Shown here: piece by piece, positions 1-64,000 of the stretch
How positions within the stretch are numbered: the stretch's first letter is position 1
How the letters are laid out: each line of letters opens with the position of its first letter
NCBI RefSeq assembly: GCF_003344865.1
Contig: NZ_CP031165.1
Location: 372,001 to 436,000 of the forward strand
Source of the DNA: Euzebya pacifica
GTDB lineage: Bacteria; Actinomycetota; Nitriliruptoria; Euzebyales; Euzebyaceae
DNA length: 64,000 bases
Direction: 5' to 3'
Program-made: the position numbers and the translations under genes
Notes under the pieces: model-generated
The model's database searches: none
Told to the model about the DNA's origin: nothing
The model's input: only the letters and a program-made list of their open reading frames with translations

Positions 1-3000
1 CGGCTGATCGCACCCCACCGACCGCGGGTATCACCACCCCGACCGCGGGGGAGACGGTGACCGATCCGGTGGATGTGGTCGGGACCGCCAGCGATGCCGA
101 GCTGCTGCGGTGGACCCTGGACCTGGTTGACGGCACGGAGGTGGTCAGCCAGCTGGCGACCGGCACCATCCCGGTCACCGACGACGTGCTGGCCACCCTC
201 GACCCGACGATGCTGATCAACGGCAGCCACGAGCTGTTGCTGACCGTCGTCGACGTCACCGGCAACACCTCCACCGCCCGCCGGCCGATCACCATCGACG
301 GACAGCTGAAGGTCGGCACGTTCAGCCTGTCCATCACCGACCTGACGGTGCCCATGGCCGGCCTTCCGCTGGAGGTCACCCGGCAGTACGACACCCGCGA
401 CGACGGGCTCGGCGACTTCGGTCACGGCTGGCGGCTCGGGCTGTCCAACCTGCACGTGACCAGCACGGGCACCCAGGGGCTCGGGTGGGCGATCACCGGC
501 GGCGGGTTCAGCTATCGCCTGCAGCCGACCAGGCCGCACACGATCACGATCGTGCTGCCCGACGGGCGTACCGAGCAGTTCGAGGCGACCACCACCCCGG
601 CGGCCACCGCGTTCGTCCCCCCGACGTTCGTGACGATGGGGTACGTCCCGCTGCCGGGCACCCGCGGGCGGCTCGAGCCGCTCGGCAACCGCAACGTCAT
701 CGTGCTCGGCAGTCTGGGACAGGAGGCGGAGCTCGCCGACGACACGACCCTGGCAACCTACGACCCGGCGGGCTTCCGCTACACCACCGGCGACGGGACC
801 GTGTTCGTGATCGACGCCGTCGGCGAGATCCGCTCGATCACCGACCCCAACGGCAACCGCATCACCGTGGGGGCGGGTGGGATCACCCACTCCGGCGGCC
901 GCTCGGTGGTGTTCGAGCGCGACGCGCTGGACCGCATCACCGCGATCGTCGACCCCGACGGCAACCGCCAGACCTACGCCTACGACGCCACCGGCGACCT
1001 GGTCGCCCACACCGACCCCGAGGGCAACCGCACCACCTACCGCTACACGGGCAGCCACGACCTTGTCGAGGTCATCGATCCGCTCGGCAGGACGATCGAC
1101 CGCCGTGAGTACGACGCCGATGGTCGGCTGACCGCCATCACCGACCGGGCCGGCAACCGCCTCGAGCTGTCCCGGGACATCGGCGCCAAGCGGGAAGTCG
1201 TCACTGACATCGACGGTGACTCGATCGTCTACGACTACGACGACCGAGGCAACATCCTGCAGGTGACCGACCCGCTGGGCGGCGTGACCACGAACACCTA
1301 CGACGCCGACGGCAACCAGACGTCGACGACCGATCCGCTGGGCAACACCACCACCCGTACCTTCGACGCGTCCGGCAACGTCCTGACCGAGACCGATCCG
1401 CTGGGCAACACGACCACTCACTCCTTCGATACCGCCGGCAATCCGCTGACCGAAACCGATCCGCTGGGCCGGACCACCACCTTCACCTACGACTCCGCGG
1501 GCAACCGGTTGGGCGTCACCCGCCCCGACGGGTCGACGGTTGCGCGCAGCTACAACTCCGCGGGTGAGCCGATCACCGAGACCATCGGCGGTGCCACGAC
1601 GGTGTTCAGTCGCAGCGATGCGGGGCTGATCACCCGGGAGGTCGACCCGATCGGGCGAACGCGGTCGTTGTCCTACAGCGACGGAGGTCGACTGGAGGAG
1701 ATGATCGATCCGGCGGGCAACGTCACGTCGTTGACCAGCGATGGGCGTGGACAGGTGTCGAGCATCACCGACCCCCTCGGCGCCACTACGCTGCTGGACG
1801 TCGGGCTGACCGACGAGGTCGACACGGTCACCGACGCCAACGGCGCAGTCGTTCACACCACCCGAGACGCGGCCGGCAACCCGATCAGCGTGGGCCTGCC
1901 GGACGGCTCCACCGTGGTCAACACCTTCGACCTCGACGGCAACCTGCGGTCGGTGACCCAGCCCGATGGCACGACGACCTCGATGACCTACGACAGCCTC
2001 GGGAACGTGCTCTCCGAGACCGACCCGCTGGGGGCCACGACGTCGTTCACCTACGACGCCGTTGGGAACGTCCTCACCGAGACCGACCCGCTGGGGGCCA
2101 CGACGTCGTTCACCTACGACGCCGTTGGGAACGTCCTCACCGAGACCGACCCGCTGGGGGCCACGACGTCGTTCACCTACGACGCGGCCGGGAACCTGCT
2201 GACCCGCACCGACCCGCTGGGGGCGACCACCGGGTTTGCCTACGACGCGCTGGATCGGCTGGTCCGGACCACCCATGCCGACGGCACCATCATCGACCGC
2301 ACCTACGATGCCCTGGGCAACGAGGCCTCCATCACCGATGCATCGGGCACGACCGCGTTCACCCATGATCGGGCCGGCCAGCTGGTGGCCGTGACCGACG
2401 CCGCAGGAGGTGTGACAACCGCAACCTACGACGCGGCCGGCAACCAGACCTCGATCACCGACGCCGAGGGGCGGACCACCCGCTACGCCCATGACGCAGC
2501 AGGGCGTTTGGTCACCACCACGTTCCCGTTGGGCTCGACCGAGCACGTCGGCTACGACGCGGCCGGCAACGTGGTCAGCCGGATCGACCGGAACGGTGTG
2601 CAAACGCTCATCGACCTCGACCCGCTGGGTCGCCCCGTCCAGGAAACCGTCGGCGGTGACCCGGTCCTCGCCGTGACCTACTCCGCGACAGGTCAACAAA
2701 CGAGCATCACCGACCCGAGCGGAACGGTCGCGCTCGCCTACGACCCTGCTGGCCGACCGATGCAGGTGGCCAACGCGAACGGTTCGACGCTGGACTACGC
2801 CTACGACGCGGCTGGCAACCGGACCAGCATGCAGGCCCGCCCCGTCCCAGGTGGGCCTGCCCTGACCACCACCTACACCTATGACGCCGCCAGCCGGATG
2901 GCGTCCGTGCAGGCCCCCGACGGGGCCTTGGTGGCGCTGGTGTACGACGCCGCCGGCCGCCGCCAGACCACCGACCGGTCCAACGGCACCACGACGAGCT

Positions 3001-4466
3001 ACACCTACGACGCGCGTCACCGGACGACCTCGATCGTCCACGAGCGCGGTGGCACCGTGCTCGGTTCGATGGCCTATGCCCGTGACGCCGCTGGCAATCC
3101 GACGTCGATCACCGAAGCCGACGGCGCAGTGTCCAGCTACACCTACGACGCGCTGGACCGGGTGATCAGCGAGGACCACCGTCGGAGCGACGCCTCGACG
3201 ATCCTGGCTGCGGGATACGTCTACGACGCGGTCTCCAACCGGATCGCCAGCACGGACGCCGGGGGCACGACCACGTGGACCTACGACGACGACGACCGCC
3301 TCGTGACCCGAGACGATGGCACGTCCTGGACCTACGACACGGCCGGTAGGCAGCTGTCCCGCAGCGAGGCGGCCGGCACCCAGCTGCTCGGGTACGACCG
3401 TCGAGGCCTCCTGACCAACAGTCGGAGCGTCTCCGGCACCAGCACCACCCACGCCCTCGACGCGTTGGGCAACCGGGTCGGCGAGGGCAACCGCACCTTG
3501 CTGGTCGACCCGTTCGCCCCGACCGGCGTGCCCGAGGTCGTGGCCGAGCACCAAGACGGGACCGTCCTCGCCACGTACACCCACAGCGCCCACGGCCTGG
3601 AGGTCCAGTCCGTCGCGGGCACCGTCTCCTTCGTCCACGCTGACGAGCTCGGCAGCACCAGGCTGCTGACCGATCAGGCCGGCGCCGTCGTGGGTGAAGC
3701 GCGGTGGTCAGCGTTCGGTGAACCGTTGCAGGACACCCTCCCGGCCGACGTGCGTCACCGGTTCACCGGCGAGCGGCAGTCCGCATCGACCGGCCTCGTC
3801 CACCTCCGCGCCCGCCAGTACGACCCGGCGGCCGGCCGATTCACCTCCGTCGACCCCGACGTCGGCACGCTGACCGCACCCGACAGCCGCCATCCCTACC
3901 TGTACGCCGAGGCCAACCCGCTGACGGGAACGGACCCGACCGGACGCTTCACCCAAGGAGCGATCGGGACGGCAGTGGTCGCGGGCATCGCCACCGCGGT
4001 CTCCGCTGCCCTGTTCGCCCCGGCCGGCATCAAGGGCATCCAGCTGGCGAAACGAGCAGTCGTGGCGGGTAGCCTCGCCGCCGTCTCCACACTCCTCACC
4101 ATCGAGCTCGCGGCCATCCTGGCCGGGTCAACGTTCGTCTTCGTAGTGGGGGCGGGTCTCCTGGCCAGCTTCGGCTTCGGGGCATCGCTGTCCGCCGCTG
4201 TGGGCGCCGCGATCGTGGTGGTCCTTGCATTGACGATCGTCATTGCCATCGCCAGCAACTGCATCACCGCGGTCATCCTCGACGGCTCGTGCGACCTCGG
4301 TGCGGTTGCCATCAGCACGGCCCTTGTCACGCTCGCCACCTTCGGCCTCGCCTCTCGACTTCCAGCGGCGCAAGTCCAGTCATTGGCCAACCGCATCGTC
4401 GAGAAGATCCTCGAGGTGCTGCCCCCGTTCGCAACCGACTACCTGACCAACGCTTTCTCGGATTGA
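1..4466 (+). CDS. RHS/YD-repeat protein, 5' end outside the window
   Basis: This is the C-terminal part of a very large RHS-family surface or secreted protein. The frame is open to the left edge (codons run from base 3), so the true start lies upstream; the GTG at 57 is only the first start codon in view. More than 1000 residues are degenerate YD repeats of the form DPLGxxTxxTYDxxGN, which in this family fold into a hollow beta-shell. The RHS core-associated module is clear near 3640-3945: DELGSTRLLTD, then FTGERQ, LRARQYDP, GRFTSVDP and YLYAEANPLTGTDPTG. After this core, where RHS proteins carry a variable tip, there are about 170 residues with several hydrophobic stretches (about 3950-4320) and a short amphipathic end. 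I recognise no toxin fold there, and no immunity gene follows directly. RHS identity is firm; the function of the tip is unknown. Confidence 0.93.
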   Translation, partial: ADRTPPTAGITTPTAGETVTDPVDVVGTASDAELLRWTLDLVDGTEVVSQLATGTIPVTDDVLATLDPTMLINGSHELLLTVVDVTGNTSTARRPITIDGQLKVGTFSLSITDLTVPMAGLPLEVTRQYDTRDDGLGDFGHGWRLGLSNLHVTSTGTQGLGWAITGGGFSYRLQPTRPHTITIVLPDGRTEQFEATTTPAATAFVPPTFVTMGYVPLPGTRGRLEPLGNRNVIVLGSLGQEAELADDTTLATYDPAGFRYTTGDGTVFVIDAVGEIRSITDPNGNRITVGAGGITHSGGRSVVFERDALDRITAIVDPDGNRQTYAYDATGDLVAHTDPEGNRTTYRYTGSHDLVEVIDPLGRTIDRREYDADGRLTAITDRAGNRLELSRDIGAKREVVTDIDGDSIVYDYDDRGNILQVTDPLGGVTTNTYDADGNQTSTTDPLGNTTTRTFDASGNVLTETDPLGNTTTHSFDTAGNPLTETDPLGRTTTFTYDSAGNRLGVTRPDGSTVARSYNSAGEPITETIGGATTVFSRSDAGLITREVDPIGRTRSLSYSDGGRLEEMIDPAGNVTSLTSDGRGQVSSITDPLGATTLLDVGLTDEVDTVTDANGAVVHTTRDAAGNPISVGLPDGSTVVNTFDLDGNLRSVTQPDGTTTSMTYDSLGNVLSETDPLGATTSFTYDAVGNVLTETDPLGATTSFTYDAVGNVLTETDPLGATTSFTYDAAGNLLTRTDPLGATTGFAYDALDRLVRTTHADGTIIDRTYDALGNEASITDASGTTAFTHDRAGQLVAVTDAAGGVTTATYDAAGNQTSITDAEGRTTRYAHDAAGRLVTTTFPLGSTEHVGYDAAGNVVSRIDRNGVQTLIDLDPLGRPVQETVGGDPVLAVTYSATGQQTSITDPSGTVALAYDPAGRPMQVANANGSTLDYAYDAAGNRTSMQARPVPGGPALTTTYTYDAASRMASVQAPDGALVALVYDAAGRRQTTDRSNGTTTSYTYDARHRTTSIVHERGGTVLGSMAYARDAAGNPTSITEADGAVSSYTYDALDRVISEDHRRSDASTILAAGYVYDAVSNRIASTDAGGTTTWTYDDDDRLVTRDDGTSWTYDTAGRQLSRSEAAGTQLLGYDRRGLLTNSRSVSGTSTTHALDALGNRVGEGNRTLLVDPFAPTGVPEVVAEHQDGTVLATYTHSAHGLEVQSVAGTVSFVHADELGSTRLLTDQAGAVVGEARWSAFGEPLQDTLPADVRHRFTGERQSASTGLVHLRARQYDPAAGRFTSVDPDVGTLTAPDSRHPYLYAEANPLTGTDPTGRFTQGAIGTAVVAGIATAVSAALFAPAGIKGIQLAKRAVVAGSLAAVSTLLTIELAAILAGSTFVFVVGAGLLASFGFGASLSAAVGAAIVVVLALTIVIAIASNCITAVILDGSCDLGAVAISTALVTLATFGLASRLPAAQVQSLANRIVEKILEVLPPFATDYLTNAFSD
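2016..2183 (+). repeat. 63-bp tandem repeat inside the RHS gene
   Basis: Two complete 63-bp units (2016-2078 and 2079-2141) appear identical base for base, and a third starts at 2142 and diverges after about 40 bases. Each encodes one 21-residue YD repeat. Other YD repeats in the gene differ at many codon positions, so these copies look like a recent in-frame duplication or gene conversion. Confidence 0.9.
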
Positions 4467-4652
4467 TGGCGGGTGGGGGGTGGTGTGCTGTCCGCGGCAG
4501 GCTTCCCGGGACCGGCACGTCCACACCCGTACGAACCCATTACGGCTCGCTGGTTCCTGCCCGACCGTGAAACACTCCCAGCCCGGACCGGGTTCTGCCC
4601 CGTCCGTACAGCGCGAACCTATGAGGGGATCGCGCCCTGGCAAGGAGTTGAC

Positions 4653-7600
4653 ATGCCCTTTTCGAGTCCTGTCCGCCTGTCGCGAGTCGGCGCTGGCCCG
4701 GTGCTGCTGGCCCTGCTGGCGCTCGTCGCGTCGTTGCTCGCCGCCGCCGGCCCTGCCGCCGCCGTCCCGACCGGTCCTGCCGAGCTCATCAGCACCAACG
4801 CCGATGGTGACGACTCCGGCGACGACCAGTCCACCGGGCCGCCATCGATCTCCGACGACGGCCGCTACGTCGCTTTCACCTCCCGCGCCACCGACCTCGT
4901 CGACGGCTTCGTCGACGGCAACGGCGCCAACCTCGGCGACGTGTACCTGCGCGACACCGCCATGGGCACCACCACGCTGGTCTCCCACGCCGCCGGGTCG
5001 CCGCTGACCTCGGCCGCCGGTGGGTCATCGGGCAACCCGCGGGTCTCTGCCGACGGCCGCTACGTCGTCTACGACACGTTCGCGACCAACCTCGTCGCCG
5101 GCGTCACCGACACCAACAACGAACGCGACGTCTACCTCTACTCCGTCGCCAGCGGCACCAACACCCTGGTCTCCCACGCCCACGACGACACGGCACAGAC
5201 CTGCGACCAGGGCCAGTCGTTGGGGGCAGACATCGCCAACGACGGCAGCGTCGTCGCCTACCAGTCCGCCTGTGACGACCTGATCGACAACATGCAGGCC
5301 TCCGGGGACTCCCAGGTCTTCCGCTGGGACCGGATGGCCGACACCACCGAGATCGTGTCCCGCCCCAACGCCTTCAACCCGAACAGCGTCGTGCCCGGAA
5401 ACGGCAGTTCGCAGAACGCCGACCTCTCCGGTGACGGCCAGTTCGTCGTCTACACCACGGCCGCCACCAACATCGGGGCGGGCGGCGATGCCAACGGCAC
5501 CTCCGACATCGGCTACTACCGGATCGACGGTGTCAACGGCGGCAACCTGCCGGCCCTGTCGACCTACCTGTCGCTCAACAACGCGCTGAGCGGAACCGGC
5601 AACGGCTTCGCGTCCCGCGCGACGATCTCCGACGACGGTCGCTGGGTGTCCTACGAGACCGAGGCCACCGACATCGGCGGCGGCACCGACGGCAACGGCG
5701 GCCTGGACGTCATCCTGGCCGAGGTCCCGCCGGGCCAGGTGCCCACGTGGACCCGCATCTCCTCCGAGGCAGGCGGCGACGCCGGCAACAACCAGTCCTT
5801 CAAGGCCGTCGTGGCCGGTTCCGGCAGCCACGTGGCCTTCCTGACCCTCGCCACCGACCTGGTCACCACCGGTCCGGTCAAGGCGACCGGCGCCAGCTGG
5901 GACGTCGTCCGCTACGACGTCGGATCCGGTGACATCCTCCTGGCGTCCCCCAACGCCGCCGGCACCGACGGCGGCAACGACGACTCCGGCGCGCCCGGCC
6001 TGGCCGTCGGACTCGGCATCGCCTCCAACGGTGACGTGATCTACAGCTCCGAGGCCACCGACCTGGTCAACCCGGCGATCGCCAACGTCCAGCAGATCTG
6101 GGCGTTCGACGGCAGCGACGTCACGCTCCTGTCCGCCGTTCCCGACGGGTCCGCTCCCGGCGGCGCCAGCTCCCGGCAACCGGTCATCGCCTCCAGCGGT
6201 GACTGGGCGGCATGGGCCACCACGGCCACCGACCTCACCGAGACCCCCGACACCAACGGCGAGAGCGACATCGTCGCCATCGTCCCCGAGCAGGCCCTGG
6301 GGCAGCTCGCCATCGACGACGTCGAGATGGCCGAGGGCACCGGCGGCGAGACCACCTTCGCCTTCACCATCACCCTGGACACCATGGCCCCCTCCGACGT
6401 CACCGTCGACTGGGCCACCGCTGACACCGGCATGGGTGAGGGACACGCCACCGGTGGCGGCTCCGCCATCGAGGGCGTCGACTACCTGACCGCGTCCGGC
6501 ACGGCGACCATCACGAGCGGGAGCACGACCGCGACCGTCGAGGTGACGGTCTACGGCGACACGATCACCGAACCCGACGAGACGTTCGCCGTCGTCCTCT
6601 CCAACCCGGTGGGCGCGATGATCGCCCCCGACGGCGACACCGGCATCGGCACGATCCTGGACGGTGCGGCGATCGACGTCGCCGACCTGCGCGACGGGGT
6701 CAACGACACCCTGCGCGTCATCGTCGAGGGCGGCCCCAGCAACAACGAGAACGCCGAGGTGGCCCTGCGGTTCTCCCGCTCGACCTTCCCCGACACCAGC
6801 GAGCCCACCTTCGCCCAGGACGGGCCACGGCGTGCGCTCCTGGCCACCGACGCCGGGTTCGCCGACGCGTTGGCCTCCGGCGCGCTGCAGGGCAACACCG
6901 TGGCCGACGGTCGTCCGCTGCTGCTCACCGCCACCGATGAGCTCTACCCGGAGGTCGTCGCCGAGCTGGAACGGCTGGACGTGACCGAGGTCGGCATCCT
7001 CGGCGGCATCGCCGCGATCGACCAGTCCGTGGAGGACGAGCTGGTCGCGGCCGGCTACACCGTCGTCCGCTACGCCGGCCCGTCCCGGCTGGAGACCGCC
7101 ATCGAGGCGGCACGGATCGAGTACCCGTCGGCGACGACCGGCATCCTCGCCCGTGCCTTCCCGGCTGCGGGTGGCGACGACACCCAGGCGTTCGCCGACT
7201 CACTCGCCGCCGGCGCGTGGGCAGCCGACGAGGGCTGGCCGCTGCTGTTCACCCAGACCGAGGTCCTGTCGACCTCGACGTCGAGCTACCTGGACCAGTC
7301 GACCATCGAAACCCTCTACGTCGTCGGTGGTGAGGCCGCGATCAACGAGACCGTGCTGGACGCCGTCCGTGCGCTGGGCATCGAGGTCATCCGTGTCGCC
7401 GGTGGCACGCGGTTCGACACGGCGCTGGAGATCGCCGGGCAGCGTGGCTACACCGACGAGCGGGACGCCGAACGGGTGATGGTGCTCGACGGCACCGCCC
7501 CCGACGCATGGGCAGCCGGGTTCGCCGGTGCCGCCCACTCCGCCATCCACGGCGCCCCCGTCGTGCTGGGTGTGGAGGACCAGATCGTCCCCCAGACCGC

Positions 7601-8006
7601 GGCGTTCCTCGACCCGCCCTCGTCCTTCGCGGTCGACGTGGACGACGTCGACGGGTACGTGCTGGTCTGCGGCATCGCGCCGGAGCGGTGCACCGAGAGC
7701 CGGTCGCTGCTGGGCCTGCCCGACCTGGCCGACGTCGTCGAGCCCGAGGGCAGCTACCCGCAGGGCGGGACCGTCCCGTTCGAGCTGTCGGGCACCTACA
7801 GCGCCAGCGGGTACGAGACGCTGCTGGACTGCGACGGCGAGCAGGCGCTCGTGACCGGTGGTGCGGTGTCGGGCTCGACGACGATCTCGGTTGACGTGCC
7901 CGCCGACCACCCGGCCGGCGCCTGCCTGGTGAAGGTCAAGCTCGTCTACGCCAACGGCAGCGAACAGCTGGCCGTGGCCGACGTGGAGGTCACCGAGGTC
8001 CCCTGA
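4653..8006 (+). CDS. Secreted beta-propeller / Calx-beta / cell-wall-binding repeat protein
   Basis: A 1117-residue exported protein. ATG 4653 is chosen because AAGGAG sits about six bases upstream and the product begins with a signal peptide (basic start, hydrophobic core, AxA near residue 36); the frame is open further up but that stretch lacks coding character. Residues about 50-540 contain repeated SDDGRYVAFTS-type blocks, as in TolB/PD40 beta-propellers. A Calx-beta domain follows (about 550-675, with AEGTGGETTFAFTITL and PDETFAVVLSNP). CW_binding_2 repeats follow from about 727 (LLATDAGFADALASGAL, VGILGGIAAI, RYAGPSRLETA). Such repeats anchor proteins non-covalently to Gram-positive cell walls. 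A beta-rich C-terminus with two nearby cysteines completes it. Likely role: wall-attached binding or adhesion protein; the ligand is unknown. Confidence 0.9.
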   Translation: MPFSSPVRLSRVGAGPVLLALLALVASLLAAAGPAAAVPTGPAELISTNADGDDSGDDQSTGPPSISDDGRYVAFTSRATDLVDGFVDGNGANLGDVYLRDTAMGTTTLVSHAAGSPLTSAAGGSSGNPRVSADGRYVVYDTFATNLVAGVTDTNNERDVYLYSVASGTNTLVSHAHDDTAQTCDQGQSLGADIANDGSVVAYQSACDDLIDNMQASGDSQVFRWDRMADTTEIVSRPNAFNPNSVVPGNGSSQNADLSGDGQFVVYTTAATNIGAGGDANGTSDIGYYRIDGVNGGNLPALSTYLSLNNALSGTGNGFASRATISDDGRWVSYETEATDIGGGTDGNGGLDVILAEVPPGQVPTWTRISSEAGGDAGNNQSFKAVVAGSGSHVAFLTLATDLVTTGPVKATGASWDVVRYDVGSGDILLASPNAAGTDGGNDDSGAPGLAVGLGIASNGDVIYSSEATDLVNPAIANVQQIWAFDGSDVTLLSAVPDGSAPGGASSRQPVIASSGDWAAWATTATDLTETPDTNGESDIVAIVPEQALGQLAIDDVEMAEGTGGETTFAFTITLDTMAPSDVTVDWATADTGMGEGHATGGGSAIEGVDYLTASGTATITSGSTTATVEVTVYGDTITEPDETFAVVLSNPVGAMIAPDGDTGIGTILDGAAIDVADLRDGVNDTLRVIVEGGPSNNENAEVALRFSRSTFPDTSEPTFAQDGPRRALLATDAGFADALASGALQGNTVADGRPLLLTATDELYPEVVAELERLDVTEVGILGGIAAIDQSVEDELVAAGYTVVRYAGPSRLETAIEAARIEYPSATTGILARAFPAAGGDDTQAFADSLAAGAWAADEGWPLLFTQTEVLSTSTSSYLDQSTIETLYVVGGEAAINETVLDAVRALGIEVIRVAGGTRFDTALEIAGQRGYTDERDAERVMVLDGTAPDAWAAGFAGAAHSAIHGAPVVLGVEDQIVPQTAAFLDPPSSFAVDVDDVDGYVLVCGIAPERCTESRSLLGLPDLADVVEPEGSYPQGGTVPFELSGTYSASGYETLLDCDGEQALVTGGAVSGSTTISVDVPADHPAGACLVKVKLVYANGSEQLAVADVEVTEVP

Positions 8007-8021
8007 GCCGACAGCAACGAA

Positions 8022-8053
8022 CCACGGCCCCGGGCACGCGCCCGGGGCCGTGG
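8022..8053 (+). terminator. Strong hairpin terminator after the cell-wall-binding gene
   Basis: Perfect 14-bp GC-rich stem (8022-8035 pairs with 8040-8053) and a 4-base loop, starting 16 bases after the stop codon at 8006. No T-tract follows, which is common in high-GC actinobacteria. Confidence 0.8.
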
Positions 8054-8104
8054 CCTGTGGACAACCGGGTTGCCGGAACGCCCCATCCTCCCTACCGTCC
8101 ATGT

Positions 8105-8374
8105 ATGACGATTCGTAGTACAGTTGTCGAGGTGGAATCCAAGGCGATCTCGGCCCGTCTCGACGAGGACGCGCAACGCGCGCTTGCCGAGCTCGAGGCA
8201 ACGGGACTGAGTCGAACCGAAGCCGTTCGCCTCGGATTGCTGGCAGCTGCGCAGCAGTTGCGGGACCGCAGCCGACTCGAGGAAGAGGTCGCCGCGCTGG
8301 CCGCTGACGCGGAGGACCTCGCGGAGGCTCGCCGTGTGGCGGCGATGATGGAGGACCTCCGTGACCCGTGGTGA
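8105..8374 (+). CDS. Ribbon-helix-helix antitoxin
   Basis: An 89-residue protein directly upstream of, and overlapping, a MazF-type toxin. The N-terminal part (SARLDEDAQRALAELEATG followed by LSRTEAVRLGL) fits a ribbon-helix-helix DNA-binding fold: a short strand, then two helices. The C-terminal half is a charged helix (RSRLEEEVAALAADAEDLAEA) of the kind that wraps the toxin. By family precedent the antitoxin neutralises MazF and represses its own promoter. ATG 8105 has no obvious ribosome-binding site, so the transcript may be leaderless, or a GTG a few codons downstream may be used. The 3' end overlaps the toxin start by 14 bases, indicating translational coupling. Confidence 0.8.
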   Translation: MTIRSTVVEVESKAISARLDEDAQRALAELEATGLSRTEAVRLGLLAAAQQLRDRSRLEEEVAALAADAEDLAEARRVAAMMEDLRDPW

Positions 8375-8678
8375 CGTGTTCGAGCTGAGGCTCCGTGGCG
8401 GAACGGGGCACGAGCAGTCCGGCCGCCGGTTCGGGGTCGTGGTGCAGTCCGACGCCATGAACCGGCTGTCCACCGTCCTCGTCGCACCCACCTCCCGTTC
8501 AGCGCGAGCCGCGACGTTCAGACCGGAGATCGAGATCGACGGTCAACCCACCCGGGTCCTGGCCGAGCAGATGTCGGTCGTCGACCCTTCCCGGCTGGGG
8601 AACCTTGTCGGACACCTGACCCCTCAGGAGCAGTGGGGCGTCGACCTGGCCCTGTCTCTCGTCCTCGGGCTGGGTTGA
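8361..8678 (+). CDS. MazF/PemK-family toxin, mRNA endoribonuclease
   Basis: A 105-residue PemK-like protein. It starts MTRGDVFELRL (the conserved RGD/E-V strand), continues with GRRFGVVVQSDAMN and STVLVAPTS, and ends with VLAEQMSVVDPSRLG, matching the MazF beta-barrel motifs. Members cleave mRNA at short sequence motifs; the specificity of this one cannot be read from sequence. GTG 8361 lies inside the antitoxin gene, so the two form one operon. The pair is bounded by a strong terminator on the left and by pta on the right. The fold is intact with no frameshift. Confidence 0.88.
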   Translation: MTRGDVFELRLRGGTGHEQSGRRFGVVVQSDAMNRLSTVLVAPTSRSARAATFRPEIEIDGQPTRVLAEQMSVVDPSRLGNLVGHLTPQEQWGVDLALSLVLGLG

Positions 8679-8738
8679 GCTCGGCCACATCCTGCAAGGA
8701 TGGACGGCAGAACCGCTGCCCCCGAGGAGCCCCACTCC

Positions 8739-10871
8739 GTGGCCAACAACCTGTACATCGCCTCGCTGGAACCGGCGTCCGGCAAGTCCGTCATCGCCCT
8801 GGGTGTGATGGAGCTGCTGTCCCGCCGGCTGGACCGGGTCGGCTACTTCCGACCGGTCGTGCCGTCCACCGATCCCGTCGACAGCCGCCTGGCGCTGATG
8901 GACGGGCGCTACGAGCTGGCCGGCGAACCCGAGGAGCGCTACGCCTTCACCGTCGACGAGGTCGAGCGGCTGCTCGCCCAGGGTCGGACCGACGAGCTGT
9001 TCAAGGGAGTCCTCGAGGCCTACCGGGCGCTGGCCGACAAGGCCCCGTTCGTGCTGTGCGACGGCACCGACTACACCGGCGTCTCCACGGCCCTGGAGTT
9101 CGAGTTCAACGCCAAGCTGGCCAACCACCTCGGGGCCCCGGTCCTGGCGATCGTCAACGGGCGCAGCCGGACCGCCCACGACGTCGTCGAGGCCACCCAC
9201 GTCGCCCGCGAGTCCCTCACCGCCGAGGGCTGCACGCTGCTGGCCACCGTGGTGAACCGGGTCGACCCCGACGACCTCGACACCATCCAGGAGGCCGCCG
9301 ACGCCGTCTCGCACGACGACCCCATCTGGGTCGTGCCCGAGGTCCCCACGCTGTCGATGCCGACGGTCCGCGAGGTCGCCACCGGCATCGGCGCCAAGGT
9401 CCTGCTCGGTGACACCGACGCGGCCATGGACCGGGTCGCCTCGAAGATCACCATCGCCGCCATGACCCTGCCCCACGTCCTGGACCGCCTGGTCGACGGG
9501 GCCATCGTACTGACCCCCGGTGACCGCGCCGACGTCCTCCTCGGCGTGATCGGGTCGCGGATGGCCACCACGTTCCCCAACGTCGCCGCCGTCGTCCTGA
9601 CCGGCGGGTACCAGCCCGAGGACTCGCTGGTCCGCCTCCTCGACGGATTCTCGAGCATCCCGTGCCCGGTGCTGTCGGTCGACGACGACACCTACGGCAC
9701 CGCCACCGACGTCAACGCCGTCCCGGCCGTCCTTCGCCCCCGCCAGACCCGCAAGATCGCCACCGCGCTGGACACCTTCGAGGCCCACGTCGACATCGAC
9801 GTGCTGGCCAACCGCATCGAGGTGACCCGCTCCACCGTCGTCACCCCGCTGATGTTCGAGTTCGACATCATCGAACGGGCCCGCCAGGACCGCCGCCACA
9901 TCGTCCTGCCCGAGTCGTCCGACGACCGGATCCTGCGTGCCGCGGAGATCCTCCAGCGACGTGGGGTGGCCACCCTGACCCTCCTCGGCAACCCCAAGGT
10001 CGTGGAGACGCGCGCGGCGACGCTCGGGGTCGACCTGACCGGCATCGACGTGATCGATCCCGCGACCTCGCCGTTGCGGAAGGTCTTCGCCGACCGGTAC
10101 GCCGAGCTGCGCGCCCACAAGGGCGCCACCCCCGACCTGGCCTTCGAGATGCTGCTGGACGTCAGCTACTTCGGGACGATGATGGTGCTGTTGGGCCACG
10201 CCGACGGCATGGTCTCCGGGGCGGCGCACACCACCCAGCACACCGTCCGTCCGTCCCTGGAGGTGGTCCGCACCAAGCCCGGCGTGGCCATCGTCAGCTC
10301 GGTGTTCTTCATGCTGCTGCCCGACCGGGTGCTGGTCTACGGCGACTGCGCGATCAACCCCAACCCCGACGCCTCGCAGCTGGCCGACATCGCCATCAGC
10401 TCTGCCGAGACCGCCGCCGCGTTCGGGGTGTACCCGCGGATCGCGATGCTGTCGTACTCCACGGGCGAGTCGGGGCAGGGCACCGACGTCAAGGCGGTCC
10501 GCGAGGCCACCGAGCTGGTCCGTCAGCGACGGCCCGACCTGCAGGTGGAAGGGCCGATGCAGTACGACGCCGCCGTCGACGTCGGCGTGGGCGAGAAGAA
10601 GCTGCCCGGCAGCCAGGTCGCCGGCAACGCCACCGTGTTCATCTTCCCGGACCTCAACACCGGCAACAACACCTACAAGGCGGTCCAGCGCTCCGCGGGG
10701 GCGGTCGCCGTCGGACCGGTCCTCCAGGGCCTGAACAAGCCGGTGAACGACCTGTCGCGCGGCTGCACCATCCCCGACATCGTCAACACCGTCGCCATCA
10801 CCGCCATCCAGGCACAGCAGGAGGCCGCGGCCGCCGCCAGGACGCAGCAGGAGCAGGGGGCGGGCGTCTGA
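8739..10871 (+). CDS. pta: Phosphate acetyltransferase, long form
   Basis: Catalyses acetyl-CoA + phosphate = acetyl phosphate + CoA in the cytoplasm, working with the next gene, ackA. The product (about 710 residues) is the long two-part type. The N-terminal P-loop/BioD-like and DRTGG region begins NLYIASLEPASGKSVIALG; the C-terminal PTA catalytic domain starts near residue 375 (FDIIERARQDRRHIVLPES) and includes GMVSGAAHTT, YGDCAINPNPDA and NTGNNTYKAVQRSAGA. GTG 8739 is preferred because family members begin MANxxYIAS and a GAGGAG lies about ten bases upstream; ATG 8700 is the alternative, adding 13 residues. The stop codon overlaps the ackA start by one base (TGATG). A housekeeping pathway for acetate overflow or use; nothing unusual seen. 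Confidence 0.95.
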   Translation: MANNLYIASLEPASGKSVIALGVMELLSRRLDRVGYFRPVVPSTDPVDSRLALMDGRYELAGEPEERYAFTVDEVERLLAQGRTDELFKGVLEAYRALADKAPFVLCDGTDYTGVSTALEFEFNAKLANHLGAPVLAIVNGRSRTAHDVVEATHVARESLTAEGCTLLATVVNRVDPDDLDTIQEAADAVSHDDPIWVVPEVPTLSMPTVREVATGIGAKVLLGDTDAAMDRVASKITIAAMTLPHVLDRLVDGAIVLTPGDRADVLLGVIGSRMATTFPNVAAVVLTGGYQPEDSLVRLLDGFSSIPCPVLSVDDDTYGTATDVNAVPAVLRPRQTRKIATALDTFEAHVDIDVLANRIEVTRSTVVTPLMFEFDIIERARQDRRHIVLPESSDDRILRAAEILQRRGVATLTLLGNPKVVETRAATLGVDLTGIDVIDPATSPLRKVFADRYAELRAHKGATPDLAFEMLLDVSYFGTMMVLLGHADGMVSGAAHTTQHTVRPSLEVVRTKPGVAIVSSVFFMLLPDRVLVYGDCAINPNPDASQLADIAISSAETAAAFGVYPRIAMLSYSTGESGQGTDVKAVREATELVRQRRPDLQVEGPMQYDAAVDVGVGEKKLPGSQVAGNATVFIFPDLNTGNNTYKAVQRSAGAVAVGPVLQGLNKPVNDLSRGCTIPDIVNTVAITAIQAQQEAAAAARTQQEQGAGV

Positions 10872-11998
10872 TGCGGGTCCTCGTGCTCAACGCGGGGTCG
10901 TCGTCGTTGAAGTACCGGCTGCTCGCCGACGACGACACCCCGTTGGTCGACGGCATCGTCGAACGCATCGGTGAGGAGGGGGGCGTCGCCGACCACACCG
11001 ACGCCATCGATCGGGTCGTCGCCGACCTGACCGACGCCGGGCTGGACGACACCGTCGAGGCGGTGGGCCACCGGGTCGTGCACGGCGGTGCGACGCTGAC
11101 CGAACCGGTGCTGATCGACGACGACGTCATCGCCACCATCGAGTCGCTCGTGCCGCTGGCGCCGCTGCACAACCCGGCGAACCTGCTGGGCATCCGCGCC
11201 TCGATGGCCCGGCGACCCAACCTGCCGCAGGTCGCCGTGTTCGACACCGCCTTCCACGCCACCATCCCACCCGCCGCGCACCGCTACGCCCTGCCGGAGT
11301 GGACGTTCACCGAGCACGGGGTCCGGCGGTACGGGTTCCACGGCACCTCGCATGCATGGGTGTCCCGGGCTGCCGCGGACCACCTGGGCAAGCCGCTGGC
11401 CGACACCAAGCTCGTGACGCTGCACCTGGGCAACGGGGCGTCGGCGGCCGCAATCGACGGTGGCGTCTGCGTCGACACGTCCATGGGCATGGCTCCGCTG
11501 GAGGGGTTGGTGATGGGCACCCGGTCCGGCGACGTCGACCCGGCCGTCATCTTCCACCTGATGCGGGAGGACGGGCTGTCGGGCTCGGCCGTCGAGGACC
11601 TGCTGACGCGACAGTCCGGCCTGAAGGGCCTGTCCGGGGACAACGACATGCGCACCATCGAACAACGGGCGGGGGAGGGGGACGAGGCCGCCAAGTTGGC
11701 GCTGGACGTCACCGTGCACCGCCTCGTCCGCTATGTCGGCGCGTTCGCCGCCGTGCTCGGCGGCATGGATGCGCTGGTGTTCACGGCCGGGATCGGCGAG
11801 CACAGCGCCCTGATCCGCCGGCGGGTGTGCGAACGGCTCGGGTTCCTCGGCGTGTCACTGGACGAGGCCGCCAACATCGCGGCCGTCGGGCCGGACCGGT
11901 CGACCACCATCAGCACGGGCCCGACCCCGGTCCTGGTCGTCCCCACCGACGAGGAAGCCGAGATCGCCCATCGCGTCCGGGCGGTCGTCGCCGGCTGA
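10871..11998 (+). CDS. ackA: Acetate kinase
   Basis: Interconverts acetyl phosphate + ADP and acetate + ATP, completing the Pta-AckA route. The 375-residue length is normal for the family. Signature blocks are present: VLNAGSSSLKY at the N-terminus, VGHRVVHGG, RYGFHGTSH near residue 155, HLGNGASAAAIDGG, MGMAPLEGLVMGTRSGDVDP and FTAGIGEHS. It is translationally coupled to pta through a TGATG overlap, so the two are surely co-transcribed. About 120 bases separate it from the next gene, which has an unrelated secreted product. Confidence 0.96.
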   Translation: MRVLVLNAGSSSLKYRLLADDDTPLVDGIVERIGEEGGVADHTDAIDRVVADLTDAGLDDTVEAVGHRVVHGGATLTEPVLIDDDVIATIESLVPLAPLHNPANLLGIRASMARRPNLPQVAVFDTAFHATIPPAAHRYALPEWTFTEHGVRRYGFHGTSHAWVSRAAADHLGKPLADTKLVTLHLGNGASAAAIDGGVCVDTSMGMAPLEGLVMGTRSGDVDPAVIFHLMREDGLSGSAVEDLLTRQSGLKGLSGDNDMRTIEQRAGEGDEAAKLALDVTVHRLVRYVGAFAAVLGGMDALVFTAGIGEHSALIRRRVCERLGFLGVSLDEAANIAAVGPDRSTTISTGPTPVLVVPTDEEAEIAHRVRAVVAG

Positions 11999-12119
11999 CG
12001 CGCGATGCGACACCGGCCCCTCGACCGTCGCCCGCGGGACGAACGGCGTCCATGCGGTTCCGTCACCGTTCGGGGCCGGCGGGCAGGACCACGGGGCGGT
12101 CGTGGCGAACGTGGTCTGC

Positions 12120-14519
12120 ATGAGCCGATTCCTTGCCGTGCCGCTGCTGCTGGTCCTGATCGCCGTCGGTGTGGCCGCGCCGACCGTCGGGGCCGACGGG
12201 CTCGCCCCGCCGATCCGCAGCGCCGCGCTGGACGCCGCCGTCGACGCGGCGCTGGACGGGCTGGCCTGGGTGCCGTTCGACATGCACCTGCACACCGACC
12301 ACTCCTCCGACGGTGGGGTGTTCCACCAGGAGTTCGACACACCCGAGAGCCACGACACGTTCCTGGACGAACAACGCGATCAGGCGCTGCGGGCCGGCAT
12401 GTCGGCGGTGGCGTTCACCGACCACCGCAACTTCGCCCAGCACTACGACCCCGACTTCGACCTGGACCGGTCGCCGTTCGCGATCGGTGACCGGGTGCTG
12501 CTGACCGGTGAGGAGTGGGGTGGTGGCCGGCACGGCACGGCCTTCGCCATCCAGACCCGCATCGACCACGGCTCCACCGACCGGGTCGGCTGTGGCCTGG
12601 CCGAGATGGCCCTGGAGGTCGCCGCCCAGGACGGGTTGCTCGGCATGGCCCACCCCAAGGACGGCGGCGCCGACGGCTGCATGGCTGAGCTGGTCGACTT
12701 CCCCCTGTCCCACATCGAGGCCCTCCGCGGCGGCGACAGCGCCCTGCAGGACGCAGGTTTCCCGGGGGGCGGCAACGGCTCCAACGAGGCGTACTACCAG
12801 GCGCTGGCCGAGGCTGGCGGACGGGTCGCCACGGTCAACGGATCCGACAACCATTTCAAGCAGGTGTGGGCCGGTCCGTCCGGCCCCGGTGGCAGCGCGG
12901 CCTACGTGCTCACCACAGGGGTGTCGGAGGAGGCGCTGGTCGACGGCATCCGGGCCGGTCGCACGCTTGCCGGGCTGGGCATCACCGGCATCCGCGTCGC
13001 CACCCTCCTGGACGCCGACGGGGTCGACGGGTTCGAGGCGGTCACCGGCGGCTGGGCCGAACCGACCGGCGACACGGTCACCCTCGCCCTCGCCGTCGAG
13101 AACGGCACCGGCCACACCGTCCGGGTCGTCGACGACACCGGCGCGGTCGTCGCCGAGGTCGTGCCCGACGGGGTGTCGGACACCGTCGCCTTCGAGCTGC
13201 CGTCCTCGTCGGCCTTCTACCGGGTCACCGCCATGACCGTCGGCGCCAGCCGCGTCGGGCTGCCCGATCCGCTGGACTACGTCGACACGTTCGTCATGAA
13301 CTCCACCCCGGTGTGGGTCACGGCGCCCACCTCGGCAGCACGGACACCCGCCCTCGCAGACGGCACCCCGCTCGTGTCGCTGACCGACGCCGACTGGGGT
13401 GGCTTCGCCGACCTCGCCCGCCACGGCGACGTCGTGCACCTGGTCCAGCAGCAGCGGACCGGCGATCGGGCGAGGGTCGTCACCCACCAGCGTTCGCTCG
13501 ACGGCGGGATGACCTGGTCGCCGGCGGTGCCGCTGGGGGAGGGGCGGTCACCCTCGGTGGTGGTCCGCGAGGACACGGTCACGGTGGCCTTCGAGGTGCA
13601 CGACCCGCGACGGTTCGGCGGCGACGTGGTCGTGCGCCGCTCGACGGACGGCGGGACGTCCTTCGGCCCGGCCGAGGTGATCGCCGCAGGCAACGCCGCC
13701 CGTCCGGTGCTGGCCGCTGGGGACACCGTCGACCACCTGGTCTGGCAGGCGCAGGTCGACGACGGGACGTGGGCCATCCACCACCAGCGGCTCGACGGGC
13801 TGTCGACCACGACCCGGTTGTCGTTCGCGGAGCCGTGGAGCGGTGGCATGACGCAGTACGCCGTCCCGCCCCGCGAGCTGCAGCACATCCCGGCGTCGGT
13901 GGAGCCCACCGTCGCCGTGCACGGCCACACCGTGGCGGTCGCGTGGGAGGACAACCGCGACGACCCGACCCCGGGCCGCAGCGGCAACCCCGATGACGTC
14001 GCCATCTTCGGTGCGGTGTCGACCGACGGTGGCGCGACCTTCTCCGCCGACAGCCGCTGGACCGAGCGGATCCTGCGGCGCGACGAACCAACCGCCGAAG
14101 GGGTGGAGGGCAACCCTGCCCTGTCGCCGTCGCTGGCGATCACCCCCGACGGCGGGATCGTCCTGGCCCACACCAGCACCGTCGACTCGGCGTTCACCGA
14201 CGTGTGGGTCCAGCGCTCCGACGATGGAGGTGCGACCTGGTCGACGGCCAGCCGCGTCGACGTCCCCAGCGAGTGGTCCTACCAGCCCCAGCTGCAGGTC
14301 GAACTCGGCGGGCTGCGGGTCGTGTGGCAGCAGGCGACGGACCCGACGTGGTCATTGCGGACGGCGGTCTCGACCGACGGCGGCCTGACGTTCGGGTCGG
14401 CGTCGACGCTGACCGGCGACGGCCGGTACCACGGCTGGCCGGCGCTGTCGGACGGGATGATGGCGTGGACCGCGGAGCTGACCGGCGGGGTTGGCGTGGT
14501 GGCCGCCGCGCTGGGCTGA
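12120..14519 (+). CDS. Secreted PHP-domain phosphoesterase-like protein with BNR repeats
   Basis: A 799-residue exported protein. ATG 12120 gives a signal peptide ending near AAPTVGADG. Residues about 55-310 resemble a PHP-type metal-dependent phosphoesterase: DMHLHTDHSSDG (HxH plus a further His/Asp), AVAFTDHRNF, LTGEEWGGGRHGTA, GMAHPKD and NGSDNHFKQV supply the expected His/Asp/Glu metal ligands. The second half (about 400-799) contains sialidase/BNR Asp-box motifs such as SLDGGMTWSP, STDGGTSFGP and SDDGGATWST, indicating a beta-propeller. PHP domains are usually cytoplasmic (polymerase, histidinol phosphatase); a secreted PHP with a BNR propeller is less usual. The substrate is unknown. 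A terminator hairpin follows immediately. Confidence 0.85.
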   Translation: MSRFLAVPLLLVLIAVGVAAPTVGADGLAPPIRSAALDAAVDAALDGLAWVPFDMHLHTDHSSDGGVFHQEFDTPESHDTFLDEQRDQALRAGMSAVAFTDHRNFAQHYDPDFDLDRSPFAIGDRVLLTGEEWGGGRHGTAFAIQTRIDHGSTDRVGCGLAEMALEVAAQDGLLGMAHPKDGGADGCMAELVDFPLSHIEALRGGDSALQDAGFPGGGNGSNEAYYQALAEAGGRVATVNGSDNHFKQVWAGPSGPGGSAAYVLTTGVSEEALVDGIRAGRTLAGLGITGIRVATLLDADGVDGFEAVTGGWAEPTGDTVTLALAVENGTGHTVRVVDDTGAVVAEVVPDGVSDTVAFELPSSSAFYRVTAMTVGASRVGLPDPLDYVDTFVMNSTPVWVTAPTSAARTPALADGTPLVSLTDADWGGFADLARHGDVVHLVQQQRTGDRARVVTHQRSLDGGMTWSPAVPLGEGRSPSVVVREDTVTVAFEVHDPRRFGGDVVVRRSTDGGTSFGPAEVIAAGNAARPVLAAGDTVDHLVWQAQVDDGTWAIHHQRLDGLSTTTRLSFAEPWSGGMTQYAVPPRELQHIPASVEPTVAVHGHTVAVAWEDNRDDPTPGRSGNPDDVAIFGAVSTDGGATFSADSRWTERILRRDEPTAEGVEGNPALSPSLAITPDGGIVLAHTSTVDSAFTDVWVQRSDDGGATWSTASRVDVPSEWSYQPQLQVELGGLRVVWQQATDPTWSLRTAVSTDGGLTFGSASTLTGDGRYHGWPALSDGMMAWTAELTGGVGVVAAALG

Positions 14520-14521
14520 TC

Positions 14522-14550
14522 CGAGGGGCACCCCGGCGGGGTGCCCCTCG
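14522..14550. terminator. Bidirectional terminator between convergent genes
   Basis: Perfect 13-bp stem (14522-14534 with 14538-14550) and a GGC loop, in the 55-base gap between the PHP/BNR gene (plus) and the M28 peptidase gene (minus). It can serve both transcripts. Confidence 0.85.
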
Positions 14551-14574
14551 TCGTTCGTGCGGAGGGTTGTCGGT

Positions 14575-16182
14575 CTACTCCGACGCCTGCCCGTGGTCGA
14601 TGTGCGAGCCGCCACCGCTGAGGAACGTGCCCTGCGGACCGTCGATCGCGACGTCATCGGGGCCACGCCCCGGCAGGCTCGAACCCGGCACGCCGTTGAT
14701 GGCCTCGGTGGAGGCCGCCAGGTTGAAGATCGCGTAGCCGACCGCGTCGACGTTGACCTCGATCGCCTCGACCGACACGTTGTCGAACGTGTCGCAGGCC
14801 AGGTGGTAGCAGGGGTCGTACTGGTCACCGGCGGTGCCACCCCAGATGCCTGCCTGCTCCTCGGTCTTGATGCCCTCGGCCCCGGTGAATAGCCCGCTGG
14901 CGGGGATCCCGACGTCGATGAACGCCTGGTAGTCCGAGCGACCCGAGAACTCCGAGTCCTCGTAGGGGATGTTGTTGTCGGAGTAGTAGGCCTCGAAGAG
15001 GTCCTCGAGCTCTGCTGAGCCCGGCGGGATGAAGACGGGTGCGGGGAACGTGGACTCGTCGGCGTCGTAGACGCCGTAGATGAAGTTCGGCGAGCCGACC
15101 ATGTCGAAGTTGAGGTACAGCGCGAGGGCGTCGTACTCCTCCTGCGTCAGGCCGAAGTCCGGGTTGAACACGTACTGCTCGGACCCGATGAGGCCGGACT
15201 CCTCGGCACCCCACCACGCGAAGCGCAGGGAGTTGGTCGGCGTGTACTTCTTGTTGTTCCCCAGCGCCAGCGCCACGGCCAGGATGGCTGACGAGCCGCT
15301 GCCGTTGTCCTGGATTCCGGGTCCTTCGCCGACGGAGTCGAGGTGGGCACCGGCCATGACGACGTTGTCGGGGTTCACGCCCGGCAGGTCGCCGATGACG
15401 TTCTCGGTGGTGCTGGTGACGATGGTGGTGTCAGCGGCCAGGTCGACCGTCGTCGCGTCGAGGACCACCAGGCCGTCGGAGTAGGAGGTGTCCAGGACCG
15501 GGATGGTGAGGACGCCCACGACACCCTCGCCGAGCGTGCCGCCGATGATGTCCTGGCGGGCCGGGGCGGCGGTGTTGCCCTGGTTGAAGATGATGACCGC
15601 CTCTGCGCCTGCAGCTTGCGCGTTCACGGCCTTGAGTCCGAACGCGCACGTCCCCCGCTGGATCAGCGCGATGTCGTTGCTGCCGGACCAGTCCGGCCCG
15701 ACGAAGTCCGCCACCTCGCAACCGGAGGTGGAGGTGTTGCCGAGCCCGAGGTCCAGGTCGACGGGGATCACGTTGCCGCTGGTGATGGTCCCGCTGCCCG
15801 AGAAGGACATGGTCTGGGTCTCGATGGGCACGCCGTCGGCGGTCAGGGAGCTGGAGTTCTCGGAGAACAGGCTGAAGTCGAAGACCTGCCGCTCGACGTC
15901 GAAGCCGGCGTCCTCGAGCAGGTCGGCGACGTAGTCAGCGGAGGCGTCGTAGCCGGGGGTGCCGGATGCACGGGTTCCCCCGTTGGCGTCGGCGATGGCC
16001 TGGAACGCCGCGAGGTGGACGAACACGTCGTCGGCGTCGACACACGACAGGAGCTTGGTGGTGGTGTTCAGGTTGCGGTTCAGGCACGCGTTGTTGGACG
16101 GTGCTGCACCGGCGACGGCTGGCAGCAGGCTGAAGGCGAGCAGCAGCGCACAGAGCGCGCCGAAACGGGCATGGCGAGTCAT
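14575..16182 (-). CDS. Secreted M28-family aminopeptidase with PA domain
   Basis: A 535-residue exported zinc peptidase. ATG 16182 follows a good ribosome-binding site (CGAGGAGG on the minus strand) and yields a signal peptide ending near AGAAPS. The middle holds a protease-associated insert (CEVADFVGPDWSGSNDIALI, RGTCAFGLKAVNAQAAGA). The M28 core follows: GAHLDSVGEGPGIQDNGSGS supplies a zinc His and the bridging Asp, FAWWGAEESGLIGSEQYV the Glu pair, and NFDMVGSPN another Asp ligand. Family members remove N-terminal residues from peptides outside the cell. It is divergent from the ACP/acyl-AMP ligase fusion across a 152-base intergenic region, which must hold promoters for both. Transcription ends at the shared hairpin at 14522-14550. 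Confidence 0.93.
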   Translation of the reverse strand: MTRHARFGALCALLLAFSLLPAVAGAAPSNNACLNRNLNTTTKLLSCVDADDVFVHLAAFQAIADANGGTRASGTPGYDASADYVADLLEDAGFDVERQVFDFSLFSENSSSLTADGVPIETQTMSFSGSGTITSGNVIPVDLDLGLGNTSTSGCEVADFVGPDWSGSNDIALIQRGTCAFGLKAVNAQAAGAEAVIIFNQGNTAAPARQDIIGGTLGEGVVGVLTIPVLDTSYSDGLVVLDATTVDLAADTTIVTSTTENVIGDLPGVNPDNVVMAGAHLDSVGEGPGIQDNGSGSSAILAVALALGNNKKYTPTNSLRFAWWGAEESGLIGSEQYVFNPDFGLTQEEYDALALYLNFDMVGSPNFIYGVYDADESTFPAPVFIPPGSAELEDLFEAYYSDNNIPYEDSEFSGRSDYQAFIDVGIPASGLFTGAEGIKTEEQAGIWGGTAGDQYDPCYHLACDTFDNVSVEAIEVNVDAVGYAIFNLAASTEAINGVPGSSLPGRGPDDVAIDGPQGTFLSGGGSHIDHGQASE

Positions 16183-16334
16183 CAGACATCCTCCTCGTGG
16201 CAAAGATGTCGAGGTGCCCACGTCCCGACCCTGACCTCGCTGACCCTAGTCCTGCCTGCGTGCGGTGAACACCCCCCGGAGTCGATTTCCCGGTCTCGGT
16301 CACCGCAGGGCTCCCCGAGCGCAACACTGGGCAG

Positions 16335-19136
16335 GTGACGGCGACCCGGTCATCCGACGACGATGCCCGTCTGGTCGTGTCGGTCATCACGGCGCTGCTC
16401 GATGAGCTCCGGCCCCATGGGCATCCGACGGTCACCCTCGACAGCGACCTCGAGCGTGACCTCGCCCTGGACAGCCTTGCCCTGGCCGAGCTGCTCGCCA
16501 GGCTCGACGACGCGCGCGGCACGCGGATGTCGACCACGTTGCTCGGCACCGCCACCACGCCACGGGACCTGCTGGTCGACCCGGCAGGCCCGCCCTCGCA
16601 CCCGACCGTCGCGGCGGCCTCGCCCACCCCGGCGCCGGTCCGTCCGCCGGGTGCGGACGGGCCCCGTCCCACAGACCTGCCAACCCTGATCGACAGCCTC
16701 GACTGGCACCTGGCGACCCACCCGGACCGGCCGCACCTGCGGCTGCTCGACGAGACGGCGCCGGTCGAGCTGACCTACGCCGAGCTGCACGACCAGGCGC
16801 TCGCCGTGGCCAATGGACTGCGAGGCCGGGGCACCGAGACCGGCGACTCGATCGCCCTGATGCTGCCGACCGGACGCGACTACTTCGTGGCCTTCCTTGG
16901 CGTGCTGTTGGCCGGCTGCACCGCGGTGCCCATCTACCCGCCCGACCGGCCGTCCCGCATCGGCGAGCACCTGCAGCGGCAGCGCCACATCCTCGACAAC
17001 GCCCGGGCGACGGTCCTCATCACCGTCCCCGAGGGACGGTCGCTGGCCCGGCTGATGCGCACCCACGTCGCCTCCCTCCGCCAGGTCTGTACTGCCGAGG
17101 AGCTGGCCCAGACCGACGGCGACACGATGCCGCTGCCGCGCGCCGGGCACGACGACGTGGCGCTGGTGCAGTACACCTCCGGCAGCACCGGGGCCCCCAA
17201 GGGGGTGGTGCTCAGCCACCAGGACCTCGTCGTCAACATCGACGCGATGGCGCAGGTCATCCGCGCGACCCCCGACGACGTGTTCGTCAGCTGGCTGCCG
17301 CTGTACCACGACATGGGGCTGATCGGCGCGTGGCTGGGCAGCCTCCACGTCGGGATGCGGCTGATCTCCATGCCGCCCCAGGACTTCCTCGTCCGGCCGG
17401 CGTCATGGCTGCAGGCCATCACCGACCACGGCGGCACCCTCGCCGCATCGCCCAACTTCGGCTACGAGCTGTGCCTGCGTCGGGTCACCGACGAGCAGAT
17501 GGACGGCCTGGACCTGTCGACCTGGCGGCTGGCGTTCAACGGGGCCGAGGCGGTCGGCCCGGACACCCTGCGACGGTTCGCCGATCGGTTCGGACCCGTC
17601 GGGCTACGGCCCGAGGCGCTGGCCCCGGTCTACGGGTTGGCGGAGGCGGCGGTCGGGCTTGCGTTCCCGCCAGTCGGCCGGCCGCCGATCATCGACCGGA
17701 TCAGCCGTGACCGGCTGGTGCGCGGTGGGGTGGCCGAGCCGCTCCCCGACGGGGCCGCCGGTCCGGACGTGCTGGAGCTGGCAGCCTGCGGACAGCCGCT
17801 GCCCGGCTACGCCATCCGTGTGGTCGACCGCGCCGGCAGCACGCTGCCCGACCGGACGCAGGGACGCATCCAGTTCACCGGCCCGTCGGCGACCCGTGGC
17901 TACCTCCGCAACGACGAGGCCACCCGTCGGCTGCGAGACGGTGAGTGGCTGGACACCGGCGACCTTGGCTACCTGGCCGACGGCGACATCGTCATCACCG
18001 GCCGGGTCAAGGACCTGATCATCCGCGCGGGCCGCAACCTGCACCCCCAGGAGCTCGAGCAGGTCGTCGGCGCCGTCGACGGTGTCCGGGCCGGCTGTGT
18101 GGCGGCGTTCGGGGTGGGCGACGCCGAGCGTGGCACCGAACGGCTGGTCGTGGTGGCCGAGACCCGCGAGACCGACCCTGTGGCACGGGAAGCGATCCGG
18201 AGCGGGATCGTCGACGCCGCGGTCGACGTGGTCGAGACCCCTCCGGACGAGATCGTCCTCGTCGGGCCGGGGACCGTGCCGAAGACGTCCAGCGGCAAGC
18301 TCCGCCGGGCCGAGACGGCCAGGCGCTACACCGACGGGTTGCTGGACCAGCCGGTCCGTGCCGCGTGGGTGCAGCTGGCCCGGTTCGGGTGGGGCGGGCT
18401 GCCCCGGGCCGTGCGCGGCCTGGTCGCCCGACTTCGCGAGACCCTTCATGCCGCATGGGCTCGGCTGCTCGTCGTCAGCGTGGTCGTCCCCCTCGCCGTC
18501 ATGGTCGTCCTGCTGCCCGGTCACCGGCTGCGCTGGCGGCTGGTCCGGCGCGTGCTGCGCGCCCTCGTCCCGCTGATGGGCACCCCGATCGAGGCCGACG
18601 GCGCTGCGCTTCCGGCGCCGCCTGCGGTGATCGTCGCCAACCACGCGAGCTGGCTCGACGGGTTGGTCCTGTCGGCGCACCTGGAGGGTGGCGTCCGGTT
18701 CGTCGTCGGCGAGGTCCTGCGCGACAAGCCCATCGAGGGGTTCGTCCTCCGGCGGCTGGGCGCGGTGTTCGTCGAACGCCACGACCGGGAGCAAGGGGTC
18801 GCCGACGTGGCCGCCCTGTCAGAGACGTTGGACGACCGCAGCTACCTGGTTGCCTTCCCCGAGGGCGGTCTGGACAGCATCGTCGGGCTCCGGCCGTTCC
18901 GCCTCGGGGCCTTCAGCGTCGCGGCCACCGCAGGGGTGCCGGTCGTGCCCATCGCCATCAGGGGCAGCCGATGGGTGCTGCCGCCCCACACGACCCACCT
19001 GCGGCGCGGGACCATCCACCTGGAGGTGGGCGCGCCGATCCTGCCGGCCGGGTCGGGCTGGTCAGCGACGCTGCAGCTGCGGGACGCGGCCCGGGCGCAC
19101 ATCGCGCGCCACTGCGGCGAGCCCGACCTCGGCTGA
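16335..19136 (+). CDS. ACP / acyl-AMP ligase / PlsC acyltransferase fusion
   Basis: A 933-residue multidomain lipid enzyme. Residues 10-85 form an acyl carrier domain with a DSL motif (Ser47 is the predicted phosphopantetheine site). Residues about 115-670 are an AMP-forming acyl ligase of the long-chain fatty-acyl-AMP ligase type: YTSGSTGAPKG near 280, FVSWLPLYHDMGLIG, YGLAEAAVG, WLDTGDLGYL and KTSSGKLRR. A hydrophobic stretch near 715-735 leads into a PlsC-like acyltransferase with NHASWLD (HX4D) near 770 and FPEGGLDS. The set suggests that a fatty acid is adenylated, loaded on the built-in carrier and passed to an acceptor at the membrane, reminiscent of Aas-type enzymes with their own ACP. 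The acceptor is unknown. GTG 16335 is the start used. Confidence 0.88.
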   Translation: MTATRSSDDDARLVVSVITALLDELRPHGHPTVTLDSDLERDLALDSLALAELLARLDDARGTRMSTTLLGTATTPRDLLVDPAGPPSHPTVAAASPTPAPVRPPGADGPRPTDLPTLIDSLDWHLATHPDRPHLRLLDETAPVELTYAELHDQALAVANGLRGRGTETGDSIALMLPTGRDYFVAFLGVLLAGCTAVPIYPPDRPSRIGEHLQRQRHILDNARATVLITVPEGRSLARLMRTHVASLRQVCTAEELAQTDGDTMPLPRAGHDDVALVQYTSGSTGAPKGVVLSHQDLVVNIDAMAQVIRATPDDVFVSWLPLYHDMGLIGAWLGSLHVGMRLISMPPQDFLVRPASWLQAITDHGGTLAASPNFGYELCLRRVTDEQMDGLDLSTWRLAFNGAEAVGPDTLRRFADRFGPVGLRPEALAPVYGLAEAAVGLAFPPVGRPPIIDRISRDRLVRGGVAEPLPDGAAGPDVLELAACGQPLPGYAIRVVDRAGSTLPDRTQGRIQFTGPSATRGYLRNDEATRRLRDGEWLDTGDLGYLADGDIVITGRVKDLIIRAGRNLHPQELEQVVGAVDGVRAGCVAAFGVGDAERGTERLVVVAETRETDPVAREAIRSGIVDAAVDVVETPPDEIVLVGPGTVPKTSSGKLRRAETARRYTDGLLDQPVRAAWVQLARFGWGGLPRAVRGLVARLRETLHAAWARLLVVSVVVPLAVMVVLLPGHRLRWRLVRRVLRALVPLMGTPIEADGAALPAPPAVIVANHASWLDGLVLSAHLEGGVRFVVGEVLRDKPIEGFVLRRLGAVFVERHDREQGVADVAALSETLDDRSYLVAFPEGGLDSIVGLRPFRLGAFSVAATAGVPVVPIAIRGSRWVLPPHTTHLRRGTIHLEVGAPILPAGSGWSATLQLRDAARAHIARHCGEPDLG

Positions 19137-19203
19137 GCCCTGAGGTCGAGCGGCAGCGCTCTTCGGTCGCACCTTGCAGCGACAACGGCGCAGCGGGCGA
19201 GCC

Positions 19204-19776
19204 TCAGGAGGTCAGCGAGAACACCGTCGGGAGGGGGACGGTGACGCCCAGCACCTCGACCGCGGCATCCTCCGACGTCGTGTCGACCGTGGTGTAGGCC
19301 CCGTCGACCGGGTCGGTGTGCACGACCAGCCGGCGCTGGACCAGGTCCAGGACCCAGTACTCGGGCACGGCAGCCTCGGCGTACAGGCGGGCCTTGACCA
19401 CGAGGTCGCGCCGACGGCTGGAGTGGGCGACCTCCACAACCAGCTCGGCTGCGGCGACCGCGTCGGTGATGGCGTGGAAGTCCGCGGTCCGCACGATCGC
19501 CAGATCGGGCACCGGCTGGCTGTACTCGCTGACCGCGTAGGGATGGGAGACCCCAACCATGCGGTCGGGATCGAGGTGGCGGGCGAAGTGGTTGGTCAGC
19601 CACATCACCACCTTCAGGTGCGGTCCACCCTCTGCTGCCATGGCCACGATCACCCCGTCGATCAGCTCGACCCGCTCGTCGTCGAACCAGCCGTCGGCAC
19701 CCCACGCGTTGAACTCCCGACGGGAGATCGGGCGGATGGTGTCGGACAGCTCGGCGAGCACCTCGGGCATGGCCAT
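19204..19776 (-). CDS. Uma2-family (DUF820) nuclease-fold protein
   Basis: A 190-residue member of the Uma2/DUF820 family of restriction-endonuclease-like (PD-(D/E)XK) fold. Visible features are RREFNAWGADGWF, a conserved Glu in VELIDGVIVAMA, the predicted core VPDLAIVRTADF, AAELVVEVAHSSRRRD and KARLYAEAAVPEYWVLDL. The family is abundant in cyanobacteria and some actinobacteria; its biological role is not established. ATG 19776 starts MAMPEV; an in-frame extension upstream lacks coding character. It is divergent from the LLM oxidoreductase gene, with a 14-bp palindrome in the shared 130-base region. Confidence 0.85.
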   Translation of the reverse strand: MAMPEVLAELSDTIRPISRREFNAWGADGWFDDERVELIDGVIVAMAAEGGPHLKVVMWLTNHFARHLDPDRMVGVSHPYAVSEYSQPVPDLAIVRTADFHAITDAVAAAELVVEVAHSSRRRDLVVKARLYAEAAVPEYWVLDLVQRRLVVHTDPVDGAYTTVDTTSEDAAVEVLGVTVPLPTVFSLTS

Positions 19777-19864
19777 GACCCCAGTGGCGCACGTCCGGGG
19801 CAGGTCCGTCAAGGTCGGGACGGTTGTGGACAATGGGGTCGGGAATGCGGCATGGGTCGATATT

Positions 19865-19878
19865 GTTAGAGTTCTAAC
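19865..19878. promoter_or_regulatory. Perfect 14-bp palindrome, candidate operator
   Basis: GTTAGAGTTCTAAC has 6-bp arms around a 2-base centre in an AT-richer patch, 28 bases before the LLM oxidoreductase start and within the divergent promoter region shared with the Uma2 gene. The layout fits a MarR- or PadR-like repressor site, but no regulator gene is adjacent. Confidence 0.5.
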
Positions 19879-19906
19879 TACTACTGCTGCGAGCTGAGGA
19901 GAGGTC

Positions 19907-20956
19907 ATGGAGTCCCGTATCGAGCTGGGTGTCGACACGTTCGGCGACGTCACCGTCGACGCGTCGGGGAACCGGCTGCACCCGGCGGCGGTCATCCGCA
20001 ACGTCGTCGACGAGGCCGTGCTGGCCGAGGAGGTGGGGCTGGACTTCATCGGCATCGGCGAGCACCACCGCGACGACTTCGCCGTGTCCTCGCCCGAGGT
20101 CGTCCTGGCCGCCATCGCCGGCCGCACCGAACGGATCAAGCTGGGGTCGGCGGTGACGGTCCTGAGCTCCGACGATCCGGTCCGGGTGTTCCAGCGCTTC
20201 TCCACCCTCGACGCGGTCTCCAACGGGCGCGCGGAGGTCATCCTCGGCCGTGGGTCGTTCACCGAGTCCTTCCCGCTGTTCGGGCTGGACCTGCACGACT
20301 ACGAGCGGCTGTTCGAGGAGAAGCTGGACCTGTTCGCGAGGCTGCTGGAGGAGGGCCCGGTCACCTGGCAGGGCACCGTCCGCGCGGGCCTGGACGAGCA
20401 GGTCGTGTGGCCGCCGACCGAGGGTGGCCTGAAGGCGTGGGTCGGTGTTGGCGGCAGCCCCGAGTCCGTCGTCCGGGCCGCCCGCTACGGCCTGCCGTTG
20501 ATGCTGGCCATCATCGGCGGATCACCCGTGCGGTTCACGCCGCTGGTCGACCTGTACCACCGTGCGCTGGACCAGCTGGGCAAGGACCGCCAGCCCATCG
20601 GGGCGCACCTGCCCGGCCACATCGCCGAGACCGACCAGCAGGCGCTGGACGAGCTGTGGCCGCACCATCGCGCCATGCACGCCCGCATCGGTGCCGAGCG
20701 CGGCTGGCCGCCCATGACCCGCGACCAGTACGAGGCAGCGGCCGGCCCCGAGGGGCCGCTGATGGCCGGCTCCCCGGAGACCGTCGCCGCCAAGCTGGTC
20801 GAGGTGGCGAGGGACCTGTCCCTGGACCGGATCGACCTCAAGCTGTCGGCCGGCACCCTGCCCCACGAGGCGATGATGCGGTCCATCGAGCTGTACGGCC
20901 GCGAGGTCGCCCCGCGGGTCCACGCGGCGCTTGCCGAGGACGTCGCGGTCGGCTGA
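19907..20956 (+). CDS. LLM-class flavin (FMN or F420)-dependent oxidoreductase
   Basis: A 349-residue luciferase-like (LLM) TIM-barrel oxidoreductase. It begins RIELGVDTFGDV and carries EEVGLDFIGIGEHHRDDFA, IKLGSAVTVLSSDDPVRV, GRAEVILGRGSF and KAWVGVGGSPESVVRAA, typical of the class. Members use reduced FMN or coenzyme F420, the latter being common in actinobacteria; neither the substrate nor the cofactor can be decided here. ATG 19907 follows a strong GAGGAGAGG at 19896-19904. A palindrome just upstream suggests local transcriptional control. The gene converges on the MFS transporter with only 14 bases between the stop codons. Confidence 0.9.
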   Translation: MESRIELGVDTFGDVTVDASGNRLHPAAVIRNVVDEAVLAEEVGLDFIGIGEHHRDDFAVSSPEVVLAAIAGRTERIKLGSAVTVLSSDDPVRVFQRFSTLDAVSNGRAEVILGRGSFTESFPLFGLDLHDYERLFEEKLDLFARLLEEGPVTWQGTVRAGLDEQVVWPPTEGGLKAWVGVGGSPESVVRAARYGLPLMLAIIGGSPVRFTPLVDLYHRALDQLGKDRQPIGAHLPGHIAETDQQALDELWPHHRAMHARIGAERGWPPMTRDQYEAAAGPEGPLMAGSPETVAAKLVEVARDLSLDRIDLKLSAGTLPHEAMMRSIELYGREVAPRVHAALAEDVAVG

Positions 20957-20970
20957 CCGCTCGACCCGTC

Positions 20971-22206
20971 CTAGACAGTCGCGGGCATCGTCTCGCGCAT
21001 CCTGATCGCGAGCGCCGCCGCGGCCAGCAGCAGGGCGGCGGTGGTGACGAACGCGCTGGTGAAGCCGAACCCCTCGACGAGGGCGCCGAGGACCAACGGT
21101 CCACCGACGGAGCCGAGGTCCCCGGCGGTGTTGAGCACCCCCACCGCCCGGCCGGCCCGGTCCTTGCTGACCACGTCACCGACGATGGCAGCCGGCAGCG
21201 GGTTCGTGGCGCCGGTCACGAGTCCGAAGGCGCCCATCGCGACCAGGAACGGCCACGTGCCGTCGAGGACGACGAAGCCCAGCGCCACCACCGCGAAGGT
21301 CGTGAAGCCGATGACCCCGACCGGTCGTCGACCGCGGATGTCGATCAGGCGACCGGCTGGAACGACGAGGAGGAGCTGGCCGACCGACGCGACCGTCAGC
21401 CCGATCCCGAGGAGGGCGGGACCGAGGGACAGCACGTCCTCGGCGAACAGCGGGACGACGGAGAACCGCAGGCCCGAGAGGGTCCAGCGGACGGCCGCCA
21501 TCATCACGAGGGCGGCGATCAGCTCACGGGTCCGGAGCAGCTGCCCGAAGCCGGCGAACGGGTTGCGCGAGCGGTCGGGCAGGACATCGTCTTCGGTCGG
21601 GGCCTCGGGGCCCGGCAGACGACTGAAGGCGACCAGCCCCGCGATGCCACAGGCGGCGGCGTAGACGACGAAGGGCCAGCGCAGGCCGAGGGGTTCGGCA
21701 AGCGCCCCGCCGACGGTCGGGCCGAACGAGGAGCCGATCAGGAACGAGGACTGGATGGTCCCCACCGCACGGCCGCGGAGGCTGGCCGGCGCGGTGACGA
21801 GGGTGAGGGTCACCAGCGCGCCGAGGAACAGGGCACTGCCGAACCCGCCGATGCCCCGGGCGAACAGGAACCACCAGTAGGTCGGGGCGGCGGCGCTGGC
21901 CAGCGAGGACGCCCCGACGATGAGCGCACCCCAGCCGACGGCCCGGCGCATGCCGATGGTGTCGATGAGCGGACCCACGGCCAGGTTGGACACCAGCCGC
22001 ACCCCGGCGAACACGCTGACGATCGCCGTCGCTGCGAACACCCCGACCCCGAAGGATCGGGCGAAGGCCGGGATGATCGGGATGACCAGCCCGAACCCCA
22101 GCCCCACGACCACGCCGATGGCGAGCGCCGCCGTGAACCCGGGGACCTCCCGCAGGTCGGCAAGGCCGGGTCGGCTGTCGGTCGGCGCGTTGTCGTGGTC
22201 GGTCAT
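20971..22206 (-). CDS. MFS transporter, 12-helix type
   Basis: A 411-residue integral membrane protein with about 12 hydrophobic segments, in the size range of major facilitator drug/proton antiporters. The cytoplasmic loop after helix 2 carries GPLIDTIGMRRAVGWG, a variant of the MFS motif A, and a related GRLIDIRGRRPVG lies in the second half. The central loop (GPEAPTEDDVLPDRSRNP) separates the two six-helix bundles. The N-terminus (MTDHDNAPTDSRPG) is short and cytoplasmic. ATG 22206 is used; ATG 22221 would add five residues. The substrate is unknown. It converges on the LLM oxidoreductase gene, so there is no operon evidence linking them. Confidence 0.9.
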   Translation of the reverse strand: MTDHDNAPTDSRPGLADLREVPGFTAALAIGVVVGLGFGLVIPIIPAFARSFGVGVFAATAIVSVFAGVRLVSNLAVGPLIDTIGMRRAVGWGALIVGASSLASAAAPTYWWFLFARGIGGFGSALFLGALVTLTLVTAPASLRGRAVGTIQSSFLIGSSFGPTVGGALAEPLGLRWPFVVYAAACGIAGLVAFSRLPGPEAPTEDDVLPDRSRNPFAGFGQLLRTRELIAALVMMAAVRWTLSGLRFSVVPLFAEDVLSLGPALLGIGLTVASVGQLLLVVPAGRLIDIRGRRPVGVIGFTTFAVVALGFVVLDGTWPFLVAMGAFGLVTGATNPLPAAIVGDVVSKDRAGRAVGVLNTAGDLGSVGGPLVLGALVEGFGFTSAFVTTAALLLAAAALAIRMRETMPATV

Positions 22207-22390
22207 GGGTGGGTCGAGCATGCCCGACCGACGCGGGGGCAGCAGGCTGTCGGCGAAGTCACCCCCGCGTCCACGCGGCGCTGGCCGAAGACGTTCGGTC
22301 AGCTGAACGCACGACAGGGCCTGTACAGCTCCCGAATTCGAGGCGTAGGTTTGGAGTGGGAAGCAGCATGTCGCTGGGAACGAGGGGCTC

Positions 22391-25300
22391 ATGGGCAACG
22401 CATCCGTTCGGTATCGCGTCGCGGTGGTGGTGTTGCTCGCGCTGACGACATCGGTCATGGCGCCTGCGCCGGCCATCGCACACCCAGCGCCGTTCGAGGT
22501 GGTGGTGCTCGGCGGCCCGGCGACGGTGTCGGAAGCCGTCGCCGACCAGCTCGACGACGACAGGCACGACGTGGTGCGGCTCGCGGACGAGGACCGCTAC
22601 GGCACGGCTGCGGCGATATCGGCGTCGCGGTTCGGGCCGGGCATCACGACGGCGTTCGTGGCGACCGGGGAGGACTTCGCTGACGCCCTCGCCGGCGGAC
22701 CGTGGGCTGCCCGGAGCGGCGGACCGATCCTGCTCACCCGCCACGGGGACCTGCCCGAACCGACCCGGGCAGAGATCCTCCGACTGTCACCGGACCGCGT
22801 CGTGATCCTCGGTGGCCCGAGCGCGGTCAGCCCGGTTGTCGAGGCCGAGCTCGCCGACCTCGTGCCCACCGTGGAACGGATCGGCGGCGACTCGCGGGTC
22901 GAGACGGCGGTGTTGGTCGCGCAGGCGTCCCACCCCTCGGGCGCGGGAGAGGTCGCCATCGCGCGGGCCGATGACTTCGCCGACGCGCTGACCGCCGGCC
23001 CCCTGATGGCGGCCCGCGACGGGGTGATCCTCCTCTCCGACACCAACCAGTTGCCCGACCGCACCCGCACGGAGCTGCAACGACTGGACCCGGATCGGAT
23101 CACCGTCCTCGGCGGCACCGCCGCCATCGACGAGGACGTCGAGGCCGAGCTGGCGACCCTGGCCGACTCCGTCGAACGCGTGGCCGGCGCCACCCGCACC
23201 GAGACCGCCGTGGCCATCTCCGCGGCCCAGTTCGCAGCCGACACCGCCCGAGCCGTCTACGTCGCCAACGCCGGTGCCTTCCCCGACGCGCTGGCCGGTG
23301 CCGCACTCGCTGGAGGGACCGGCGGGACGTTCGCCGGCGGGACGTTCCAACCGAACGGACCCATCCTGCTGACCGACACCGATCGCCTGCCCGACGCCAC
23401 CGCAACCGAGATCCGGCGCCTGCACCCGACGATCGACGATCCCGACGACAACCTGCCTCCCGTCGCGGAGGACATCGACGCAATCGCGACGGAGAACGTC
23501 CCCAGGATCGTCCCGCTGGTCGCGACGGACCCCGACGGCGACCCGCTGACCTATGCCATCGTCGACCAGCCCTCCTCCGGATCGGTCACCATCGACGGCG
23601 ACGATGCCCGCTTCGTCAGCGGACTTCCGGGACAACGCACCTTCACCTACACCGCCTCCGACGGGCAGGCCACGTCCAACGTCGCCACCGTCACGGTCAC
23701 CGTGCGGCGACGAAGCGGAGCGCCGACCAGCCCGATCGTGATCGGTCCAGACACCTTCGATGCGTTCGGCAACACCCAGCTGGTCATCACCCCGGACCTG
23801 GGCACCGGGCCTGACCTGGACGGGCCGGGGGTCCGCATCCAGGACAACCTGCTCGACAACGACACCGACACCGGTGGAGGGACACTCGACGTCGTGCCCA
23901 GCAGCACCGGGACGGCCAACGGCGGGACCGTGACGACGTACGCCGACGGGTCCTTCAGCTACCTGCCGCCGGTCGGCTACACCGGTGCCGACGACACCTT
24001 CACCTACACCGTGACCAACGGCACCGACAGCGCCGACGGCACGGTCACCGTCAGCCTGACCGACATGATCTGGTTCCTCGACGCCGACGCCCCGCCGGGC
24101 GGTGACGGCCGTTCCCACGCCCCCCTCGACACGGTTCCGGCCACCATCGGCGGTGCGGGGGACACGATCCACATCGGCGAGTCCGCCGCGGCGATCGGCG
24201 GGGCCGGCATCACCCTGGTCGATGGGCAACAACTCCTCGGCGTCGGCGCCGCGCTGGAGGTCGGGCCGGGACCCACGACCCTCGTTCCCGCCGGCATCCC
24301 ACCGGTCCTCGAGAGCACGGCGTCCGGTGTGGCGCTCGTGCACGACAACACCGTGCGCGGCCTGGACATCGGGTCGACAGCCGGTGACGGCATCGCGATC
24401 GACGGCGGTTCCGGCACCTTCACGCTGGACAGCGTCACGATCACCGATTCCAGCGGCGCCTGTCTGCGGGTGGACTCGACCGTGGGCGACATCACGATCC
24501 AGGACTCCACGATCACCCAGACCAACGACGCGGCCGGCATCGACATCACCAGCCACACCGGCACGTTCTCCTTCGGCCCGACGAACACCCTGGACGCCAC
24601 CAACGGCACCGGACTGCAGTTCACCGACGCCGACGGCACCTACGACGTCACCGCCGGCGTCACCCTCAACGGCGGCGATGCCGGCATCGACATCCTCAAC
24701 GGCTCGGCCGGCACCTTCACCTTCGCCGACACGACGACCATCACCAACCCCACCGGGGCCGCGGTCCTGGTCCGTGACTTCGACGCCCCCGGCCAGCTCG
24801 ACTACGACGGCAGCATCGTCAACGACAACGGCGAGCTCGTCCTCATCGACACGACCGCAGCCGGTTCGTCGGTGCGCTTCAACACCAACGGCGGCAACTC
24901 GTTGACGTCCACCGGCCCCCCCGGCCCGTCCATCGACCTGTTCGACGTGGACGGTGACCTGACGATCACCACCCCGACCACGGCCACCGATTCACAGTTC
25001 TCGCCCCTGTTCGCCACCGACGGCAGCGGCACGTGGACGTTCCACGACCTGACGATCATCGACCTGACGGGACTCAACGGTGGGGTCGACGTCTTCGGGA
25101 ACACCGGCACAGTCAACTTCCACAACCTCGACATCACCACCGACTCCGCCGGAACCGGCGCCGCCGCCACCGGGTTCCTCGCCGGCGGCAACAACGTGAT
25201 CAACGTCACAGGCACCAACCGCATCGACGCCGACGGAGGACCCGCCCTCGTCCTGATCGACACCGTCGAGGTGGACATGAAGTTCGAGAGCCTGACGGCG

Positions 25301-25783
25301 AGGAACAACCTGAGTTCGCAGATCGGGTTCAGCGGTGACGACGGGGTCAACCTGCTGAGCGTCGGTGCTGGATCGATCACCGTCGTCGGCACGACGACGG
25401 TGGCGAACGTCGACGAGGTCGGCATCCGCATGGATGGGGTCGGTGCCGACGTCACGTTCGGGTCCGTCGCCATCGACACCGTCGGAGAGGACGCCGTGAG
25501 CGCCGGTGCCGTCTTCACCAGTACCGGCGCCCTGCGCATCGACGGAGGATCCATCAGCAACACCGGGCGGGAGGGGCTGCGTTTCGGTGGCATCTTCGAC
25601 GGGACCTCCGCGAACGCCACGGTCGACGGCGTGGCGTTCAGCAGCATCGGTGGCTTCGTGGTCCAGGCCGCCAACAGCACCCTGGCCGGTACCGGCAACA
25701 CCGCGGCCCCGTTCTCCTGCAACGACCAGGGTGGCAACACCGGGTTCATCGCCTTCAACGGCGGGGCGGACACGTGCCCGTGA
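22391..25783 (+). CDS. Secreted cell-wall-binding repeat protein with beta-helix domain
   Basis: A 1130-residue exported protein starting at ATG 22391, with a signal peptide ending near APAIAH. Three CW_binding_2 repeats come first (about 38-340: VVVLGGPATVSEAVA, ATGEDFADALAGGPWAA, VVILGGPSAVSPVV, RVAGATRTETAVAI). A cadherin/Ig-like module follows near 358-435 (LVATDPDGDPLTYAIV, FTYTASDGQATSNVATVTV), then a second beta-sandwich (DDTFTYTVTNGTDSADGTVTV). Residues about 560-1130 look like a right-handed parallel beta-helix rich in short ITDSS-, FTDADG- and TFTFAD-type rungs, as in polysaccharide-binding or degrading surface proteins. No catalytic site is identified. Wall anchoring is N-terminal here, the reverse of most other wall-binding proteins in this window. 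Confidence 0.88.
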   Translation: MGNASVRYRVAVVVLLALTTSVMAPAPAIAHPAPFEVVVLGGPATVSEAVADQLDDDRHDVVRLADEDRYGTAAAISASRFGPGITTAFVATGEDFADALAGGPWAARSGGPILLTRHGDLPEPTRAEILRLSPDRVVILGGPSAVSPVVEAELADLVPTVERIGGDSRVETAVLVAQASHPSGAGEVAIARADDFADALTAGPLMAARDGVILLSDTNQLPDRTRTELQRLDPDRITVLGGTAAIDEDVEAELATLADSVERVAGATRTETAVAISAAQFAADTARAVYVANAGAFPDALAGAALAGGTGGTFAGGTFQPNGPILLTDTDRLPDATATEIRRLHPTIDDPDDNLPPVAEDIDAIATENVPRIVPLVATDPDGDPLTYAIVDQPSSGSVTIDGDDARFVSGLPGQRTFTYTASDGQATSNVATVTVTVRRRSGAPTSPIVIGPDTFDAFGNTQLVITPDLGTGPDLDGPGVRIQDNLLDNDTDTGGGTLDVVPSSTGTANGGTVTTYADGSFSYLPPVGYTGADDTFTYTVTNGTDSADGTVTVSLTDMIWFLDADAPPGGDGRSHAPLDTVPATIGGAGDTIHIGESAAAIGGAGITLVDGQQLLGVGAALEVGPGPTTLVPAGIPPVLESTASGVALVHDNTVRGLDIGSTAGDGIAIDGGSGTFTLDSVTITDSSGACLRVDSTVGDITIQDSTITQTNDAAGIDITSHTGTFSFGPTNTLDATNGTGLQFTDADGTYDVTAGVTLNGGDAGIDILNGSAGTFTFADTTTITNPTGAAVLVRDFDAPGQLDYDGSIVNDNGELVLIDTTAAGSSVRFNTNGGNSLTSTGPPGPSIDLFDVDGDLTITTPTTATDSQFSPLFATDGSGTWTFHDLTIIDLTGLNGGVDVFGNTGTVNFHNLDITTDSAGTGAAATGFLAGGNNVINVTGTNRIDADGGPALVLIDTVEVDMKFESLTARNNLSSQIGFSGDDGVNLLSVGAGSITVVGTTTVANVDEVGIRMDGVGADVTFGSVAIDTVGEDAVSAGAVFTSTGALRIDGGSISNTGREGLRFGGIFDGTSANATVDGVAFSSIGGFVVQAANSTLAGTGNTAAPFSCNDQGGNTGFIAFNGGADTCP

Positions 25784-25902
25784 GCACCGGTCAGCGACCG
25801 GGTGTGCCGGGCCGAGGGCCGGGCGGTACGGGCACGCGGGTGAAGAACACGTCGTTGGCCCTGTGGACTGCACCGGGTTCTGTTGCCGCGTGGTCGAGGT
25901 TT

Positions 25903-25917
25903 CCGTAGGGCCTACGG
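25903..25917. promoter_or_regulatory. Perfect 15-bp palindrome upstream of a membrane-protein gene
   Basis: CCGTAGG-G-CCTACGG sits in the 239-base gap between the beta-helix wall protein (ends 25783) and the membrane protein (starts 26023). It could be an operator or a short terminator. The rest of the gap contains other GC-rich inverted segments but no coding sequence I can support. Confidence 0.4.
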
Positions 25918-26022
25918 ATGGCCGGGCGCCCCACCCCGGCCATGGTGACGGCAGCGGTCGGACACCGACGTACCCGCTGGCCCATCAGCCGACCGCGACT
26001 GGGCCGGCACCGAGGAGGAACG

Positions 26023-26685
26023 ATGGCACACACCAGATCGACCCGGGGGCTCCGCGCGGCGCAGGTGGCCGCCGGCTTGATGATCGCCGTCGCGGTGGTC
26101 GAGGCGCCGGTCTACTGGGGTGCGGAGCTGCAGCAGGCCATGACGCACCCGCTCTGGCTGCCCGCCACGACAGCCGCGCTGGCCGCGCTCGGCCTGCTGA
26201 TGTGGGCGCTGCCCGCGCTCGCCGACGCACAGGGATCGGCGTTGGGCCGTTGGGGACGGCGAGGCGCTGCTGCGGCAGTCGTCGGCCTGTTCCTGAACAG
26301 CGGCCTGCTGTACACCCACACGTTCGTCACGCCCGTGCTGGCCGCCGATCATCCGTCGGCCTATGCGGCCTTCTACGGTCCGGACATCCCACCCGTCGGG
26401 CTGCTGGTTGCCTTCCTCCTCGGACGGGTCGGACAGCATGCCGGACTCGTCGTCTTCGGGGTGGCCTCGTGGCGAGCGGGGACCGTGCCGCGAGCTGCTG
26501 CGGTGCTCGTGGTGCTGGGCGGCGCCCTCGGGCTGCTGACGTTCGCCGCCGGGCTGTCCATCGGGGTGGCCGGTGTTGTCAACGTCGTCCCGCTGGTCGG
26601 GTTGGCCATGATGGCCAGCGCGCTGCGACGACACGACGAGGTCCCGGCGGCGGTGACCGTCCCGCGTCCCTCGACCGTGTCGTGA
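26023..26685 (+). CDS. Multi-pass membrane protein, unknown function
   Basis: A 220-residue protein with about six hydrophobic segments (AAQVAAGLMIAVAVVEAPVYW, TAALAALGLLMWALPALA, AAAVVGLFLNSG, VGLLVAFLLGR, AAVLVVLGGALGLLTFAAG, VNVVPLVGLAMMASAL). ATG 26023 follows GAGGAGGAA at close to ideal spacing. The general layout resembles small DUF4386-like actinobacterial membrane proteins, but I see no defining motif and do not assign a family. Its stop codon overlaps the GTG of the following small frame, so they may be co-expressed. Divergence from flanking surface-protein genes in content suggests an independent unit. Confidence 0.75.
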   Translation: MAHTRSTRGLRAAQVAAGLMIAVAVVEAPVYWGAELQQAMTHPLWLPATTAALAALGLLMWALPALADAQGSALGRWGRRGAAAAVVGLFLNSGLLYTHTFVTPVLAADHPSAYAAFYGPDIPPVGLLVAFLLGRVGQHAGLVVFGVASWRAGTVPRAAAVLVVLGGALGLLTFAAGLSIGVAGVVNVVPLVGLAMMASALRRHDEVPAAVTVPRPSTVS

Positions 26686-26870
26686 CCTCGGTCGAGCCCG
26701 AGGTGCTCACGGTCACCATCGAGTTCGGCGACGGCCGCCCCCGAGCGGGGGTGGTCGTCGCCGGCTCGGTGCGGTACCCGTTCACGGGGTTGATCGGGCT
26801 GCTGCAGGTGATCGAAGAGCTGTGCGGCGCGAACGCAACCAACCTTCTGCCAGCACGTAGCAAAAGATAG
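26682..26870 (+). CDS. Small hypothetical protein, 62 aa
   Basis: A short frame beginning with GTG 26682 that overlaps the stop of the preceding membrane-protein gene by four bases (GTGA). The product (MTSVEPEVLTVTIEFGDG, then a middle GSVRYPFTGLIGLLQVIEELC and a basic tail) has the alternation of a beta strand pair and an amphipathic helix. No family recognised. The overlap and codon-position GC bias favour a real gene; the length and the lack of relatives keep confidence moderate. Confidence 0.45.
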   Translation: MTSVEPEVLTVTIEFGDGRPRAGVVVAGSVRYPFTGLIGLLQVIEELCGANATNLLPARSKR

Positions 26871-26900
26871 TTGACTGACCGCACAAACCTTGACTAGTTT
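26871..26900 (+). promoter_or_regulatory. Candidate sigma-70-type promoter for the 2519-aa wall protein
   Basis: TTGACT (26871-26876), 18-base spacer, TAGTTT (26895-26900), in an unusually AT-rich stretch directly after the stop of the small upstream gene and 83 bases before ATG 26983. The fit to the TTGACA/TAnnnT pattern of actinobacteria is good. Confidence 0.5.
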
Positions 26901-26982
26901 CCGGCACAACGCCTCCCGCATCGTTCCCGCCAGGACGTGACCAGGTCCGCGGGGGGCCGATCCGAGCCGAGGAGCCGTGTCA

Positions 26983-29900
26983 ATGCCTGCCGTCACCCGC
27001 CGTTTTCGCCATGCCGTCGTACTTGCCCTGGTGCTGGTCGTCGCCAGCGCAACGCTCGCCGCGGCCCCTGCCCTGGCGCAGGAGGAACCGGCCACCCAAC
27101 CGGGTGTCACGCTGCGGGTCTTCGACCTCGGCGGCGTCGGCCTGTCGGAGATCTGCACGCTCCGCGGTGGGCAGACGCCCAACGTCGACAAGCACATGCC
27201 GACGATCGACTACTCCAGCGAGGCGGACTTCGGCTTCGCCGACAACTTCCTGTCCCACACCGTCGCCGACCTGGTCGTGCCGACCGACGGCGAGTACGCG
27301 TTCCGCCTGTACTCCGATGACGGCTCCCGGCTGTCCCTCAACGGCGACGTGGTGGTCGACCACGACGGCCTGCACGGCATCGATCCACCGGCCGAGGGCA
27401 CGGCCACGCTGACGGCGGGCAGCCACGAGCTGTTCCTCGAGCACTTCGAGGCCGGCGGCGGCCAGCAGGTCACCCTCCAGTGGCAGCCCCCGGGTGCGAG
27501 CGGCTTCGAGGTGGTCCCATCGGAGAACCTGGCCACCCCCGCCGACGTCGTCCGTGTCACCTCCCCCGGCACCAAGTACTGCGAGGGCGCGACCGACACC
27601 GCCGGTGACGGCCTGCCCCTCGACGCGGTCCACCCCAACTACGACCTCATGGACCTGCGCCCCGACGACTTCGAGCCGATGGTCTCCGCCCTCGCCTGGA
27701 CCGCCGACGACCGACTGCTCGTCGCCACCGCCGGCAACGTCAGCCCGGGCGGGCCGGTGCCCAACCCCGAGACCGGCGAGCTGTTCGTCCTCGACGGGGT
27801 CCTGGGCGACACCAGCCCCGAGCAGGTCAGCGTCACCAAGCTGGCCGACGGGCTGCACAACCCCATGGGTGTCCTCGAAGTCGATGGCACGATCTACCTG
27901 TCCGAGCGCGACGGCCTGACCGCGCTGCGTCCCGACAGCAACGGCGACGGCCTCCTCGAGCAGGAGCAGGTCGCCGCGTGGCCCTACGGCGGCAACTTCC
28001 ACGAGTTCGCCTTCGGCCTGCTGTACGAGGACGGGCACTTCCTGGTCAACCTGTCGGTCGCCATCAACCAGGGTGGCAAGTCCACTGACCCCCAGCCCGC
28101 GGAGAACCGTGGCACGACCATCCGCGTGGACCCCGAGACCGGCGACGTCGAGTTCGTGGCAGGCGGCCTGCGCACCCCCAACGGCATGGGCTTCGGCCCC
28201 GAGGGCTCGCTGTTCGTGATGGACAACCAGGGGGACTGGCTGCCCGCATCGCAGCTGCTCCACGTCACCGACGGGGCGTTCTTCAACCACCGGACCAACC
28301 CGCCCGGACCCTTCGACGACAACCCGGTGACCCGCCCCGTCCTGTGGCTGCCGCAGGGCACGATCGGCAACTCCCCGTCCAACCCGGTGATGCTCGAGGA
28401 CGGCCCCTTCGCCGGCCAGATGGTGTTCGGCGACGTGACCTACGGCGGGCTGCAGCGCGGCTTCATCGAGCAGGTCGACGGCGTCTATCAGGGTGCGGCG
28501 TTCCGTCACTCCGCGGGCCTCGAGGCCGGCATCAACCGGACCATCCTCGGTCCCGACGGCGCGCTCTACGTCGGCGGCATCGGCGAGGCGGGCAACTGGA
28601 GCGAGTCCGGCAAGCTGGACTACGGCCTGCAGAAGCTGGCGCCCAACGGCACCAACGCCTTCGACATCCGCGAGATGCGCGCCACCCCGACCGGCTTCGA
28701 GCTGTCCTACACCCAGCCGCTGTCGGCGGAGACGATCGCGTCTATCGCCGAGGCCTACGAGGTCCAGCAGTGGGCCTACAGCCCCGCCCCCACCTACGGC
28801 GGTCCGCGCATCGGTGAGGAGGACCTCGAGGTCGCTGCGGCAACGGTGTCGCCCGACGGCATGACCGTGACCCTCGACATCCCCGGCCTCCAGACCAACC
28901 GGGTCGTCCACGTCCGCAGCCCACGGCCCTTCGCGTCGGCGGACGGTGAGGAGCTGTGGAACACCGAGGCCTGGTACACCCTCAACGAGATCCCCGGCGA
29001 CGACGGCGACCGCACCTGGTACGAAGCCGAGGCCGGGATGCTCGACGGCGGTGCCACCATCGCATCGGACCACCCCGCCCACTCCGGCACCGGCTTCGTC
29101 GCAGGCCTCGACGAACGCCACGCCGGGACCCGCTTCACCGTCGACGTGCCCGTGGACGGGGCCTACGACCTTGGCCTTCGCTACGCCAACGGCCCGCACC
29201 CCTTCGCTGGCGACAAGACGATGTCGCTGGTCGTCGACGGTGGCCCACCACAGCAGCTTGTCTTCCCGCCGACCATCGACTGGCCGATCTGGGCCACCCA
29301 CCGGGAACGGGTCCAGCTGACCGCCGGCACCCACCTGATCGAGGTGGAGGTCGGCCCCGACGACACGGGTGAGATCAACCTCGACGCCATGTCGGTCCGA
29401 CCGGCTGGTGAACGCATCGTGCTGCTCGGCGAGGACGGCGACCTGTCGGAGTGGCAGCACACCGACGGCAGGGCCCCGGAGTGGCCCGTCGTCGGGGACG
29501 GCGCCGTCGAGGTCATCAACGGCGACCTGCGCACCATCGAGGCCTTCGGGGACTACACCCTCCACGTGGAGTTCTGGCTGCCCGAGATGCCGCCGGAGGT
29601 CACCGGCCAGCAGCGCGCCAACAGCGGCGTGTACCAGCAGGAACGCTACGAGCTGCAGGTCCTCGACTCCTTCGGCATCGATCCGCTGCAGACCAACGAC
29701 GCCGCGGCGATCTACCTCCAGAAGGCCGCCGACGTGAACGCGGCGACGGCGCCGGAGACCTGGCAGACCTACGACATCGACTACACCGCCGCCCGCTTCG
29801 ACCCGGCAGGCGAGAAGGTCGCCGACGCCCGCATCACCGTGGAGTGGAACGGGGTGCTCGTCCACGACGACGTCGAGATCACCGGACCGACCGGCGGGAA

Positions 29901-32900
29901 CCTGCCGGAGGGACCGGCGACCGGCGCCATCCGGCTGCAGGACCACAACGACCCCGGCGAGAACGTCCGCTACCGCAACATCTGGATCGAGCCCGAGTAC
30001 AACGAGGTCCCGGACCTGACCGCGACCGCCACTCCGACCAGCGGCCTCGTCCCGCTCGACGTCGCCTTCGACGCAACGGCCACCGACCCCGAGGGCACCG
30101 ACGTCACCGTGCAGTGGGACTTCGGTGACGGCAGCGACCCGGTGACGGCGCTGTCCACGAGCCACACCTACGACGTGCCCGGCCGTTACCGCGCGTCGGT
30201 CACCGCCACCGACGAGGCCGGCCGCACCGCCGCACGCAGCTTCACCATCGAGGTCGATCCCGACTGCTCGGGCGTCGTCGTCCCTGACGACGAGTTCGAC
30301 GGCGAGTTCATCGACCGCTGCCGCTGGACGGAGATCCTCCGCGAGGACGGGGACCACCTGCGCGTGGCCGACGGGGCACTCCAGATCGACGCCGTCGACG
30401 GCGACATGCAGGGCGGCAACACCAGCGCCGCCAACGTCGTCCTGCAGGACCTGCCCGACGGGCAGGACACCTGGCAGGCCGTGACCCACCTCGTGCTGCC
30501 CGAGGGCGACACCTACGAGCAGGGCGGGCTGATGGTCCACGAGGACGACCGGCACTTCGCCAAGCTGATGCTGATGGACGTGCCCGACCTGGGCTGGATC
30601 GTCGAGTTCGGCCAGACCCTCGACGGCCAGGCCATCTTCGACGCCGGCGTTGATCGCTCGCCGGTCCTGCCCGCCGGCATCCACGCCGACGGCATCTGGC
30701 TGCGGGTCACCAGCGACGGCATCGGACTGACCGCCGCCTGGTCCGCCGACGGCGAGACCTGGAACCCCGTCGGTCGAACCCGACCGCTGGACGACATGCC
30801 CGACGCGATGGTGGGCCTCGCCGCCTACAACGGCAACGGGCAGGCCGCGTCCTTCGACTTCTTCCGCCTGCAGGACGGGCCCGCCCCGTCGTGCACCACG
30901 CCCGCCACGCCCGACGACGGCTTCCGGATGCTGTTCGACGGCACCCCCGCGTCGGCCGACGAATGGATCATGGCCGGTCCCGGCGGCTTCGCCCTGCAGC
31001 AGGACTGCTCCCTGCTCAGCCAGGGTGGGCTCGGCCTGCTGTACCACCCGGACTCCTTCGAGTCCTACCGGTTGCGGCTGGACTGGAAGCTGGCCGGTGA
31101 CGACAACGGCGGCGTGTTCGTTGGGTTCCCCGACCCGGGCAACGACCCGTGGGTCGCCGTCCAGCAGGGTCACGAGATCCAGATCGACGCCACCGACGAC
31201 GCCGACTCCACCACCGGGGCGGTCTACAACTTCCAGGCCGCCGACGTAGCTGCCCGGGACGCCGCCCTCAACCCGCCGGGGGAGTGGAACGCCTACGAGC
31301 TGGTCGTCACCGGCGACCGCATCCAGGTGCTGCTCAACGGTGTGGAGGTCAACGACTACACCGACGCCGACCCCGAGCGGATGAACGCCCCCAGCCACAT
31401 CGGCATCCAGAACCACGGTGGTGGCGACGAGGTCTACTACCGCAACATCCAGGTCGCCGAGATCCCGACACCCGAGGGTCCGGCCCCGACGCTCGCCGTC
31501 ACCGCCCCGGAGGCGGACGCGACGGTCGTCGGTGACACCGTGACCGTGACCGGCACCACCGACGGTGTCGAGGTCGAGGCCCGTGCCGGCACGGCGCTGG
31601 CCAGGACCACCCCAGCCGACGGTGCCTTCAGCGTGGACGTGCCGGTCGAGTCCGGCATCGTCGAGCTGGCCGTCACCGCGGTCGCCACCGACGGGTCGAC
31701 GACCGTCGATCGTCGCACGATCACCGTCAGCCCCGACCACGGGACCCTGCTCGGCGCCCTGACCGACCCCGCGGGCGACGACGACGGCCCCGGCACCTAC
31801 GTCTACCCGACCAACGAGGTGTTCGAGGACGGCGTCTTCGACCTCACCGGGCTGGAGGTGTACGCCGACGGCGACGACCGGACCTTCGTGATCGGCATCG
31901 ACGGCCCGGTGACCAACCCGCCCGCGTGGAACGGTGACCAGATCGCCATGCAGCGCGTCAACGTCTACCTCGGCGACGGCAGCGCGGGTGTGCAGCCGGC
32001 CCTGCCGGGGACCAACATGGACACCGAGTCGGCATGGCAGGCCGTCGTCGTCATCGACGGTCGCTACGACGCCGCCGGCGTCTACGCACCCGACGGCACG
32101 ATGATCGCCGCGGGCGAGCTGTTCAGCGACCCGGCCAACGGCGAGTTCGGCGTGGTCCTGCCCGCCACCGCGTTCGGCGGTATCGACCTGGCCTCGGCCA
32201 CCTACGGCACCGCCATGTTCGTCAACGCCGAGGGCGGAGAGGGCATCGGCAACGTCCGGCCCGTCTACGACCTCGAGTACTGGCAGAACCCCGGCCCCGG
32301 CATGGGCTACATCACGGAGTGGCGCATGGGTGGTGGCGCCGGTGTCTTCGACAACAGCCCGGCCCACGACACCGATGTGCGCGACTCCAACGCCCTCGAC
32401 GTCATCGTCGGCGAGGGTCAGGCCCAGTCGACGGTGCTGGACTGGACCATCGGTTCGCCGACGCAGCTGCCGATGGTGCCGCTGCCCGTGATGCCCGATC
32501 CCCTGACCATCGAAGTGTCGGTCGACCCGGCTGCGCCGGATGGGGCGGAGGGGTGGTACACCTCGCCGGTCACGGTGACGGCGGTCGCCAGTGACGCCGA
32601 GGCCGTGGTCGAGTTCGACATCGACGGTGGCGGGTTCGTCGCCGACGACGACGGCGTGCTCGTTGTGGACGCCGACGGTGTCCACACGGTGACGGCGCGG
32701 GCGGTACGCGGTGAGGAGGTGTCGCCGGTTGCCTCCGTCGACGTCTCGCTGGATGCCACCCCGCCGACCGTGACGATCGACGGGGTCGCCGACGGCGAGA
32801 CGGTGCCCCAGGACTCCGATGCGCGGATCACCTGGTCGATCGCCGATGCCGTGTCGGGCCCCGGTGCGGTGGACGTCGTCCTCGACGGTGCCCCGGTGAC

Positions 32901-34542
32901 CGAGGAGGACGTCGAGGTGGCGTCGCTGGAGCCCGGTCAGCACGTGCTGACGGTCTCTGGTGCCGACGTGGCGGGCAACGCCGCGCAGGCCGAGGTGACG
33001 TTCGTCGTCGAGGCGCCCGAGCCCCTGACGATCGAGGTGTCGGTCGACCCGGCCGCCCCGGATGGTGCGGAGGGTTGGTACGTCTCGCCGGTCACGGTGA
33101 CGGCCGTTGCCAGTGACGTCGAGGCCGTGGTCGAGTTCGACGTCGACGGTGGCGGGTTCGTCGCCGACGACGACGGCGTGCTCGTCGTGGACGCCGACGG
33201 TGTCCACACGGTGACAGCGCGGGCGGTGCGTGGTGAGAAGGTGTCGCCGGTTGCCTCGGTCGACATCTCGCTGGATGCCACCGCACCGACGGTGGTGATC
33301 GACGGCGTCACCGATGGTGAGTTCGTCCCACGAGGATCCGGCAGGGTAATCACCTGGTCGATCGTCGATGCCACGTCGGGTCCCGGGGTCACGCTCGCTC
33401 ATCTGGACCGGACGAGCGTGGACGGCGACTCGATCGAGGTGTCCTCGCTGCGGCCGGGCCGGCACGTGCTGTCCGTGTCGGGCAGCGACCAGGCCGGTCA
33501 TGACACCGAGGGGATCACCGTGACGTTCCACGTCGTCCCGTCGACCCCTGCCCCGGGCAACCCCGGGCCACCCAGCCCCGAGCCCGAGCCCGAGCCGGAG
33601 CCCGAGCCCGAGCCGGAGCCCGAACCCGGGCACTCGGTCGGTCGCATGTCCGGTGAGAACCGGTTCGCGACGGGTGCAGCGCTCGCCGAGCGCTGGGAGC
33701 CCGGAGTCGAGCGGGTGTTCCTCGCCACGGGTGGCGGCTTCGCCGACGCCCTGGCCGCCGTGCCGATCGCCGGCATGCGGGAGTGGCCGATCCTGCTGGT
33801 CGAGGAGGGACGCATCCCCGACGAGACCGCCGCGGCGCTCCAGCGGCTCGAGCCACAGGCAGTGACCGTCCTCGGTGGCACCGCTGCCATCAGCGACGCG
33901 GTCGCGACGATGGCTGCCGAGCTGACGGGCGTCGAGGTCGATCGGGTCGCCGGCGCCAGCCGGTTCGACACCGCGGCTGCCCTGGCTGCCCGGTTCGTCG
34001 ACGACGCCGATGTGGTGTTCGTCGCCACCGGGGCCGGGTTCGCCGACTCCCTCGCGATCGGCGCGGCTGCCGTCGCCGAGGGTGGTCCGCTGCTGCTGAC
34101 CCTGGCCGACACGCTGCCGTCGGCGACCGTTGCCCAGCTGGAACGGTTGTCGCCGGAGCGGATCGTGGTCGTGGGTGGCGAGGCGGTCATCACGCCCGCC
34201 GTCGTCGCTGCGCTGGGTGGCCTCGCCCCCGAGGTCGTCCGCTGGGCCGGTGCTGACCGGTACGGCACGTCCGCGGCGATCGTCCGCGAGGCGTTCCCCG
34301 GCAGCCACCCGACGGTCTGGATGGCGACCGGTGAGGACTACCCCGACGCCCTCGTCGGTGGTGTGTCCGCCGGCATTGACGGTGCGCCGCTGGTGGCGGT
34401 GCGTCCGGACTGCGTCCCGGCGGTCGTCATGACCGAGGTCGACCGGTTGTCGCCGGACACCGTGATGGTGCTCGGCGGCCCCTCCACCGTGGGCGACGAC
34501 GCGGCTGGCCTGACCAGCTGCGCCACCGCGCCGCCGGAGTAG
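26983..34542 (+). CDS. Giant secreted multidomain carbohydrate-binding, wall-anchored protein (2519 aa)
   Basis: Signal peptide (to about residue 30, ALAQEE), then in order: a PA14-like domain (about 40-185), a sugar-dehydrogenase/NHL-like propeller (210-560; NGMGFGPEGSLFVMDNQGDW), a CBM6-like domain starting WYEAEAGMLDGG (680-800), a DUF1080 concanavalin-like domain (810-1000), a PKD domain (1010-1090; QWDFGDGSDPV), a DUF1349-like domain (1100-1300), a second DUF1080 domain (1311-1495), a glucodextranase-C-like module (1588-1830), two near-identical OmpL47/Ig-like repeats (1840-2185), a Pro-Glu linker and three CW_binding_2 repeats at the C-terminus. DUF1080 modules occur in keto-disaccharide hydrolases and sugar-binding proteins. 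Likely role: wall-attached glycan binding or degradation. ATG 26983 is chosen; GTG 26977 is too close to GAGGAG. Confidence 0.88.
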   Translation: MPAVTRRFRHAVVLALVLVVASATLAAAPALAQEEPATQPGVTLRVFDLGGVGLSEICTLRGGQTPNVDKHMPTIDYSSEADFGFADNFLSHTVADLVVPTDGEYAFRLYSDDGSRLSLNGDVVVDHDGLHGIDPPAEGTATLTAGSHELFLEHFEAGGGQQVTLQWQPPGASGFEVVPSENLATPADVVRVTSPGTKYCEGATDTAGDGLPLDAVHPNYDLMDLRPDDFEPMVSALAWTADDRLLVATAGNVSPGGPVPNPETGELFVLDGVLGDTSPEQVSVTKLADGLHNPMGVLEVDGTIYLSERDGLTALRPDSNGDGLLEQEQVAAWPYGGNFHEFAFGLLYEDGHFLVNLSVAINQGGKSTDPQPAENRGTTIRVDPETGDVEFVAGGLRTPNGMGFGPEGSLFVMDNQGDWLPASQLLHVTDGAFFNHRTNPPGPFDDNPVTRPVLWLPQGTIGNSPSNPVMLEDGPFAGQMVFGDVTYGGLQRGFIEQVDGVYQGAAFRHSAGLEAGINRTILGPDGALYVGGIGEAGNWSESGKLDYGLQKLAPNGTNAFDIREMRATPTGFELSYTQPLSAETIASIAEAYEVQQWAYSPAPTYGGPRIGEEDLEVAAATVSPDGMTVTLDIPGLQTNRVVHVRSPRPFASADGEELWNTEAWYTLNEIPGDDGDRTWYEAEAGMLDGGATIASDHPAHSGTGFVAGLDERHAGTRFTVDVPVDGAYDLGLRYANGPHPFAGDKTMSLVVDGGPPQQLVFPPTIDWPIWATHRERVQLTAGTHLIEVEVGPDDTGEINLDAMSVRPAGERIVLLGEDGDLSEWQHTDGRAPEWPVVGDGAVEVINGDLRTIEAFGDYTLHVEFWLPEMPPEVTGQQRANSGVYQQERYELQVLDSFGIDPLQTNDAAAIYLQKAADVNAATAPETWQTYDIDYTAARFDPAGEKVADARITVEWNGVLVHDDVEITGPTGGNLPEGPATGAIRLQDHNDPGENVRYRNIWIEPEYNEVPDLTATATPTSGLVPLDVAFDATATDPEGTDVTVQWDFGDGSDPVTALSTSHTYDVPGRYRASVTATDEAGRTAARSFTIEVDPDCSGVVVPDDEFDGEFIDRCRWTEILREDGDHLRVADGALQIDAVDGDMQGGNTSAANVVLQDLPDGQDTWQAVTHLVLPEGDTYEQGGLMVHEDDRHFAKLMLMDVPDLGWIVEFGQTLDGQAIFDAGVDRSPVLPAGIHADGIWLRVTSDGIGLTAAWSADGETWNPVGRTRPLDDMPDAMVGLAAYNGNGQAASFDFFRLQDGPAPSCTTPATPDDGFRMLFDGTPASADEWIMAGPGGFALQQDCSLLSQGGLGLLYHPDSFESYRLRLDWKLAGDDNGGVFVGFPDPGNDPWVAVQQGHEIQIDATDDADSTTGAVYNFQAADVAARDAALNPPGEWNAYELVVTGDRIQVLLNGVEVNDYTDADPERMNAPSHIGIQNHGGGDEVYYRNIQVAEIPTPEGPAPTLAVTAPEADATVVGDTVTVTGTTDGVEVEARAGTALARTTPADGAFSVDVPVESGIVELAVTAVATDGSTTVDRRTITVSPDHGTLLGALTDPAGDDDGPGTYVYPTNEVFEDGVFDLTGLEVYADGDDRTFVIGIDGPVTNPPAWNGDQIAMQRVNVYLGDGSAGVQPALPGTNMDTESAWQAVVVIDGRYDAAGVYAPDGTMIAAGELFSDPANGEFGVVLPATAFGGIDLASATYGTAMFVNAEGGEGIGNVRPVYDLEYWQNPGPGMGYITEWRMGGGAGVFDNSPAHDTDVRDSNALDVIVGEGQAQSTVLDWTIGSPTQLPMVPLPVMPDPLTIEVSVDPAAPDGAEGWYTSPVTVTAVASDAEAVVEFDIDGGGFVADDDGVLVVDADGVHTVTARAVRGEEVSPVASVDVSLDATPPTVTIDGVADGETVPQDSDARITWSIADAVSGPGAVDVVLDGAPVTEEDVEVASLEPGQHVLTVSGADVAGNAAQAEVTFVVEAPEPLTIEVSVDPAAPDGAEGWYVSPVTVTAVASDVEAVVEFDVDGGGFVADDDGVLVVDADGVHTVTARAVRGEKVSPVASVDISLDATAPTVVIDGVTDGEFVPRGSGRVITWSIVDATSGPGVTLAHLDRTSVDGDSIEVSSLRPGRHVLSVSGSDQAGHDTEGITVTFHVVPSTPAPGNPGPPSPEPEPEPEPEPEPEPEPGHSVGRMSGENRFATGAALAERWEPGVERVFLATGGGFADALAAVPIAGMREWPILLVEEGRIPDETAAALQRLEPQAVTVLGGTAAISDAVATMAAELTGVEVDRVAGASRFDTAAALAARFVDDADVVFVATGAGFADSLAIGAAAVAEGGPLLLTLADTLPSATVAQLERLSPERIVVVGGEAVITPAVVAALGGLAPEVVRWAGADRYGTSAAIVREAFPGSHPTVWMATGEDYPDALVGGVSAGIDGAPLVAVRPDCVPAVVMTEVDRLSPDTVMVLGGPSTVGDDAAGLTSCATAPPE
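32500..33543 (+). repeat. Tandem duplication of a 522-bp segment in the giant wall-protein gene
   Basis: The segment starting at 32500 (CCCCTGACCATCGAAGTGTC) recurs at 33022, with the first 250-270 bases nearly identical and weaker similarity after that. Each copy encodes one Ig-like/OmpL47-type repeat with GGGFVADDDGVLVVDADGVH in common. High identity even at third codon positions points to recent duplication or conversion. Confidence 0.88.
33577..33624 (+). repeat. Pro-Glu linker repeat
   Basis: Eight consecutive PE codon pairs (CCC/CCG-GAG, one GAA) form a stiff extended linker between the Ig-like repeats and the C-terminal cell-wall-binding domain. Simple repeats of this kind can expand or shrink by slippage in 6-base steps without breaking the frame. 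Confidence 0.9.
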
Positions 34543-34558
34543 CCAACCGCCGTCCGGC

Positions 34559-34593
34559 TGACCCCCGCGCCCCCCTCGGATGCGCGGGGGTCA
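34559..34593. terminator. Bidirectional terminator between convergent genes
   Basis: A 12-bp stem (34559-34570 with 34582-34593, TGACCCCCGCGC and its complement) and an 11-base loop between the giant wall-protein gene and the minus-strand lipoprotein gene. The right arm includes the lipoprotein stop codon. Confidence 0.75.
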
Positions 34594-35253
34594 GCCGTTG
34601 GCAGCTGCGAGGAACTGGGTGGTCAGCCCGGTCAGCTGATCGATCGTGTAGTCCTCGAAGGTCTTGACCACCAGGACGAATCGGTCGTTGAGCAGGACGT
34701 GGACCCCGTTGGTTGCGTCGGTGGACGCCGTCAGCGCCGGCCGCCCCAGACTGGTCAGCGGGGCGACCTCGGTGTTGGGGTTGCCGGGGGTGGACTGGGC
34801 GAGCAGGGTTTCACCGGTCGCGTCGTCCGGGTCGTCGGCGAGCCAGGTGCCGAAGTCGATCGTGCGGCCGTCGGAGGGCAACCACAGGCACCGGTCGTCG
34901 CCTGGCTGGAGCTGGCCGTTCGGTGCGTCGTGGACGGCGCTGAAGTCCAGGGACGCCACGACGTCGCAGATCGCCTGCCCGGTCGGTTCGAGCTCGATGG
35001 CGTCCAGGGGTTCAGCGACGGTGGCCTCGGCGGGCGTCTCCGTGCTGGGAGTCGGCTCCTCAGCCGGCGTCTCGACCGCTGGGGTCTCGACGGGTTCGGT
35101 GGCGGCCGACGGTGTGGCTGCGTCCACCGTGGACTCGGCGACAGCGGTCGCGTCGGCAGCGGCACCGGCCTCGGCGCCGGCGGAGTCGTCGCTGCCGCAG
35201 GCGACGCAGGACAGCAGCAGCAGGGCGGTCAACAGGAAGGTGGAGGTGCGCAT
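34591..35253 (-). CDS. Lipoprotein, DUF3558-like
   Basis: A 220-residue exported protein. ATG 35253 gives [16 protein letters not shown], a lipoprotein signal with LLSC as the lipobox, so the mature protein would be lipid-anchored at Cys16. A low-complexity Ala/Thr/Glu/Pro spacer (about 25-80) lifts a folded domain off the membrane. That domain has two cysteines ([13 protein letters not shown] and [11 protein letters not shown]) spaced as in DUF3558-type actinobacterial lipoproteins, followed by a beta-rich end ([21 protein letters not shown]). Function unknown. It converges on the giant wall protein and is divergent from the collagen-like gene. Confidence 0.8.
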
Positions 35254-35432
35254 GGCGCCACTCCACCGGTTCCGGTCGGGCGGTGCATCAGGGGGGCACC
35301 CCAAACCTTGACGTCCGACGATGTGGATCGCGCCGAATGAATAGGGGAACCCCTGATTCGGCCAACCCGAGGCGGGACCTACCGTCGCCCCAGCAGCCGT
35401 CGTCCGGGCGGCCCAAGCGAGGGGAGTCGGAC

Positions 35433-36629
35433 ATGTCGCAGTCGTTGTCCATGCGGTGGTTGTGCGCCGCCGTCGTTGTCGGCCTGATGCTCACCGCGAT
35501 GCTGGGGCTGCCGGTCGCGGTCGCCCAGGATTCCGGCCCACCCACAGAAGTCGATGTCGTGCCGACGGTCGTCTTCCTGGCCGCAGCAGACAGCTTCGCC
35601 GATGCCCTGCCGGCCAGCGCGGTGGCAGGCTCGCTCGGCGCGCCGCTGCTGCTGACCCCTGGCAAGGACCTGGGCGAGGCCGCCGAGGCCGTGCTCCGGA
35701 GTCGCGCCCCGGGGCTGGTCGTCCTCGTCGGTGGTACCGCGGTCCTGACGGATCAGGTCGCGGCGGACGTCGAGGCCCTCGGCCTGCAGACCCGTCGCGT
35801 GGCGGGTGCCGACCGGACACGAACCGCCGAGGCCCTCGTCGCGTTCGCGGTCGAGATGGGCTACGGGCGTCCGGTCCTGACGGGTGCACCCGTGACCACC
35901 GACCGCATCCCGGGCCTGGACGCCGACTCCGTGGACGGGATGGACGCCGCTGACCTTCGCGGCCTTGCCGGACCGCCCGGGCGGCAGGGCCCACCCGGTG
36001 CACGGGGCCCTGCTGGCCCAGCCGGTCCCGCGGGCAGCCCCGGACCCGACGGGCCCCGTGGTGCCGCTGGGCCCGCCGGACCGGTGGGCGCGGACGGACC
36101 CGCCGGACCGGTCGGAGCGACAGGACCGGCGGGCGCAACGGGCGCCGACGGCGATGCCGGCCCCCAGGGGCCTCCGGGACAAGCCGGACCGGTGGGACCT
36201 GCAGGCCCTGCCGGGCCCGCGGGCCCGGCAGGAGCGATGGGGCCGGCCGGCCCAGCGGGGATCTCACGGGTCAGGTTCGTACCCATCCCCGTCACCCAGG
36301 TCGGTTGGCCGGACTACACGACCGTGGCCACCGTGGACCTGCCCGCGGGGAACTTCGTCGTGTCAGCGGCGGTCCAGTCAACCGCTGACACCCGTGACGC
36401 CACGATCGACACGCTGGAGTGTCGCCTGCGGCAGGGGACCAACTTCATGGCCTCCCTCGCGTCGGGGTTCCCCGAGGACCGCTTGGCCGCGACAACCACC
36501 GTGACGTTCAGCGGAGGGACGAGCCTGCCGTCAGGCGGCAACGTGAACTTGCAGTGCCAGGTCCTGGCCCGTTCGGAGGGCGCCGTGGCCGGCCTGGTGA
36601 CGGTCTACGAGGTCGGCGGGTTCTTCTGA
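35433..36629 (+). CDS. Secreted cell-wall-binding / collagen-like protein
   Basis: A 398-residue exported protein. ATG 35433 follows GGGGAG and yields a signal peptide ending near AVAQDS. Residues about 44-150 form one to one-and-a-half CW_binding_2 repeats ([52 protein letters not shown]). A short [10 protein letters not shown] segment precedes 33 uninterrupted Gly-X-Y triplets (177-275, rich in GPA and GPV), which should form a collagen-like triple helix. The C-terminal ~120 residues are beta-rich with two cysteines and could be a C1q/TNF-like trimeric head. Plausible role: a trimeric stalk on the cell surface. Longer upstream starts in this frame run antisense through the lipoprotein gene and are rejected. 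Confidence 0.88.
35961..36260 (+). repeat. Collagen-like Gly-X-Y coding repeat (33 triplets)
   Basis: Nine-base periodic GGN-NNN-NNN codons run without interruption. The most frequent triplets are GPA and GPV. Proline is mostly in the X position, where it favours triple-helix formation in bacterial collagens that lack hydroxyproline. Confidence 0.92.
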
Positions 36630-36667
36630 CCTGCCGACGTGGTGACGGCGAGCCTGCGTGCGGACGT

Positions 36668-37207
36668 TCAGGCGGCGAAGGCCTGCTCGAAGGCGGCCTC
36701 GAACTCCGGGGTCGCCGGGCCGCTGTAACCGCAGTAGTTGACGGTGCCGTTGGAGGCGGTCAGCAGGTACCGCTCGCCGACCTGCAGGTCGAACCCGGCG
36801 ATCAGCGCCTCCATCCCAGCGGGGGCGTGCAGGACGACGGACTCGGCGTCGCCGCCGGTGAACCAGCGGTCGACCGACAGGGTGACCGTGTCGCCGTCGA
36901 CGCCCGTGGCGGTGGCCGCGAAGGCGGGGGACATGTCGGCCAGGATGGCGACCTCGAACGGCAGGCAGCTGGCGAGGGCGTCGTCCTGACCGAGTGACAG
37001 CTCGAGTGGATCCTGCGCGCTGATGGCCGGCTGGCGGTCGTTCTCGCCGACGAGCAGGTAGACGCCCGTGGTTAGCGCCGCGATGGCCACGGCGATGGCG
37101 ATGGCGGCGGTGGACCGGCCACCCGGACCGGGGCCGCGGCTCGGGGTGGGTTCGTCGAGGACGATGACCCTGCTGGGGGTCTCGACGGTCTGCGTGGTGC
37201 GCTGCAT
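36668..37207 (-). CDS. Membrane-anchored protein, unknown function
   Basis: A 179-residue protein with a short cytoplasmic N-terminus, one membrane segment (about 32-54, TAAIAIAVAIAALTTGVYLL) and an extracytoplasmic domain. That domain contains SCLPFEVAILADMSPAF, DTVTLSVDRWFTGGDAESV, FDLQVGERYLLTA and NYCGYSGPATPEFEAAFEQ; its two cysteines could pair. The pattern (beta strands, a WFTGG turn, VGERYLL) resembles the short OB-like domains of tissue-inhibitor-of-metalloprotease-type or netrin-like proteins, but I am not confident of that. ATG 37207 is the start. It is convergent with the collagen-like gene and co-oriented with the next wall-binding gene, 209 bases downstream of that gene's stop. 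Confidence 0.75.
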   Translation of the reverse strand: MQRTTQTVETPSRVIVLDEPTPSRGPGPGGRSTAAIAIAVAIAALTTGVYLLVGENDRQPAISAQDPLELSLGQDDALASCLPFEVAILADMSPAFAATATGVDGDTVTLSVDRWFTGGDAESVVLHAPAGMEALIAGFDLQVGERYLLTASNGTVNYCGYSGPATPEFEAAFEQAFAA

Positions 37208-37416
37208 GGCCTCTCCAAGTGGGTGGTGACGGCGGGGCGTCAACGGGGTGGGAACCTGGCGGCCCGGCGGGATGGTGTCCTTGTCGGGTCGACGTCCTCT
37301 CGGCTCGGGCCCTCGTGGGCCGCGCGGCGGGGTCGTCATGGTCTTCGACGCGCGACATCCACCGGTGGTTCCCATCGATTTCGTCTCTCGGGACCAGGAC
37401 TCGTGGGTTCTCGGGG

Positions 37417-39627
37417 TCAGAAGCGGCCGGCGACCTCCTCGTACACCGCCGGGTCGAGGGTGTCCTCCACCGCGAGCAGCTCGAGCCGGGTCGCGCCGAG
37501 GCGGTCGACCTCGGCCAGCATCTCGGGGGTGACGGCGCTGTCGCCGACGAGCAGTAGGGGCGCCTCGAACGCCCATGCGGCGGATGCGGCGATCAGCGCC
37601 TCGCCGAACCGGTCGCCGGAGGCGGCCAGCACCGTGTCGGCACCGTCGGCGAACCGCGCCTGCGACACGGCGACGGCGGTCTGCTGTCGGCCCGCCCCGG
37701 CCAGCCGGGTGACGGTGGGGGCGTAGTCGCGGAGGGTGGCCTCCATCGACTCGGGGACGACCGCCGTGCCGCCCAGCACGACGATCTCCCGCGGGGCCAG
37801 GCGCCGCAGGGCGGTGTCGGTCTCGGCGGGCATGCGGTCGCCGTCGACCAACAGCACCGGTGCACCCTCCACCGAGGCGGCGGCCCCGCCGGCGAGGGCG
37901 TCGGGGAAGTTGGCGCCCGTCGCGACGAACACCGTGTCGACGGGGTCGGGCCAACCGGTGTCGGCCAGCACCTGTGCGGTGTGGAACCGGTTGGTGCCGG
38001 CCAGCCGCCCGGTCGGAGCGCCCGGTTCCCCGGCTGCGGGCAGGCTGGCAGACGGGACCACGGCCTCCCCGCCAACGACGACGATCTCGGTGAAGGCGGG
38101 GGAGAGGAGCTCCAGCAGCCGGGCGTTGCCCTCTGGGTCGTCGGGGTCGACCAGCACGGTCAGCCCCCGCGTGCGTCCGGCGAGTCCGGCGACGGCCAGC
38201 CCGTCGGGGAAGTCGGCGTCGGTGGCGACGTACAGGGTGAGGTCGGTGGGTGTGCCGCGCTGGTCGGCCGGTGTGGGATCGAGGCCGTCGAGGCCGAGGT
38301 GGGCCAGCGCAGCCGCGATGAAGGCGATGGCGAGGGCCTGGTCGTCACGTCCGCCGCGCAGGGTGGTCCGGCGGGCGGTGACGTAGGACTCCTGACGGGC
38401 GTTGCCGTCGGGGTCCTCGTAGAGGACGTCGAGCTGGCGAGCGCCACCCTCGCCGGACAGGCTGAACATGGCGGGCACGACCGTCTGCAGCTCGCAGATG
38501 ACGCCGCGGCGTGCGTACAGGCTGACCTCGCCGCGGGCGTCGTTGTCGTCGACGGTGTCGGTGATCCGCCAGATGTCGACGTTCGGAGGTGGGCAGGTCG
38601 AGTCGTCGTTGGCGGTCAGGCGACCGAGGAACGGTTCGGTCGGTTCGCCCGTCCATCGGAGCGAGACGTCGCGCACGACGCCGTCGGTCGTGATGCGCCA
38701 GTCACCGGCGAGGTCGAGGTGGTCGGCGGGGTTGGCGACCGGGGTGCGCTCCTCGGGTGGGAGGGGTTCGGGTTGGGCGCCGGCCAGGCGGGAGAACAGC
38801 ATCATGCCGGTGCCGCCCGGGTCGGGGTGGGCGGCCATGGTGAGCTGCTGACCGAAGGTGAAGAAGCTGACGCTGCCGCCGCCGGTGTGCAGGCTGCAGT
38901 CGTCGTAGCGGCCGATCCGGAAGCCGTCGGGCATGCCCCAGGCGCGGTTCTGCTCGGTGCCGGTCTGGATCAGGCCGTGGCCCCAGGTCAGCCCGTCCCA
39001 CCAGACCTCGCCGGGCACGAAGCAGGATCCCCCCTCGGCCTCCACGACCGTGGCGGTGAACGTCGGGGAGCTGCCGGTGATCCGCAGGACGGTGCGGCCC
39101 GGCGGGCTGTCGGGGTCGTCGGTCCCGGCCAGCAGCCAGTCGCCGACGACGCGGTGCTCGACCTCGACCCAGTCGTTGGTCCCGAGGTCCATCCGCATCC
39201 GGCCGGTGGGGGTGTCCCAGACCAGGAAGGGGGCGGTGTCGGCGTCGGTCATCTCCAGCTCGACCCGGTGCAGGGTGCAGTCGGCGTCGAGGGCGAGGCC
39301 GTCGAAGGTGGAGGAGCCGTTGGACCGTTCGACCATCTCGGTGATGACCACGGTGCCCGGGGCGAAGCAGTCGGCGTAGCCGCCGTCGACGACCGTGGCC
39401 TCGAACACGGAGGGACGGACCTCGGTCCACTCGACGATGACGCCCTCGACCTGGTGCTCGACGGGTGCGCGAGGATGGTCGGGCCCGACCGGGTAGTGGT
39501 CGGAGGTGACGATCCACCGGTCCTGCAGGCGCGAGGAGGGGGCGTCGGGGTCCGGACCGGCGGCCGCCGGGGCCAGCATCGCGATGGCGAGGAGGAGCGC
39601 CAGGGCGATGGCGAGTGGGGAGCGCAA
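37417..39627 (-). CDS. Secreted cell-wall-binding repeat protein
   Basis: A 736-residue exported protein. TTG 39627 is chosen: GGAAGG lies seven bases upstream and the product opens with a signal peptide (RSPLAIALALLLAIAMLAP, then AAAG). Residues about 30-430 are beta-rich with repeated RWIVTSDHYPVGPDH- and DWRITTDGVVRDVSL-like elements and paired cysteines; I recognise no family. Residues about 465-736 carry three CW_binding_2 repeats (LYVATDADFPDGLAVAGL, IVVLGGTAVVPESMEAT, RLAGTNRFHTAQVLAD). The third repeat is degenerate (LELLAVEDTLDPAVYEEVA). Fifth wall-binding protein of the window, C-terminally anchored. Confidence 0.87.
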   Translation of the reverse strand: MRSPLAIALALLLAIAMLAPAAAGPDPDAPSSRLQDRWIVTSDHYPVGPDHPRAPVEHQVEGVIVEWTEVRPSVFEATVVDGGYADCFAPGTVVITEMVERSNGSSTFDGLALDADCTLHRVELEMTDADTAPFLVWDTPTGRMRMDLGTNDWVEVEHRVVGDWLLAGTDDPDSPPGRTVLRITGSSPTFTATVVEAEGGSCFVPGEVWWDGLTWGHGLIQTGTEQNRAWGMPDGFRIGRYDDCSLHTGGGSVSFFTFGQQLTMAAHPDPGGTGMMLFSRLAGAQPEPLPPEERTPVANPADHLDLAGDWRITTDGVVRDVSLRWTGEPTEPFLGRLTANDDSTCPPPNVDIWRITDTVDDNDARGEVSLYARRGVICELQTVVPAMFSLSGEGGARQLDVLYEDPDGNARQESYVTARRTTLRGGRDDQALAIAFIAAALAHLGLDGLDPTPADQRGTPTDLTLYVATDADFPDGLAVAGLAGRTRGLTVLVDPDDPEGNARLLELLSPAFTEIVVVGGEAVVPSASLPAAGEPGAPTGRLAGTNRFHTAQVLADTGWPDPVDTVFVATGANFPDALAGGAAASVEGAPVLLVDGDRMPAETDTALRRLAPREIVVLGGTAVVPESMEATLRDYAPTVTRLAGAGRQQTAVAVSQARFADGADTVLAASGDRFGEALIAASAAWAFEAPLLLVGDSAVTPEMLAEVDRLGATRLELLAVEDTLDPAVYEEVAGRF

Positions 39628-39702
39628 CGGTCGACCTTCCGTGACTGCAGACGGGTTCGTGGTCAGCCGAGCGTCCAGACTGATCGGTGAGGGTGTCAAG
39701 GG

Positions 39703-40155
39703 GTGCGTCATGCTTGGGGCGTGATCAGGAGATTCCAGCCGGAGGACACCGACGCCGTCGTCGACGCGTGGCGTCGGGCGAGCGCGCTGGCCCACCCGTT
39801 CCTCGATCCCGGGTTCGTGGCGGAGGAGGAGCGGCGGACGCGCGAGGTGTACCTGCCGAACGCCGAGACGTGGGTGGCCGAGGTCGACGGACGGCCGGTG
39901 GGGTTCGTGGCGCTGGTGGACGACGAGATCGGCGGGTTGTTCCTCGACCCGGCGTTCCACGGTCGGGGGCTGGGACGGGCGCTCGTGGACAAGGCGGTCG
40001 AGCTGCGCGGGGCGGTGCGGGTGGAGGTGTTCAGCGCCAACGTCATCGGTCGGCGCTTCTACACCGCGTACGGGTTCGTCGGGGACGAGGAGTACCTGCA
40101 CGAGGAGACGGGGCAGATGCTGCTGTGCCAGCGGTTCGACCCCGTGCCCCGTTGA
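39703..40155 (+). CDS. GNAT-family N-acetyltransferase
   Basis: A 150-residue acetyl-CoA-dependent acetyltransferase. The GNAT fold is visible: an N-terminal strand ([17 protein letters not shown]), the central strand [18 protein letters not shown], motif A with the acetyl-CoA pyrophosphate loop ([17 protein letters not shown], matching Q/RxxGxG/A) and the C-terminal [19 protein letters not shown]. It resembles YjaB/RimI-like small-molecule acetyltransferases; substrate unknown. GTG 39703 has GAGGGTG upstream; GTG 39721 is the alternative. It is divergent from the wall-binding gene with 75 bases between the starts. Confidence 0.9.
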
Positions 40156-40282
40156 CGGTCGGGTGGGCGTTGGCGTAGCGTTTCGGGTCACGGCGTCCTG
40201 TCACGCCGGACCTCCACATCGGGCCTCCACGCGGCCCGGTCCCGGGGAGGCAAGGTCACCGAGTGGTCGACAGGAGTGGTTG

Positions 40283-40363
40283 ATGGACTTCCGTCGTGTG
40301 CTCGGCGCATCGGTGGGGCGTGGCGAACCGGTGGTGGTCGAGCAGGAGACGAGGACGTCATGA
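40283..40363 (+). CDS. Possible 26-aa leader peptide
   Basis: A 26-codon frame (MDFRRVLGASVGRGEP and a short tail) with AGGAG about nine bases before ATG 40283. Its TGA overlaps the ATG of the next gene (ATGA at 40360-40363), so its translation would deliver ribosomes to the DUF4287-like gene, which has no strong site of its own. No regulatory codon run (for example repeated single amino acids) is visible. Confidence 0.4.
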   Translation: MDFRRVLGASVGRGEPVVVEQETRTS

Positions 40364-41028
40364 CCACACAGCAGACCTTCAAGCGCCGTGTCCGCGAGCG
40401 GATGGCCCGGACCGGCGAACGGTACGCCCAGGCAAGGCGGGTGCTGCTCGAGCAGCAGGCGGCAACGCCCCGAGTCGGTGGCAGGGGGTGGGTGTCCCAG
40501 CCGGAGATGTCGGACGAGGCCATCCGCGCCAACACCGGGCGCGGGTGGAACGAGTGGTGCGACCTGATCGAGGCCTTCGACGGGCATGCCGAGGGGCACT
40601 CGGCGGTGGTCGAGCACCTGATGACCGAGCACGACCTGACCGGCTGGTGGGCGCAGGGCGTGACCGTCAGCTGGGAGCGCATCACCGGCCAGCGGCTGCC
40701 GTACCAGCAGTCCGATGGGCTGTTCGGCGTGTCGAAGACGAAGACGATGGCGGTGGACGCCGACGAGCTGCGGGCACTGCTGCTGGATCCGGAGGGGCGC
40801 GACGCGCTGTTCCCGGACATGACCACCGAACTGCGATCGCGCCCCACATCGAAAAACGTGCGCATCGCGATGGAGGAGGGAAGCGTGGAGTTCACGCTGA
40901 CCCCCAAGCCAAACGGCCGGACCTCGGTCAACGTCGCCCACACCCGCCTGCCCGACCACACCGTCGTCCCCGCCTGGCAGGACTTCTGGACAGAGTGGCT
41001 GGAGGCCTTGGAGAAGTCGGCCGGGTAG
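40360..41028 (+). CDS. DUF4287 / SRPBCC-like protein
   Basis: A 222-residue protein, probably cytoplasmic. The N-terminal basic helix (TFKRRVRERMARTGERYAQA) is a short motif seen at the start of several actinobacterial proteins. The middle part (MSDEAIRANTGRGWNEWCDL, EHDLTGWWAQGVTVSWERI) matches the DUF4287 pattern, and the C-terminal half (LFGVSKTKTMAVDADELRAL, GRTSVNVAHTRLPD, WQDFWTEWLEALEK) fits an SRPBCC/AHSA1 ligand-binding fold. Binding partner unknown. ATG 40360 overlaps the stop of a 26-codon upstream frame. This is the last ordinary gene before the dpd island. Confidence 0.75.
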   Translation: MTTQQTFKRRVRERMARTGERYAQARRVLLEQQAATPRVGGRGWVSQPEMSDEAIRANTGRGWNEWCDLIEAFDGHAEGHSAVVEHLMTEHDLTGWWAQGVTVSWERITGQRLPYQQSDGLFGVSKTKTMAVDADELRALLLDPEGRDALFPDMTTELRSRPTSKNVRIAMEEGSVEFTLTPKPNGRTSVNVAHTRLPDHTVVPAWQDFWTEWLEALEKSAG

Positions 41029-41243
41029 ACGCGTTGTTCGCTCGTCGGCGGCTCCAGTGGCTGAAAGGGACCTCAAGGCTGCGAATCGCGTACGGTCTGG
41101 GAACGCGACCCAGGATGATTGCCTGCGCTGCTTCGGGGGCGTCCTGCAGTTCGGGAGTTGAGAGCTCGTCAAAGCTGACGCTGGCCCTGAGGAACACTCT
41201 CATCAGTCGCCGAAGACGAACAGTAATTCCAGGAAGGTCAGAA
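41029..41243. other. Left border of the dpd island, no gene supported
   Basis: A 215-base stretch of lower GC than either neighbour, between the DUF4287/SRPBCC gene and dpdF. Open frames cross it on both strands without start sites, ribosome-binding sites or recognisable motifs; a decayed gene remnant is possible. It must contain the promoter of the plus-strand dpd operon, but no convincing -35/-10 pair was found. The ribosome-binding site AGGAAGG (41231-41237) belongs to dpdF. Confidence 0.5.
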
Positions 41244-43796
41244 GTGTCTGCAGTTCCGCTCACCGAGTGGCTCTCGTCGTTTCCCGAGTCGGGCCCGCAT
41301 CGCCGAATGCTCGCGGCGTTGGCGGATGGCGGCTCGGGGGACGTCGTCGCCCTCCTTCGGCATCTGTTGCGTCAGCAAGAGATGACGGGCAACGGAGTGC
41401 CCAGCCTGAACTACGCGGAGCTTGCCGAAGTCGGCATCACAGCCTCCGCTGCACGTGACGCAGGAATTGACGTCCTCGGGAGCGGACTCCGAGTTTCCGG
41501 GACACGTCAGTGGTCTCCCCAGTGGATCCGGGGCGATCTGCGCGCTGTGGACTTGGCCATCAGCGCGCCCTTCGGCATGCAGAGCGCGGTCGGAACTGTG
41601 CCCTCGCTGTCGAGGACCGACAGCAGTGTTCCCCTCGACCCGTTCTTGGCTGAACGTTTCGACTTCCCCGGCTACCGCGGGATCGGGCAGCGAGAAGCCG
41701 TTCGTGCGGCTCTCCGGTGCCCCGCCGGCGAGGCGCTCTACATCGTGCTTCCGACCGGGACAGGAAAGAGCCTGGCCGGCATGGCCCGGGGACTCGTGGA
41801 GCAGGACCGGACAACCGTCGTCGTGGTGCCCACGATCGCGCTGGCGCTGGACCAAGAACGCGAGGTCCTCCAGAGTCCTGCTGCGAAGAACCTACCGAAC
41901 CGTCTCGCCTACACCTCCGACCTGAGCCCGGAGGACCGCGCAGCGGTGCGCGAACGCCTGCGCCTCGGCACGCAACGGCTGGTGTTCACCTCCCCGGAGA
42001 GCGCCACGGGTTCCTTGGCTCCCACGCTGCTATCCGTTGCGTCGGCCGGTCAGCTTTCCACCCTCGTTGTGGATGAGGCGCACATGGTCTCAGCGTGGGG
42101 CGACGACTTCCGTGCCCACTTCCAGCTATTGCCCGCCCTACGGCGGGCCTTGGTTGCGGCCGCTCGGGAGAGCGGCCAACGGGCACCCGCAACCCTGCTG
42201 ATGACCGCGACGCTCACCCAGTCCACGTTCGAGCACCTCAACTCGCTTTTTGGACTCGCGCGGCCAGAGATGGTGTCCGTGTCCGCCCTACGGCCGGAAC
42301 CTCGTTACCTCCTCGCGGAGGAGGTTGGCCTCGATCTACGCGACCAACGGGTCATCGAAGCGCTGAGGTTCCTTCCGCGTCCCATCATCGTCTACTCGAC
42401 GAAGCGCGAGGACTGCGAACGACTCGCGAGCATGGCCCGGGAAGTCGGATATCGGCGAACCGCGACCTTCCACGGCGACACTAGCTCCGCGGACCGCCGT
42501 AGGGTCCTCGAGGGCTGGTCGAGCCGGAGGCCGACCGTGGACGTCGTGTTCGGCACGAGCGCGTTCGGCCTGGGCGTCAACCTCGCCAACGTCCGATCAG
42601 TGGTTCACGCCTGCATCCCGGAGTCGCTGGACCGCTACTACCAGGAGGTGGGCCGTGGCGGTCGAGACCATCACACCTCCGTTGCACTCCTTGCTCCCTC
42701 CCGGGGTGCTGACGAGCCGATCGCGAGGAGCTTGGCTTCGAGTCGACTCATCCAAGCCCCCAAGGGATTCGCGCGGTGGTCGGACATGCGTGACCTGGCG
42801 GTGTCAGACGACGGGTACCTCGACGTCCGGGTCGACACCGTGCCGACACCCCGGCCCGACATCGACCTGAAGATCGACCGCCGGTCCGACCGAAACCAGA
42901 TGTGGAACCGGCTCACGCTCAACCTGATGGCGTCGGCAGGCGCCATCAGGCTCGAGCTCGTGCCTCCCCCGACAAAGACCGAGGCCGAGTCCGACGAAGC
43001 GTGGGAGGCACGCAGGGACCTGGCGTTCCAGGATTGGGCCCAGACGCAGCGAGTGACGGTCCTGGCGCACGACCTTTCCACCCAGGAAGGATGGGCCACG
43101 GCCACCGCCGACGCCAGACGACGCAGCGGCGACGGGTCTGACTCCAGCATCGAACGCATGCTGCACCTCGTCGGGGCGAAGAAGTGCTGGCGATCCGCAC
43201 TCCTGGAGGAGTACACGATGGACGCCGCTCTGGCGACAGGGGACGTCAGGATCGTCCCCTTCGGGGGGTGCCCCGGCTGTCCTGGATGCGTGCCCGACGA
43301 ACCCGAACCGCTCACGCCGATGGTCGCTCGCGTCGATCGTCGGACCGCCGTAGCGGCATTCCGGGCCTCGAGTTCGGCGGACCTCCCGGACGGGGTGCAC
43401 AGTCTCCTACTGACGGCGCCTGGTGACGCACGGTCGTTCAAGAGGGCAGCGAAGCGTGTCGCTGAGGTCGCGGTCACGCAATGGCGCATCGAACGGATCG
43501 TGGACGAGCGTGGGGTACTGGGCCCACCTGAGGGCGCGGCGCTCCAGACGATCAACCGGTCCGCGGACTCCGGGTGGGTGGCGCTTGATCACGCCCTTGG
43601 CGCGCCGGCCTTCCCCATCCCCACCTTGGTGGTCGTGGACCCAGTCGACGAGGTGCCCCCCGAGTTCTTCGATGTCGATGGAGCTCCTCGTGTCCTGCTG
43701 TGCGCAGACGGCGCAGAAGCGTTCGATGGCCGGAGCGCGACCCCGCAACCACTCTCGACCTGGCACCCGACCACGTCCTTCGAAGAGGTGATCTGA
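41244..43796 (+). CDS. dpdF: DpdF: RecQ-like superfamily 2 helicase
   Basis: First gene of the plus-strand dpd operon, 850 residues from GTG 41244, which has AGGAAGG six bases upstream; the open frame continues far to the left but only through another gene. Helicase motifs are of RecQ type: YRGIGQREAVRAAL (Q motif), LPTGTGKS (169-176), DEAH (277-280) followed by MVSAWGDDFR, TATLTQSTFEHL, IVYSTKREDCERL, GTSAFGLGVN and QEVGRGGRD. There is a C-terminal Cys cluster CPGCPGC, possibly a metal site. It lacks a recognisable HRDC domain, unlike housekeeping RecQ. In Salmonella Montevideo DpdF belongs to the 11-gene dpd cluster. Likely role: ATP-driven DNA remodelling during restriction of unmodified DNA. 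Two bases separate its stop from dpdG. Confidence 0.88.
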   Translation: MSAVPLTEWLSSFPESGPHRRMLAALADGGSGDVVALLRHLLRQQEMTGNGVPSLNYAELAEVGITASAARDAGIDVLGSGLRVSGTRQWSPQWIRGDLRAVDLAISAPFGMQSAVGTVPSLSRTDSSVPLDPFLAERFDFPGYRGIGQREAVRAALRCPAGEALYIVLPTGTGKSLAGMARGLVEQDRTTVVVVPTIALALDQEREVLQSPAAKNLPNRLAYTSDLSPEDRAAVRERLRLGTQRLVFTSPESATGSLAPTLLSVASAGQLSTLVVDEAHMVSAWGDDFRAHFQLLPALRRALVAAARESGQRAPATLLMTATLTQSTFEHLNSLFGLARPEMVSVSALRPEPRYLLAEEVGLDLRDQRVIEALRFLPRPIIVYSTKREDCERLASMAREVGYRRTATFHGDTSSADRRRVLEGWSSRRPTVDVVFGTSAFGLGVNLANVRSVVHACIPESLDRYYQEVGRGGRDHHTSVALLAPSRGADEPIARSLASSRLIQAPKGFARWSDMRDLAVSDDGYLDVRVDTVPTPRPDIDLKIDRRSDRNQMWNRLTLNLMASAGAIRLELVPPPTKTEAESDEAWEARRDLAFQDWAQTQRVTVLAHDLSTQEGWATATADARRRSGDGSDSSIERMLHLVGAKKCWRSALLEEYTMDAALATGDVRIVPFGGCPGCPGCVPDEPEPLTPMVARVDRRTAVAAFRASSSADLPDGVHSLLLTAPGDARSFKRAAKRVAEVAVTQWRIERIVDERGVLGPPEGAALQTINRSADSGWVALDHALGAPAFPIPTLVVVDPVDEVPPEFFDVDGAPRVLLCADGAEAFDGRSATPQPLSTWHPTTSFEEVI

Positions 43797-43798
43797 GT

Positions 43799-44722
43799 AT
43801 GGCAATGCTCACCCCGCCCGAGGCGCTCCCCGCGCTGCTCCTGGCGGTCATGCGTCACGTGCAGGCGGAGGGGCGCGTTCATCGCGAGCTTCTGCACAAG
43901 CGCTTCGCTCCCCAGGCGCTGTTCGATGAGCCCAGGGGGCCTGACGACGGAGCCTACGGATCCACAGTTGCCATGGGAAGGTCCATCGGCGTGCTCCACG
44001 GAGGCACGGTGAGGGATCCGGAGGTTCGGCTCGATGAGGAGTTCGAGTCCTTCTCCGACGAAATCAACGCCGCCGTACTGCGGTCGTGGACGATGAGAAT
44101 CGACGCGGACGATCCGGATCCCTACAGCATGGCCGACGGCAAGGTTGTGTCCACGGGGTGCCGTGACATGCAGCGGGCTTTGGCTTGGTTCCTGACATTG
44201 GATCCCCGCGGGCCGGCACTCACCTGGACCAGCAAGAAGGTCCATAGCGTTGATGAACATCAGCAGACCCTCCCCAGGCACCTGTGGCCATTCGAGAACT
44301 CGACGCGATGGGGGGGTTTCACGCGGTGGGCAACCCTGCTGGGCTTCACGAGACCTCGGCCGTCGGAGAAGGTGGACGGTTTCGTACCCGATCTGTACGT
44401 CCCGACACGGGACGAGATCGGCGGTCTGCTCACTGATGATCCTAAAGAGCTCGCCGGGGTACTGGACCGCCTCGCAGCCCGGCTGCCTGTGATCGCGGGT
44501 GGTCAGATCCGTGGCTACATGCTGAAGCACCTCCAGTCCCAACAGGACGGGGTGGACGTGGCGCTTGCCCAAGCGCTGCTCCGGCTCGAGTCCGAGGGGG
44601 TCATCGCCCTGTCCACGGTCCAGGACTACACCATCAGCAACCCAAGCGGCATCGTCCGCTTGCTCTCGGGGTCGCGCGAGGAACGAGCGTTCACCCACAT
44701 CGCCCAAGGGGTATCCGCATGA
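43799..44722 (+). CDS. dpdG: DpdG-like protein
   Basis: A 307-residue protein assigned by position between DpdF and DpdH and by general size; no catalytic motif is visible. ATG 43799 lies two bases after the dpdF stop, and a purine-rich segment inside the end of dpdF (GAAGAGGTGA) can serve as its ribosome-binding site; ATG 43805 is an alternative. The C-terminal part (GYMLKHLQSQQDGVDVALAQ, LLRLESEGVIAL) has the look of a winged-helix segment. Its 3' end overlaps dpdH by four bases (ATGA). dpdG was reported as needed for the restriction phenotype in Salmonella. The gene could also be a divergent component not orthologous to dpdG. Confidence 0.68.
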   Translation: MAMLTPPEALPALLLAVMRHVQAEGRVHRELLHKRFAPQALFDEPRGPDDGAYGSTVAMGRSIGVLHGGTVRDPEVRLDEEFESFSDEINAAVLRSWTMRIDADDPDPYSMADGKVVSTGCRDMQRALAWFLTLDPRGPALTWTSKKVHSVDEHQQTLPRHLWPFENSTRWGGFTRWATLLGFTRPRPSEKVDGFVPDLYVPTRDEIGGLLTDDPKELAGVLDRLAARLPVIAGGQIRGYMLKHLQSQQDGVDVALAQALLRLESEGVIALSTVQDYTISNPSGIVRLLSGSREERAFTHIAQGVSA

Positions 44723-47700
44723 GCACCAAGACCTGCTGGTCCCGGACAGACGCCACCGACATCATGCTTGTCGACGCCGGGGAACCAGACGAGCAGAGCA
44801 ACCGGAGGTTCCTCGCAACTCACGTCCCTCAGGACGTCCAGATGTGGACGGGGCGGCAATGGGCGCAGACCCCGCAACCCGAGGGCGCCACAAGCGACAT
44901 CGACTCGCTGGCCTCGCACATCGCCGACGCGCCGATGGACGCGTCGATGTGCTGGGTTGCCGGCGATCCAGGAACCGGCAAGTCCCACCTCGTCAGGTGG
45001 CTGTGGCTGGCCAGGGTGCGCGACGCCCGTGCGGGCGAGCGGACCGTCTTCGTACCCCGCAGCGACACCTCATCCCTACGCCGGGTTGTCGACCGAATCA
45101 TCGGCGACGAGTCCGGCGAGGAAATGGATGCTGTGCGGGAAGCGCTGTCCGAAGCCGCTGACAGCTACCCGACGATGACCTCCGCTCGCCGGACCCTCAT
45201 CCTCGAGCTCGCAAACATCGCGGCCGATGATTGGGCCTTGGCGGAGTCCGAGAGCTTCAGGCCGTTCACTGAACGAAGCTGGTCCAGCGACCACGTTCGA
45301 GTGGCACGAAACCTGTTCTCCTGGCTGACCGAGGAGCAGTTCCTGAACCAGTTGCTGTCCGACGATGGTCTGGCCGCGCGGGTCGCCGGTACACGTCTCG
45401 GGCGTCGCCGGGCGGAGGAACGCGAGGAAGAAGATCTCGTGTTCGCTCCCCGTGACCTTCCGCTGGCCCCTGAGAAGGTTGAGCGTGCGTCTGCTCCAGC
45501 CAGGGAGCTCCACGAGCTGATCTCTGACGACGGGCATTTCCAACAACGGCTGGTCCAGGTGCTGAACACCTACCTCGATCGGGCGGTGCAGAAGGTCTTC
45601 GGTGTCAGGCAGGGAATGGTCACCGACGCCGCGCTGGAGCTGCGACGTCGACTCAAGGAACGCGGCGAGACCCTCTGGCTCTACTTCGAGGACTTCGCGG
45701 TCCTTCAGGGGGTACAGCAAGAGCTTCTCGATGTCTTCGTGGACAACGCCCCCGCCCTCTGTGATATCCGCGTGGTGGCCGCGATCACCCCGGGCCCGCT
45801 GAGCCAGCTCCCGACGATGGTGTGGGGCCGGACGTCCGCTGTTGTGGACCTCAATATGGCGACCGGTGCTGCTGGACAGTTCCGCGACCAGCTCGTGGGG
45901 CGCTACCTCAACGCCGTCCGTGTCGGTACGGATCGGCTGGCAAGCCTGTCCATCGACGCTCCCACACCGAACCAGTGCAACGACTGCCCCTTGGGACTGT
46001 CGGCGGAGTGCCACGAGGCGTTCGGGACCGTGGAGGTCGAGGGAGTCGGGCACGTCGGTCTGTATCCGTTCAACCGTCAAGCGCTCGAACGGGCGGTCGC
46101 GGCCAAACTGGGGGATGAAGAGTCCCAAACGTTCGTGCCGCGGTTCGTGATCACCGATGTGCTACGCAACATGGTGCACAGCAACCACGCGGTGCTCGAG
46201 GGGGGTCGGTTCCCAAGGCCCGCCGTTGTCGATCAGTTCACCGTTGCGGACGACCGGATCCGTCAGGGCGTGAGAGACATGCTTCACGACGGCTGTGTGG
46301 ATGCTGGGATGGACACCTCGGCCGCTGAGCGACTCGTAGCGTTCCAGGGGCTGTGGGGTAGGTCAAGGGTTGCGTTCGATGAGGTTCCTGAGGGCGCGAG
46401 GTCCCTGTTCAACCTGCCGGCCCCTCCAACCTCCCAGATGGAGGTCAACGAACCGAAGGGTGCCCCTCCGACCCGGAAGCCGCGACCCCAACCCGGCGGA
46501 ACGCCTCCAGCTACCGTCGCGCCGCCGACCCGCCCCGACAAGGTGCAGGAGGTTGACCGGTGGACAGAAGAGCCCTCTCGCGAGCTCCCCGAGGCGCTGC
46601 GCCGGGACGTTCGTCAGCGCATCCACGCTCGCGTTGTCAGCAGCCTTGGCCTGCACGATGGCCGTCACAGCGCGAAGGCGTGGTCAGGACGGGATGGGTT
46701 CGAGCCTGAGGACATCGTGCTCGACGGTCGTGCTCCCGCAGGCCGACGGCCCCAGCTGGTTCACCTCGACAAGTCTCCGGAGGTTGCACTGGCGCTGGAG
46801 GAAGTCGTCTGGGATCAGGCGAACCCTTTCCTCGGCGGCAACGACACAGCTGCACGTCAGCGACGGGCGGCAGACATGCTTGTCGACCGTCTGGCCGAGC
46901 AGGTTTCCGCTGAGACGCTCATCGGTGGGCCGGAAGCGGAACATGCACAAGCGGTCCACCTGCTCCGCTTGCTCCTCTCGACGGGAGCAGTGCTCGGGCT
47001 TCACTGCGAGAGCGATACGCCCGAGGCGGTGATCGACGCTGCCCTCCGAGAGCCCTCGGCGCTTCCGCCCGTCGGTGATCCCGCCTGGGGGAAGCTGCGC
47101 GACGCTGCGTTGGGCAACGCCTCCCGGACTGCGGAAGGCAGTCGGCAGATGGCACGGGACCTGCTCCTCCGGCTTGTCGCGTTCACCCGTGAGGGAGGCA
47201 ACGTGCACGCCGTGGACTTCGACCGGCTCAAGGGTCCGGCTGCCGAGGCGTCCGCAAGCTGGGTCGTGGACCTCAAGGCGCTGCCGCGAGGCGTGCAGGA
47301 CTACGCCAGGACCTTCCAGGAGAGCCTGGCTGCCAACCTTGGCCGTTCCTTGGAGTCTGCGAGGGACTGGGCAGAGAAGGTCCAGGCTGATCTGGATGGT
47401 GATCTCCTCACCATGGCCAAGAAGGTCAGGACATCCTTGACCGCGGGCCGTGGCAGGTCCCTCTTCGTGACGGCTGACGAGCAACGGGTGGTGAACGATG
47501 CGATCGTCACCTGTGACCGGGTCATCGAGCGCGGCCAGCAGGTGGACACCGCCGCGCTGCGACATCTGGCCAAGGAGGTCGCTGCCGTTGATCAGGTCGA
47601 TGAGCGAGCGACGCTACAGGTCCTCGAGCACTACCACCGGTCCCAAAATCAGGTCGGCTTGGTCCGATCGTTGCTGGGCGACGGGAGAGCTGCGCTGGAG

Positions 47701-47826
47701 ATGGCGCTCTCGAACGCCACCAAGGACCGGAAGGATGGCGACGCCGCCGTCGATCTACCGGATCCACGCGCAACCGTGCAACGCGTTTCCGCCACAGCCC
47801 GAGCACTGAAGGAGGCCATCCGATGA
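44719..47826 (+). CDS. dpdH: DpdH-like P-loop ATPase
   Basis: A 1035-residue protein with a Walker A motif GDPGTGKS at residues 82-89 and a candidate Walker B in LWLYFEDFAVLQ near 315. A cysteine group CNDCPLGLSAECHEAFG near residue 420 could bind zinc or iron-sulfur. After a proline-rich linker (about 575-610) the C-terminal third is helical with acidic and basic stretches. The size, order and N-terminal ATPase match DpdH of dpd clusters. It is coupled to dpdG and to the next gene by ATGA overlaps. Probable role: nucleotide-driven motor or switch of the restriction complex; this is inference from its place in the operon. Confidence 0.75.
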   Translation: MSTKTCWSRTDATDIMLVDAGEPDEQSNRRFLATHVPQDVQMWTGRQWAQTPQPEGATSDIDSLASHIADAPMDASMCWVAGDPGTGKSHLVRWLWLARVRDARAGERTVFVPRSDTSSLRRVVDRIIGDESGEEMDAVREALSEAADSYPTMTSARRTLILELANIAADDWALAESESFRPFTERSWSSDHVRVARNLFSWLTEEQFLNQLLSDDGLAARVAGTRLGRRRAEEREEEDLVFAPRDLPLAPEKVERASAPARELHELISDDGHFQQRLVQVLNTYLDRAVQKVFGVRQGMVTDAALELRRRLKERGETLWLYFEDFAVLQGVQQELLDVFVDNAPALCDIRVVAAITPGPLSQLPTMVWGRTSAVVDLNMATGAAGQFRDQLVGRYLNAVRVGTDRLASLSIDAPTPNQCNDCPLGLSAECHEAFGTVEVEGVGHVGLYPFNRQALERAVAAKLGDEESQTFVPRFVITDVLRNMVHSNHAVLEGGRFPRPAVVDQFTVADDRIRQGVRDMLHDGCVDAGMDTSAAERLVAFQGLWGRSRVAFDEVPEGARSLFNLPAPPTSQMEVNEPKGAPPTRKPRPQPGGTPPATVAPPTRPDKVQEVDRWTEEPSRELPEALRRDVRQRIHARVVSSLGLHDGRHSAKAWSGRDGFEPEDIVLDGRAPAGRRPQLVHLDKSPEVALALEEVVWDQANPFLGGNDTAARQRRAADMLVDRLAEQVSAETLIGGPEAEHAQAVHLLRLLLSTGAVLGLHCESDTPEAVIDAALREPSALPPVGDPAWGKLRDAALGNASRTAEGSRQMARDLLLRLVAFTREGGNVHAVDFDRLKGPAAEASASWVVDLKALPRGVQDYARTFQESLAANLGRSLESARDWAEKVQADLDGDLLTMAKKVRTSLTAGRGRSLFVTADEQRVVNDAIVTCDRVIERGQQVDTAALRHLAKEVAAVDQVDERATLQVLEHYHRSQNQVGLVRSLLGDGRAALEMALSNATKDRKDGDAAVDLPDPRATVQRVSATARALKEAIR

Positions 47827-48536
47827 CGACCATCGCCGCGTTGGCGGACCAGCTCATCTCCGTGTGTGACACACTTGCGGAGGGGGCGGCATCCGCGAGC
47901 CGCATCGCCTCGGCGCTGCGCAGGCTAGAAGGACTGGAGGACGCAGCTGAGGAGCTCGATGACCTCCTGGTTCCGATGAACGAGCTTGCCCTGGTCGAGG
48001 CCACGGTCGACCTTCCCGAGCGTCTGAGCATCCTTGCGCAAGCCCCTGACATCGAAGAGGGGATGGCCTGGCTCGGTGCCGAGGATTCGGTCAACTACCG
48101 GGACCTCGTGCGAGGCGTCGCGAACGACCTCCGGTCTGCTCTTGCCGACGCTTGGACGAATCGGTTGGAAGCAGTCGAAGCGCCTACCGCGAGCCGGACC
48201 GTGCTCCACGCGTTGGAAGGACTGGGGAAGTCCAACCCCGTCGTCATGGCTTCCGTGGCCGTGATTCGCAAGCGTTCGGACGACTTGGCAGAGATGCAGC
48301 GGACAGACACCCCCGAAGAGGGGGAGGGTGCCGCGCTGCTGTTGGCCGAGCACGAGCTGAAACGGGCCTGGGCGTCGATCCACGATTCGGGCGTTCCCGA
48401 GGACCGTCTGGAACTGCTCGAACGCTTGGGCAGCGTCAAGGGCGTACCGATCAGCGAGGTCACCGACGACCAGATCGCGTGGTTGCGTGAAGCCGGACTT
48501 GCAGGTGATTTTGCGCTAAGGCGAAGCGCGATGTGA
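47823..48536 (+). CDS. dpdI: DpdI-like helical protein
   Basis: A 237-residue, mostly helical protein that follows dpdH with an ATGA overlap. It starts MTTIAALADQLISVCDTLAE, continues with RIASALRRLEGLEDAAEELD and ends in a basic tail. I see no enzyme motif; long amphipathic helices suggest a coiled-coil partner, perhaps of DpdH. The dpdI label rests on gene order only. dpdI was among the genes reported as required for restriction in Salmonella Montevideo. After it comes a 78-base gap, the largest inside the operon, with a weak hairpin (AGATCC/GGATCT). Confidence 0.6.
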   Translation: MTTIAALADQLISVCDTLAEGAASASRIASALRRLEGLEDAAEELDDLLVPMNELALVEATVDLPERLSILAQAPDIEEGMAWLGAEDSVNYRDLVRGVANDLRSALADAWTNRLEAVEAPTASRTVLHALEGLGKSNPVVMASVAVIRKRSDDLAEMQRTDTPEEGEGAALLLAEHELKRAWASIHDSGVPEDRLELLERLGSVKGVPISEVTDDQIAWLREAGLAGDFALRRSAM

Positions 48537-48614
48537 ACCGAGAACCCGGGTGTGACCAGATCCGTCGGGGATCTGTCGCAGGGACGGGACCGAACCCGAG
48601 GGTGGTGTTGAGTG

Positions 48615-49808
48615 ATGCTGACGATTGATGTGAGTGAGGGTTCGCAGGGAATCCACCGGTACTTCACCGGAACGGTTTCCATTGCCGAGCTGGACGGGCG
48701 GGTGGTGTTCCCTGAAGACCTCGCTGAGCGCCTCGAGGCGGATGAGGAGATGCAGCGAGCACATTCCGCCTCCCGCACTAGGAAGATGTCCAGCTACCTT
48801 CTCGACGCCGCGGATCACTTCTACAGCGCGGTAACCCTGATCATCATGCCCCTGGACCTGGACGACGATCTGGTCGAGGGCGATCCAGAGAACCTGGGTG
48901 AGGACTGGGGCTGGGCGTTCGAACGGGCCCCCAAGTGGGGCATCAGTCCCGGTCGAAGCCGGTTGGGACGCCTGCATCTCACGGGCAGTGTCCGGTTGTT
49001 TCCCGGAGACGGTCAGCACCGGCTGCTTTCATGCTTCGCCGCGATGCAGACGGACCCCAACATCGGCGTGGAGCAGATCCCCGTAGTGCTCTTGCCCTTC
49101 ACAGGATTCGAACAGGTCCGTCAACTGTTCGCGGACCTCAACCTCAACGCCCGGCCGGTGTCGAAGACCATCGGCTACGACTTCGACTCCCGCGATCCGG
49201 AGGCGCTCCTGGCCAAGGCTGTGGCAGATAGCGTGGATCTCTTCAAGGGGAGGGTCAACAAGCGAAACGGACGTCTGCCAGGAGACTCCGTGATCACGCT
49301 GAACACCATCGTCAAGGGCGACTTCGAGATCGTCACTGCGCTGGGAAAGATCGACGAAGGGCTGCACGAGCAAGTGGCACCTCCGTCCCGGGCGGCGGTC
49401 GCATCAGCGAGGAACCGTCTCTTTGATGGCGACCTCGATGTCCTGACGGAGCGGGTCTGCCGCGTTTGGGACGTTGTCGTCCGGTGCTTCCGGGACGAAT
49501 GGGACTGCGTTCTGAGGAACGAGCCCACGTCCTCCAAGCTTTCGCCCGCGGCCCTCCTTCGTCAGGACTACCTCTTCCCCCACGGCCTAGCCATGCAAGG
49601 TCTCGCCATGGCTGCCGGGGAAGTGATGTGCCTGTGGGGCGATGACTGGCAGCTTCGGTTCGAGAAGGCGGTTGCTTCATTCGACTGGCGGCGCGAGTCG
49701 CCGGACTGGTTCGGTACCGCTGTGGTCACCGGGCCCAACGGACCGCGGATCAACAACACTGGGGCCGCGGTCAAGGACCTGGCACGGACGGTTGCCGCCA
49801 GGGCTTGA
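48615..49808 (+). CDS. DndB-like DGQHR protein 1 (restriction operon)
   Basis: A 397-residue protein with the DGQHR hallmark (132-136, FPGDGQHRLLSCFAAM) and the linked block QLFADLNLNARPVSKTIGYD, where Asp/Asn residues recur as in DndB, the regulator/ATPase of phosphorothioate systems, and in DpdB. The N-terminus (GTVSIAELDGRVVFPEDLAE) fits DndB-type starts. It is inserted between dpdI and dpdJ, a position with no equivalent known to me in the Salmonella cluster, and it keeps the Q-H-R form, whereas the two proteins in the modification operon have Q-Q-R. ATG 48615 is preceded by GTG 48612; either could be used. Possibly senses modification or controls expression; no dndC/D/E genes accompany it. 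Confidence 0.78.
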   Translation: MLTIDVSEGSQGIHRYFTGTVSIAELDGRVVFPEDLAERLEADEEMQRAHSASRTRKMSSYLLDAADHFYSAVTLIIMPLDLDDDLVEGDPENLGEDWGWAFERAPKWGISPGRSRLGRLHLTGSVRLFPGDGQHRLLSCFAAMQTDPNIGVEQIPVVLLPFTGFEQVRQLFADLNLNARPVSKTIGYDFDSRDPEALLAKAVADSVDLFKGRVNKRNGRLPGDSVITLNTIVKGDFEIVTALGKIDEGLHEQVAPPSRAAVASARNRLFDGDLDVLTERVCRVWDVVVRCFRDEWDCVLRNEPTSSKLSPAALLRQDYLFPHGLAMQGLAMAAGEVMCLWGDDWQLRFEKAVASFDWRRESPDWFGTAVVTGPNGPRINNTGAAVKDLARTVAARA

Positions 49809-49989
49809 GCCGCCCCGTCATTCGTTGGGGTAGCCTCCGCGACCGCTCGTTCCTGAAAGTCAACGCAGGGGGAAACCGATCAGCGCACTGAATCGAGACG
49901 GTGACGACGGGACCCGATGGCCGGATGGTGTTGCCGAGGATCTGCTCGACCGTCTGGAGGCCTCGGAGGACGCGCTCCTCAGCTGGGGG

Positions 49990-52900
49990 GTGGTGGATGG
50001 CGGACTCTCTTCTGCCGAACTCGACGACCTCATCGAGGCCTGGCTGGGGGCCCACTCGCTGGACGACGACGTTGATGACGTCATCGATTGGCTGAAGCTT
50101 CGTGGTCTGCTTCACGAGCACCAAGTGTCCGGGCAGCCCATCTTCCGGTCCCGGCTGGGCGAGGGGGTCCGGCTGCTGGCCCGACTCCGACAGCTGTTCC
50201 CCGACCGGCCAGACCGAGTGGGATCTTGGCGGGGAGCCCCAACCTTGGTCGGGGGGTTCCGCTTCCTCCGCCGCCCTCGCCGGTATCCGCTCCGAGACGT
50301 GCTCCCCCCCGATCTGCTGGACGACGTGGCCCAGGACGGTGGCCTGCGACGAGCGGTCGGGGACGAGCTGACCGCCGGGTTCAAGCTGTCCGGCTTCCAG
50401 AAACGTGCGACCCAGCAGATCCTGGATGACGTCAAGGCGACCAAGTCCCGTGGGGTCATCGTCGGGGCGGGGACTGGCGCGGGTAAGACCTTGGCGTTCT
50501 ACCTGCCCGCCTACATGGCGGTCAGCGATCTGCTCGATGGCCAGTCGTGGACGAAGGTCGTCGCCCTCTACCCCCGCAACGAGCTCTTGAAGGATCAGCT
50601 GCAAACCGCGGTCGAGAACGCCCAGAAGGTTCGCGGGACCCTCGTTTCTGCCAAGGGGCGCCCGATGCGGATCGGCGTCCTTTTCGGGGACGTCCCCCAC
50701 GGGGTGAGCCACCTCAAGGGCAAATACGGTCGCTGGCCCAAGCGGGGCAAGGGCAGCTTCGTCTGCCCGTACCTTCGCTGCCCTGGACCGGCCTCCACGG
50801 GGACCGGTCGCTGTCACGGGGACCTCGTGCTCGACACCTCCAGCAGCGGCTGGGACCCGTCGGAGCTCTGCTGCGCCGACTGCGGGTTCGTGCTGTCCTC
50901 CGACGACTTCGCCATCACGCGCGACCAGATGCGTCGCAGGCCACCGGATCTGCTCTTCTCCTCCACCGAGATGCTCAACCGCGGGCTGCTGGACCCCAGC
51001 AGCGCCCACGTCTACGGCATCGACGCCCATCGGGGGCCGGCCCTGGTGCTGCTCGACGAGGTCCACACTTACGGCGGGACCACAGGTGCGATGACGGCGT
51101 TGCTTCTTCGCCGTTGGCGTCGCAGGCTGCGCACCGAGCCAGCGTTCGTCGGCCTCTCCGCAACGCTCACCGACGCGGGACCGTTCTTCGCTGACCTCAT
51201 CGGTCTGGATGAGGATCGCGTGACGCCTGTCGAACCGTACGACGACGAGCTCGTTCCCGAGGGCGCCGAGTACCTCCTCGCGGTGAGGTCCGACCCGGTC
51301 TCGGGCGCCGGGGTGCTCTCCACCACGATCCAGACCGCCATGTTGCTGGGCCGCGTCCTCGACCCCATCGGGCAGCCGGTCTCCGGAGGACTGTACGGCA
51401 GCAAGGTCTTCTGCTTCACCGACGATCTGGACGTCACCAACAGGCTCTACTTCGACCTCCTCGACGCCGAGGGGATGCGGGCTCAGCCGTGGGCGGCCAC
51501 GGACAAGCCCTATCGCGCATCACTCGCCCACCTGCGCCACCCGACGCACGGCGACGTCACCGAACGCCGAGCCGCTGGCCAGCTGTGGGACCTTCCGATT
51601 TCCCTTGGGCACGGGCTTTCGGAGAGCGACCGGCTCGAGGTCCAGCGGGTCTCCAGCCAGGACGCCGGCGTCGACAGCCGCAAACCGCTCGTCGTCGCAA
51701 CCGCGTCGCTCGAGGTGGGCTTCGACGATCCCGACGTCGGAGCTGTCATCCAGCACAAGGCACCGCGGGACGTCGCCTCGTTCCTGCAGCGCAAGGGTCG
51801 CGCGGGCCGTCCGCGCGGGATGCGGCCCATCACGGCGGTCGTGCTGTCCGACTACGGCAGGGACCGTCAGGCGTTCGAGAGCTGGGATCGGCTGTTCGAC
51901 CCGGTCCTCCCCGCGCGACGCCTACCCGTTGCGAACATCCACGTGCTCCGTATGCAGGCGACTGGATCACTTCTGGAATGGGTCGCCCGGGAGCTGAAAG
52001 CCGACGACGGCAACCTGTGGCAGGACCTGCAGGGACCCAACAACAAGGGCGACAAGTGGGGCGACGAGGCCCGTCAACGACAGCAGGACGCGGCCGGCCT
52101 GTTGCGCGGCCTCCTGTCGAGCAAGGATCTGCAGCGAGCCCTGCGGTCCCACCTTCAGGAGTCGCTCGGCATCGAGCCGCAGGTCGCGGACGAGCTGCTC
52201 TGGCACCCCCCGCGCGCGATCCTTCTCGGCGCCGTCCCAGCTCTGCTTCGCCGGCTGGAGACCGGCTGGCGGGCTGTCACGGTCGACGGCGCCGGGCCGC
52301 CGCTTGACCGAGGAGCCAAGCAGCCACTTCCGGAGTTCATGCCCGAGAATCTGTTCAGCGAGCTTGCCCTCCCTGAAATGGTGCTCCACCTTCCGGTCGG
52401 ACCACCCGACCGTGGCTACGACGATGACGTGCAGCCGATGGGGCTCGTCCAAGGCCTGCGCGAGTTCGCGCCAGGACGGGTGTCTCGTCGGTTCGCGATC
52501 AAGAGCGGGCTAGACCTCCACTGGATCGCCCCGCCATCCAACCCCCGGGGGTCACTGGAGATCGGCACCTTCGTCGATGCGTGGCGCCGCGAGGGCAGCA
52601 TCACCATCGACGGGCCCGACGGCCCTGCCCAGCTTCCGCTCCTCCGTCCGACCGGTGTCCAAGCGGCCCGCCCGCCGGACGACATCAAGCCCTCCAGCAA
52701 CGCCCGTCCGATCTGGCGCTCCCAGCTCCTGCCTTCCGGAACCGGCAGTGACCTGCCGGTCGTCACCGCCGATCCGGTCGGCAGCGTTCTCAACGGACTC
52801 ACCGCGTTCCTCCATCGCGACCATGCCGAGGTCGAGGCGCGACGGGGCAGCATCGGCTCACACGGCCGGTTGACCTTCAAGGGTGGCGGCGATCTGGGCA

Positions 52901-54396
52901 TCGACGTGCGGTTCGAGAACGATGGCGGTCCGGCGGCGCTCGGTGGCGCGTTCGACGTTGACGCCATCAGGGGCACCGTCACTATCGGGACCGACGACGT
53001 GCGGTGGGACGGCGCGCACGGCCGCGGCCTCCGAAGCGCATGGTTCCACCACCGGGTCACGACCGACGAGGCGCTCAGCGAGCAGGCCAACCCGTTCCTG
53101 CTCGGCTGGCTCCACGACGTCGTGCTGACGTCGATCCTCGGCGTCGCCACCTCCCAGAACCTTGGGTTGCCCGAAGCGTGGGAAACCGTGAGGGCCGACC
53201 TCAAGAACCGACTGGAGGAGTCGATGTCGATCCTGTTCTCCAGTCCCGGTCTCAAGATCGACGAGGTCGATGTGGACAGCGGCCCGGCGCGGCTCGTCGG
53301 CGAACTTGAGGACCTGCTGGACCGCGACGAGGTCGCCAGCGGAATCGCGCGCATCGTGCCAGTCCTGTGGTCGGACCCTGACGAGGAAGCCAACAGATGG
53401 GTGGCCACCCGCCTTCGTCGCACCCTCGGGGAAGCCATGCTCGTCGCGGCCGCGCAGCAGTGCCCCGCTCATGACCCAGAAGGTGTGGTCGTCGATGTGG
53501 AGCCCGGCTTCGACGCGGAGGGCAAGCCGAGGACGGGCGAGGTTTGGCTGTCAGAAACGTCTATCGGAGGCGGTGGCTTCCTCGAGGCCGTGGCCGAGGC
53601 GATAGGCAGGGACCCCGTTCGCTTCCAGCGGCTGGTCCGGACCGCCATGCGGCCGGGACCGGAGCAACGCATCGGCGACGCACTCGAGCGGGTGCTGGCT
53701 GCCGCAACCAGCGACACGAGCCTTCGATCAGCCTTCGCCGCATACCGGGCCGTGCAGACGATGGAGTCGCGCGTGGCAGCGCTGGCCACCGTCCGGAGCG
53801 CGATGGAGGAGGCAGGCGTGCCAGCCGTGCCTGACACGGTCGCGGCCGTCGCCAACCGACTCCTGCGCCCTGGCTCCGACGCCACGATCGACCAGCAGGT
53901 CCACGACTCGCACACACGGTGGAAGGAGCTTGAGGAGCGCCTCGGGATCGATATCGAGGTTCGGACCTGGTGCTTCCTGGACTCAGCCAACTCGGGGAGT
54001 CTGGACCGCAAGCTCTTGGAAACGCTGCAGCTGGTGCTCTGGCCGCGCGGCTGGCGGTTGCAGGCCGCGAACCTGTCCAGCTGGAACCCGTTCGACGACG
54101 CTCCGGCCCCCGCCCCCGCGCTGCTCGAGACGCTCCTGACAGGCCACGACCCAGTCGTCGTTGACCTGACCGATAACGGGGCCGAAGTCAAGGTTGCGGA
54201 CGCGCTCCGCTCGCACGCTGCGGTCGACGTGCGGGCTGCGGGGACCGAACGGGAACGGTTGGCGTCGTTCCTCGCCAGCACTACCGTGACCGCCGTCGAC
54301 CTGGACTACCTGCAGCTGTACCCGCGTGTGGCCCAGATTCGTGAGTTCGACGGCGGCGGGCTTCTCGTTCGTCTCGAGCTGCCGGAGGACGCGTGA
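49990..54396 (+). CDS. dpdJ: DpdJ: large DEVH helicase
   Basis: A superfamily 2 helicase of at least 1468 residues. Motifs (numbered from GTG 49990): GAGTGAGKT near 159-167, LLDEVHTYGGTTGAM, GLSATLTDAG, TASLEVGFDDPDVGAV and FLQRKGRAGR. A cysteine set (CPYLRCPGP, GRCHG, CCADCGF) could form a zinc site, and the long C-terminus resembles DISARM DrmA-like helicases. GTG 49990 is the first canonical start, but coding character appears to begin earlier: the frame is open from 49834 and reads DLLDRLEASEDALLSWGVVDGG before it. An AGGGGGA at 49867-49873 precedes an ATC at 49879, so a non-standard start is possible. The stop overlaps dpdK by one base. Helicase activity is certain by motif; the dpdJ name follows from context. 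Confidence 0.85.
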   Translation: MVDGGLSSAELDDLIEAWLGAHSLDDDVDDVIDWLKLRGLLHEHQVSGQPIFRSRLGEGVRLLARLRQLFPDRPDRVGSWRGAPTLVGGFRFLRRPRRYPLRDVLPPDLLDDVAQDGGLRRAVGDELTAGFKLSGFQKRATQQILDDVKATKSRGVIVGAGTGAGKTLAFYLPAYMAVSDLLDGQSWTKVVALYPRNELLKDQLQTAVENAQKVRGTLVSAKGRPMRIGVLFGDVPHGVSHLKGKYGRWPKRGKGSFVCPYLRCPGPASTGTGRCHGDLVLDTSSSGWDPSELCCADCGFVLSSDDFAITRDQMRRRPPDLLFSSTEMLNRGLLDPSSAHVYGIDAHRGPALVLLDEVHTYGGTTGAMTALLLRRWRRRLRTEPAFVGLSATLTDAGPFFADLIGLDEDRVTPVEPYDDELVPEGAEYLLAVRSDPVSGAGVLSTTIQTAMLLGRVLDPIGQPVSGGLYGSKVFCFTDDLDVTNRLYFDLLDAEGMRAQPWAATDKPYRASLAHLRHPTHGDVTERRAAGQLWDLPISLGHGLSESDRLEVQRVSSQDAGVDSRKPLVVATASLEVGFDDPDVGAVIQHKAPRDVASFLQRKGRAGRPRGMRPITAVVLSDYGRDRQAFESWDRLFDPVLPARRLPVANIHVLRMQATGSLLEWVARELKADDGNLWQDLQGPNNKGDKWGDEARQRQQDAAGLLRGLLSSKDLQRALRSHLQESLGIEPQVADELLWHPPRAILLGAVPALLRRLETGWRAVTVDGAGPPLDRGAKQPLPEFMPENLFSELALPEMVLHLPVGPPDRGYDDDVQPMGLVQGLREFAPGRVSRRFAIKSGLDLHWIAPPSNPRGSLEIGTFVDAWRREGSITIDGPDGPAQLPLLRPTGVQAARPPDDIKPSSNARPIWRSQLLPSGTGSDLPVVTADPVGSVLNGLTAFLHRDHAEVEARRGSIGSHGRLTFKGGGDLGIDVRFENDGGPAALGGAFDVDAIRGTVTIGTDDVRWDGAHGRGLRSAWFHHRVTTDEALSEQANPFLLGWLHDVVLTSILGVATSQNLGLPEAWETVRADLKNRLEESMSILFSSPGLKIDEVDVDSGPARLVGELEDLLDRDEVASGIARIVPVLWSDPDEEANRWVATRLRRTLGEAMLVAAAQQCPAHDPEGVVVDVEPGFDAEGKPRTGEVWLSETSIGGGGFLEAVAEAIGRDPVRFQRLVRTAMRPGPEQRIGDALERVLAAATSDTSLRSAFAAYRAVQTMESRVAALATVRSAMEEAGVPAVPDTVAAVANRLLRPGSDATIDQQVHDSHTRWKELEERLGIDIEVRTWCFLDSANSGSLDRKLLETLQLVLWPRGWRLQAANLSSWNPFDDAPAPAPALLETLLTGHDPVVVDLTDNGAEVKVADALRSHAAVDVRAAGTERERLASFLASTTVTAVDLDYLQLYPRVAQIREFDGGGLLVRLELPEDA

Positions 54397-54926
54397 TGGG
54401 ATCCCGCGACATTTCACTCCGTGGCGACGGCGCCGAGCCCGCGCTGGACCGGGAGCTGCACAAGCTGTTCGTCAGCGAGCTCATCGCCCCGTCGAAGCCG
54501 TTCTGGATCGTGTCGGCATGGCTCAGCGACGTGGACCTGGTCGACAACCGGGGCGGCGAGTTGCTTGAGATCGCGCCGGCGCTCCCGGTCCGGAGCCTCA
54601 GGCTCATCGAGCTCTTGGACCACCAGGTCTCCGTTGGTGCCGAGGTCAACGTCGTGGTTCGGGACGTGAGCCACAACCGACCCGTCCTCCGGCGTCTCGA
54701 GGACATCCGCGGCAGGTCGACCTCGGGGGTGCTCCGGCTGGCAACCAAGGAGGACCTGCACGAGAAGATCCTGCTCTCCTCGCGTCTGATGGTCAGCGGG
54801 TCCATGAACCTGACACACAACGGACGGATCAAGAACACCGAGCACGTCACGTTCACCGACGACACCGACCGAATCGAACGGGAACGGCTCTCCTTGGAGC
54901 AGCTGTACGGAGGAAGCCTGTCATGA
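54396..54926 (+). CDS. dpdK: DpdK: phospholipase D-fold protein
   Basis: A 176-residue protein with a single HKD-type motif: H122-x-K124 in DLHEKILLSSR, followed by SGSMNLTHNG (134-143). One motif per chain implies a dimer, as in the nucleases Nuc and BfiI. A phospholipase D-fold protein next to a large helicase is the hallmark of DpdJ-DpdK and of DISARM DrmC. It is a candidate DNA-cutting subunit for unmodified DNA. ATG 54396 forms TGATG with the dpdJ stop; GTG 54393 is the alternative. The 3' end overlaps dpdD by four bases. The active-site residues are intact. Confidence 0.85.
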   Translation: MGSRDISLRGDGAEPALDRELHKLFVSELIAPSKPFWIVSAWLSDVDLVDNRGGELLEIAPALPVRSLRLIELLDHQVSVGAEVNVVVRDVSHNRPVLRRLEDIRGRSTSGVLRLATKEDLHEKILLSSRLMVSGSMNLTHNGRIKNTEHVTFTDDTDRIERERLSLEQLYGGSLS

Positions 54927-57067
54927 CGTCGGTGATCGAGCAGTTCTTCGGTGATGGCAACGCGATCAGTCCGGCCAGTCTCCCGACGGAGTTCCGAGCC
55001 GCCTTGGATCCGTGGGTCGCCCGGTTCGAGAGCCGGGAGGGGAGTGCCTTCTTGCCACGTGCCCATGATGGGACGCTGCGGTGGTACGGACTCACCCCCG
55101 GCGGCAACGCCCGCCGGGAAATGGAGGGGTTGCTGATCCAGTGGCTCGGCGCGTCGTTCACCGACATGGAGGCCAACCGCGGTGTCCTGGATCCTGACGA
55201 CCCCTTCGATGCGTGGCTGGAGGACGAACTTCCGGGCCGCGTCGTGCGATTCGAGGTTCTGCCCCGTGGGGACTCGACGCATCGGGAGACCGTCCGGTCT
55301 CGTCTCTCGTCTCTCGTCGATCTTGTTGACGGCAGGCCGGACCGTCCTGCGTTCAGCTCCTTTCGCCTGCGCGCGCTCATCGAGGACATGCACAAGGCGG
55401 CTGGCCGAGGACAGCGGGACGCCGCGGCAGCGGTGCTGGGCGTCATCCGCGACCGACGACTGGTTGACGAGGCCAACCTGCTTTTCCTCCGCGTGGAGAT
55501 GCTGCACCGGCTTCACGCTTGGGATGAGCTCCTGGCCCCGACCATGCTTGATCGTCTGGAGCGGATGAGGGTCCCGCCAGGAGTGGTCAGGGCGATCGAC
55601 GACGCCGTCTACCAGCGTGATCTGGCGGAGCACGACGAGGCTGGCGACGTTGACGCGCTGATGCGGTTGCGGGACCAGATTCCCCCGGAGGTTCCCGGCA
55701 TCGCGATCCAAGGCGGTGCGCCCGCCGGCCGCGCTGACCTGATCGTCCAGGCGTTGCTTCTCGGCGACCGCCCACTGACGGTCGAGCGGTTGCTCAACAG
55801 CACCGACGACGCCATCGTCATCGAGATCCTCGGCCATGGTGACGCCGCTGGCGGCGCAGGCTCTGCGAGTGCTCCCGAAGCTCCTACCGTTCCAGACCTT
55901 GGTCAGCTCTACAGCGCTGCGGGTCAGCACGACCACGCTGGGGTGCTGACCATCGCCGAGCGGTTGCCCGGTCCGATTGATCCGTTCGCAGCGCAGACCG
56001 TGCTCCAGGCAGCGCACACGCTCGGGGACAAGGGCGCGGCAACCCGCGCGCTCGCCGTGACGTCGCGGGATCTGGGACCGCTCGGCAACGTTCAGTGGAC
56101 CCATGTGAGCATCGCCTCGATCGTGGAGGACTTGCAGGCCCGGGCTACCGGCGGTGCACCCACGTCCTGGGCGGCCTGGCTCCGGTTGGCGGCTGACGGC
56201 GACGAACGCGCCCAGACCTACGAGCCGTCCGGTGACTGGGCTGCCGCGGATCCCGAGCAGGTGCTGGAGATCGTTCCGGGGATCGAACCAGGCCTGCTGG
56301 CGTCGGTCGTCGGTCAACTGCGCTCCGCGCACCGGGATCTCCTGACCGGGGAGCAGCGCGCCGACCTCGGCCTGACCTGTCTGCTTGCGCTATCCATCAG
56401 CGAAAGCCGGCGAGAGCCGGACCGCCTAGCGGCCAGCGAGATGCTCGAGGACGTTCTCGACGGGGGCGGAGTGGTGCCCCTCGAAGATGTGGTCGACGTG
56501 CTGGAGGACCTGGTCCACGCCCACATGGGGCCGAGTTCCGCGGAGTGGGCCATCGACGTACTCGGTGAGGTTGTCGAAGTGGCCGTTGGCGACGACCGGG
56601 CGCTCGCCGCGCGGCTCACCACCAGGATCGTCGACGAGCTCCGGACCTGCTGGTCGAGCGTGAACCGGGGCCTGTACGAGGCGCTCCTGGACTCCGCCAC
56701 CGCCTGCGGCACCGACATCCCAGCCGACCTCAAGCACTCCGCGGCGGCCGAGGAACCGCTTCCCTACGAGCACCTCCGCGGCAAGCGGATCCTGATCTAC
56801 TCCCTTATGGAACGCCCGGCGCGCCGCGCCGCCGCTATCCTCCGCGCTCTTGGCGGCGGGACCCAGGTGCACGTTGCAAACGACCACGGAGGAAGCGATC
56901 GTCTCGGATCCATTGCGCAGAACGTTGACATCGCTGCCATCGTCACGGTGGCTGCGAAGCATGCTGCGACAGACTTCATCAGGGCCCAACGCGCCCCGTT
57001 CCCCTGTCTGGATATAAACGCATTGGGGACTACCGCGATCCTCAGGAGGTTGGCCCGTGACGGCTAA
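54923..57067 (+). CDS. dpdD: DpdD-like protein
   Basis: A 714-residue protein beginning VIEQFFGDGNAISPASLP, which matches the FFGxGN start I associate with DpdD. Helical repeats dominate residues about 100-620. The C-terminal ~100 residues (LRGKRILIYSLMERPARRAA, VHVANDHGGSDRL, AAIVTVAAKHAATDFIR) resemble a DUF2325-like Rossmann half-domain. dpdD is one of the genes reported as needed for restriction in Salmonella Montevideo. It is coupled to dpdK by an ATGA overlap, and its last 11 bases overlap the HNH gene. No nuclease motif seen. Identity moderately sure; biochemical role unknown. Confidence 0.75.
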   Translation: MTSVIEQFFGDGNAISPASLPTEFRAALDPWVARFESREGSAFLPRAHDGTLRWYGLTPGGNARREMEGLLIQWLGASFTDMEANRGVLDPDDPFDAWLEDELPGRVVRFEVLPRGDSTHRETVRSRLSSLVDLVDGRPDRPAFSSFRLRALIEDMHKAAGRGQRDAAAAVLGVIRDRRLVDEANLLFLRVEMLHRLHAWDELLAPTMLDRLERMRVPPGVVRAIDDAVYQRDLAEHDEAGDVDALMRLRDQIPPEVPGIAIQGGAPAGRADLIVQALLLGDRPLTVERLLNSTDDAIVIEILGHGDAAGGAGSASAPEAPTVPDLGQLYSAAGQHDHAGVLTIAERLPGPIDPFAAQTVLQAAHTLGDKGAATRALAVTSRDLGPLGNVQWTHVSIASIVEDLQARATGGAPTSWAAWLRLAADGDERAQTYEPSGDWAAADPEQVLEIVPGIEPGLLASVVGQLRSAHRDLLTGEQRADLGLTCLLALSISESRREPDRLAASEMLEDVLDGGGVVPLEDVVDVLEDLVHAHMGPSSAEWAIDVLGEVVEVAVGDDRALAARLTTRIVDELRTCWSSVNRGLYEALLDSATACGTDIPADLKHSAAAEEPLPYEHLRGKRILIYSLMERPARRAAAILRALGGGTQVHVANDHGGSDRLGSIAQNVDIAAIVTVAAKHAATDFIRAQRAPFPCLDINALGTTAILRRLARDG
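57044..57049 (+). promoter_or_regulatory. Consensus ribosome-binding site inside the 3' end of dpdD
   Basis: AGGAGG seven bases before GTG 57057. It settles the start of the HNH gene, which lies within the last codons of dpdD. Confidence 0.8.
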
Positions 57068-57878
57068 GGTCGCCGCTGGTTCGGTAATGGACTTTATTCC
57101 GTTTGCCACAAGGGGAGAGCGCCTGTTCCGTCGCATACGTGATCTCTGTCGGGTGGAGATACAGATAGCCGCGGAGATTGATCGACGTGCTTCCCTCATC
57201 GACCGGGAGGAATTGGGTTCCAACTTCCTCTCGACAACCCAGGCGTTCTCAATGTTTGGAAGACTTATGAAGGGGGCCCGGTGGGCGCGGAGTGAAATGC
57301 TTAAGAGTGACCCGGTTGCATTCGACTCCTATCTGACGGACCTTATCCTGCATGAGTGTCACGTCGCGGTGGAACAGGTACGCAGGATTTTACCCTTGCT
57401 CATGGATGCCCTCGAAGTGTGTGACAAGTCGCCAAGTCCGGCACTGAGCAGGGAAGTGCGTGATACGCATCCAGACCATTGTATTTACTGTGGGCGCAAT
57501 TCAACGGAGGCGGACGGGAAGCGGTTGACCGTCGAGCATGTTTGGCCGAGCAGTCTCGGTGGCGACACAGACTTTGAGAACCTTGCCCCCGCGTGCAAGG
57601 GCTGTAATTCCGCCCGGAATCACGCTGCGTTATGGACCGAATTCTGGTTTCAGGGGTTCCACGTTAGACCGCGACCTTCGCAGAACGAAGTCGAAACTTT
57701 TGACTCCACCAAATACCGGATCGCTGTGATGCTGTTTCGGGCGGAACGAGACTCCCAAGCCAAATCGCTGAAGGAAGCACTGTACGCCCGAGGACCCATC
57801 CAGTCCTTAGAACTTGAAGGACGAACACAGCCTGTGGACTTCATAGATGTCGCTCGCGAGGCAAGGAAGTACTATTGA
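57057..57878 (+). CDS. HNH endonuclease, extra component of the dpd operon
   Basis: A 273-residue protein with an HNH nuclease domain at about 140-190: C142-x2-C145 and C180-x2-C183 make a zinc knuckle around the E160-H161 pair (LTVEHVWPSSLGG), N175 and H189. The N-terminal 130 residues are helical and unrecognised. GTG 57057 is fixed by AGGAGG at 57044-57049. GC in this gene is plainly lower (about 57% in a line I counted, against about 65% in dpdJ) and codons ending in A or T are frequent, which suggests separate acquisition. It is coupled downstream to a DGQHR gene (TTGA overlap). HNH proteins next to DGQHR proteins may form a two-gene restriction module; that is inference. Confidence 0.85.
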   Translation: MTAKVAAGSVMDFIPFATRGERLFRRIRDLCRVEIQIAAEIDRRASLIDREELGSNFLSTTQAFSMFGRLMKGARWARSEMLKSDPVAFDSYLTDLILHECHVAVEQVRRILPLLMDALEVCDKSPSPALSREVRDTHPDHCIYCGRNSTEADGKRLTVEHVWPSSLGGDTDFENLAPACKGCNSARNHAALWTEFWFQGFHVRPRPSQNEVETFDSTKYRIAVMLFRAERDSQAKSLKEALYARGPIQSLELEGRTQPVDFIDVAREARKYY

Positions 57879-58999
57879 ATACAAATACTGAAGGAACTTC
57901 TGTGTACCAATACCCTTGCTTGCAGGTTGAACAGAGGCCGTCAGTTGAAGAGGCGCCTGTCTGCGTCCTCTTCTCCGCGCCCGCAGGCGACCTCCTGGAG
58001 TGGTGCGAGGTTGATAGGGCCGAGGTTGGCAAGAGTGGGGGAGTTCAAAGGCGAAAGAGTCCGGCCAAGACCAATGCCATTTCGAAGTACTTGGAGCAAG
58101 ACCCAAGGAACACGATTCCCGCCGCGCTGACAATCGCCCTCTATGGCGTCCGTGTCATCGACGAATCGGGTTCAACCCATATTAAAGTTGAAGGCAAGTC
58201 CAAGTCGCTAGTAATTGATGGTCAGCACCGACTCTATGGCGCGGCTGCGAAGCATGGTGACATGCCACTCAACATCGTTGGTCTGATCGATCCATCGGAC
58301 CTAGAGGTCGCATTTCAGTTCCTGGTCATCAACAATAAGTCTACCCGAGTCCCAAGTGATCACATTCGCCTCCTCGCACTTCAGTACGACGACGAAGAGC
58401 TGAGGGCGCGTCTGGCGACTGCTCGAATAAACCTTGATTCGAGTGCGCCGTATGTCGGAATAGTCGATGGTGACGAAGCCTCACCATTCTACCGAAGTCT
58501 AATGTGGCCGGTTGATGATAACCGTAAGGGCCAGGTGAACCTTGTCCGGCCGGCGGCTATTGAACTGGCACTGAACTATTGTGGTAGGAAGGAGTTGCCG
58601 GGGTTGGAGAACGATGATGCGCTTATCGGGTTCTTCTTTGCTATGTGGGGCGCTATCAAGGAGGCGTGGTCAGATCTCTGGGTAGCGGATTCCCGCCTCC
58701 TGAGTAAGGCGGGGTTGGTGGCCATGACGATGTTCATGGTAGATGATCTCACGCCGCTTATTGATCGAGGTGAGGTGGACGCTGGAGACCCCGACTCCGT
58801 CTATGGGGAGACCCGCAAGGTTTTGGAAAGCCTAACCCCTGAATTCTGGGCCGCCGAGTGGGACCTAAAGGGCCTAGATACGCAAGCGGGTCGACAAGTG
58901 ATCGTGGAAGCACTGCAGAAGACTCGGCGAAATCTACGGCGGGATCTGCCTTGGGAGACCGAGGTGCGCTTGGTCTCAGATCGCCAACCGGCCCAGTAA
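57875..58999 (+). CDS. DGQHR-domain protein 2, HNH partner
   Basis: A 374-residue protein with DGQHR at 115-119 (SLVIDGQHRLYGAAAKHGD) and the associated block FQFLVINNKSTRVPSDHIRL. The start is TTG 57875, overlapping the HNH stop by four bases with AAGGAAG upstream. Its GC is low (about 52-58% in lines I counted), like the HNH gene and unlike the rest of the island. Sequence differs strongly from the DGQHR protein between dpdI and dpdJ and from the two DGQQR proteins of the opposite operon, so it is not a recent duplicate. DGQHR proteins of phosphorothioate and deazapurine systems act in regulation or modification; here the pairing with a nuclease suggests control of, or target choice for, that nuclease (inference). 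Confidence 0.82.
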   Translation: MNTNTEGTSVYQYPCLQVEQRPSVEEAPVCVLFSAPAGDLLEWCEVDRAEVGKSGGVQRRKSPAKTNAISKYLEQDPRNTIPAALTIALYGVRVIDESGSTHIKVEGKSKSLVIDGQHRLYGAAAKHGDMPLNIVGLIDPSDLEVAFQFLVINNKSTRVPSDHIRLLALQYDDEELRARLATARINLDSSAPYVGIVDGDEASPFYRSLMWPVDDNRKGQVNLVRPAAIELALNYCGRKELPGLENDDALIGFFFAMWGAIKEAWSDLWVADSRLLSKAGLVAMTMFMVDDLTPLIDRGEVDAGDPDSVYGETRKVLESLTPEFWAAEWDLKGLDTQAGRQVIVEALQKTRRNLRRDLPWETEVRLVSDRQPAQ

Positions 59000-59006
59000 A
59001 CCGGCC

Positions 59007-59026
59007 TTCCACGACTGAGCGTGGAA
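59007..59026 (+). terminator. Candidate terminator of the plus-strand dpd operon
   Basis: TTCCACG / CGTGGAA (7-bp stem, 6-base loop ACTGAG) begins eight bases after the stop of the second DGQHR gene and is followed by purine-rich sequence. Moderate strength. Confidence 0.5.
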
Positions 59027-59055
59027 AGAGGGTTCGTGACGGCTGACCTGAGGTT

Positions 59056-59109
59056 CTGAGGTCTCGCGATGATCGCGGTTGTCGATACAGCAAGCTTCGG
59101 AGACCTCAG
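59056..59109. repeat. 10-bp inverted repeat flanking the transposase remnant's left end
   Basis: CTGAGGTCTC (59056-59065) and its exact complement GAGACCTCAG (59100-59109) are separated by 34 bases, directly before the first coding bases of the decayed ISL3-type transposase. It may be part of an insertion-sequence end or a leftover secondary structure; no matching right end was found. Confidence 0.45.
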
Positions 59110-59110
59110 G

Positions 59111-59519
59111 GTGGGTGACGACACGACGTTGGGCACCGTGTTGCTCGGCTTGGGGCTTCGCGCTGCGCGAAGCCACGCTCGTGGACGGCGAGGTGTGGCT
59201 GTCGGTGGAGACCACCATCCGGCCCCCCGACTGTCTGGACTGTACGGTGGTGGGCCACGCCACATGGCCGCCGCACGGTGCAACTACGGGACCTGGCGAT
59301 CGGCGGACGGCCGTCCCGGCTGGTGTCGTCCAAGCGGATCTGGCGCTGCCGCGAAACGCTGTGCCCCAAGGCGACGTGGACCGAGCGGCGCGATGATGTC
59401 GTCAGACCCCGCAACGGCATGACGGAGCGGGCCCGGGCGGAGGTGTGCCGGCAGGTCGGCAAGCTCGGCCGGCCCGTCGCGCAGCTGGCCGGCGAGTTAG
59501 GGGTCGGCTGGCAGGTCCC
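59111..59519 (+). pseudogene. Decayed 5' part of an ISL3-family transposase
   Basis: Three successive frames together rebuild an ISL3 transposase N-terminus. Frame one gives TLGTVLLGLG, frame two GFALREATLVDGEVWLSVET then RPPDCLDCTVVGHA, and frame three RTVQLRDLAIGGRPSRLV, KRIWRCRETLCPKATWTERR, MTERARAEVCRQVG and LAGELGVGWQV. Cysteine pairs of the N-terminal zinc finger (CLDC, CRETLC) are visible. The first shift falls at a GGGG run near 59152, the second near 59245, each equal to one extra base. The homology stops abruptly after GWQV near 59515, so the catalytic DDE region is lost. A perfect 9-bp hairpin lies at 59154-59174. Non-functional remnant sitting in the seam between the convergent dpd operons. 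Confidence 0.8.
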
Positions 59520-59684
59520 GCCTTCCAAGTCTTTTCTGCCGTCCCATACGGAACGGATGGAGCAACGCTGCCCGATTCTGACCCCAGGTGTCGGTCATGT
59601 TCCTTGAAGGGGCGAGAAAGGCGACGTCGAACCGCATCACCATCTCCCCGCACTGGCTTGAGAATCGACCAGCCGAGACGATGG
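59520..59684. other. Intergenic tail between the convergent dpd operons
   Basis: About 165 bases after the transposase homology ends. Short frames exist on both strands without starts or motifs that I can support. It may be further mobile-element debris. The minus-strand modification operon ends here; no clear terminator hairpin was found. Confidence 0.4.
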
Positions 59685-60797
59685 CTAGGTTGATGTCATC
59701 CGGTACTGAGCGAGCAAGTAGTTGCTCAGCAACTGCTGATCCTTGGACGTGTTCTGTAGCTCGTTCCAGCGGCGCTCGACACCCGGGCCGAACTCCCAGA
59801 ACCCCCGGGTCCAGCGACACACCTCCTCGATCGAGCGGATCTCGGTCTCGAACGTCTCGATGGTCGGGACCCTCACGTCGTACTCACGGTCGAGGATCGC
59901 GTCCATGAGGAAGCCCATCGCGATGACCCCGGCGCCGTGCACGAGGCGTGATCGCCGGGGAGTCTCCTCCCAGGCTTCCGGAAAAACCTTCGCCACAGCC
60001 GTCCAGTAGTTCTTGAGGATCGCGAGCATGGGTTCTTCGTCTCCGGCGCCCGTGAAGGGGTCCCGGAAACGGTAGAGGCCACCCTCGGTGAGAGAGTTGT
60101 CGACCATTCGGAGGACCGAGTTGTCCTTGATGATCCCGTCAGGGTTGGTCGAGGTGCGGATGCGGAGGTGCATCGGGCTGTCGGTGTCGTAGTTCAGGCG
60201 CTCCAGCAGGTACGCCGGGAAGCGCTTGCGTTCCAGGAGCCTCGGCAGCTTCGCCTGGGTCGTGGGCAGCAGCTCGTGGATCAGGCCCTTGGGCAACGGC
60301 TTGGTGGAGTTCACGAGGATGAACTGGGCGCGCTGCTCCTCGAGCGAGTCGGTGATGAAGGCGGTCACGGCCATGGGGAACGCCCCGACGTTGGCCTCCC
60401 GCACCGCGGCCGATCGTTGCTGGCCGTCGACGATGAAGCCTGGCTTGTCCTCTCCCGAACCGTTGACGATCGGGATCTCAAGGTGACCATGGCTGGCGTA
60501 ACCCACCTCATCGGCCGCCGCCAACGGGGTGAACTTCACACGTGAGTCGAACGCCACCACGAGGGCGTTGGGGATCATCGGATCCTCGGCCTCGAGGTAG
60601 TCCTTGATCGCCCGAATGTGCTTGACGGCCTCCGGGCGCTGGTAGCCCTCGACGGCGTTGGCCTCGTCACGCTTCGCTCGGGTCACCGATGCGAAGTCAT
60701 GGATCGACTTGGCGTCGACCGCGAAGGAGTACAGCGTTCGGTTCTCGCCCTGCTTGATCTCGATGGCGGGCACGCGGATGGTCGTTGTGGTGGTCAT
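59685..60797 (-). CDS. DGQQR-domain protein 2 (DpdB paralogue)
   Basis: A 370-residue protein directly after dpdA with no spacing (ATG 60797, dpdA stop at 60798-60800). It carries FIVDGQQRSAAVREANVGAF (DGQQR at 124-128) and FILVNSTKPLPKGLIHELLP. It parallels the other minus-strand protein block by block: GYQRPEAVKHIRAIKDYLEA against GYQRDQVRSHVNDIRDYL, and SRLVHGAGVIAMGFLMDA against SRLMHGAGIRAMGRLMDK. The two are clearly paralogues, now well diverged. In Salmonella one DpdB suffices with DpdA for preQ0 insertion; a second copy suggests a heteromeric or divided function. Either this protein or its paralogue could be the functional DpdB. Confidence 0.82.
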   Translation of the reverse strand: MTTTTTIRVPAIEIKQGENRTLYSFAVDAKSIHDFASVTRAKRDEANAVEGYQRPEAVKHIRAIKDYLEAEDPMIPNALVVAFDSRVKFTPLAAADEVGYASHGHLEIPIVNGSGEDKPGFIVDGQQRSAAVREANVGAFPMAVTAFITDSLEEQRAQFILVNSTKPLPKGLIHELLPTTQAKLPRLLERKRFPAYLLERLNYDTDSPMHLRIRTSTNPDGIIKDNSVLRMVDNSLTEGGLYRFRDPFTGAGDEEPMLAILKNYWTAVAKVFPEAWEETPRRSRLVHGAGVIAMGFLMDAILDREYDVRVPTIETFETEIRSIEEVCRWTRGFWEFGPGVERRWNELQNTSKDQQLLSNYLLAQYRMTST

Positions 60798-62042
60798 CTA
60801 GTGCCCCTCCTGGAGCTTGTCTCGCAGTGTCTGGGCGAACATGGCCACGTTGTGGAACCCCCGCCGCTTGTTTCGTTCTGTGCCCCGGAACAGCACGACC
60901 TCGACGTCGACCTCGGCGCAGATACCGCACTGACAGGTCTCCCAGGGCCGGTCCCTCAGCGTTTCGATGTATCTGTCGGTACGCACCCTGCCGTCCCACA
61001 TGGCGTGGTACTCCGCCAGGGCCTCCAGGACCTCGTCCATCTCGATCTGCCGGTCGGCGTAGGCGCGCACGAGCCGTAGGCATCGCTGCTCGGCCTGATG
61101 GGCGACGTCGTGGTCGATCTTCCCGCTCTTGATCGCTCGCTTAACCTTGGCGTTGCCGTCGACCGGGGGGATCCGGATCGCCGTGTAGCGGCGGTCGGCG
61201 GTGAAGTAGTTGTCGGTGTCGTCCTTGAACGCCCTGAAGAACGGCGACGTCGAGTCGAAGCTGGTCACCCCGAACCGTGCGAAGTCGTGCATGTGCTCGA
61301 CCCGGGTGAGTCCGAGCAGGTGGAGCTGGGTCTCGGGCAGTCGAACCGCGTCGACTGCCTCCAGCACCTCGAGGATCTGCGGGTTCTTCAGCGGCACCAT
61401 GCCGCCCAGGGCAACCCGTCGGTACCCCATCTGCTGGAGCTGCTCCACACACGACGCCATCGACGACGGGCTCCAGCCCTGCGCAGCCCCGACCGGTTCG
61501 AAGGTGCATCCGCGTGCGGCATGCCGGGTCAGGAACTCACCCGCCAGCTCGAGGGTGATGGCCTGCCGCTCCTTCCACATCGGATCGACGTCGTCGGTGC
61601 CCGGCAGGGTGGGCTCGAGGTCGGACTGATGGGCCAGGATGACGTGGTCAGGGGAGATCCCGGCGTCGAACCCGCAGCCGTCGTAGAAGTCAATGACCTC
61701 GTCCGGTGTCACGGGCGGTACCGGCTCATCGACGTAGGTGAACGCACCGCAGTCGCCGAGGGTGATCAGCGGCGGTCCCTCGCTGGCCTCGAGCCGGAAG
61801 AAGCGGTGGGCCCCCTGCCGGTACAGCCGGTGACGCTGGGGGACCGTGTAGCGACCGCTGCTGCCACCGACCCCGTCCACCATGGCCTTGGACACGAGCA
61901 TCCCGTCGTAGGCACGCAGCGTCAGAGCCTCGTGGGCGTAGCGGTCGTCGCGCTGCCGAACGTGGAACGGCGGGTGCTCCTCTCGCTCCATGTCGAAGGT
62001 TGGATCGATCTGGTCCTGGCTGTCCGGGAAGTAGAACAGCAT
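60798..62042 (-). CDS. dpdA: DpdA: tRNA-guanine-transglycosylase-like DNA base-exchange enzyme
   Basis: Predicted to replace guanine in DNA by preQ0. The 414-residue start is ATG 62042, overlapping the upstream stop (TGATG); a longer frame upstream reads antisense to nothing useful and is rejected. Motifs map on the TGT barrel: GDCGAF (Asp97) in place of DSGGFQ, VGAAQGW (Gln188) for the QGG motif, ALGGMVPL (Gly213-Gly214), FDSTSPF (Asp263) at the nucleophile position, and a zinc site C370-x-C372-x2-C375 with His397. It lacks any tRNA-binding PUA domain, as DpdA proteins do. It lies between two DGQQR genes in a tight operon. preQ0 must come from genes outside the window. This protein identifies the island as a dpd system. 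Confidence 0.92.
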   Translation of the reverse strand: MLFYFPDSQDQIDPTFDMEREEHPPFHVRQRDDRYAHEALTLRAYDGMLVSKAMVDGVGGSSGRYTVPQRHRLYRQGAHRFFRLEASEGPPLITLGDCGAFTYVDEPVPPVTPDEVIDFYDGCGFDAGISPDHVILAHQSDLEPTLPGTDDVDPMWKERQAITLELAGEFLTRHAARGCTFEPVGAAQGWSPSSMASCVEQLQQMGYRRVALGGMVPLKNPQILEVLEAVDAVRLPETQLHLLGLTRVEHMHDFARFGVTSFDSTSPFFRAFKDDTDNYFTADRRYTAIRIPPVDGNAKVKRAIKSGKIDHDVAHQAEQRCLRLVRAYADRQIEMDEVLEALAEYHAMWDGRVRTDRYIETLRDRPWETCQCGICAEVDVEVVLFRGTERNKRRGFHNVAMFAQTLRDKLQEGH

Positions 62043-63172
62043 CACGCAACCTTCATCCGCTGCGTGACGTAACGACGGATCAGCAGGTTCGACAACGCCC
62101 GGACGTGCTTCGGGGTGTTCTGGATGTCGTTCCACGCCATGTCGCCGAGGTCCTCCCACTGCCCGTCCAGCCAACGGCAGATGGGCGCGACGGTCCCGAG
62201 CTCGGCCATGATCTGCTCGTGAGCGTCGTCAGCGTTGGGGTTGACCGTCGCCATCACCTTGTCCATGAGACGGCCCATGGCACGTATGCCCGCACCGTGC
62301 ATCAGCCGGCTCTCCGTTGACGGCAGCCCCCAGGCTTCGGGGAACGTGTCCCGCACCGCTGCCCAGTACGCGGTCACGGTCAGCCAGATCGTCTCCGTGT
62401 CGGCCTCGCCGGTCGCCAGGTTGCGGTAGGGGAACAGACAGCCGGATGACTGCTGCAGGCTCTCCTCCAGCATCTTGACGATCGACGTGTCGGTGATCGG
62501 CGCCTGCTTCCGCTCCTCCGGAGCCGAGGACGGTCGGCGGATCATCCCCTGGAACGGGGAGTCGTCCTGGCGGTTGAGCTGATCGCAGATGGCCGCAGGG
62601 AGCTTGCGCATGCCCAGCTTCCGGGAGATGGGCACGACGACCTCCGGGAGGAGCTCGGTCACGAGGCCGCGAGGCAGCGGCTTGGTGTTGTTGACCCGAA
62701 GGAACTGATCTCGCTGCACCGACACCTGATCAGCGACGAACGCGCTGACGGGGATGGGCAGGTCATCACGCATGACGTCGGCGAGCGCGAAGGCGCGCTG
62801 CTGTCCGTCGACGATCCAGGCCGGCTTCCGATCTCCACCCAGGCAGATCTCGAGCGTCCCGCTTCGTGACAACCCGTCGGTTGCCCCGGGACCACGAGAG
62901 GACCGGAAGCGGTGCTCACCGTCCAGCGCGAGGATGATCGCGTTTGGGAAGACGATGTCATCGCCACGCAGGTAGTCGCGGATGTCGTTGACATGGCTAC
63001 GGACCTGGTCTCGCTGGTAGCCGATCAGCTGCCCCTCGTCATCGCGAGAGATCCGTGAGATGTCGGCGACCTGAAGGATCTCAGACGGGGACAACGTGAA
63101 CATGTAGAGGACGTGCCCGCCGGGCTGCTCCAGCTGGAGGGCGCGGCGTTCGATGGTCTTGGTTTCAGACAA
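62042..63172 (-). CDS. dpdB: DpdB: DGQQR-domain protein 1
   Basis: A 376-residue protein just upstream of dpdA. TTG 63172 is used: it gives MSETKTIERRALQLEQPGGH, matching the paralogue's start, and overlaps the upstream gene by eight bases with GGGAGA before it. A longer frame upstream runs in another reading frame of that gene and is discarded. The DGQQR motif is at 122-126 (AWIVDGQQRAFALADVM), followed by QFLRVNNTKPLPRGLVTELL. In Salmonella DpdB is an ATPase needed with DpdA for preQ0 insertion. Note Q-Q-R in place of the classical Q-H-R seen in the two plus-strand DGQHR proteins. Coupled to dpdA by a one-base overlap. Confidence 0.85.
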   Translation of the reverse strand: MSETKTIERRALQLEQPGGHVLYMFTLSPSEILQVADISRISRDDEGQLIGYQRDQVRSHVNDIRDYLRGDDIVFPNAIILALDGEHRFRSSRGPGATDGLSRSGTLEICLGGDRKPAWIVDGQQRAFALADVMRDDLPIPVSAFVADQVSVQRDQFLRVNNTKPLPRGLVTELLPEVVVPISRKLGMRKLPAAICDQLNRQDDSPFQGMIRRPSSAPEERKQAPITDTSIVKMLEESLQQSSGCLFPYRNLATGEADTETIWLTVTAYWAAVRDTFPEAWGLPSTESRLMHGAGIRAMGRLMDKVMATVNPNADDAHEQIMAELGTVAPICRWLDGQWEDLGDMAWNDIQNTPKHVRALSNLLIRRYVTQRMKVA

Positions 63173-64000
63173 GGGTGTTCTCCCGCTTCTCCTGCTTGAC
63201 CGCCTCGAAGAGCTTCCCGAAACGCTTCTGCTCGCATGCCTTGCCGGCGTCGTCACGGAACTTCCGCAGGAGCGGCGACCGGGTCAGCGTCGGGTCACGG
63301 TCCAGCTGCGTCCGGATGAATGCCTTCACCTGCTCGTCGGTGGTCACCTCACGGTCAGGGACAACCTTGGGACGGGCCAGCGCGGTGGTGTCACGCAGGC
63401 TCGACGCGATCTCGTCACGGTCAAGCCCCCGGCCGAGACGCTGGACCACCAGGCTGGCTGCCCGCTGGTTGAGCGACAGGCGGGTGCCAGGTGCGAGCTT
63501 GTCCTCGATCCGTGCGTCGAAGGCGGGATCGTCCGCGGTGCCGTCCAGATCCTTGCCTGCGCACACCAGCATGGCCTGTGGATGGGAAAGCAGCTCGCTG
63601 AGGTCCGTGCCGAAGGCGGCGGCGTACGCGCTGGACGCAACGACCATCACGGGTGCCCCGCCGTTGCTGGGTGGTAGCTCGGCGAGGCGGCGGGGTCTCC
63701 CGGTCCGCAACGCCCGCGACCGCGCTAGCGCCTTCCACCACTGTCGACGACGGACTGCCGAGCGGCGTCCCGACGGGTCGAGTCCGGCGTCGTCCTCGCT
63801 CGGCGGGGAGAACGTCGCTCCGTAGCCGACGATCTCGTCGTCCGCGGCTATCAACCCGTAGCCCGCGGAGGCGACCCAAAGGACGGGGGAGAACCCCGCC
63901 TCCCGGGCGTCGTCCTCCAGCTGCTGGGACTGCAGCCATGCCTCGCCCATGTACCGTTCTCGGGCCGTCATCGCGTCACGCGCAGGGGAGAGCAGCTGCT
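63165..64000 (-). CDS. YaaA/DUF6884-like protein of the modification operon, 5' end outside the window
   Basis: The frame is open to the right edge (codons QLLSPARDA precede ATG 63971), so the start lies beyond the window. The segment reading ERYMGEAWLQSQ, LWVASAGYGLIAADDEIVGY and GATFS follows the pattern of DUF6884/YaaA-type domains, where a short ARD-Y box, a SA-YGL-I strand and a D-I--Y turn are conserved. The rest is helical (RLSLNQRAASLVVQRLG; LTRSPLLRKFRDDAGKA). It precedes dpdB with an eight-base overlap, so it is the first visible gene of the dpdBA operon. Its place would suit dpdC, which converts dPreQ0 to the amide, but I cannot confirm homology. Also possible: a nucleic-acid base handling accessory protein. 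Confidence 0.62.
   Translation of the reverse strand, partial: QLLSPARDAMTARERYMGEAWLQSQQLEDDAREAGFSPVLWVASAGYGLIAADDEIVGYGATFSPPSEDDAGLDPSGRRSAVRRRQWWKALARSRALRTGRPRRLAELPPSNGGAPVMVVASSAYAAAFGTDLSELLSHPQAMLVCAGKDLDGTADDPAFDARIEDKLAPGTRLSLNQRAASLVVQRLGRGLDRDEIASSLRDTTALARPKVVPDREVTTDEQVKAFIRTQLDRDPTLTRSPLLRKFRDDAGKACEQKRFGKLFEAVKQEKRENTLV

What the first reader, a model, noticed from the sequence alone, without database searches (positions are those of the whole stretch)
41244..64000. A dpd-type 7-deazaguanine DNA modification/restriction island with an unusual composition
Seen: DpdA-like transglycosylase with TGT motifs and a Cys-Cys-Cys-His zinc site, DGQQR partners, RecQ-like helicase, P-loop ATPase, DEVH helicase, phospholipase D-fold protein and a DpdD-like protein, in two convergent operons. 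Known: the Salmonella Montevideo dpdA-K cluster inserts preQ0/ADG in DNA and restricts unmodified DNA. Inference: this actinobacterial version does the same but carries three extra genes (two DGQHR, one HNH) and one extra DGQQR copy, and no dpdE is visible in the window.
Basis: partly seen in the sequence, partly recalled or inferred. Interest (0 to 1): 0.9.

Follow-up and report, generated by a model that had tools for sequence, protein, structure and literature searches.

The report
Dpd DNA-modification island with extra nucleases
This is a bacterial anti-virus gene island that probably swaps guanines in the cell's own DNA for a 7-deaza version and destroys unmarked DNA; the core is a known type, but it carries extra nuclease modules that recur in similar islands of other bacteria and that I did not find described.

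Summary
Curated models name DpdA, two DpdB, DpdC, D, F, G, J and K above cut-off; DpdH is 6 bits short; dpdI is named by position and weak similarity. Right of the window come the rest of dpdC, queC, queE and a queD-folE2 fusion. The genome shows no tRNA TGT. Two corrections: the second DpdB is not extra (paired paralogues flank dpdA in all ten actinobacterial relatives checked and on alphaproteobacterial plasmids), and dpdE is missing from the whole genome although nine of those ten have it. Three additions: (1) HNH+DGQHR, translationally coupled to dpdD, recurs in dpd islands of two phyla, and a same-clade pair sits beside dndBCDE on a Pseudomonas plasmid. (2) Just outside the window, in the same low-GC block, lie an AddB-like/AddA-like pair and a glycosylase; the AddB-like protein's only relatives among 72,556 plasmids are on dpd plasmids of Paenibacillus and Deinococcus, beside the same helicase. 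(3) A DndB-like gene separates dpdI from dpdJ. Core kind known, content a variant. Functions are inferred; nothing was assayed.

The parts
41244..43796 (+). dpdF, RecQ-like helicase (first in-frame starts 41244/41253)
   Evidence: NF041063 715 bits, cut-off 550
43793..44722 (+). dpdG
   Evidence: NF041064 96 bits, cut-off 80; 4-base overlap with dpdF
44719..47826 (+). dpdH, P-loop ATPase
   Evidence: NF041065 444 bits, cut-off 450
47823..48536 (+). dpdI-like gene (no library model fires)
   Evidence: no NCBIfam/Pfam hit; same place and size as the gene between dpdH and dpdJ in relatives, shared C-terminal motif, tblastn E=3e-4 to the G645 copy
48612..49808 (+). DGQHR1: DndB-like ParB/Srx-family gene inserted between dpdI and dpdJ
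   Evidence: PF14072 148 bits; groups with DndB 100/100 but on a long branch; absent at this place in relatives; gaps of 75 and 181 bases where relatives overlap
49990..54396 (+). dpdJ, DEVH helicase
   Evidence: NF041067 1517 bits
54393..54926 (+). dpdK, phospholipase-D fold
   Evidence: NF041068 163 bits
54923..57067 (+). dpdD
   Evidence: NF041061 505 bits
57057..57878 (+). HNH endonuclease, coupled to dpdD and DGQHR2
   Evidence: PF01844 41 bits, PF14279 42 bits; overlaps of 11 and 4 bases
57875..58999 (+). DGQHR2, NTPase-like partner of the HNH
   Evidence: TIGR03187 73 bits; own clade apart from DpdB and DndB
59685..60797 (-). dpdB1
   Evidence: NF041060 493 bits
60798..62045 (-). dpdA, DNA-guanine transglycosylase
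   Evidence: NF041059 570 bits; PDB 7ui4 E=1.6e-112
62042..63256 (-). dpdB2
   Evidence: NF041060 413 bits
63165..64000 (-). dpdC, cut by the window end (whole gene is L001:5165-6151, to 64151 on the window scale). Further parts beyond the window, all in L001 (add 58000 for the window scale): queC 6248-6991 +, queE 6988-7629 +, queD-folE2 7640-8956 +, glycosylase 9229-9996 -, AddA-like helicase 9993-12296 -, AddB-like 12272-14971 -, NERD 15157-15741 -
   Evidence: PADLOC DpdC 212 bits; que genes over cut-off; others

Best explanation
A horizontally acquired Dpd island of about 33 kb (41.2 to 73.7 kb on the window scale). FolE2-QueD, QueE and QueC make preQ0. DpdA, helped by two DpdB paralogues, exchanges guanine for preQ0 in DNA, and DpdC converts it to ADG. 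DpdF-G-H-I-J-K-D block or degrade DNA lacking the mark. HNH+DGQHR2, made with that operon, probably forms a two-subunit, NTP-gated nuclease that reads the mark, comparable in logic to SspE, DndI and GmrSD. The AddB-like and AddA-like pair and the glycosylase probably process or degrade DNA once it is cut. Shown here: gene identity, order, coupling, composition and recurrence in other islands. Inferred: the chemistry, restriction, and the jobs of the HNH/DGQHR2, DndB-like and AddAB-like genes.
For: Curated models for the Dpd proteins and a complete preQ0 pathway beside them. No TGT match anywhere in the genome while the same search rings in 14 of 14 control genomes, so preQ0 has no evident tRNA use. 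Ten actinobacterial loci share the dpdC-dpdB2-dpdA-dpdB1 block. Low GC (0.61-0.69) from 40 to 74 kb against 0.71 to the left and 0.70-0.71 to the right, so the AddAB-like genes lie in the same block. HNH+DGQHR2 follows dpdD here, in G031 and G645 and on an Agrobacterium vitis plasmid, and lies after dpdB1 in G397; a weaker pair is on a Bradyrhizobium dpdA plasmid. In two samples of about 395 actinobacterial genomes every full-length DGQHR2 lies in a dpd island. AddB-like protein: two plasmid relatives in 72,556 records, both on dpd plasmids, both next to the AddA-like helicase.
Against: dpdE, present in nine of ten actinobacterial relatives, is gone, so restriction could be weakened or lost. 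Eleven other actinobacterial dpd genomes lack the AddB-like gene, so it is optional at best. The AddB-like nuclease motif could not be recognised in the three-way alignment. No base-modification or phage data exist. AlphaFold models of DGQHR2 and the HNH were too poor to use.
Confidence: 0.85

Rival explanations
1. Modification-only or decayed island: the DNA is marked, but without dpdE the restriction arm no longer works.
For: dpdE absent from the genome, no remnant near the island, present in nine of ten relatives.
Against: All other restriction genes are full length and most overlap by 4 bases; large genes kept open suggest that they are used. The published survey reports islands lacking some genes (PMC11888242).
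Confidence: 0.2
2. HNH+DGQHR2 and the AddAB-like operon are unrelated defence genes that merely landed in the same island.
For: Defence genes cluster; the AddB-like gene is missing in eleven other dpd genomes; HNH+DGQHR2 is in only two of ten dpd genomes found through DpdA; one pair is with dnd, not dpd.
Against: HNH and DGQHR2 are translationally coupled to dpdD. The modules recur with dpd in several phyla, and no full-length relative was found away from a modification island in the collections searched.
Confidence: 0.25
3. The glycosylase and AddAB-like pair are repair genes that tolerate damage caused by 7-deazaguanine DNA or by the restriction arm, not attackers.
For: Endonuclease III-type glycosylase with its cluster motif; AddAB is a break-repair enzyme in other bacteria (general knowledge).
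Against: The helicase lacks the AddA nuclease domain (767 aa against a 1234-position model) and the pair sits at the end of the dpd restriction operon in Paenibacillus.
Confidence: 0.3

Closest known systems
Dpd (dpdA-K) island, Salmonella Montevideo type
   Same: DpdA, B, C, D, F, G, H, J, K and a dpdI-like gene; split into synthesis and restriction operons (layout as in PMC11888242)
   Different: no dpdE; two DpdB; own queC-queE-queD/folE2; DndB-like insert; HNH+DGQHR2; AddAB-like + glycosylase
Actinobacterial dpd islands (Micromonospora, Dactylosporangium, Amycolatopsis, Asanoa)
   Same: dpdC-dpdB2-dpdA-dpdB1 block with queC, queE, queD and mostly folE2 beside it
   Different: they keep dpdE and lack DGQHR2 and the AddB-like gene
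SspE / DndI / GmrSD (DGQQR NTPase + HNH, modification-sensing)
   Same: a ParB/Srx-type DGQ(Q/H)R domain paired with an HNH nuclease; SspE and DndI serve a DNA-marking system (PMC11662687, PMC4619093)
   Different: two genes, PF14072-type DGQHR and PF01844-type HNH, not DUF262 + DUF1524
AddAB / RecBC
   Same: AddA/RecB-like helicase and AddB-like subunit with Fe-S-type cysteines, adjacent genes
   Different: no AddA nuclease domain; no recognised AddB nuclease motif; coupled to a glycosylase here; found in dpd islands

Membership tests
Dpd DNA-modification island | DpdA, DNA-type transglycosylase | tested here: met
   570 bits, cut-off 200; PDB 7ui4
Dpd DNA-modification island | DpdB partner | tested here: met
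   two copies over cut-off
Dpd DNA-modification island | DpdC | tested here: met
   PADLOC DpdC 212 bits
Dpd DNA-modification island | restriction genes dpdD, F, G, H, J, K | tested here: met
   five over cut-off, DpdH 6 bits under
Dpd DNA-modification island | dpdI | tested here: inconclusive
   no model fires; position, size and weak similarity agree
Dpd DNA-modification island | dpdE | tested here: not met
   best genome hit 51 bits, cut-off 500; published islands vary in gene content, so dpdE is not taken as obligatory and this is filed as a variant
Dpd DNA-modification island | dPreQ0/dADG in genomic DNA | not testable with these tools
   needs mass spectrometry
GmrSD/SspE/DndI restriction proteins | DUF262 domain | tested here: not met
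   DGQHR2 matches PF14072 only
GmrSD/SspE/DndI restriction proteins | DUF1524-type HNH | tested here: not met
   HNH matches PF01844/PF14279
AddAB | AddA-type helicase | tested here: met
   TIGR02785/TIGR00609 177 bits, below the full-length cut-offs; GDVKQSIY and HQSKG motifs
AddAB | AddA C-terminal nuclease | tested here: not met
   767 aa; best stretch ends at model position 879 of 1234
AddAB | AddB subunit with Fe-S cysteines and active nuclease | tested here: inconclusive
   four invariant cysteines and weak AddB profile match; nuclease motif not recognised

The most novel reading that the evidence does not exclude
Two effector modules are swapped among DNA-marking systems: HNH+DGQHR2 reads either 7-deazaguanine (Dpd) or phosphorothioate (Dnd) marks, and an AddAB-like helicase pair, here with a glycosylase, is a second, undescribed arm of Dpd immunity found in three phyla.
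Probability: 0.4. Interest if true: 0.8.

Novelty: new variant of a known kind. Interest (0 to 1): 0.58.

Why it matters
How Dpd islands destroy unmarked DNA is not settled in the papers I could read. A nuclease-partner module shared by Dpd and Dnd would give a simple way to ask whether one reader family tells marked from unmarked DNA across unrelated chemistries. The AddAB-like module is a candidate for the DNA-degradation step.

Tried and rejected
Rejected: 'extra DpdB is unusual' (paired copies in relatives; one Enterobacter plasmid shows a single annotated copy). Rejected: HNH+DGQHR2 or the AddAB-like pair replaces dpdE; each coexists with dpdE elsewhere (G031 and G397; Deinococcus). Rejected: DGQHR1 is a displaced Dnd gene; it is only 24-30% identical to DndB of true dnd clusters. 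The main Dpd papers (Thiaville 2016, Gedara 2023) and the 2024 review were not held.

Full report
WHAT IS THERE. The stretch 41244-64000 holds two convergent operons. Plus strand: dpdF, dpdG, dpdH, a dpdI-like gene, a DndB-like gene (DGQHR1), dpdJ, dpdK, dpdD, HNH, DGQHR2. Minus strand: dpdC, dpdB2, dpdA, dpdB1. NCBIfam models fire far above cut-off for DpdA, two DpdB, DpdD, DpdF, DpdJ and DpdK, modestly for DpdG, and 6 bits below cut-off for DpdH. DpdC is named by PADLOC models. DpdA's only solved relative is 7ui4, a DNA-guanine transglycosylase, E=1.6e-112, with the CxCxxC...H site aligned. The only DpdA in the genome is this one, and no TGT match was found elsewhere although the control genomes all rang.

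BEYOND THE WINDOW. The own genome (two contigs, 5.80 and 0.57 Mb) shows queC, queE and a queD-folE2 fusion after dpdC on the plus strand, then on the minus strand an endonuclease III-type glycosylase, an AddA-like helicase, an AddB-like gene and a NERD gene. The AddB-like, AddA-like and glycosylase ORFs overlap by 25 and 4 bases. GC is 0.71 left of 40 kb, 0.61-0.69 from 40 to 74 kb and 0.70-0.71 beyond, so the whole set looks like one acquired block. The AddB-like gene was not found in 60 related genomes.

IS THE COMPOSITION UNUSUAL? Nine named actinobacterial loci and G031 all have dpdC-dpdB2-dpdA-dpdB1, with queC, queE and queD nearby. A tree of 23 DGQHR proteins puts dpdB1 and dpdB2 in separate groups, with both actinobacterial and alphaproteobacterial members in the dpdB2 group: an old pair, not an extra copy. 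A published survey also reports many extra dpdB copies and 333 actinobacterial windows (PMC11888242). Missing dpdE is unusual: nine of ten such genomes carry it over cut-off; the exception is a fragmented MAG. No remnant is seen around the island.

HNH + DGQHR2. The pair is translationally coupled to dpdD (overlaps of 11 and 4 bases). The same pair follows dpdD in G031 and G645, follows dpdB1 in G397, and follows dpdD on an Agrobacterium vitis plasmid, where an IS5 element lies between the two. A weaker DGQHR/HNH pair sits near dpdA on a Bradyrhizobium plasmid. A related pair lies immediately beside dndBCDE on Pseudomonas aeruginosa plasmid ppae01, a plasmid not among those with DpdA. The tree places its DGQHR inside the DGQHR2 clade (99/97 for the core clade, 93/90 for all seven; long branches for A. 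vitis and Bradyrhizobium). In two overlapping samples of about 395 actinobacterial genomes every full-length DGQHR2 is in a dpd island. It is optional: two of ten dpd genomes found through DpdA have it. Known single-protein counterparts, SspE and DndI, join a DGQQR NTPase to an HNH nuclease and sense phosphorothioate (PMC11662687), and GmrSD has the same pairing (PMC4619093). The families differ, so this is a likeness in logic, not membership.

AddAB-LIKE MODULE. The AddB-like protein has two relatives in 72,556 plasmids. One is on Paenibacillus pART37, followed by the same helicase, at the end of a dpd restriction operon. The other is on Deinococcus p_TS293_6, a plasmid carrying dpdE, dpdF, dpdH, a DpdA-like stretch, queC and queD, again followed by the helicase; there a NERD stretch precedes the AddB-like part in the same protein. 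About 18 plasmid records hold dpd genes, so two out of two by chance would be of order 1e-7 (my estimate; it assumes independence and ignores plasmid size). Eleven other actinobacterial dpd genomes lack it, phage records lack it. AddB of AddAB is its only solved match. The glycosylase is linked only in this genome.

MECHANISM. Shown: identities, order, coupling, recurrence. Inferred from established families: preQ0 synthesis, DpdA/DpdB exchange, DpdC conversion, restriction by DpdD-K. Inferred by analogy: DGQHR2 as an NTP-gated reader for the HNH nuclease; the AddAB-like pair as DNA-end processor; the DndB-like gene as regulator. The DndB-like gene is a single-island observation on a long branch.

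VERDICT. A true Dpd island, known in kind, variant in content. The recurring side modules are the interesting part. I did not find either described in the papers held, but key Dpd papers were not available, so novelty of the modules is provisional.

Noticed in passing
G000 C2, L073:10218-11363 (+): A third DpdB (444 bits, cut-off 300) on the 571-kb contig with no DpdA nearby, between C5-cytosine methyltransferase-like ORFs and beside an SNF2-type helicase; it groups with dpdB1. Possible use of a DpdB with a methyltransferase system.
   Followed up: partly
L078:19152-21221 and L104:17206-19176: On the Paenibacillus and Deinococcus dpd plasmids one long ORF appears to join DpdC-like and DpdA-like sequence (DpdC match in the Paenibacillus ORF, DUF6884 annotation in the Deinococcus ORF), and no dpdB match was seen.
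   Followed up: partly
L076:25450-41275 and L077:25103-40762: Methylobacterium and Caulobacter plasmids carry dpdB-dpdA-dpdB-queE-queD-queC followed by a similar set of helicase, unknown genes and a >2000-aa AAA protein instead of the annotated dpd restriction genes.
   Followed up: no
window 40276-41028 (+): A DUF4287-like gene (weak Pfam hit) sits just left of dpdF, where dpdE lies in several relatives.
   Followed up: partly
L060:17374-18822: The Bradyrhizobium DGQHR2-like gene matches in two pieces, the first outside the annotated start, so it may be frameshifted or misannotated.
   Followed up: no

What the first reader, a model, noticed from the sequence alone, without database searches (positions are those of the whole stretch)
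57057..58999. Low-GC HNH nuclease plus DGQHR pair attached to the end of the restriction operon
The pair is translationally coupled (TTGA) and fused to the operon by an 11-base overlap with dpdD and a perfect AGGAGG, yet its base composition (about 52-58% GC in counted lines) is far from that of dpdJ (about 65%). This looks like a self-contained two-gene module captured by the dpd operon, possibly a new effector or an independent defence unit with its own target check.
Basis: partly seen in the sequence, partly recalled or inferred. Interest (0 to 1): 0.75.

Follow-up and report, generated by a model that had tools for sequence, protein, structure and literature searches.

The report
Portable HNH–DGQHR nuclease pair, DNA-mark linked
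Two overlapping genes at the end of a bacterial DNA-marking defence island encode a nuclease and a ParB-like switch protein that travel together between different DNA-marking systems, and probably form a compact module that cuts DNA lacking the host's own chemical mark.

Summary
At 57057-57878 (HNH, 273 aa) and 57875-58999 (DGQHR, 374 aa) two overlapping genes are fused to dpdD by an 11-base overlap and AGGAGG. Their GC3 is 0.61 against 0.82 for the island.

The pair is a recurrent module. I found 29 HNH+DGQHR pairs: 25 in genomes or records with dpd (7-deazaguanine in DNA) genes, 3 with dnd (phosphorothioate) genes, 1 with neither. Its slot in the island varies. HNH and DGQHR distances track each other (Mantel r 0.94) far better than DGQHR tracks DpdA (0.58). 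In six dpdA+ genomes, three of them isolates, the pair is present while DpdD, DpdH and DpdJ are not found, so it may stand in for the dpdD-K restriction operon.

HNH-linked DGQHR proteins group apart from DpdB and DndB. The model is a ParB/sulfiredoxin fold with a helical tail; the HNH catalytic residues are intact.

Best reading: a two-gene analogue of DndI, SspE and BrxU, in which the DGQHR NTPase reads the host mark and gates the HNH nuclease. Nuclease, fold and linkage are supported; gating and direction of discrimination are inferred. I found no earlier description in the library searched. New variant of a known kind.

The parts
57044..57049 (+). Shine-Dalgarno AGGAGG, 7 nt before the GTG of the HNH gene
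   Evidence: sequence
57057..57878 (+). HNH nuclease gene of the pair, 273 aa: N-terminal helical domain plus C-terminal HNH (C142, C145, H161, N175, C180, C183, N184 invariant in 20 relatives)
57875..58999 (+). DGQHR protein gene of the pair, 374 aa: ParB/sulfiredoxin-fold putative NTPase (QR58-59, DGQHR115-119, F149xxxN153) with helical C-terminal region
54923..57067 (+). dpdD, upstream neighbour overlapping the HNH gene by 11 bases
   Evidence: NF041061 505 bits
54393..54926 (+). dpdK (PLD-like)
   Evidence: NF041068 163 bits
49990..54396 (+). dpdJ (helicase)
   Evidence: NF041067 1517 bits
48612..49808 (+). extra DndB-like DGQHR gene between the 237-aa gene and dpdJ (context, not part of the pair)
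   Evidence: PADLOC DndB 112 bits; TIGR03233 95 bits, under its cut-off
40296..48536 (+). dpdF, dpdG, dpdH and a 237-aa gene in the DpdI slot
59060..59532 (+). frame-broken ISL3 transposase remnant directly after the pair
   Evidence: NF033550 3.5e-8; Pfam Zn_ribbon_ISL3 6.4e-5 and HTH_Tnp_ISL3 1.7e-4, both just under cut-off
59685..63971 (-). dpdB, dpdA, second dpdB and dpdC: the modification genes that supply the mark
   Evidence: NF041060 493 and 413 bits, NF041059 570 bits, PADLOC DpdC 187 bits

Best explanation
The pair is a portable two-gene restriction effector that works with a host DNA-modification system. The DGQHR protein is a ParB/sulfiredoxin-fold NTPase that senses the host's own mark: 7-deazaguanine in dpd islands, phosphorothioate in dnd islands. 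It holds its dedicated HNH nuclease in check on marked DNA and lets it nick or cut unmarked invading DNA. Functionally this is DndI, SspE or BrxU (ParB-like NTPase plus HNH) split over two translationally coupled genes. Where dpdD-K is present it is a second effector; where dpdD, dpdH and dpdJ are missing it is the only restriction-like component found next to the modification genes. Shown: gene structure, intact HNH motif, ParB/Srx fold prediction, recurrent coupling and linkage to dpd/dnd. Inferred: NTPase activity, physical complex, mark sensing, direction of discrimination.
For: 29 adjacent HNH+DGQHR pairs. DpdA over cut-off in 22 of 28 searched genomes holding such DGQHR loci, against 2 of 396 in the window's phylum, both of which carry the pair. 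DndC over cut-off in 4 of those lacking DpdA. HNH-DGQHR distance correlation 0.94 against 0.58 and 0.56 with DpdA. Gene spacing -74 to +16 in 16 loci, six with overlaps of 1-4 bases. DpdJ, DpdH and DpdD not found while DpdA is present in Variovorax beijingensis T529, Herbaspirillum rhizosphaerae UMS-37, Mycobacterium sp. URHB0044 and three MAGs. HNH residues invariant in 20 rows. DGQHR model pLDDT 90.8 matches ParB, PadC, KorB and sulfiredoxin, with a weak long match to the type IV enzyme BrxU. HNH-linked DGQHRs group apart from DpdB and DndB. Precedent: DndI, a DGQQR ATPase plus HNH nickase, works with DndBCDE without DndFGH (PMC11662687); GmrSD occurs as one or two genes (PMC4619093); a ParB+HNH GmrSD-family enzyme complements BREX (PMC12839542).
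Against: No biochemistry exists for this family. The match to BrxU is weak (Z 4.4, rmsd 8.1). No sequence relationship to solved SspE or DndI was detected. The HNH proteins of the reversed-order pairs share only the HNH core with ours. One pair (L022) sits in a genome where neither DpdA nor DndC was found, though at a contig edge. In two DGQHR loci (L017, L029) no HNH was seen. Both signs of discrimination remain open.
Confidence: 0.55

Rival explanations
1. The HNH protein is an accessory nuclease of the DpdD-K machinery and the DGQHR protein a DndB/DpdB-like regulator or modification helper; the two do not form their own effector.
For: The window pair is fused to the dpdD-K operon. The DGQHR protein is a distant relative of DpdB (hhalign probability 99.3%, 20% identity), and DndB is a regulator (PMC4507180 listed; PMC10853773).
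Against: The pair occurs beside dndBCDE and in dpd genomes where dpdD, H and J are not found. HNH and DGQHR co-diverge far more tightly with each other than with DpdA. The DGQHR partner groups apart from DpdB and DndB.
Confidence: 0.2
2. A type IV, modification-dependent enzyme: the pair cuts phage DNA that carries its own modified bases, as GmrSD does, and merely lives in dpd islands.
For: Fold class and HNH resemble GmrSD/BrxU and McrA; phages carry 7-deazaguanine DNA (PMC6884629).
Against: Near-exclusive linkage to hosts that mark their own DNA with the same class of mark would make a reader-cutter of that mark self-destructive; it would need to read a different phage mark.
Confidence: 0.12
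3. A back-up suicide module: the DGQHR protein monitors the modification or restriction system, and HNH destroys the cell's DNA when the system is inhibited.
For: Backup effectors beside modification and BREX systems have been proposed (PMC10853773, PMC12839542); the pair often adds to a full dpdD-K set.
Against: It also occurs where dpdD, H and J are not found; no sensor domain for phage proteins was seen.
Confidence: 0.13

Closest known systems
DndI (DUF262-DUF1524, with IscS-DndBCDE; PMC11662687)
   Same: ParB-like NTPase with DGQQR motif plus HNH nickase; linked to a DNA-modification system; can act without DndFGH
   Different: DndI is one polypeptide with a DUF1524-type HNH; here two genes, a DGQHR (DndB-family) NTPase and a classical PF01844/HNH_5 nuclease; mostly with dpd, not dnd
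SspE, and BrxU/GmrSD (type IV or modification-linked)
   Same: ParB/Srx NTPase coupled to HNH; GmrS and GmrD can be separate genes; BrxU weakly matched along most of the DGQHR model
   Different: No sequence match to solved members; different HNH family; linked to 7-deazaguanine islands
DpdB (NF041060)
   Same: Same DGQHR superfamily; always present as separate genes in the same islands studied
   Different: Window protein scores 52.7 bits against a 300 cut-off; DGQHR rather than DGQQR; separate group in the tree
DndB (TIGR03233)
   Same: Same superfamily (Pfam PF14072, 32 bits)
   Different: No TIGR03233 match; separate group; partnered with an HNH gene
PtuB / IscB / McrA HNH nucleases
   Same: HNH core only
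   Different: No similarity outside the HNH core; different N-terminal domain and partner

Membership tests
Dpd island (7-deazapurine in DNA) | dpdA and dpdB modification genes with dpdD-K restriction genes | tested here: met
   DpdA, B, D, G, J, K and F over NCBIfam cut-offs; DpdH 443.9 against 450; DpdC by PADLOC
DpdB (NF041060) | score over the curated 300-bit cut-off | tested here: not met
   DGQHR of the pair: 52.7 bits
DndB (TIGR03233) | score over the curated 328-bit cut-off | tested here: not met
   No match to TIGR03233 at E up to 1
DGQHR domain (TIGR03187) / PF14072 | domain score over cut-off; DGQHR motif, QR pair, FxxxN | tested here: met
   72.8 against 58.85 and 32.3 against 29.1 bits; QR58-59, DGQHR115-119, F149..N153
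ParB/sulfiredoxin fold | structural match of the N-terminal domain | tested here: met
   PadC Z 8.5 over 99 residues at 2.6 A, ParB-CDP Z 8.2 over 95 residues at 2.5 A, sulfiredoxin Z 5.8-6.7
HNH nuclease (PF01844/PF14279) | Pfam score over gathering and H-N-N residues present | tested here: met
   41.1 and 41.6 bits; H161, N175, N184 invariant
SspE/DndI/GmrSD | DUF262 domain with DUF1524 HNH | tested here: not met
   Neither DUF262 nor DUF1524 appears in the Pfam scans of the two proteins at E up to 1
SspE/DndI/GmrSD | fold of the NTPase domain shared with BrxU | tested here: inconclusive
   BrxU Z 4.4, 250 residues, rmsd 8.1
SspE/DndI-like mechanism | mark-stimulated NTPase that controls the nuclease | not testable with these tools
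   needs purified proteins

The most novel reading that the evidence does not exclude
A single mobile reader-nuclease cassette serves two chemically unrelated self-marks, a base (7-deazaguanine) and a backbone sulfur (phosphorothioate), and can by itself replace the whole dpdD-K restriction machinery, giving minimal dpd restriction-modification systems of the form dpdABC plus que genes plus HNH-DGQHR.
Probability: 0.35. Interest if true: 0.8.

Novelty: new variant of a known kind. Interest (0 to 1): 0.62.

Why it matters
How Dpd systems tell marked from unmarked DNA is largely unknown, and the known restriction part needs many large proteins. Here are dpd islands whose only visible restriction-like part is a two-gene NTPase-nuclease pair, about 2 kb, also found beside phosphorothioate genes. 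That makes the question testable with two small proteins and suggests that ParB-fold NTPase plus HNH is a general effector for host-marked DNA, across BREX (BrxU), phosphorothioate (SspE, DndI) and now 7-deazaguanine systems.

Tried and rejected
Viral contigs: no relative of the DGQHR protein; among phage records only three weak, partial DGQHR matches. The Variovorax RA8 HNH hit (H1) has no DGQHR gene annotated beside it and was set aside. Sequence search of solved structures found nothing meaningful for DGQHR. The Foldseek/VIA lists do not show DndB, SspE or DndI; that is no evidence against kinship. DptF search of the dnd-linked genomes found nothing, but no control rang either, so absence of DndFGH rests only on the annotation and blast-checked neighbourhoods. 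DpdF hits in dpdJ-less genomes are under cut-off and confined to the helicase core, as in all 14 controls; one, a 957-aa frame in Variovorax, was not examined. The idea that low GC by itself proves recent capture was dropped, since most copies are lower than their neighbours. A different partner history of the window HNH is hinted at (p-AU 0.035) but its branch is the longest in the tree, so it is not claimed.

Full report
OBSERVATION. Both proteins have curated domain matches, so they are not chance ORFs. Composition: HNH 55% GC / GC3 0.61, DGQHR 55% / 0.61; every other gene of the island lies at 63-69% and GC3 0.76-0.89 (profile). The island is dpdF, dpdG, dpdH, a 237-aa gene, a DndB-like gene, dpdJ, dpdK, dpdD, HNH, DGQHR on the plus strand, and dpdB, dpdA, dpdB, dpdC on the minus strand. 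The pair is single-copy in the 6.37 Mb genome.

WHERE ELSE. A genome of the same phylum (G031) has the same order dpdJ-K-D-HNH-DGQHR. On plasmids the pair stands beside dndBCDE in Pseudomonas aeruginosa pae001 and after dpdD in Agrobacterium vitis CG957, where an IS5 splits the DGQHR gene. One scan of 84,980 species genomes with a four-row alignment gave 49 loci. Mapping their neighbours shows HNH directly upstream of DGQHR in 19 of the 22 best loci, and, in five more distant loci, a longer DGQHR gene (505-618 aa) followed by a different HNH-motif gene. Bradyrhizobium 41S5 has the latter order too. Total: 29 adjacent pairs (window, G031, L006, L007, L013-L016, L018-L028, L030-L032, L034, L035, L038, L040, L058, L059, L089). 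L032 has a frame-broken DGQHR and L022 a HNH cut by the contig end.

LINKAGE. DpdA is over cut-off in 22 of 28 genomes holding such DGQHR loci. Of those without, L013 has dpdJ-K-D adjacent, L018, L019 and L033 have DndC, L017 is a fragmentary MAG contig, and L022 has neither. Counting the 29 adjacent pairs: 25 dpd, 3 dnd (L006, L018, L019), 1 neither. In L019 the dndC gene is on another contig and in L025 dpdA is elsewhere in the genome, so for those two the link is by genome only. In a sample of 396 genomes of the window's phylum only two have DpdA, and both carry the pair. In a separate sample of dpd plasmids chosen by DpdA alone, 2 of 10 plasmids with dpdB-type matches carry a pair-type DGQHR. 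So the pair is an accessory of dpd islands, not a core gene. The genome scan was seeded with dpd- and dnd-linked members, so a bias toward such relatives is possible.

A MODULE, NOT TWO NEIGHBOURS. Spacing between the genes runs from -74 to +16 bases in 16 loci, with short overlaps in the window, L015, L023, L026, L027 and L028. Across 11 loci HNH and DGQHR distances correlate at r=0.94, DGQHR and DpdA at 0.58, HNH and DpdA at 0.56. L020 and L021 share 68%/65% in the pair but 47% in DpdA; L024 and L028 share 64% in DpdA but 35%/21% in the pair. That is the pattern of a cassette exchanged among islands. The slot differs: after dpdD (window, G031, L013, L023, L034), near que genes (L014, L021, L024, L026, L028), before dpdC (L015, L016), convergent with dpdD (L021, L027). 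In a maximum-likelihood tree the HNH-linked DGQHR proteins fall together (93/91) apart from both DpdB types, solo DGQHR proteins and DndB; the dnd-linked members lie inside the dpd-linked ones.

A POSSIBLE STAND-IN FOR dpdD-K. Six genomes have DpdA and the pair while DpdJ, DpdH and DpdD are not found: Variovorax beijingensis T529, Herbaspirillum rhizosphaerae UMS-37 and Mycobacterium sp. URHB0044 (isolates) and three MAGs. Positive genomes in the same searches rang, so the searches worked. DpdF appears only as sub-threshold helicase-core hits, as in unrelated controls. In L028 the island reads dpdC-dpdB-dpdA-dpdB-queC-queD-HNH-DGQHR, and the downstream proteins checked have no restriction-related Pfam domain. 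Draft assemblies leave some doubt: in L024 the contig ends right after the pair.

PROTEINS. HNH: N-terminal helical domain, C-terminal HNH with C142, C145, H161, N175, C180, C183, N184 invariant in 20 sequences that otherwise share only 16-25% with the window protein. Model pLDDT 79.7; the core matches McrA, Gme HNH nickase, Cap5 and Cas9/IscB HNH domains. DGQHR: model pLDDT 90.8; residues about 18-157 match ParB, PadC, KorB and sulfiredoxin, with a weak long match to BrxU. Invariant residues include the QR pair, DGQHR and FxxxN motifs that GmrS shares with DGQHR domains (PMC4619093).

MECHANISM. The nearest worked-out case is DndI: a DGQQR ATPase fused to an HNH nickase that works with IscS-DndBCDE, whose ATPase is raised by phosphorothioate and which leaves marked self-DNA (PMC11662687). 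SspE (PMC9646914, PMC13251355, listed) and BrxU (PMC12839542) follow the same plan. I propose that the DGQHR protein plays the NTPase-sensor role and the partner gene supplies the nuclease. Linkage to self-marking systems argues against a type IV enzyme that cuts that same mark. Shown here: anatomy, conservation, co-divergence, linkage. Inferred: NTP hydrolysis, complex formation, reading of the mark, cutting of unmarked DNA.

CAPTURE. The window copy differs from its island by 0.21 in GC3 and is followed by a frame-broken ISL3 transposase remnant, so recent arrival is plausible. Copies elsewhere are often, not always, lower in GC than their neighbours (12 of 16).

LITERATURE. In the open-access library I found no description of a DGQHR-HNH pair in dpd islands. 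A dpd survey lists 146 gene compositions, 801 extra dpdB copies and HNH genes near islands lacking the restriction operon, without naming the pair (PMC11888242). PT-system and BREX surveys list HNH partners and ParB-HNH fusions but not this dpd pair in the passages read (PMC10853773, PMC12839542, PMC12704722). Most subscription papers, including the primary Dpd papers, were not available, and supplementary tables were not read, so novelty is provisional.

Noticed in passing
window 48612-49808: A DndB-like DGQHR gene (PADLOC DndB 112 bits) sits between the 237-aa gene and dpdJ; in the other islands where both flanking genes were recognised (G031, L013, L021, L040) they are adjacent. It is only 21-29% identical to plasmid DndBs and gives this island four DGQHR-family genes.
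   Followed up: partly
window 59060-59532: Frame-broken ISL3 transposase remnant between the pair and the convergent dpdB gene.
   Followed up: yes
window 57057-57878: The window HNH protein is only 20-27% identical to its relatives although its DGQHR partner is 46% identical to the actinobacterial ones; longest branch in the HNH tree, so faster change or partner exchange.
   Followed up: partly
L035, L038, L040, L058, L059, L089: Reversed-order pairs, longer DGQHR (except L089) followed by a HNH-motif protein sharing only the HNH core with ours, also in genomes or records with dpd genes: the nuclease partner may have been replaced more than once.
   Followed up: partly
L007:8942-11062: In Agrobacterium vitis CG957 an IS5 element splits the DGQHR gene while the HNH gene is intact; a natural test of whether the nuclease is harmful without its partner.
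   Followed up: no
L022:3-1629: Brevundimonas vesicularis NBRC 12165 has a pair at a contig edge in a genome where neither DpdA nor DndC was found.
   Followed up: partly
L036, L037, L039, L041-L051: A clade of solo DGQHR proteins of about 345 aa in cyanobacteria and Campylobacterota without a detected HNH neighbour; partner unknown.
   Followed up: no
L090:17097-25269: A Caulobacter plasmid dpd island without the pair carries a block of helicase-related, hypothetical and large AAA-domain genes after queC, possibly another alternative effector set.
   Followed up: no
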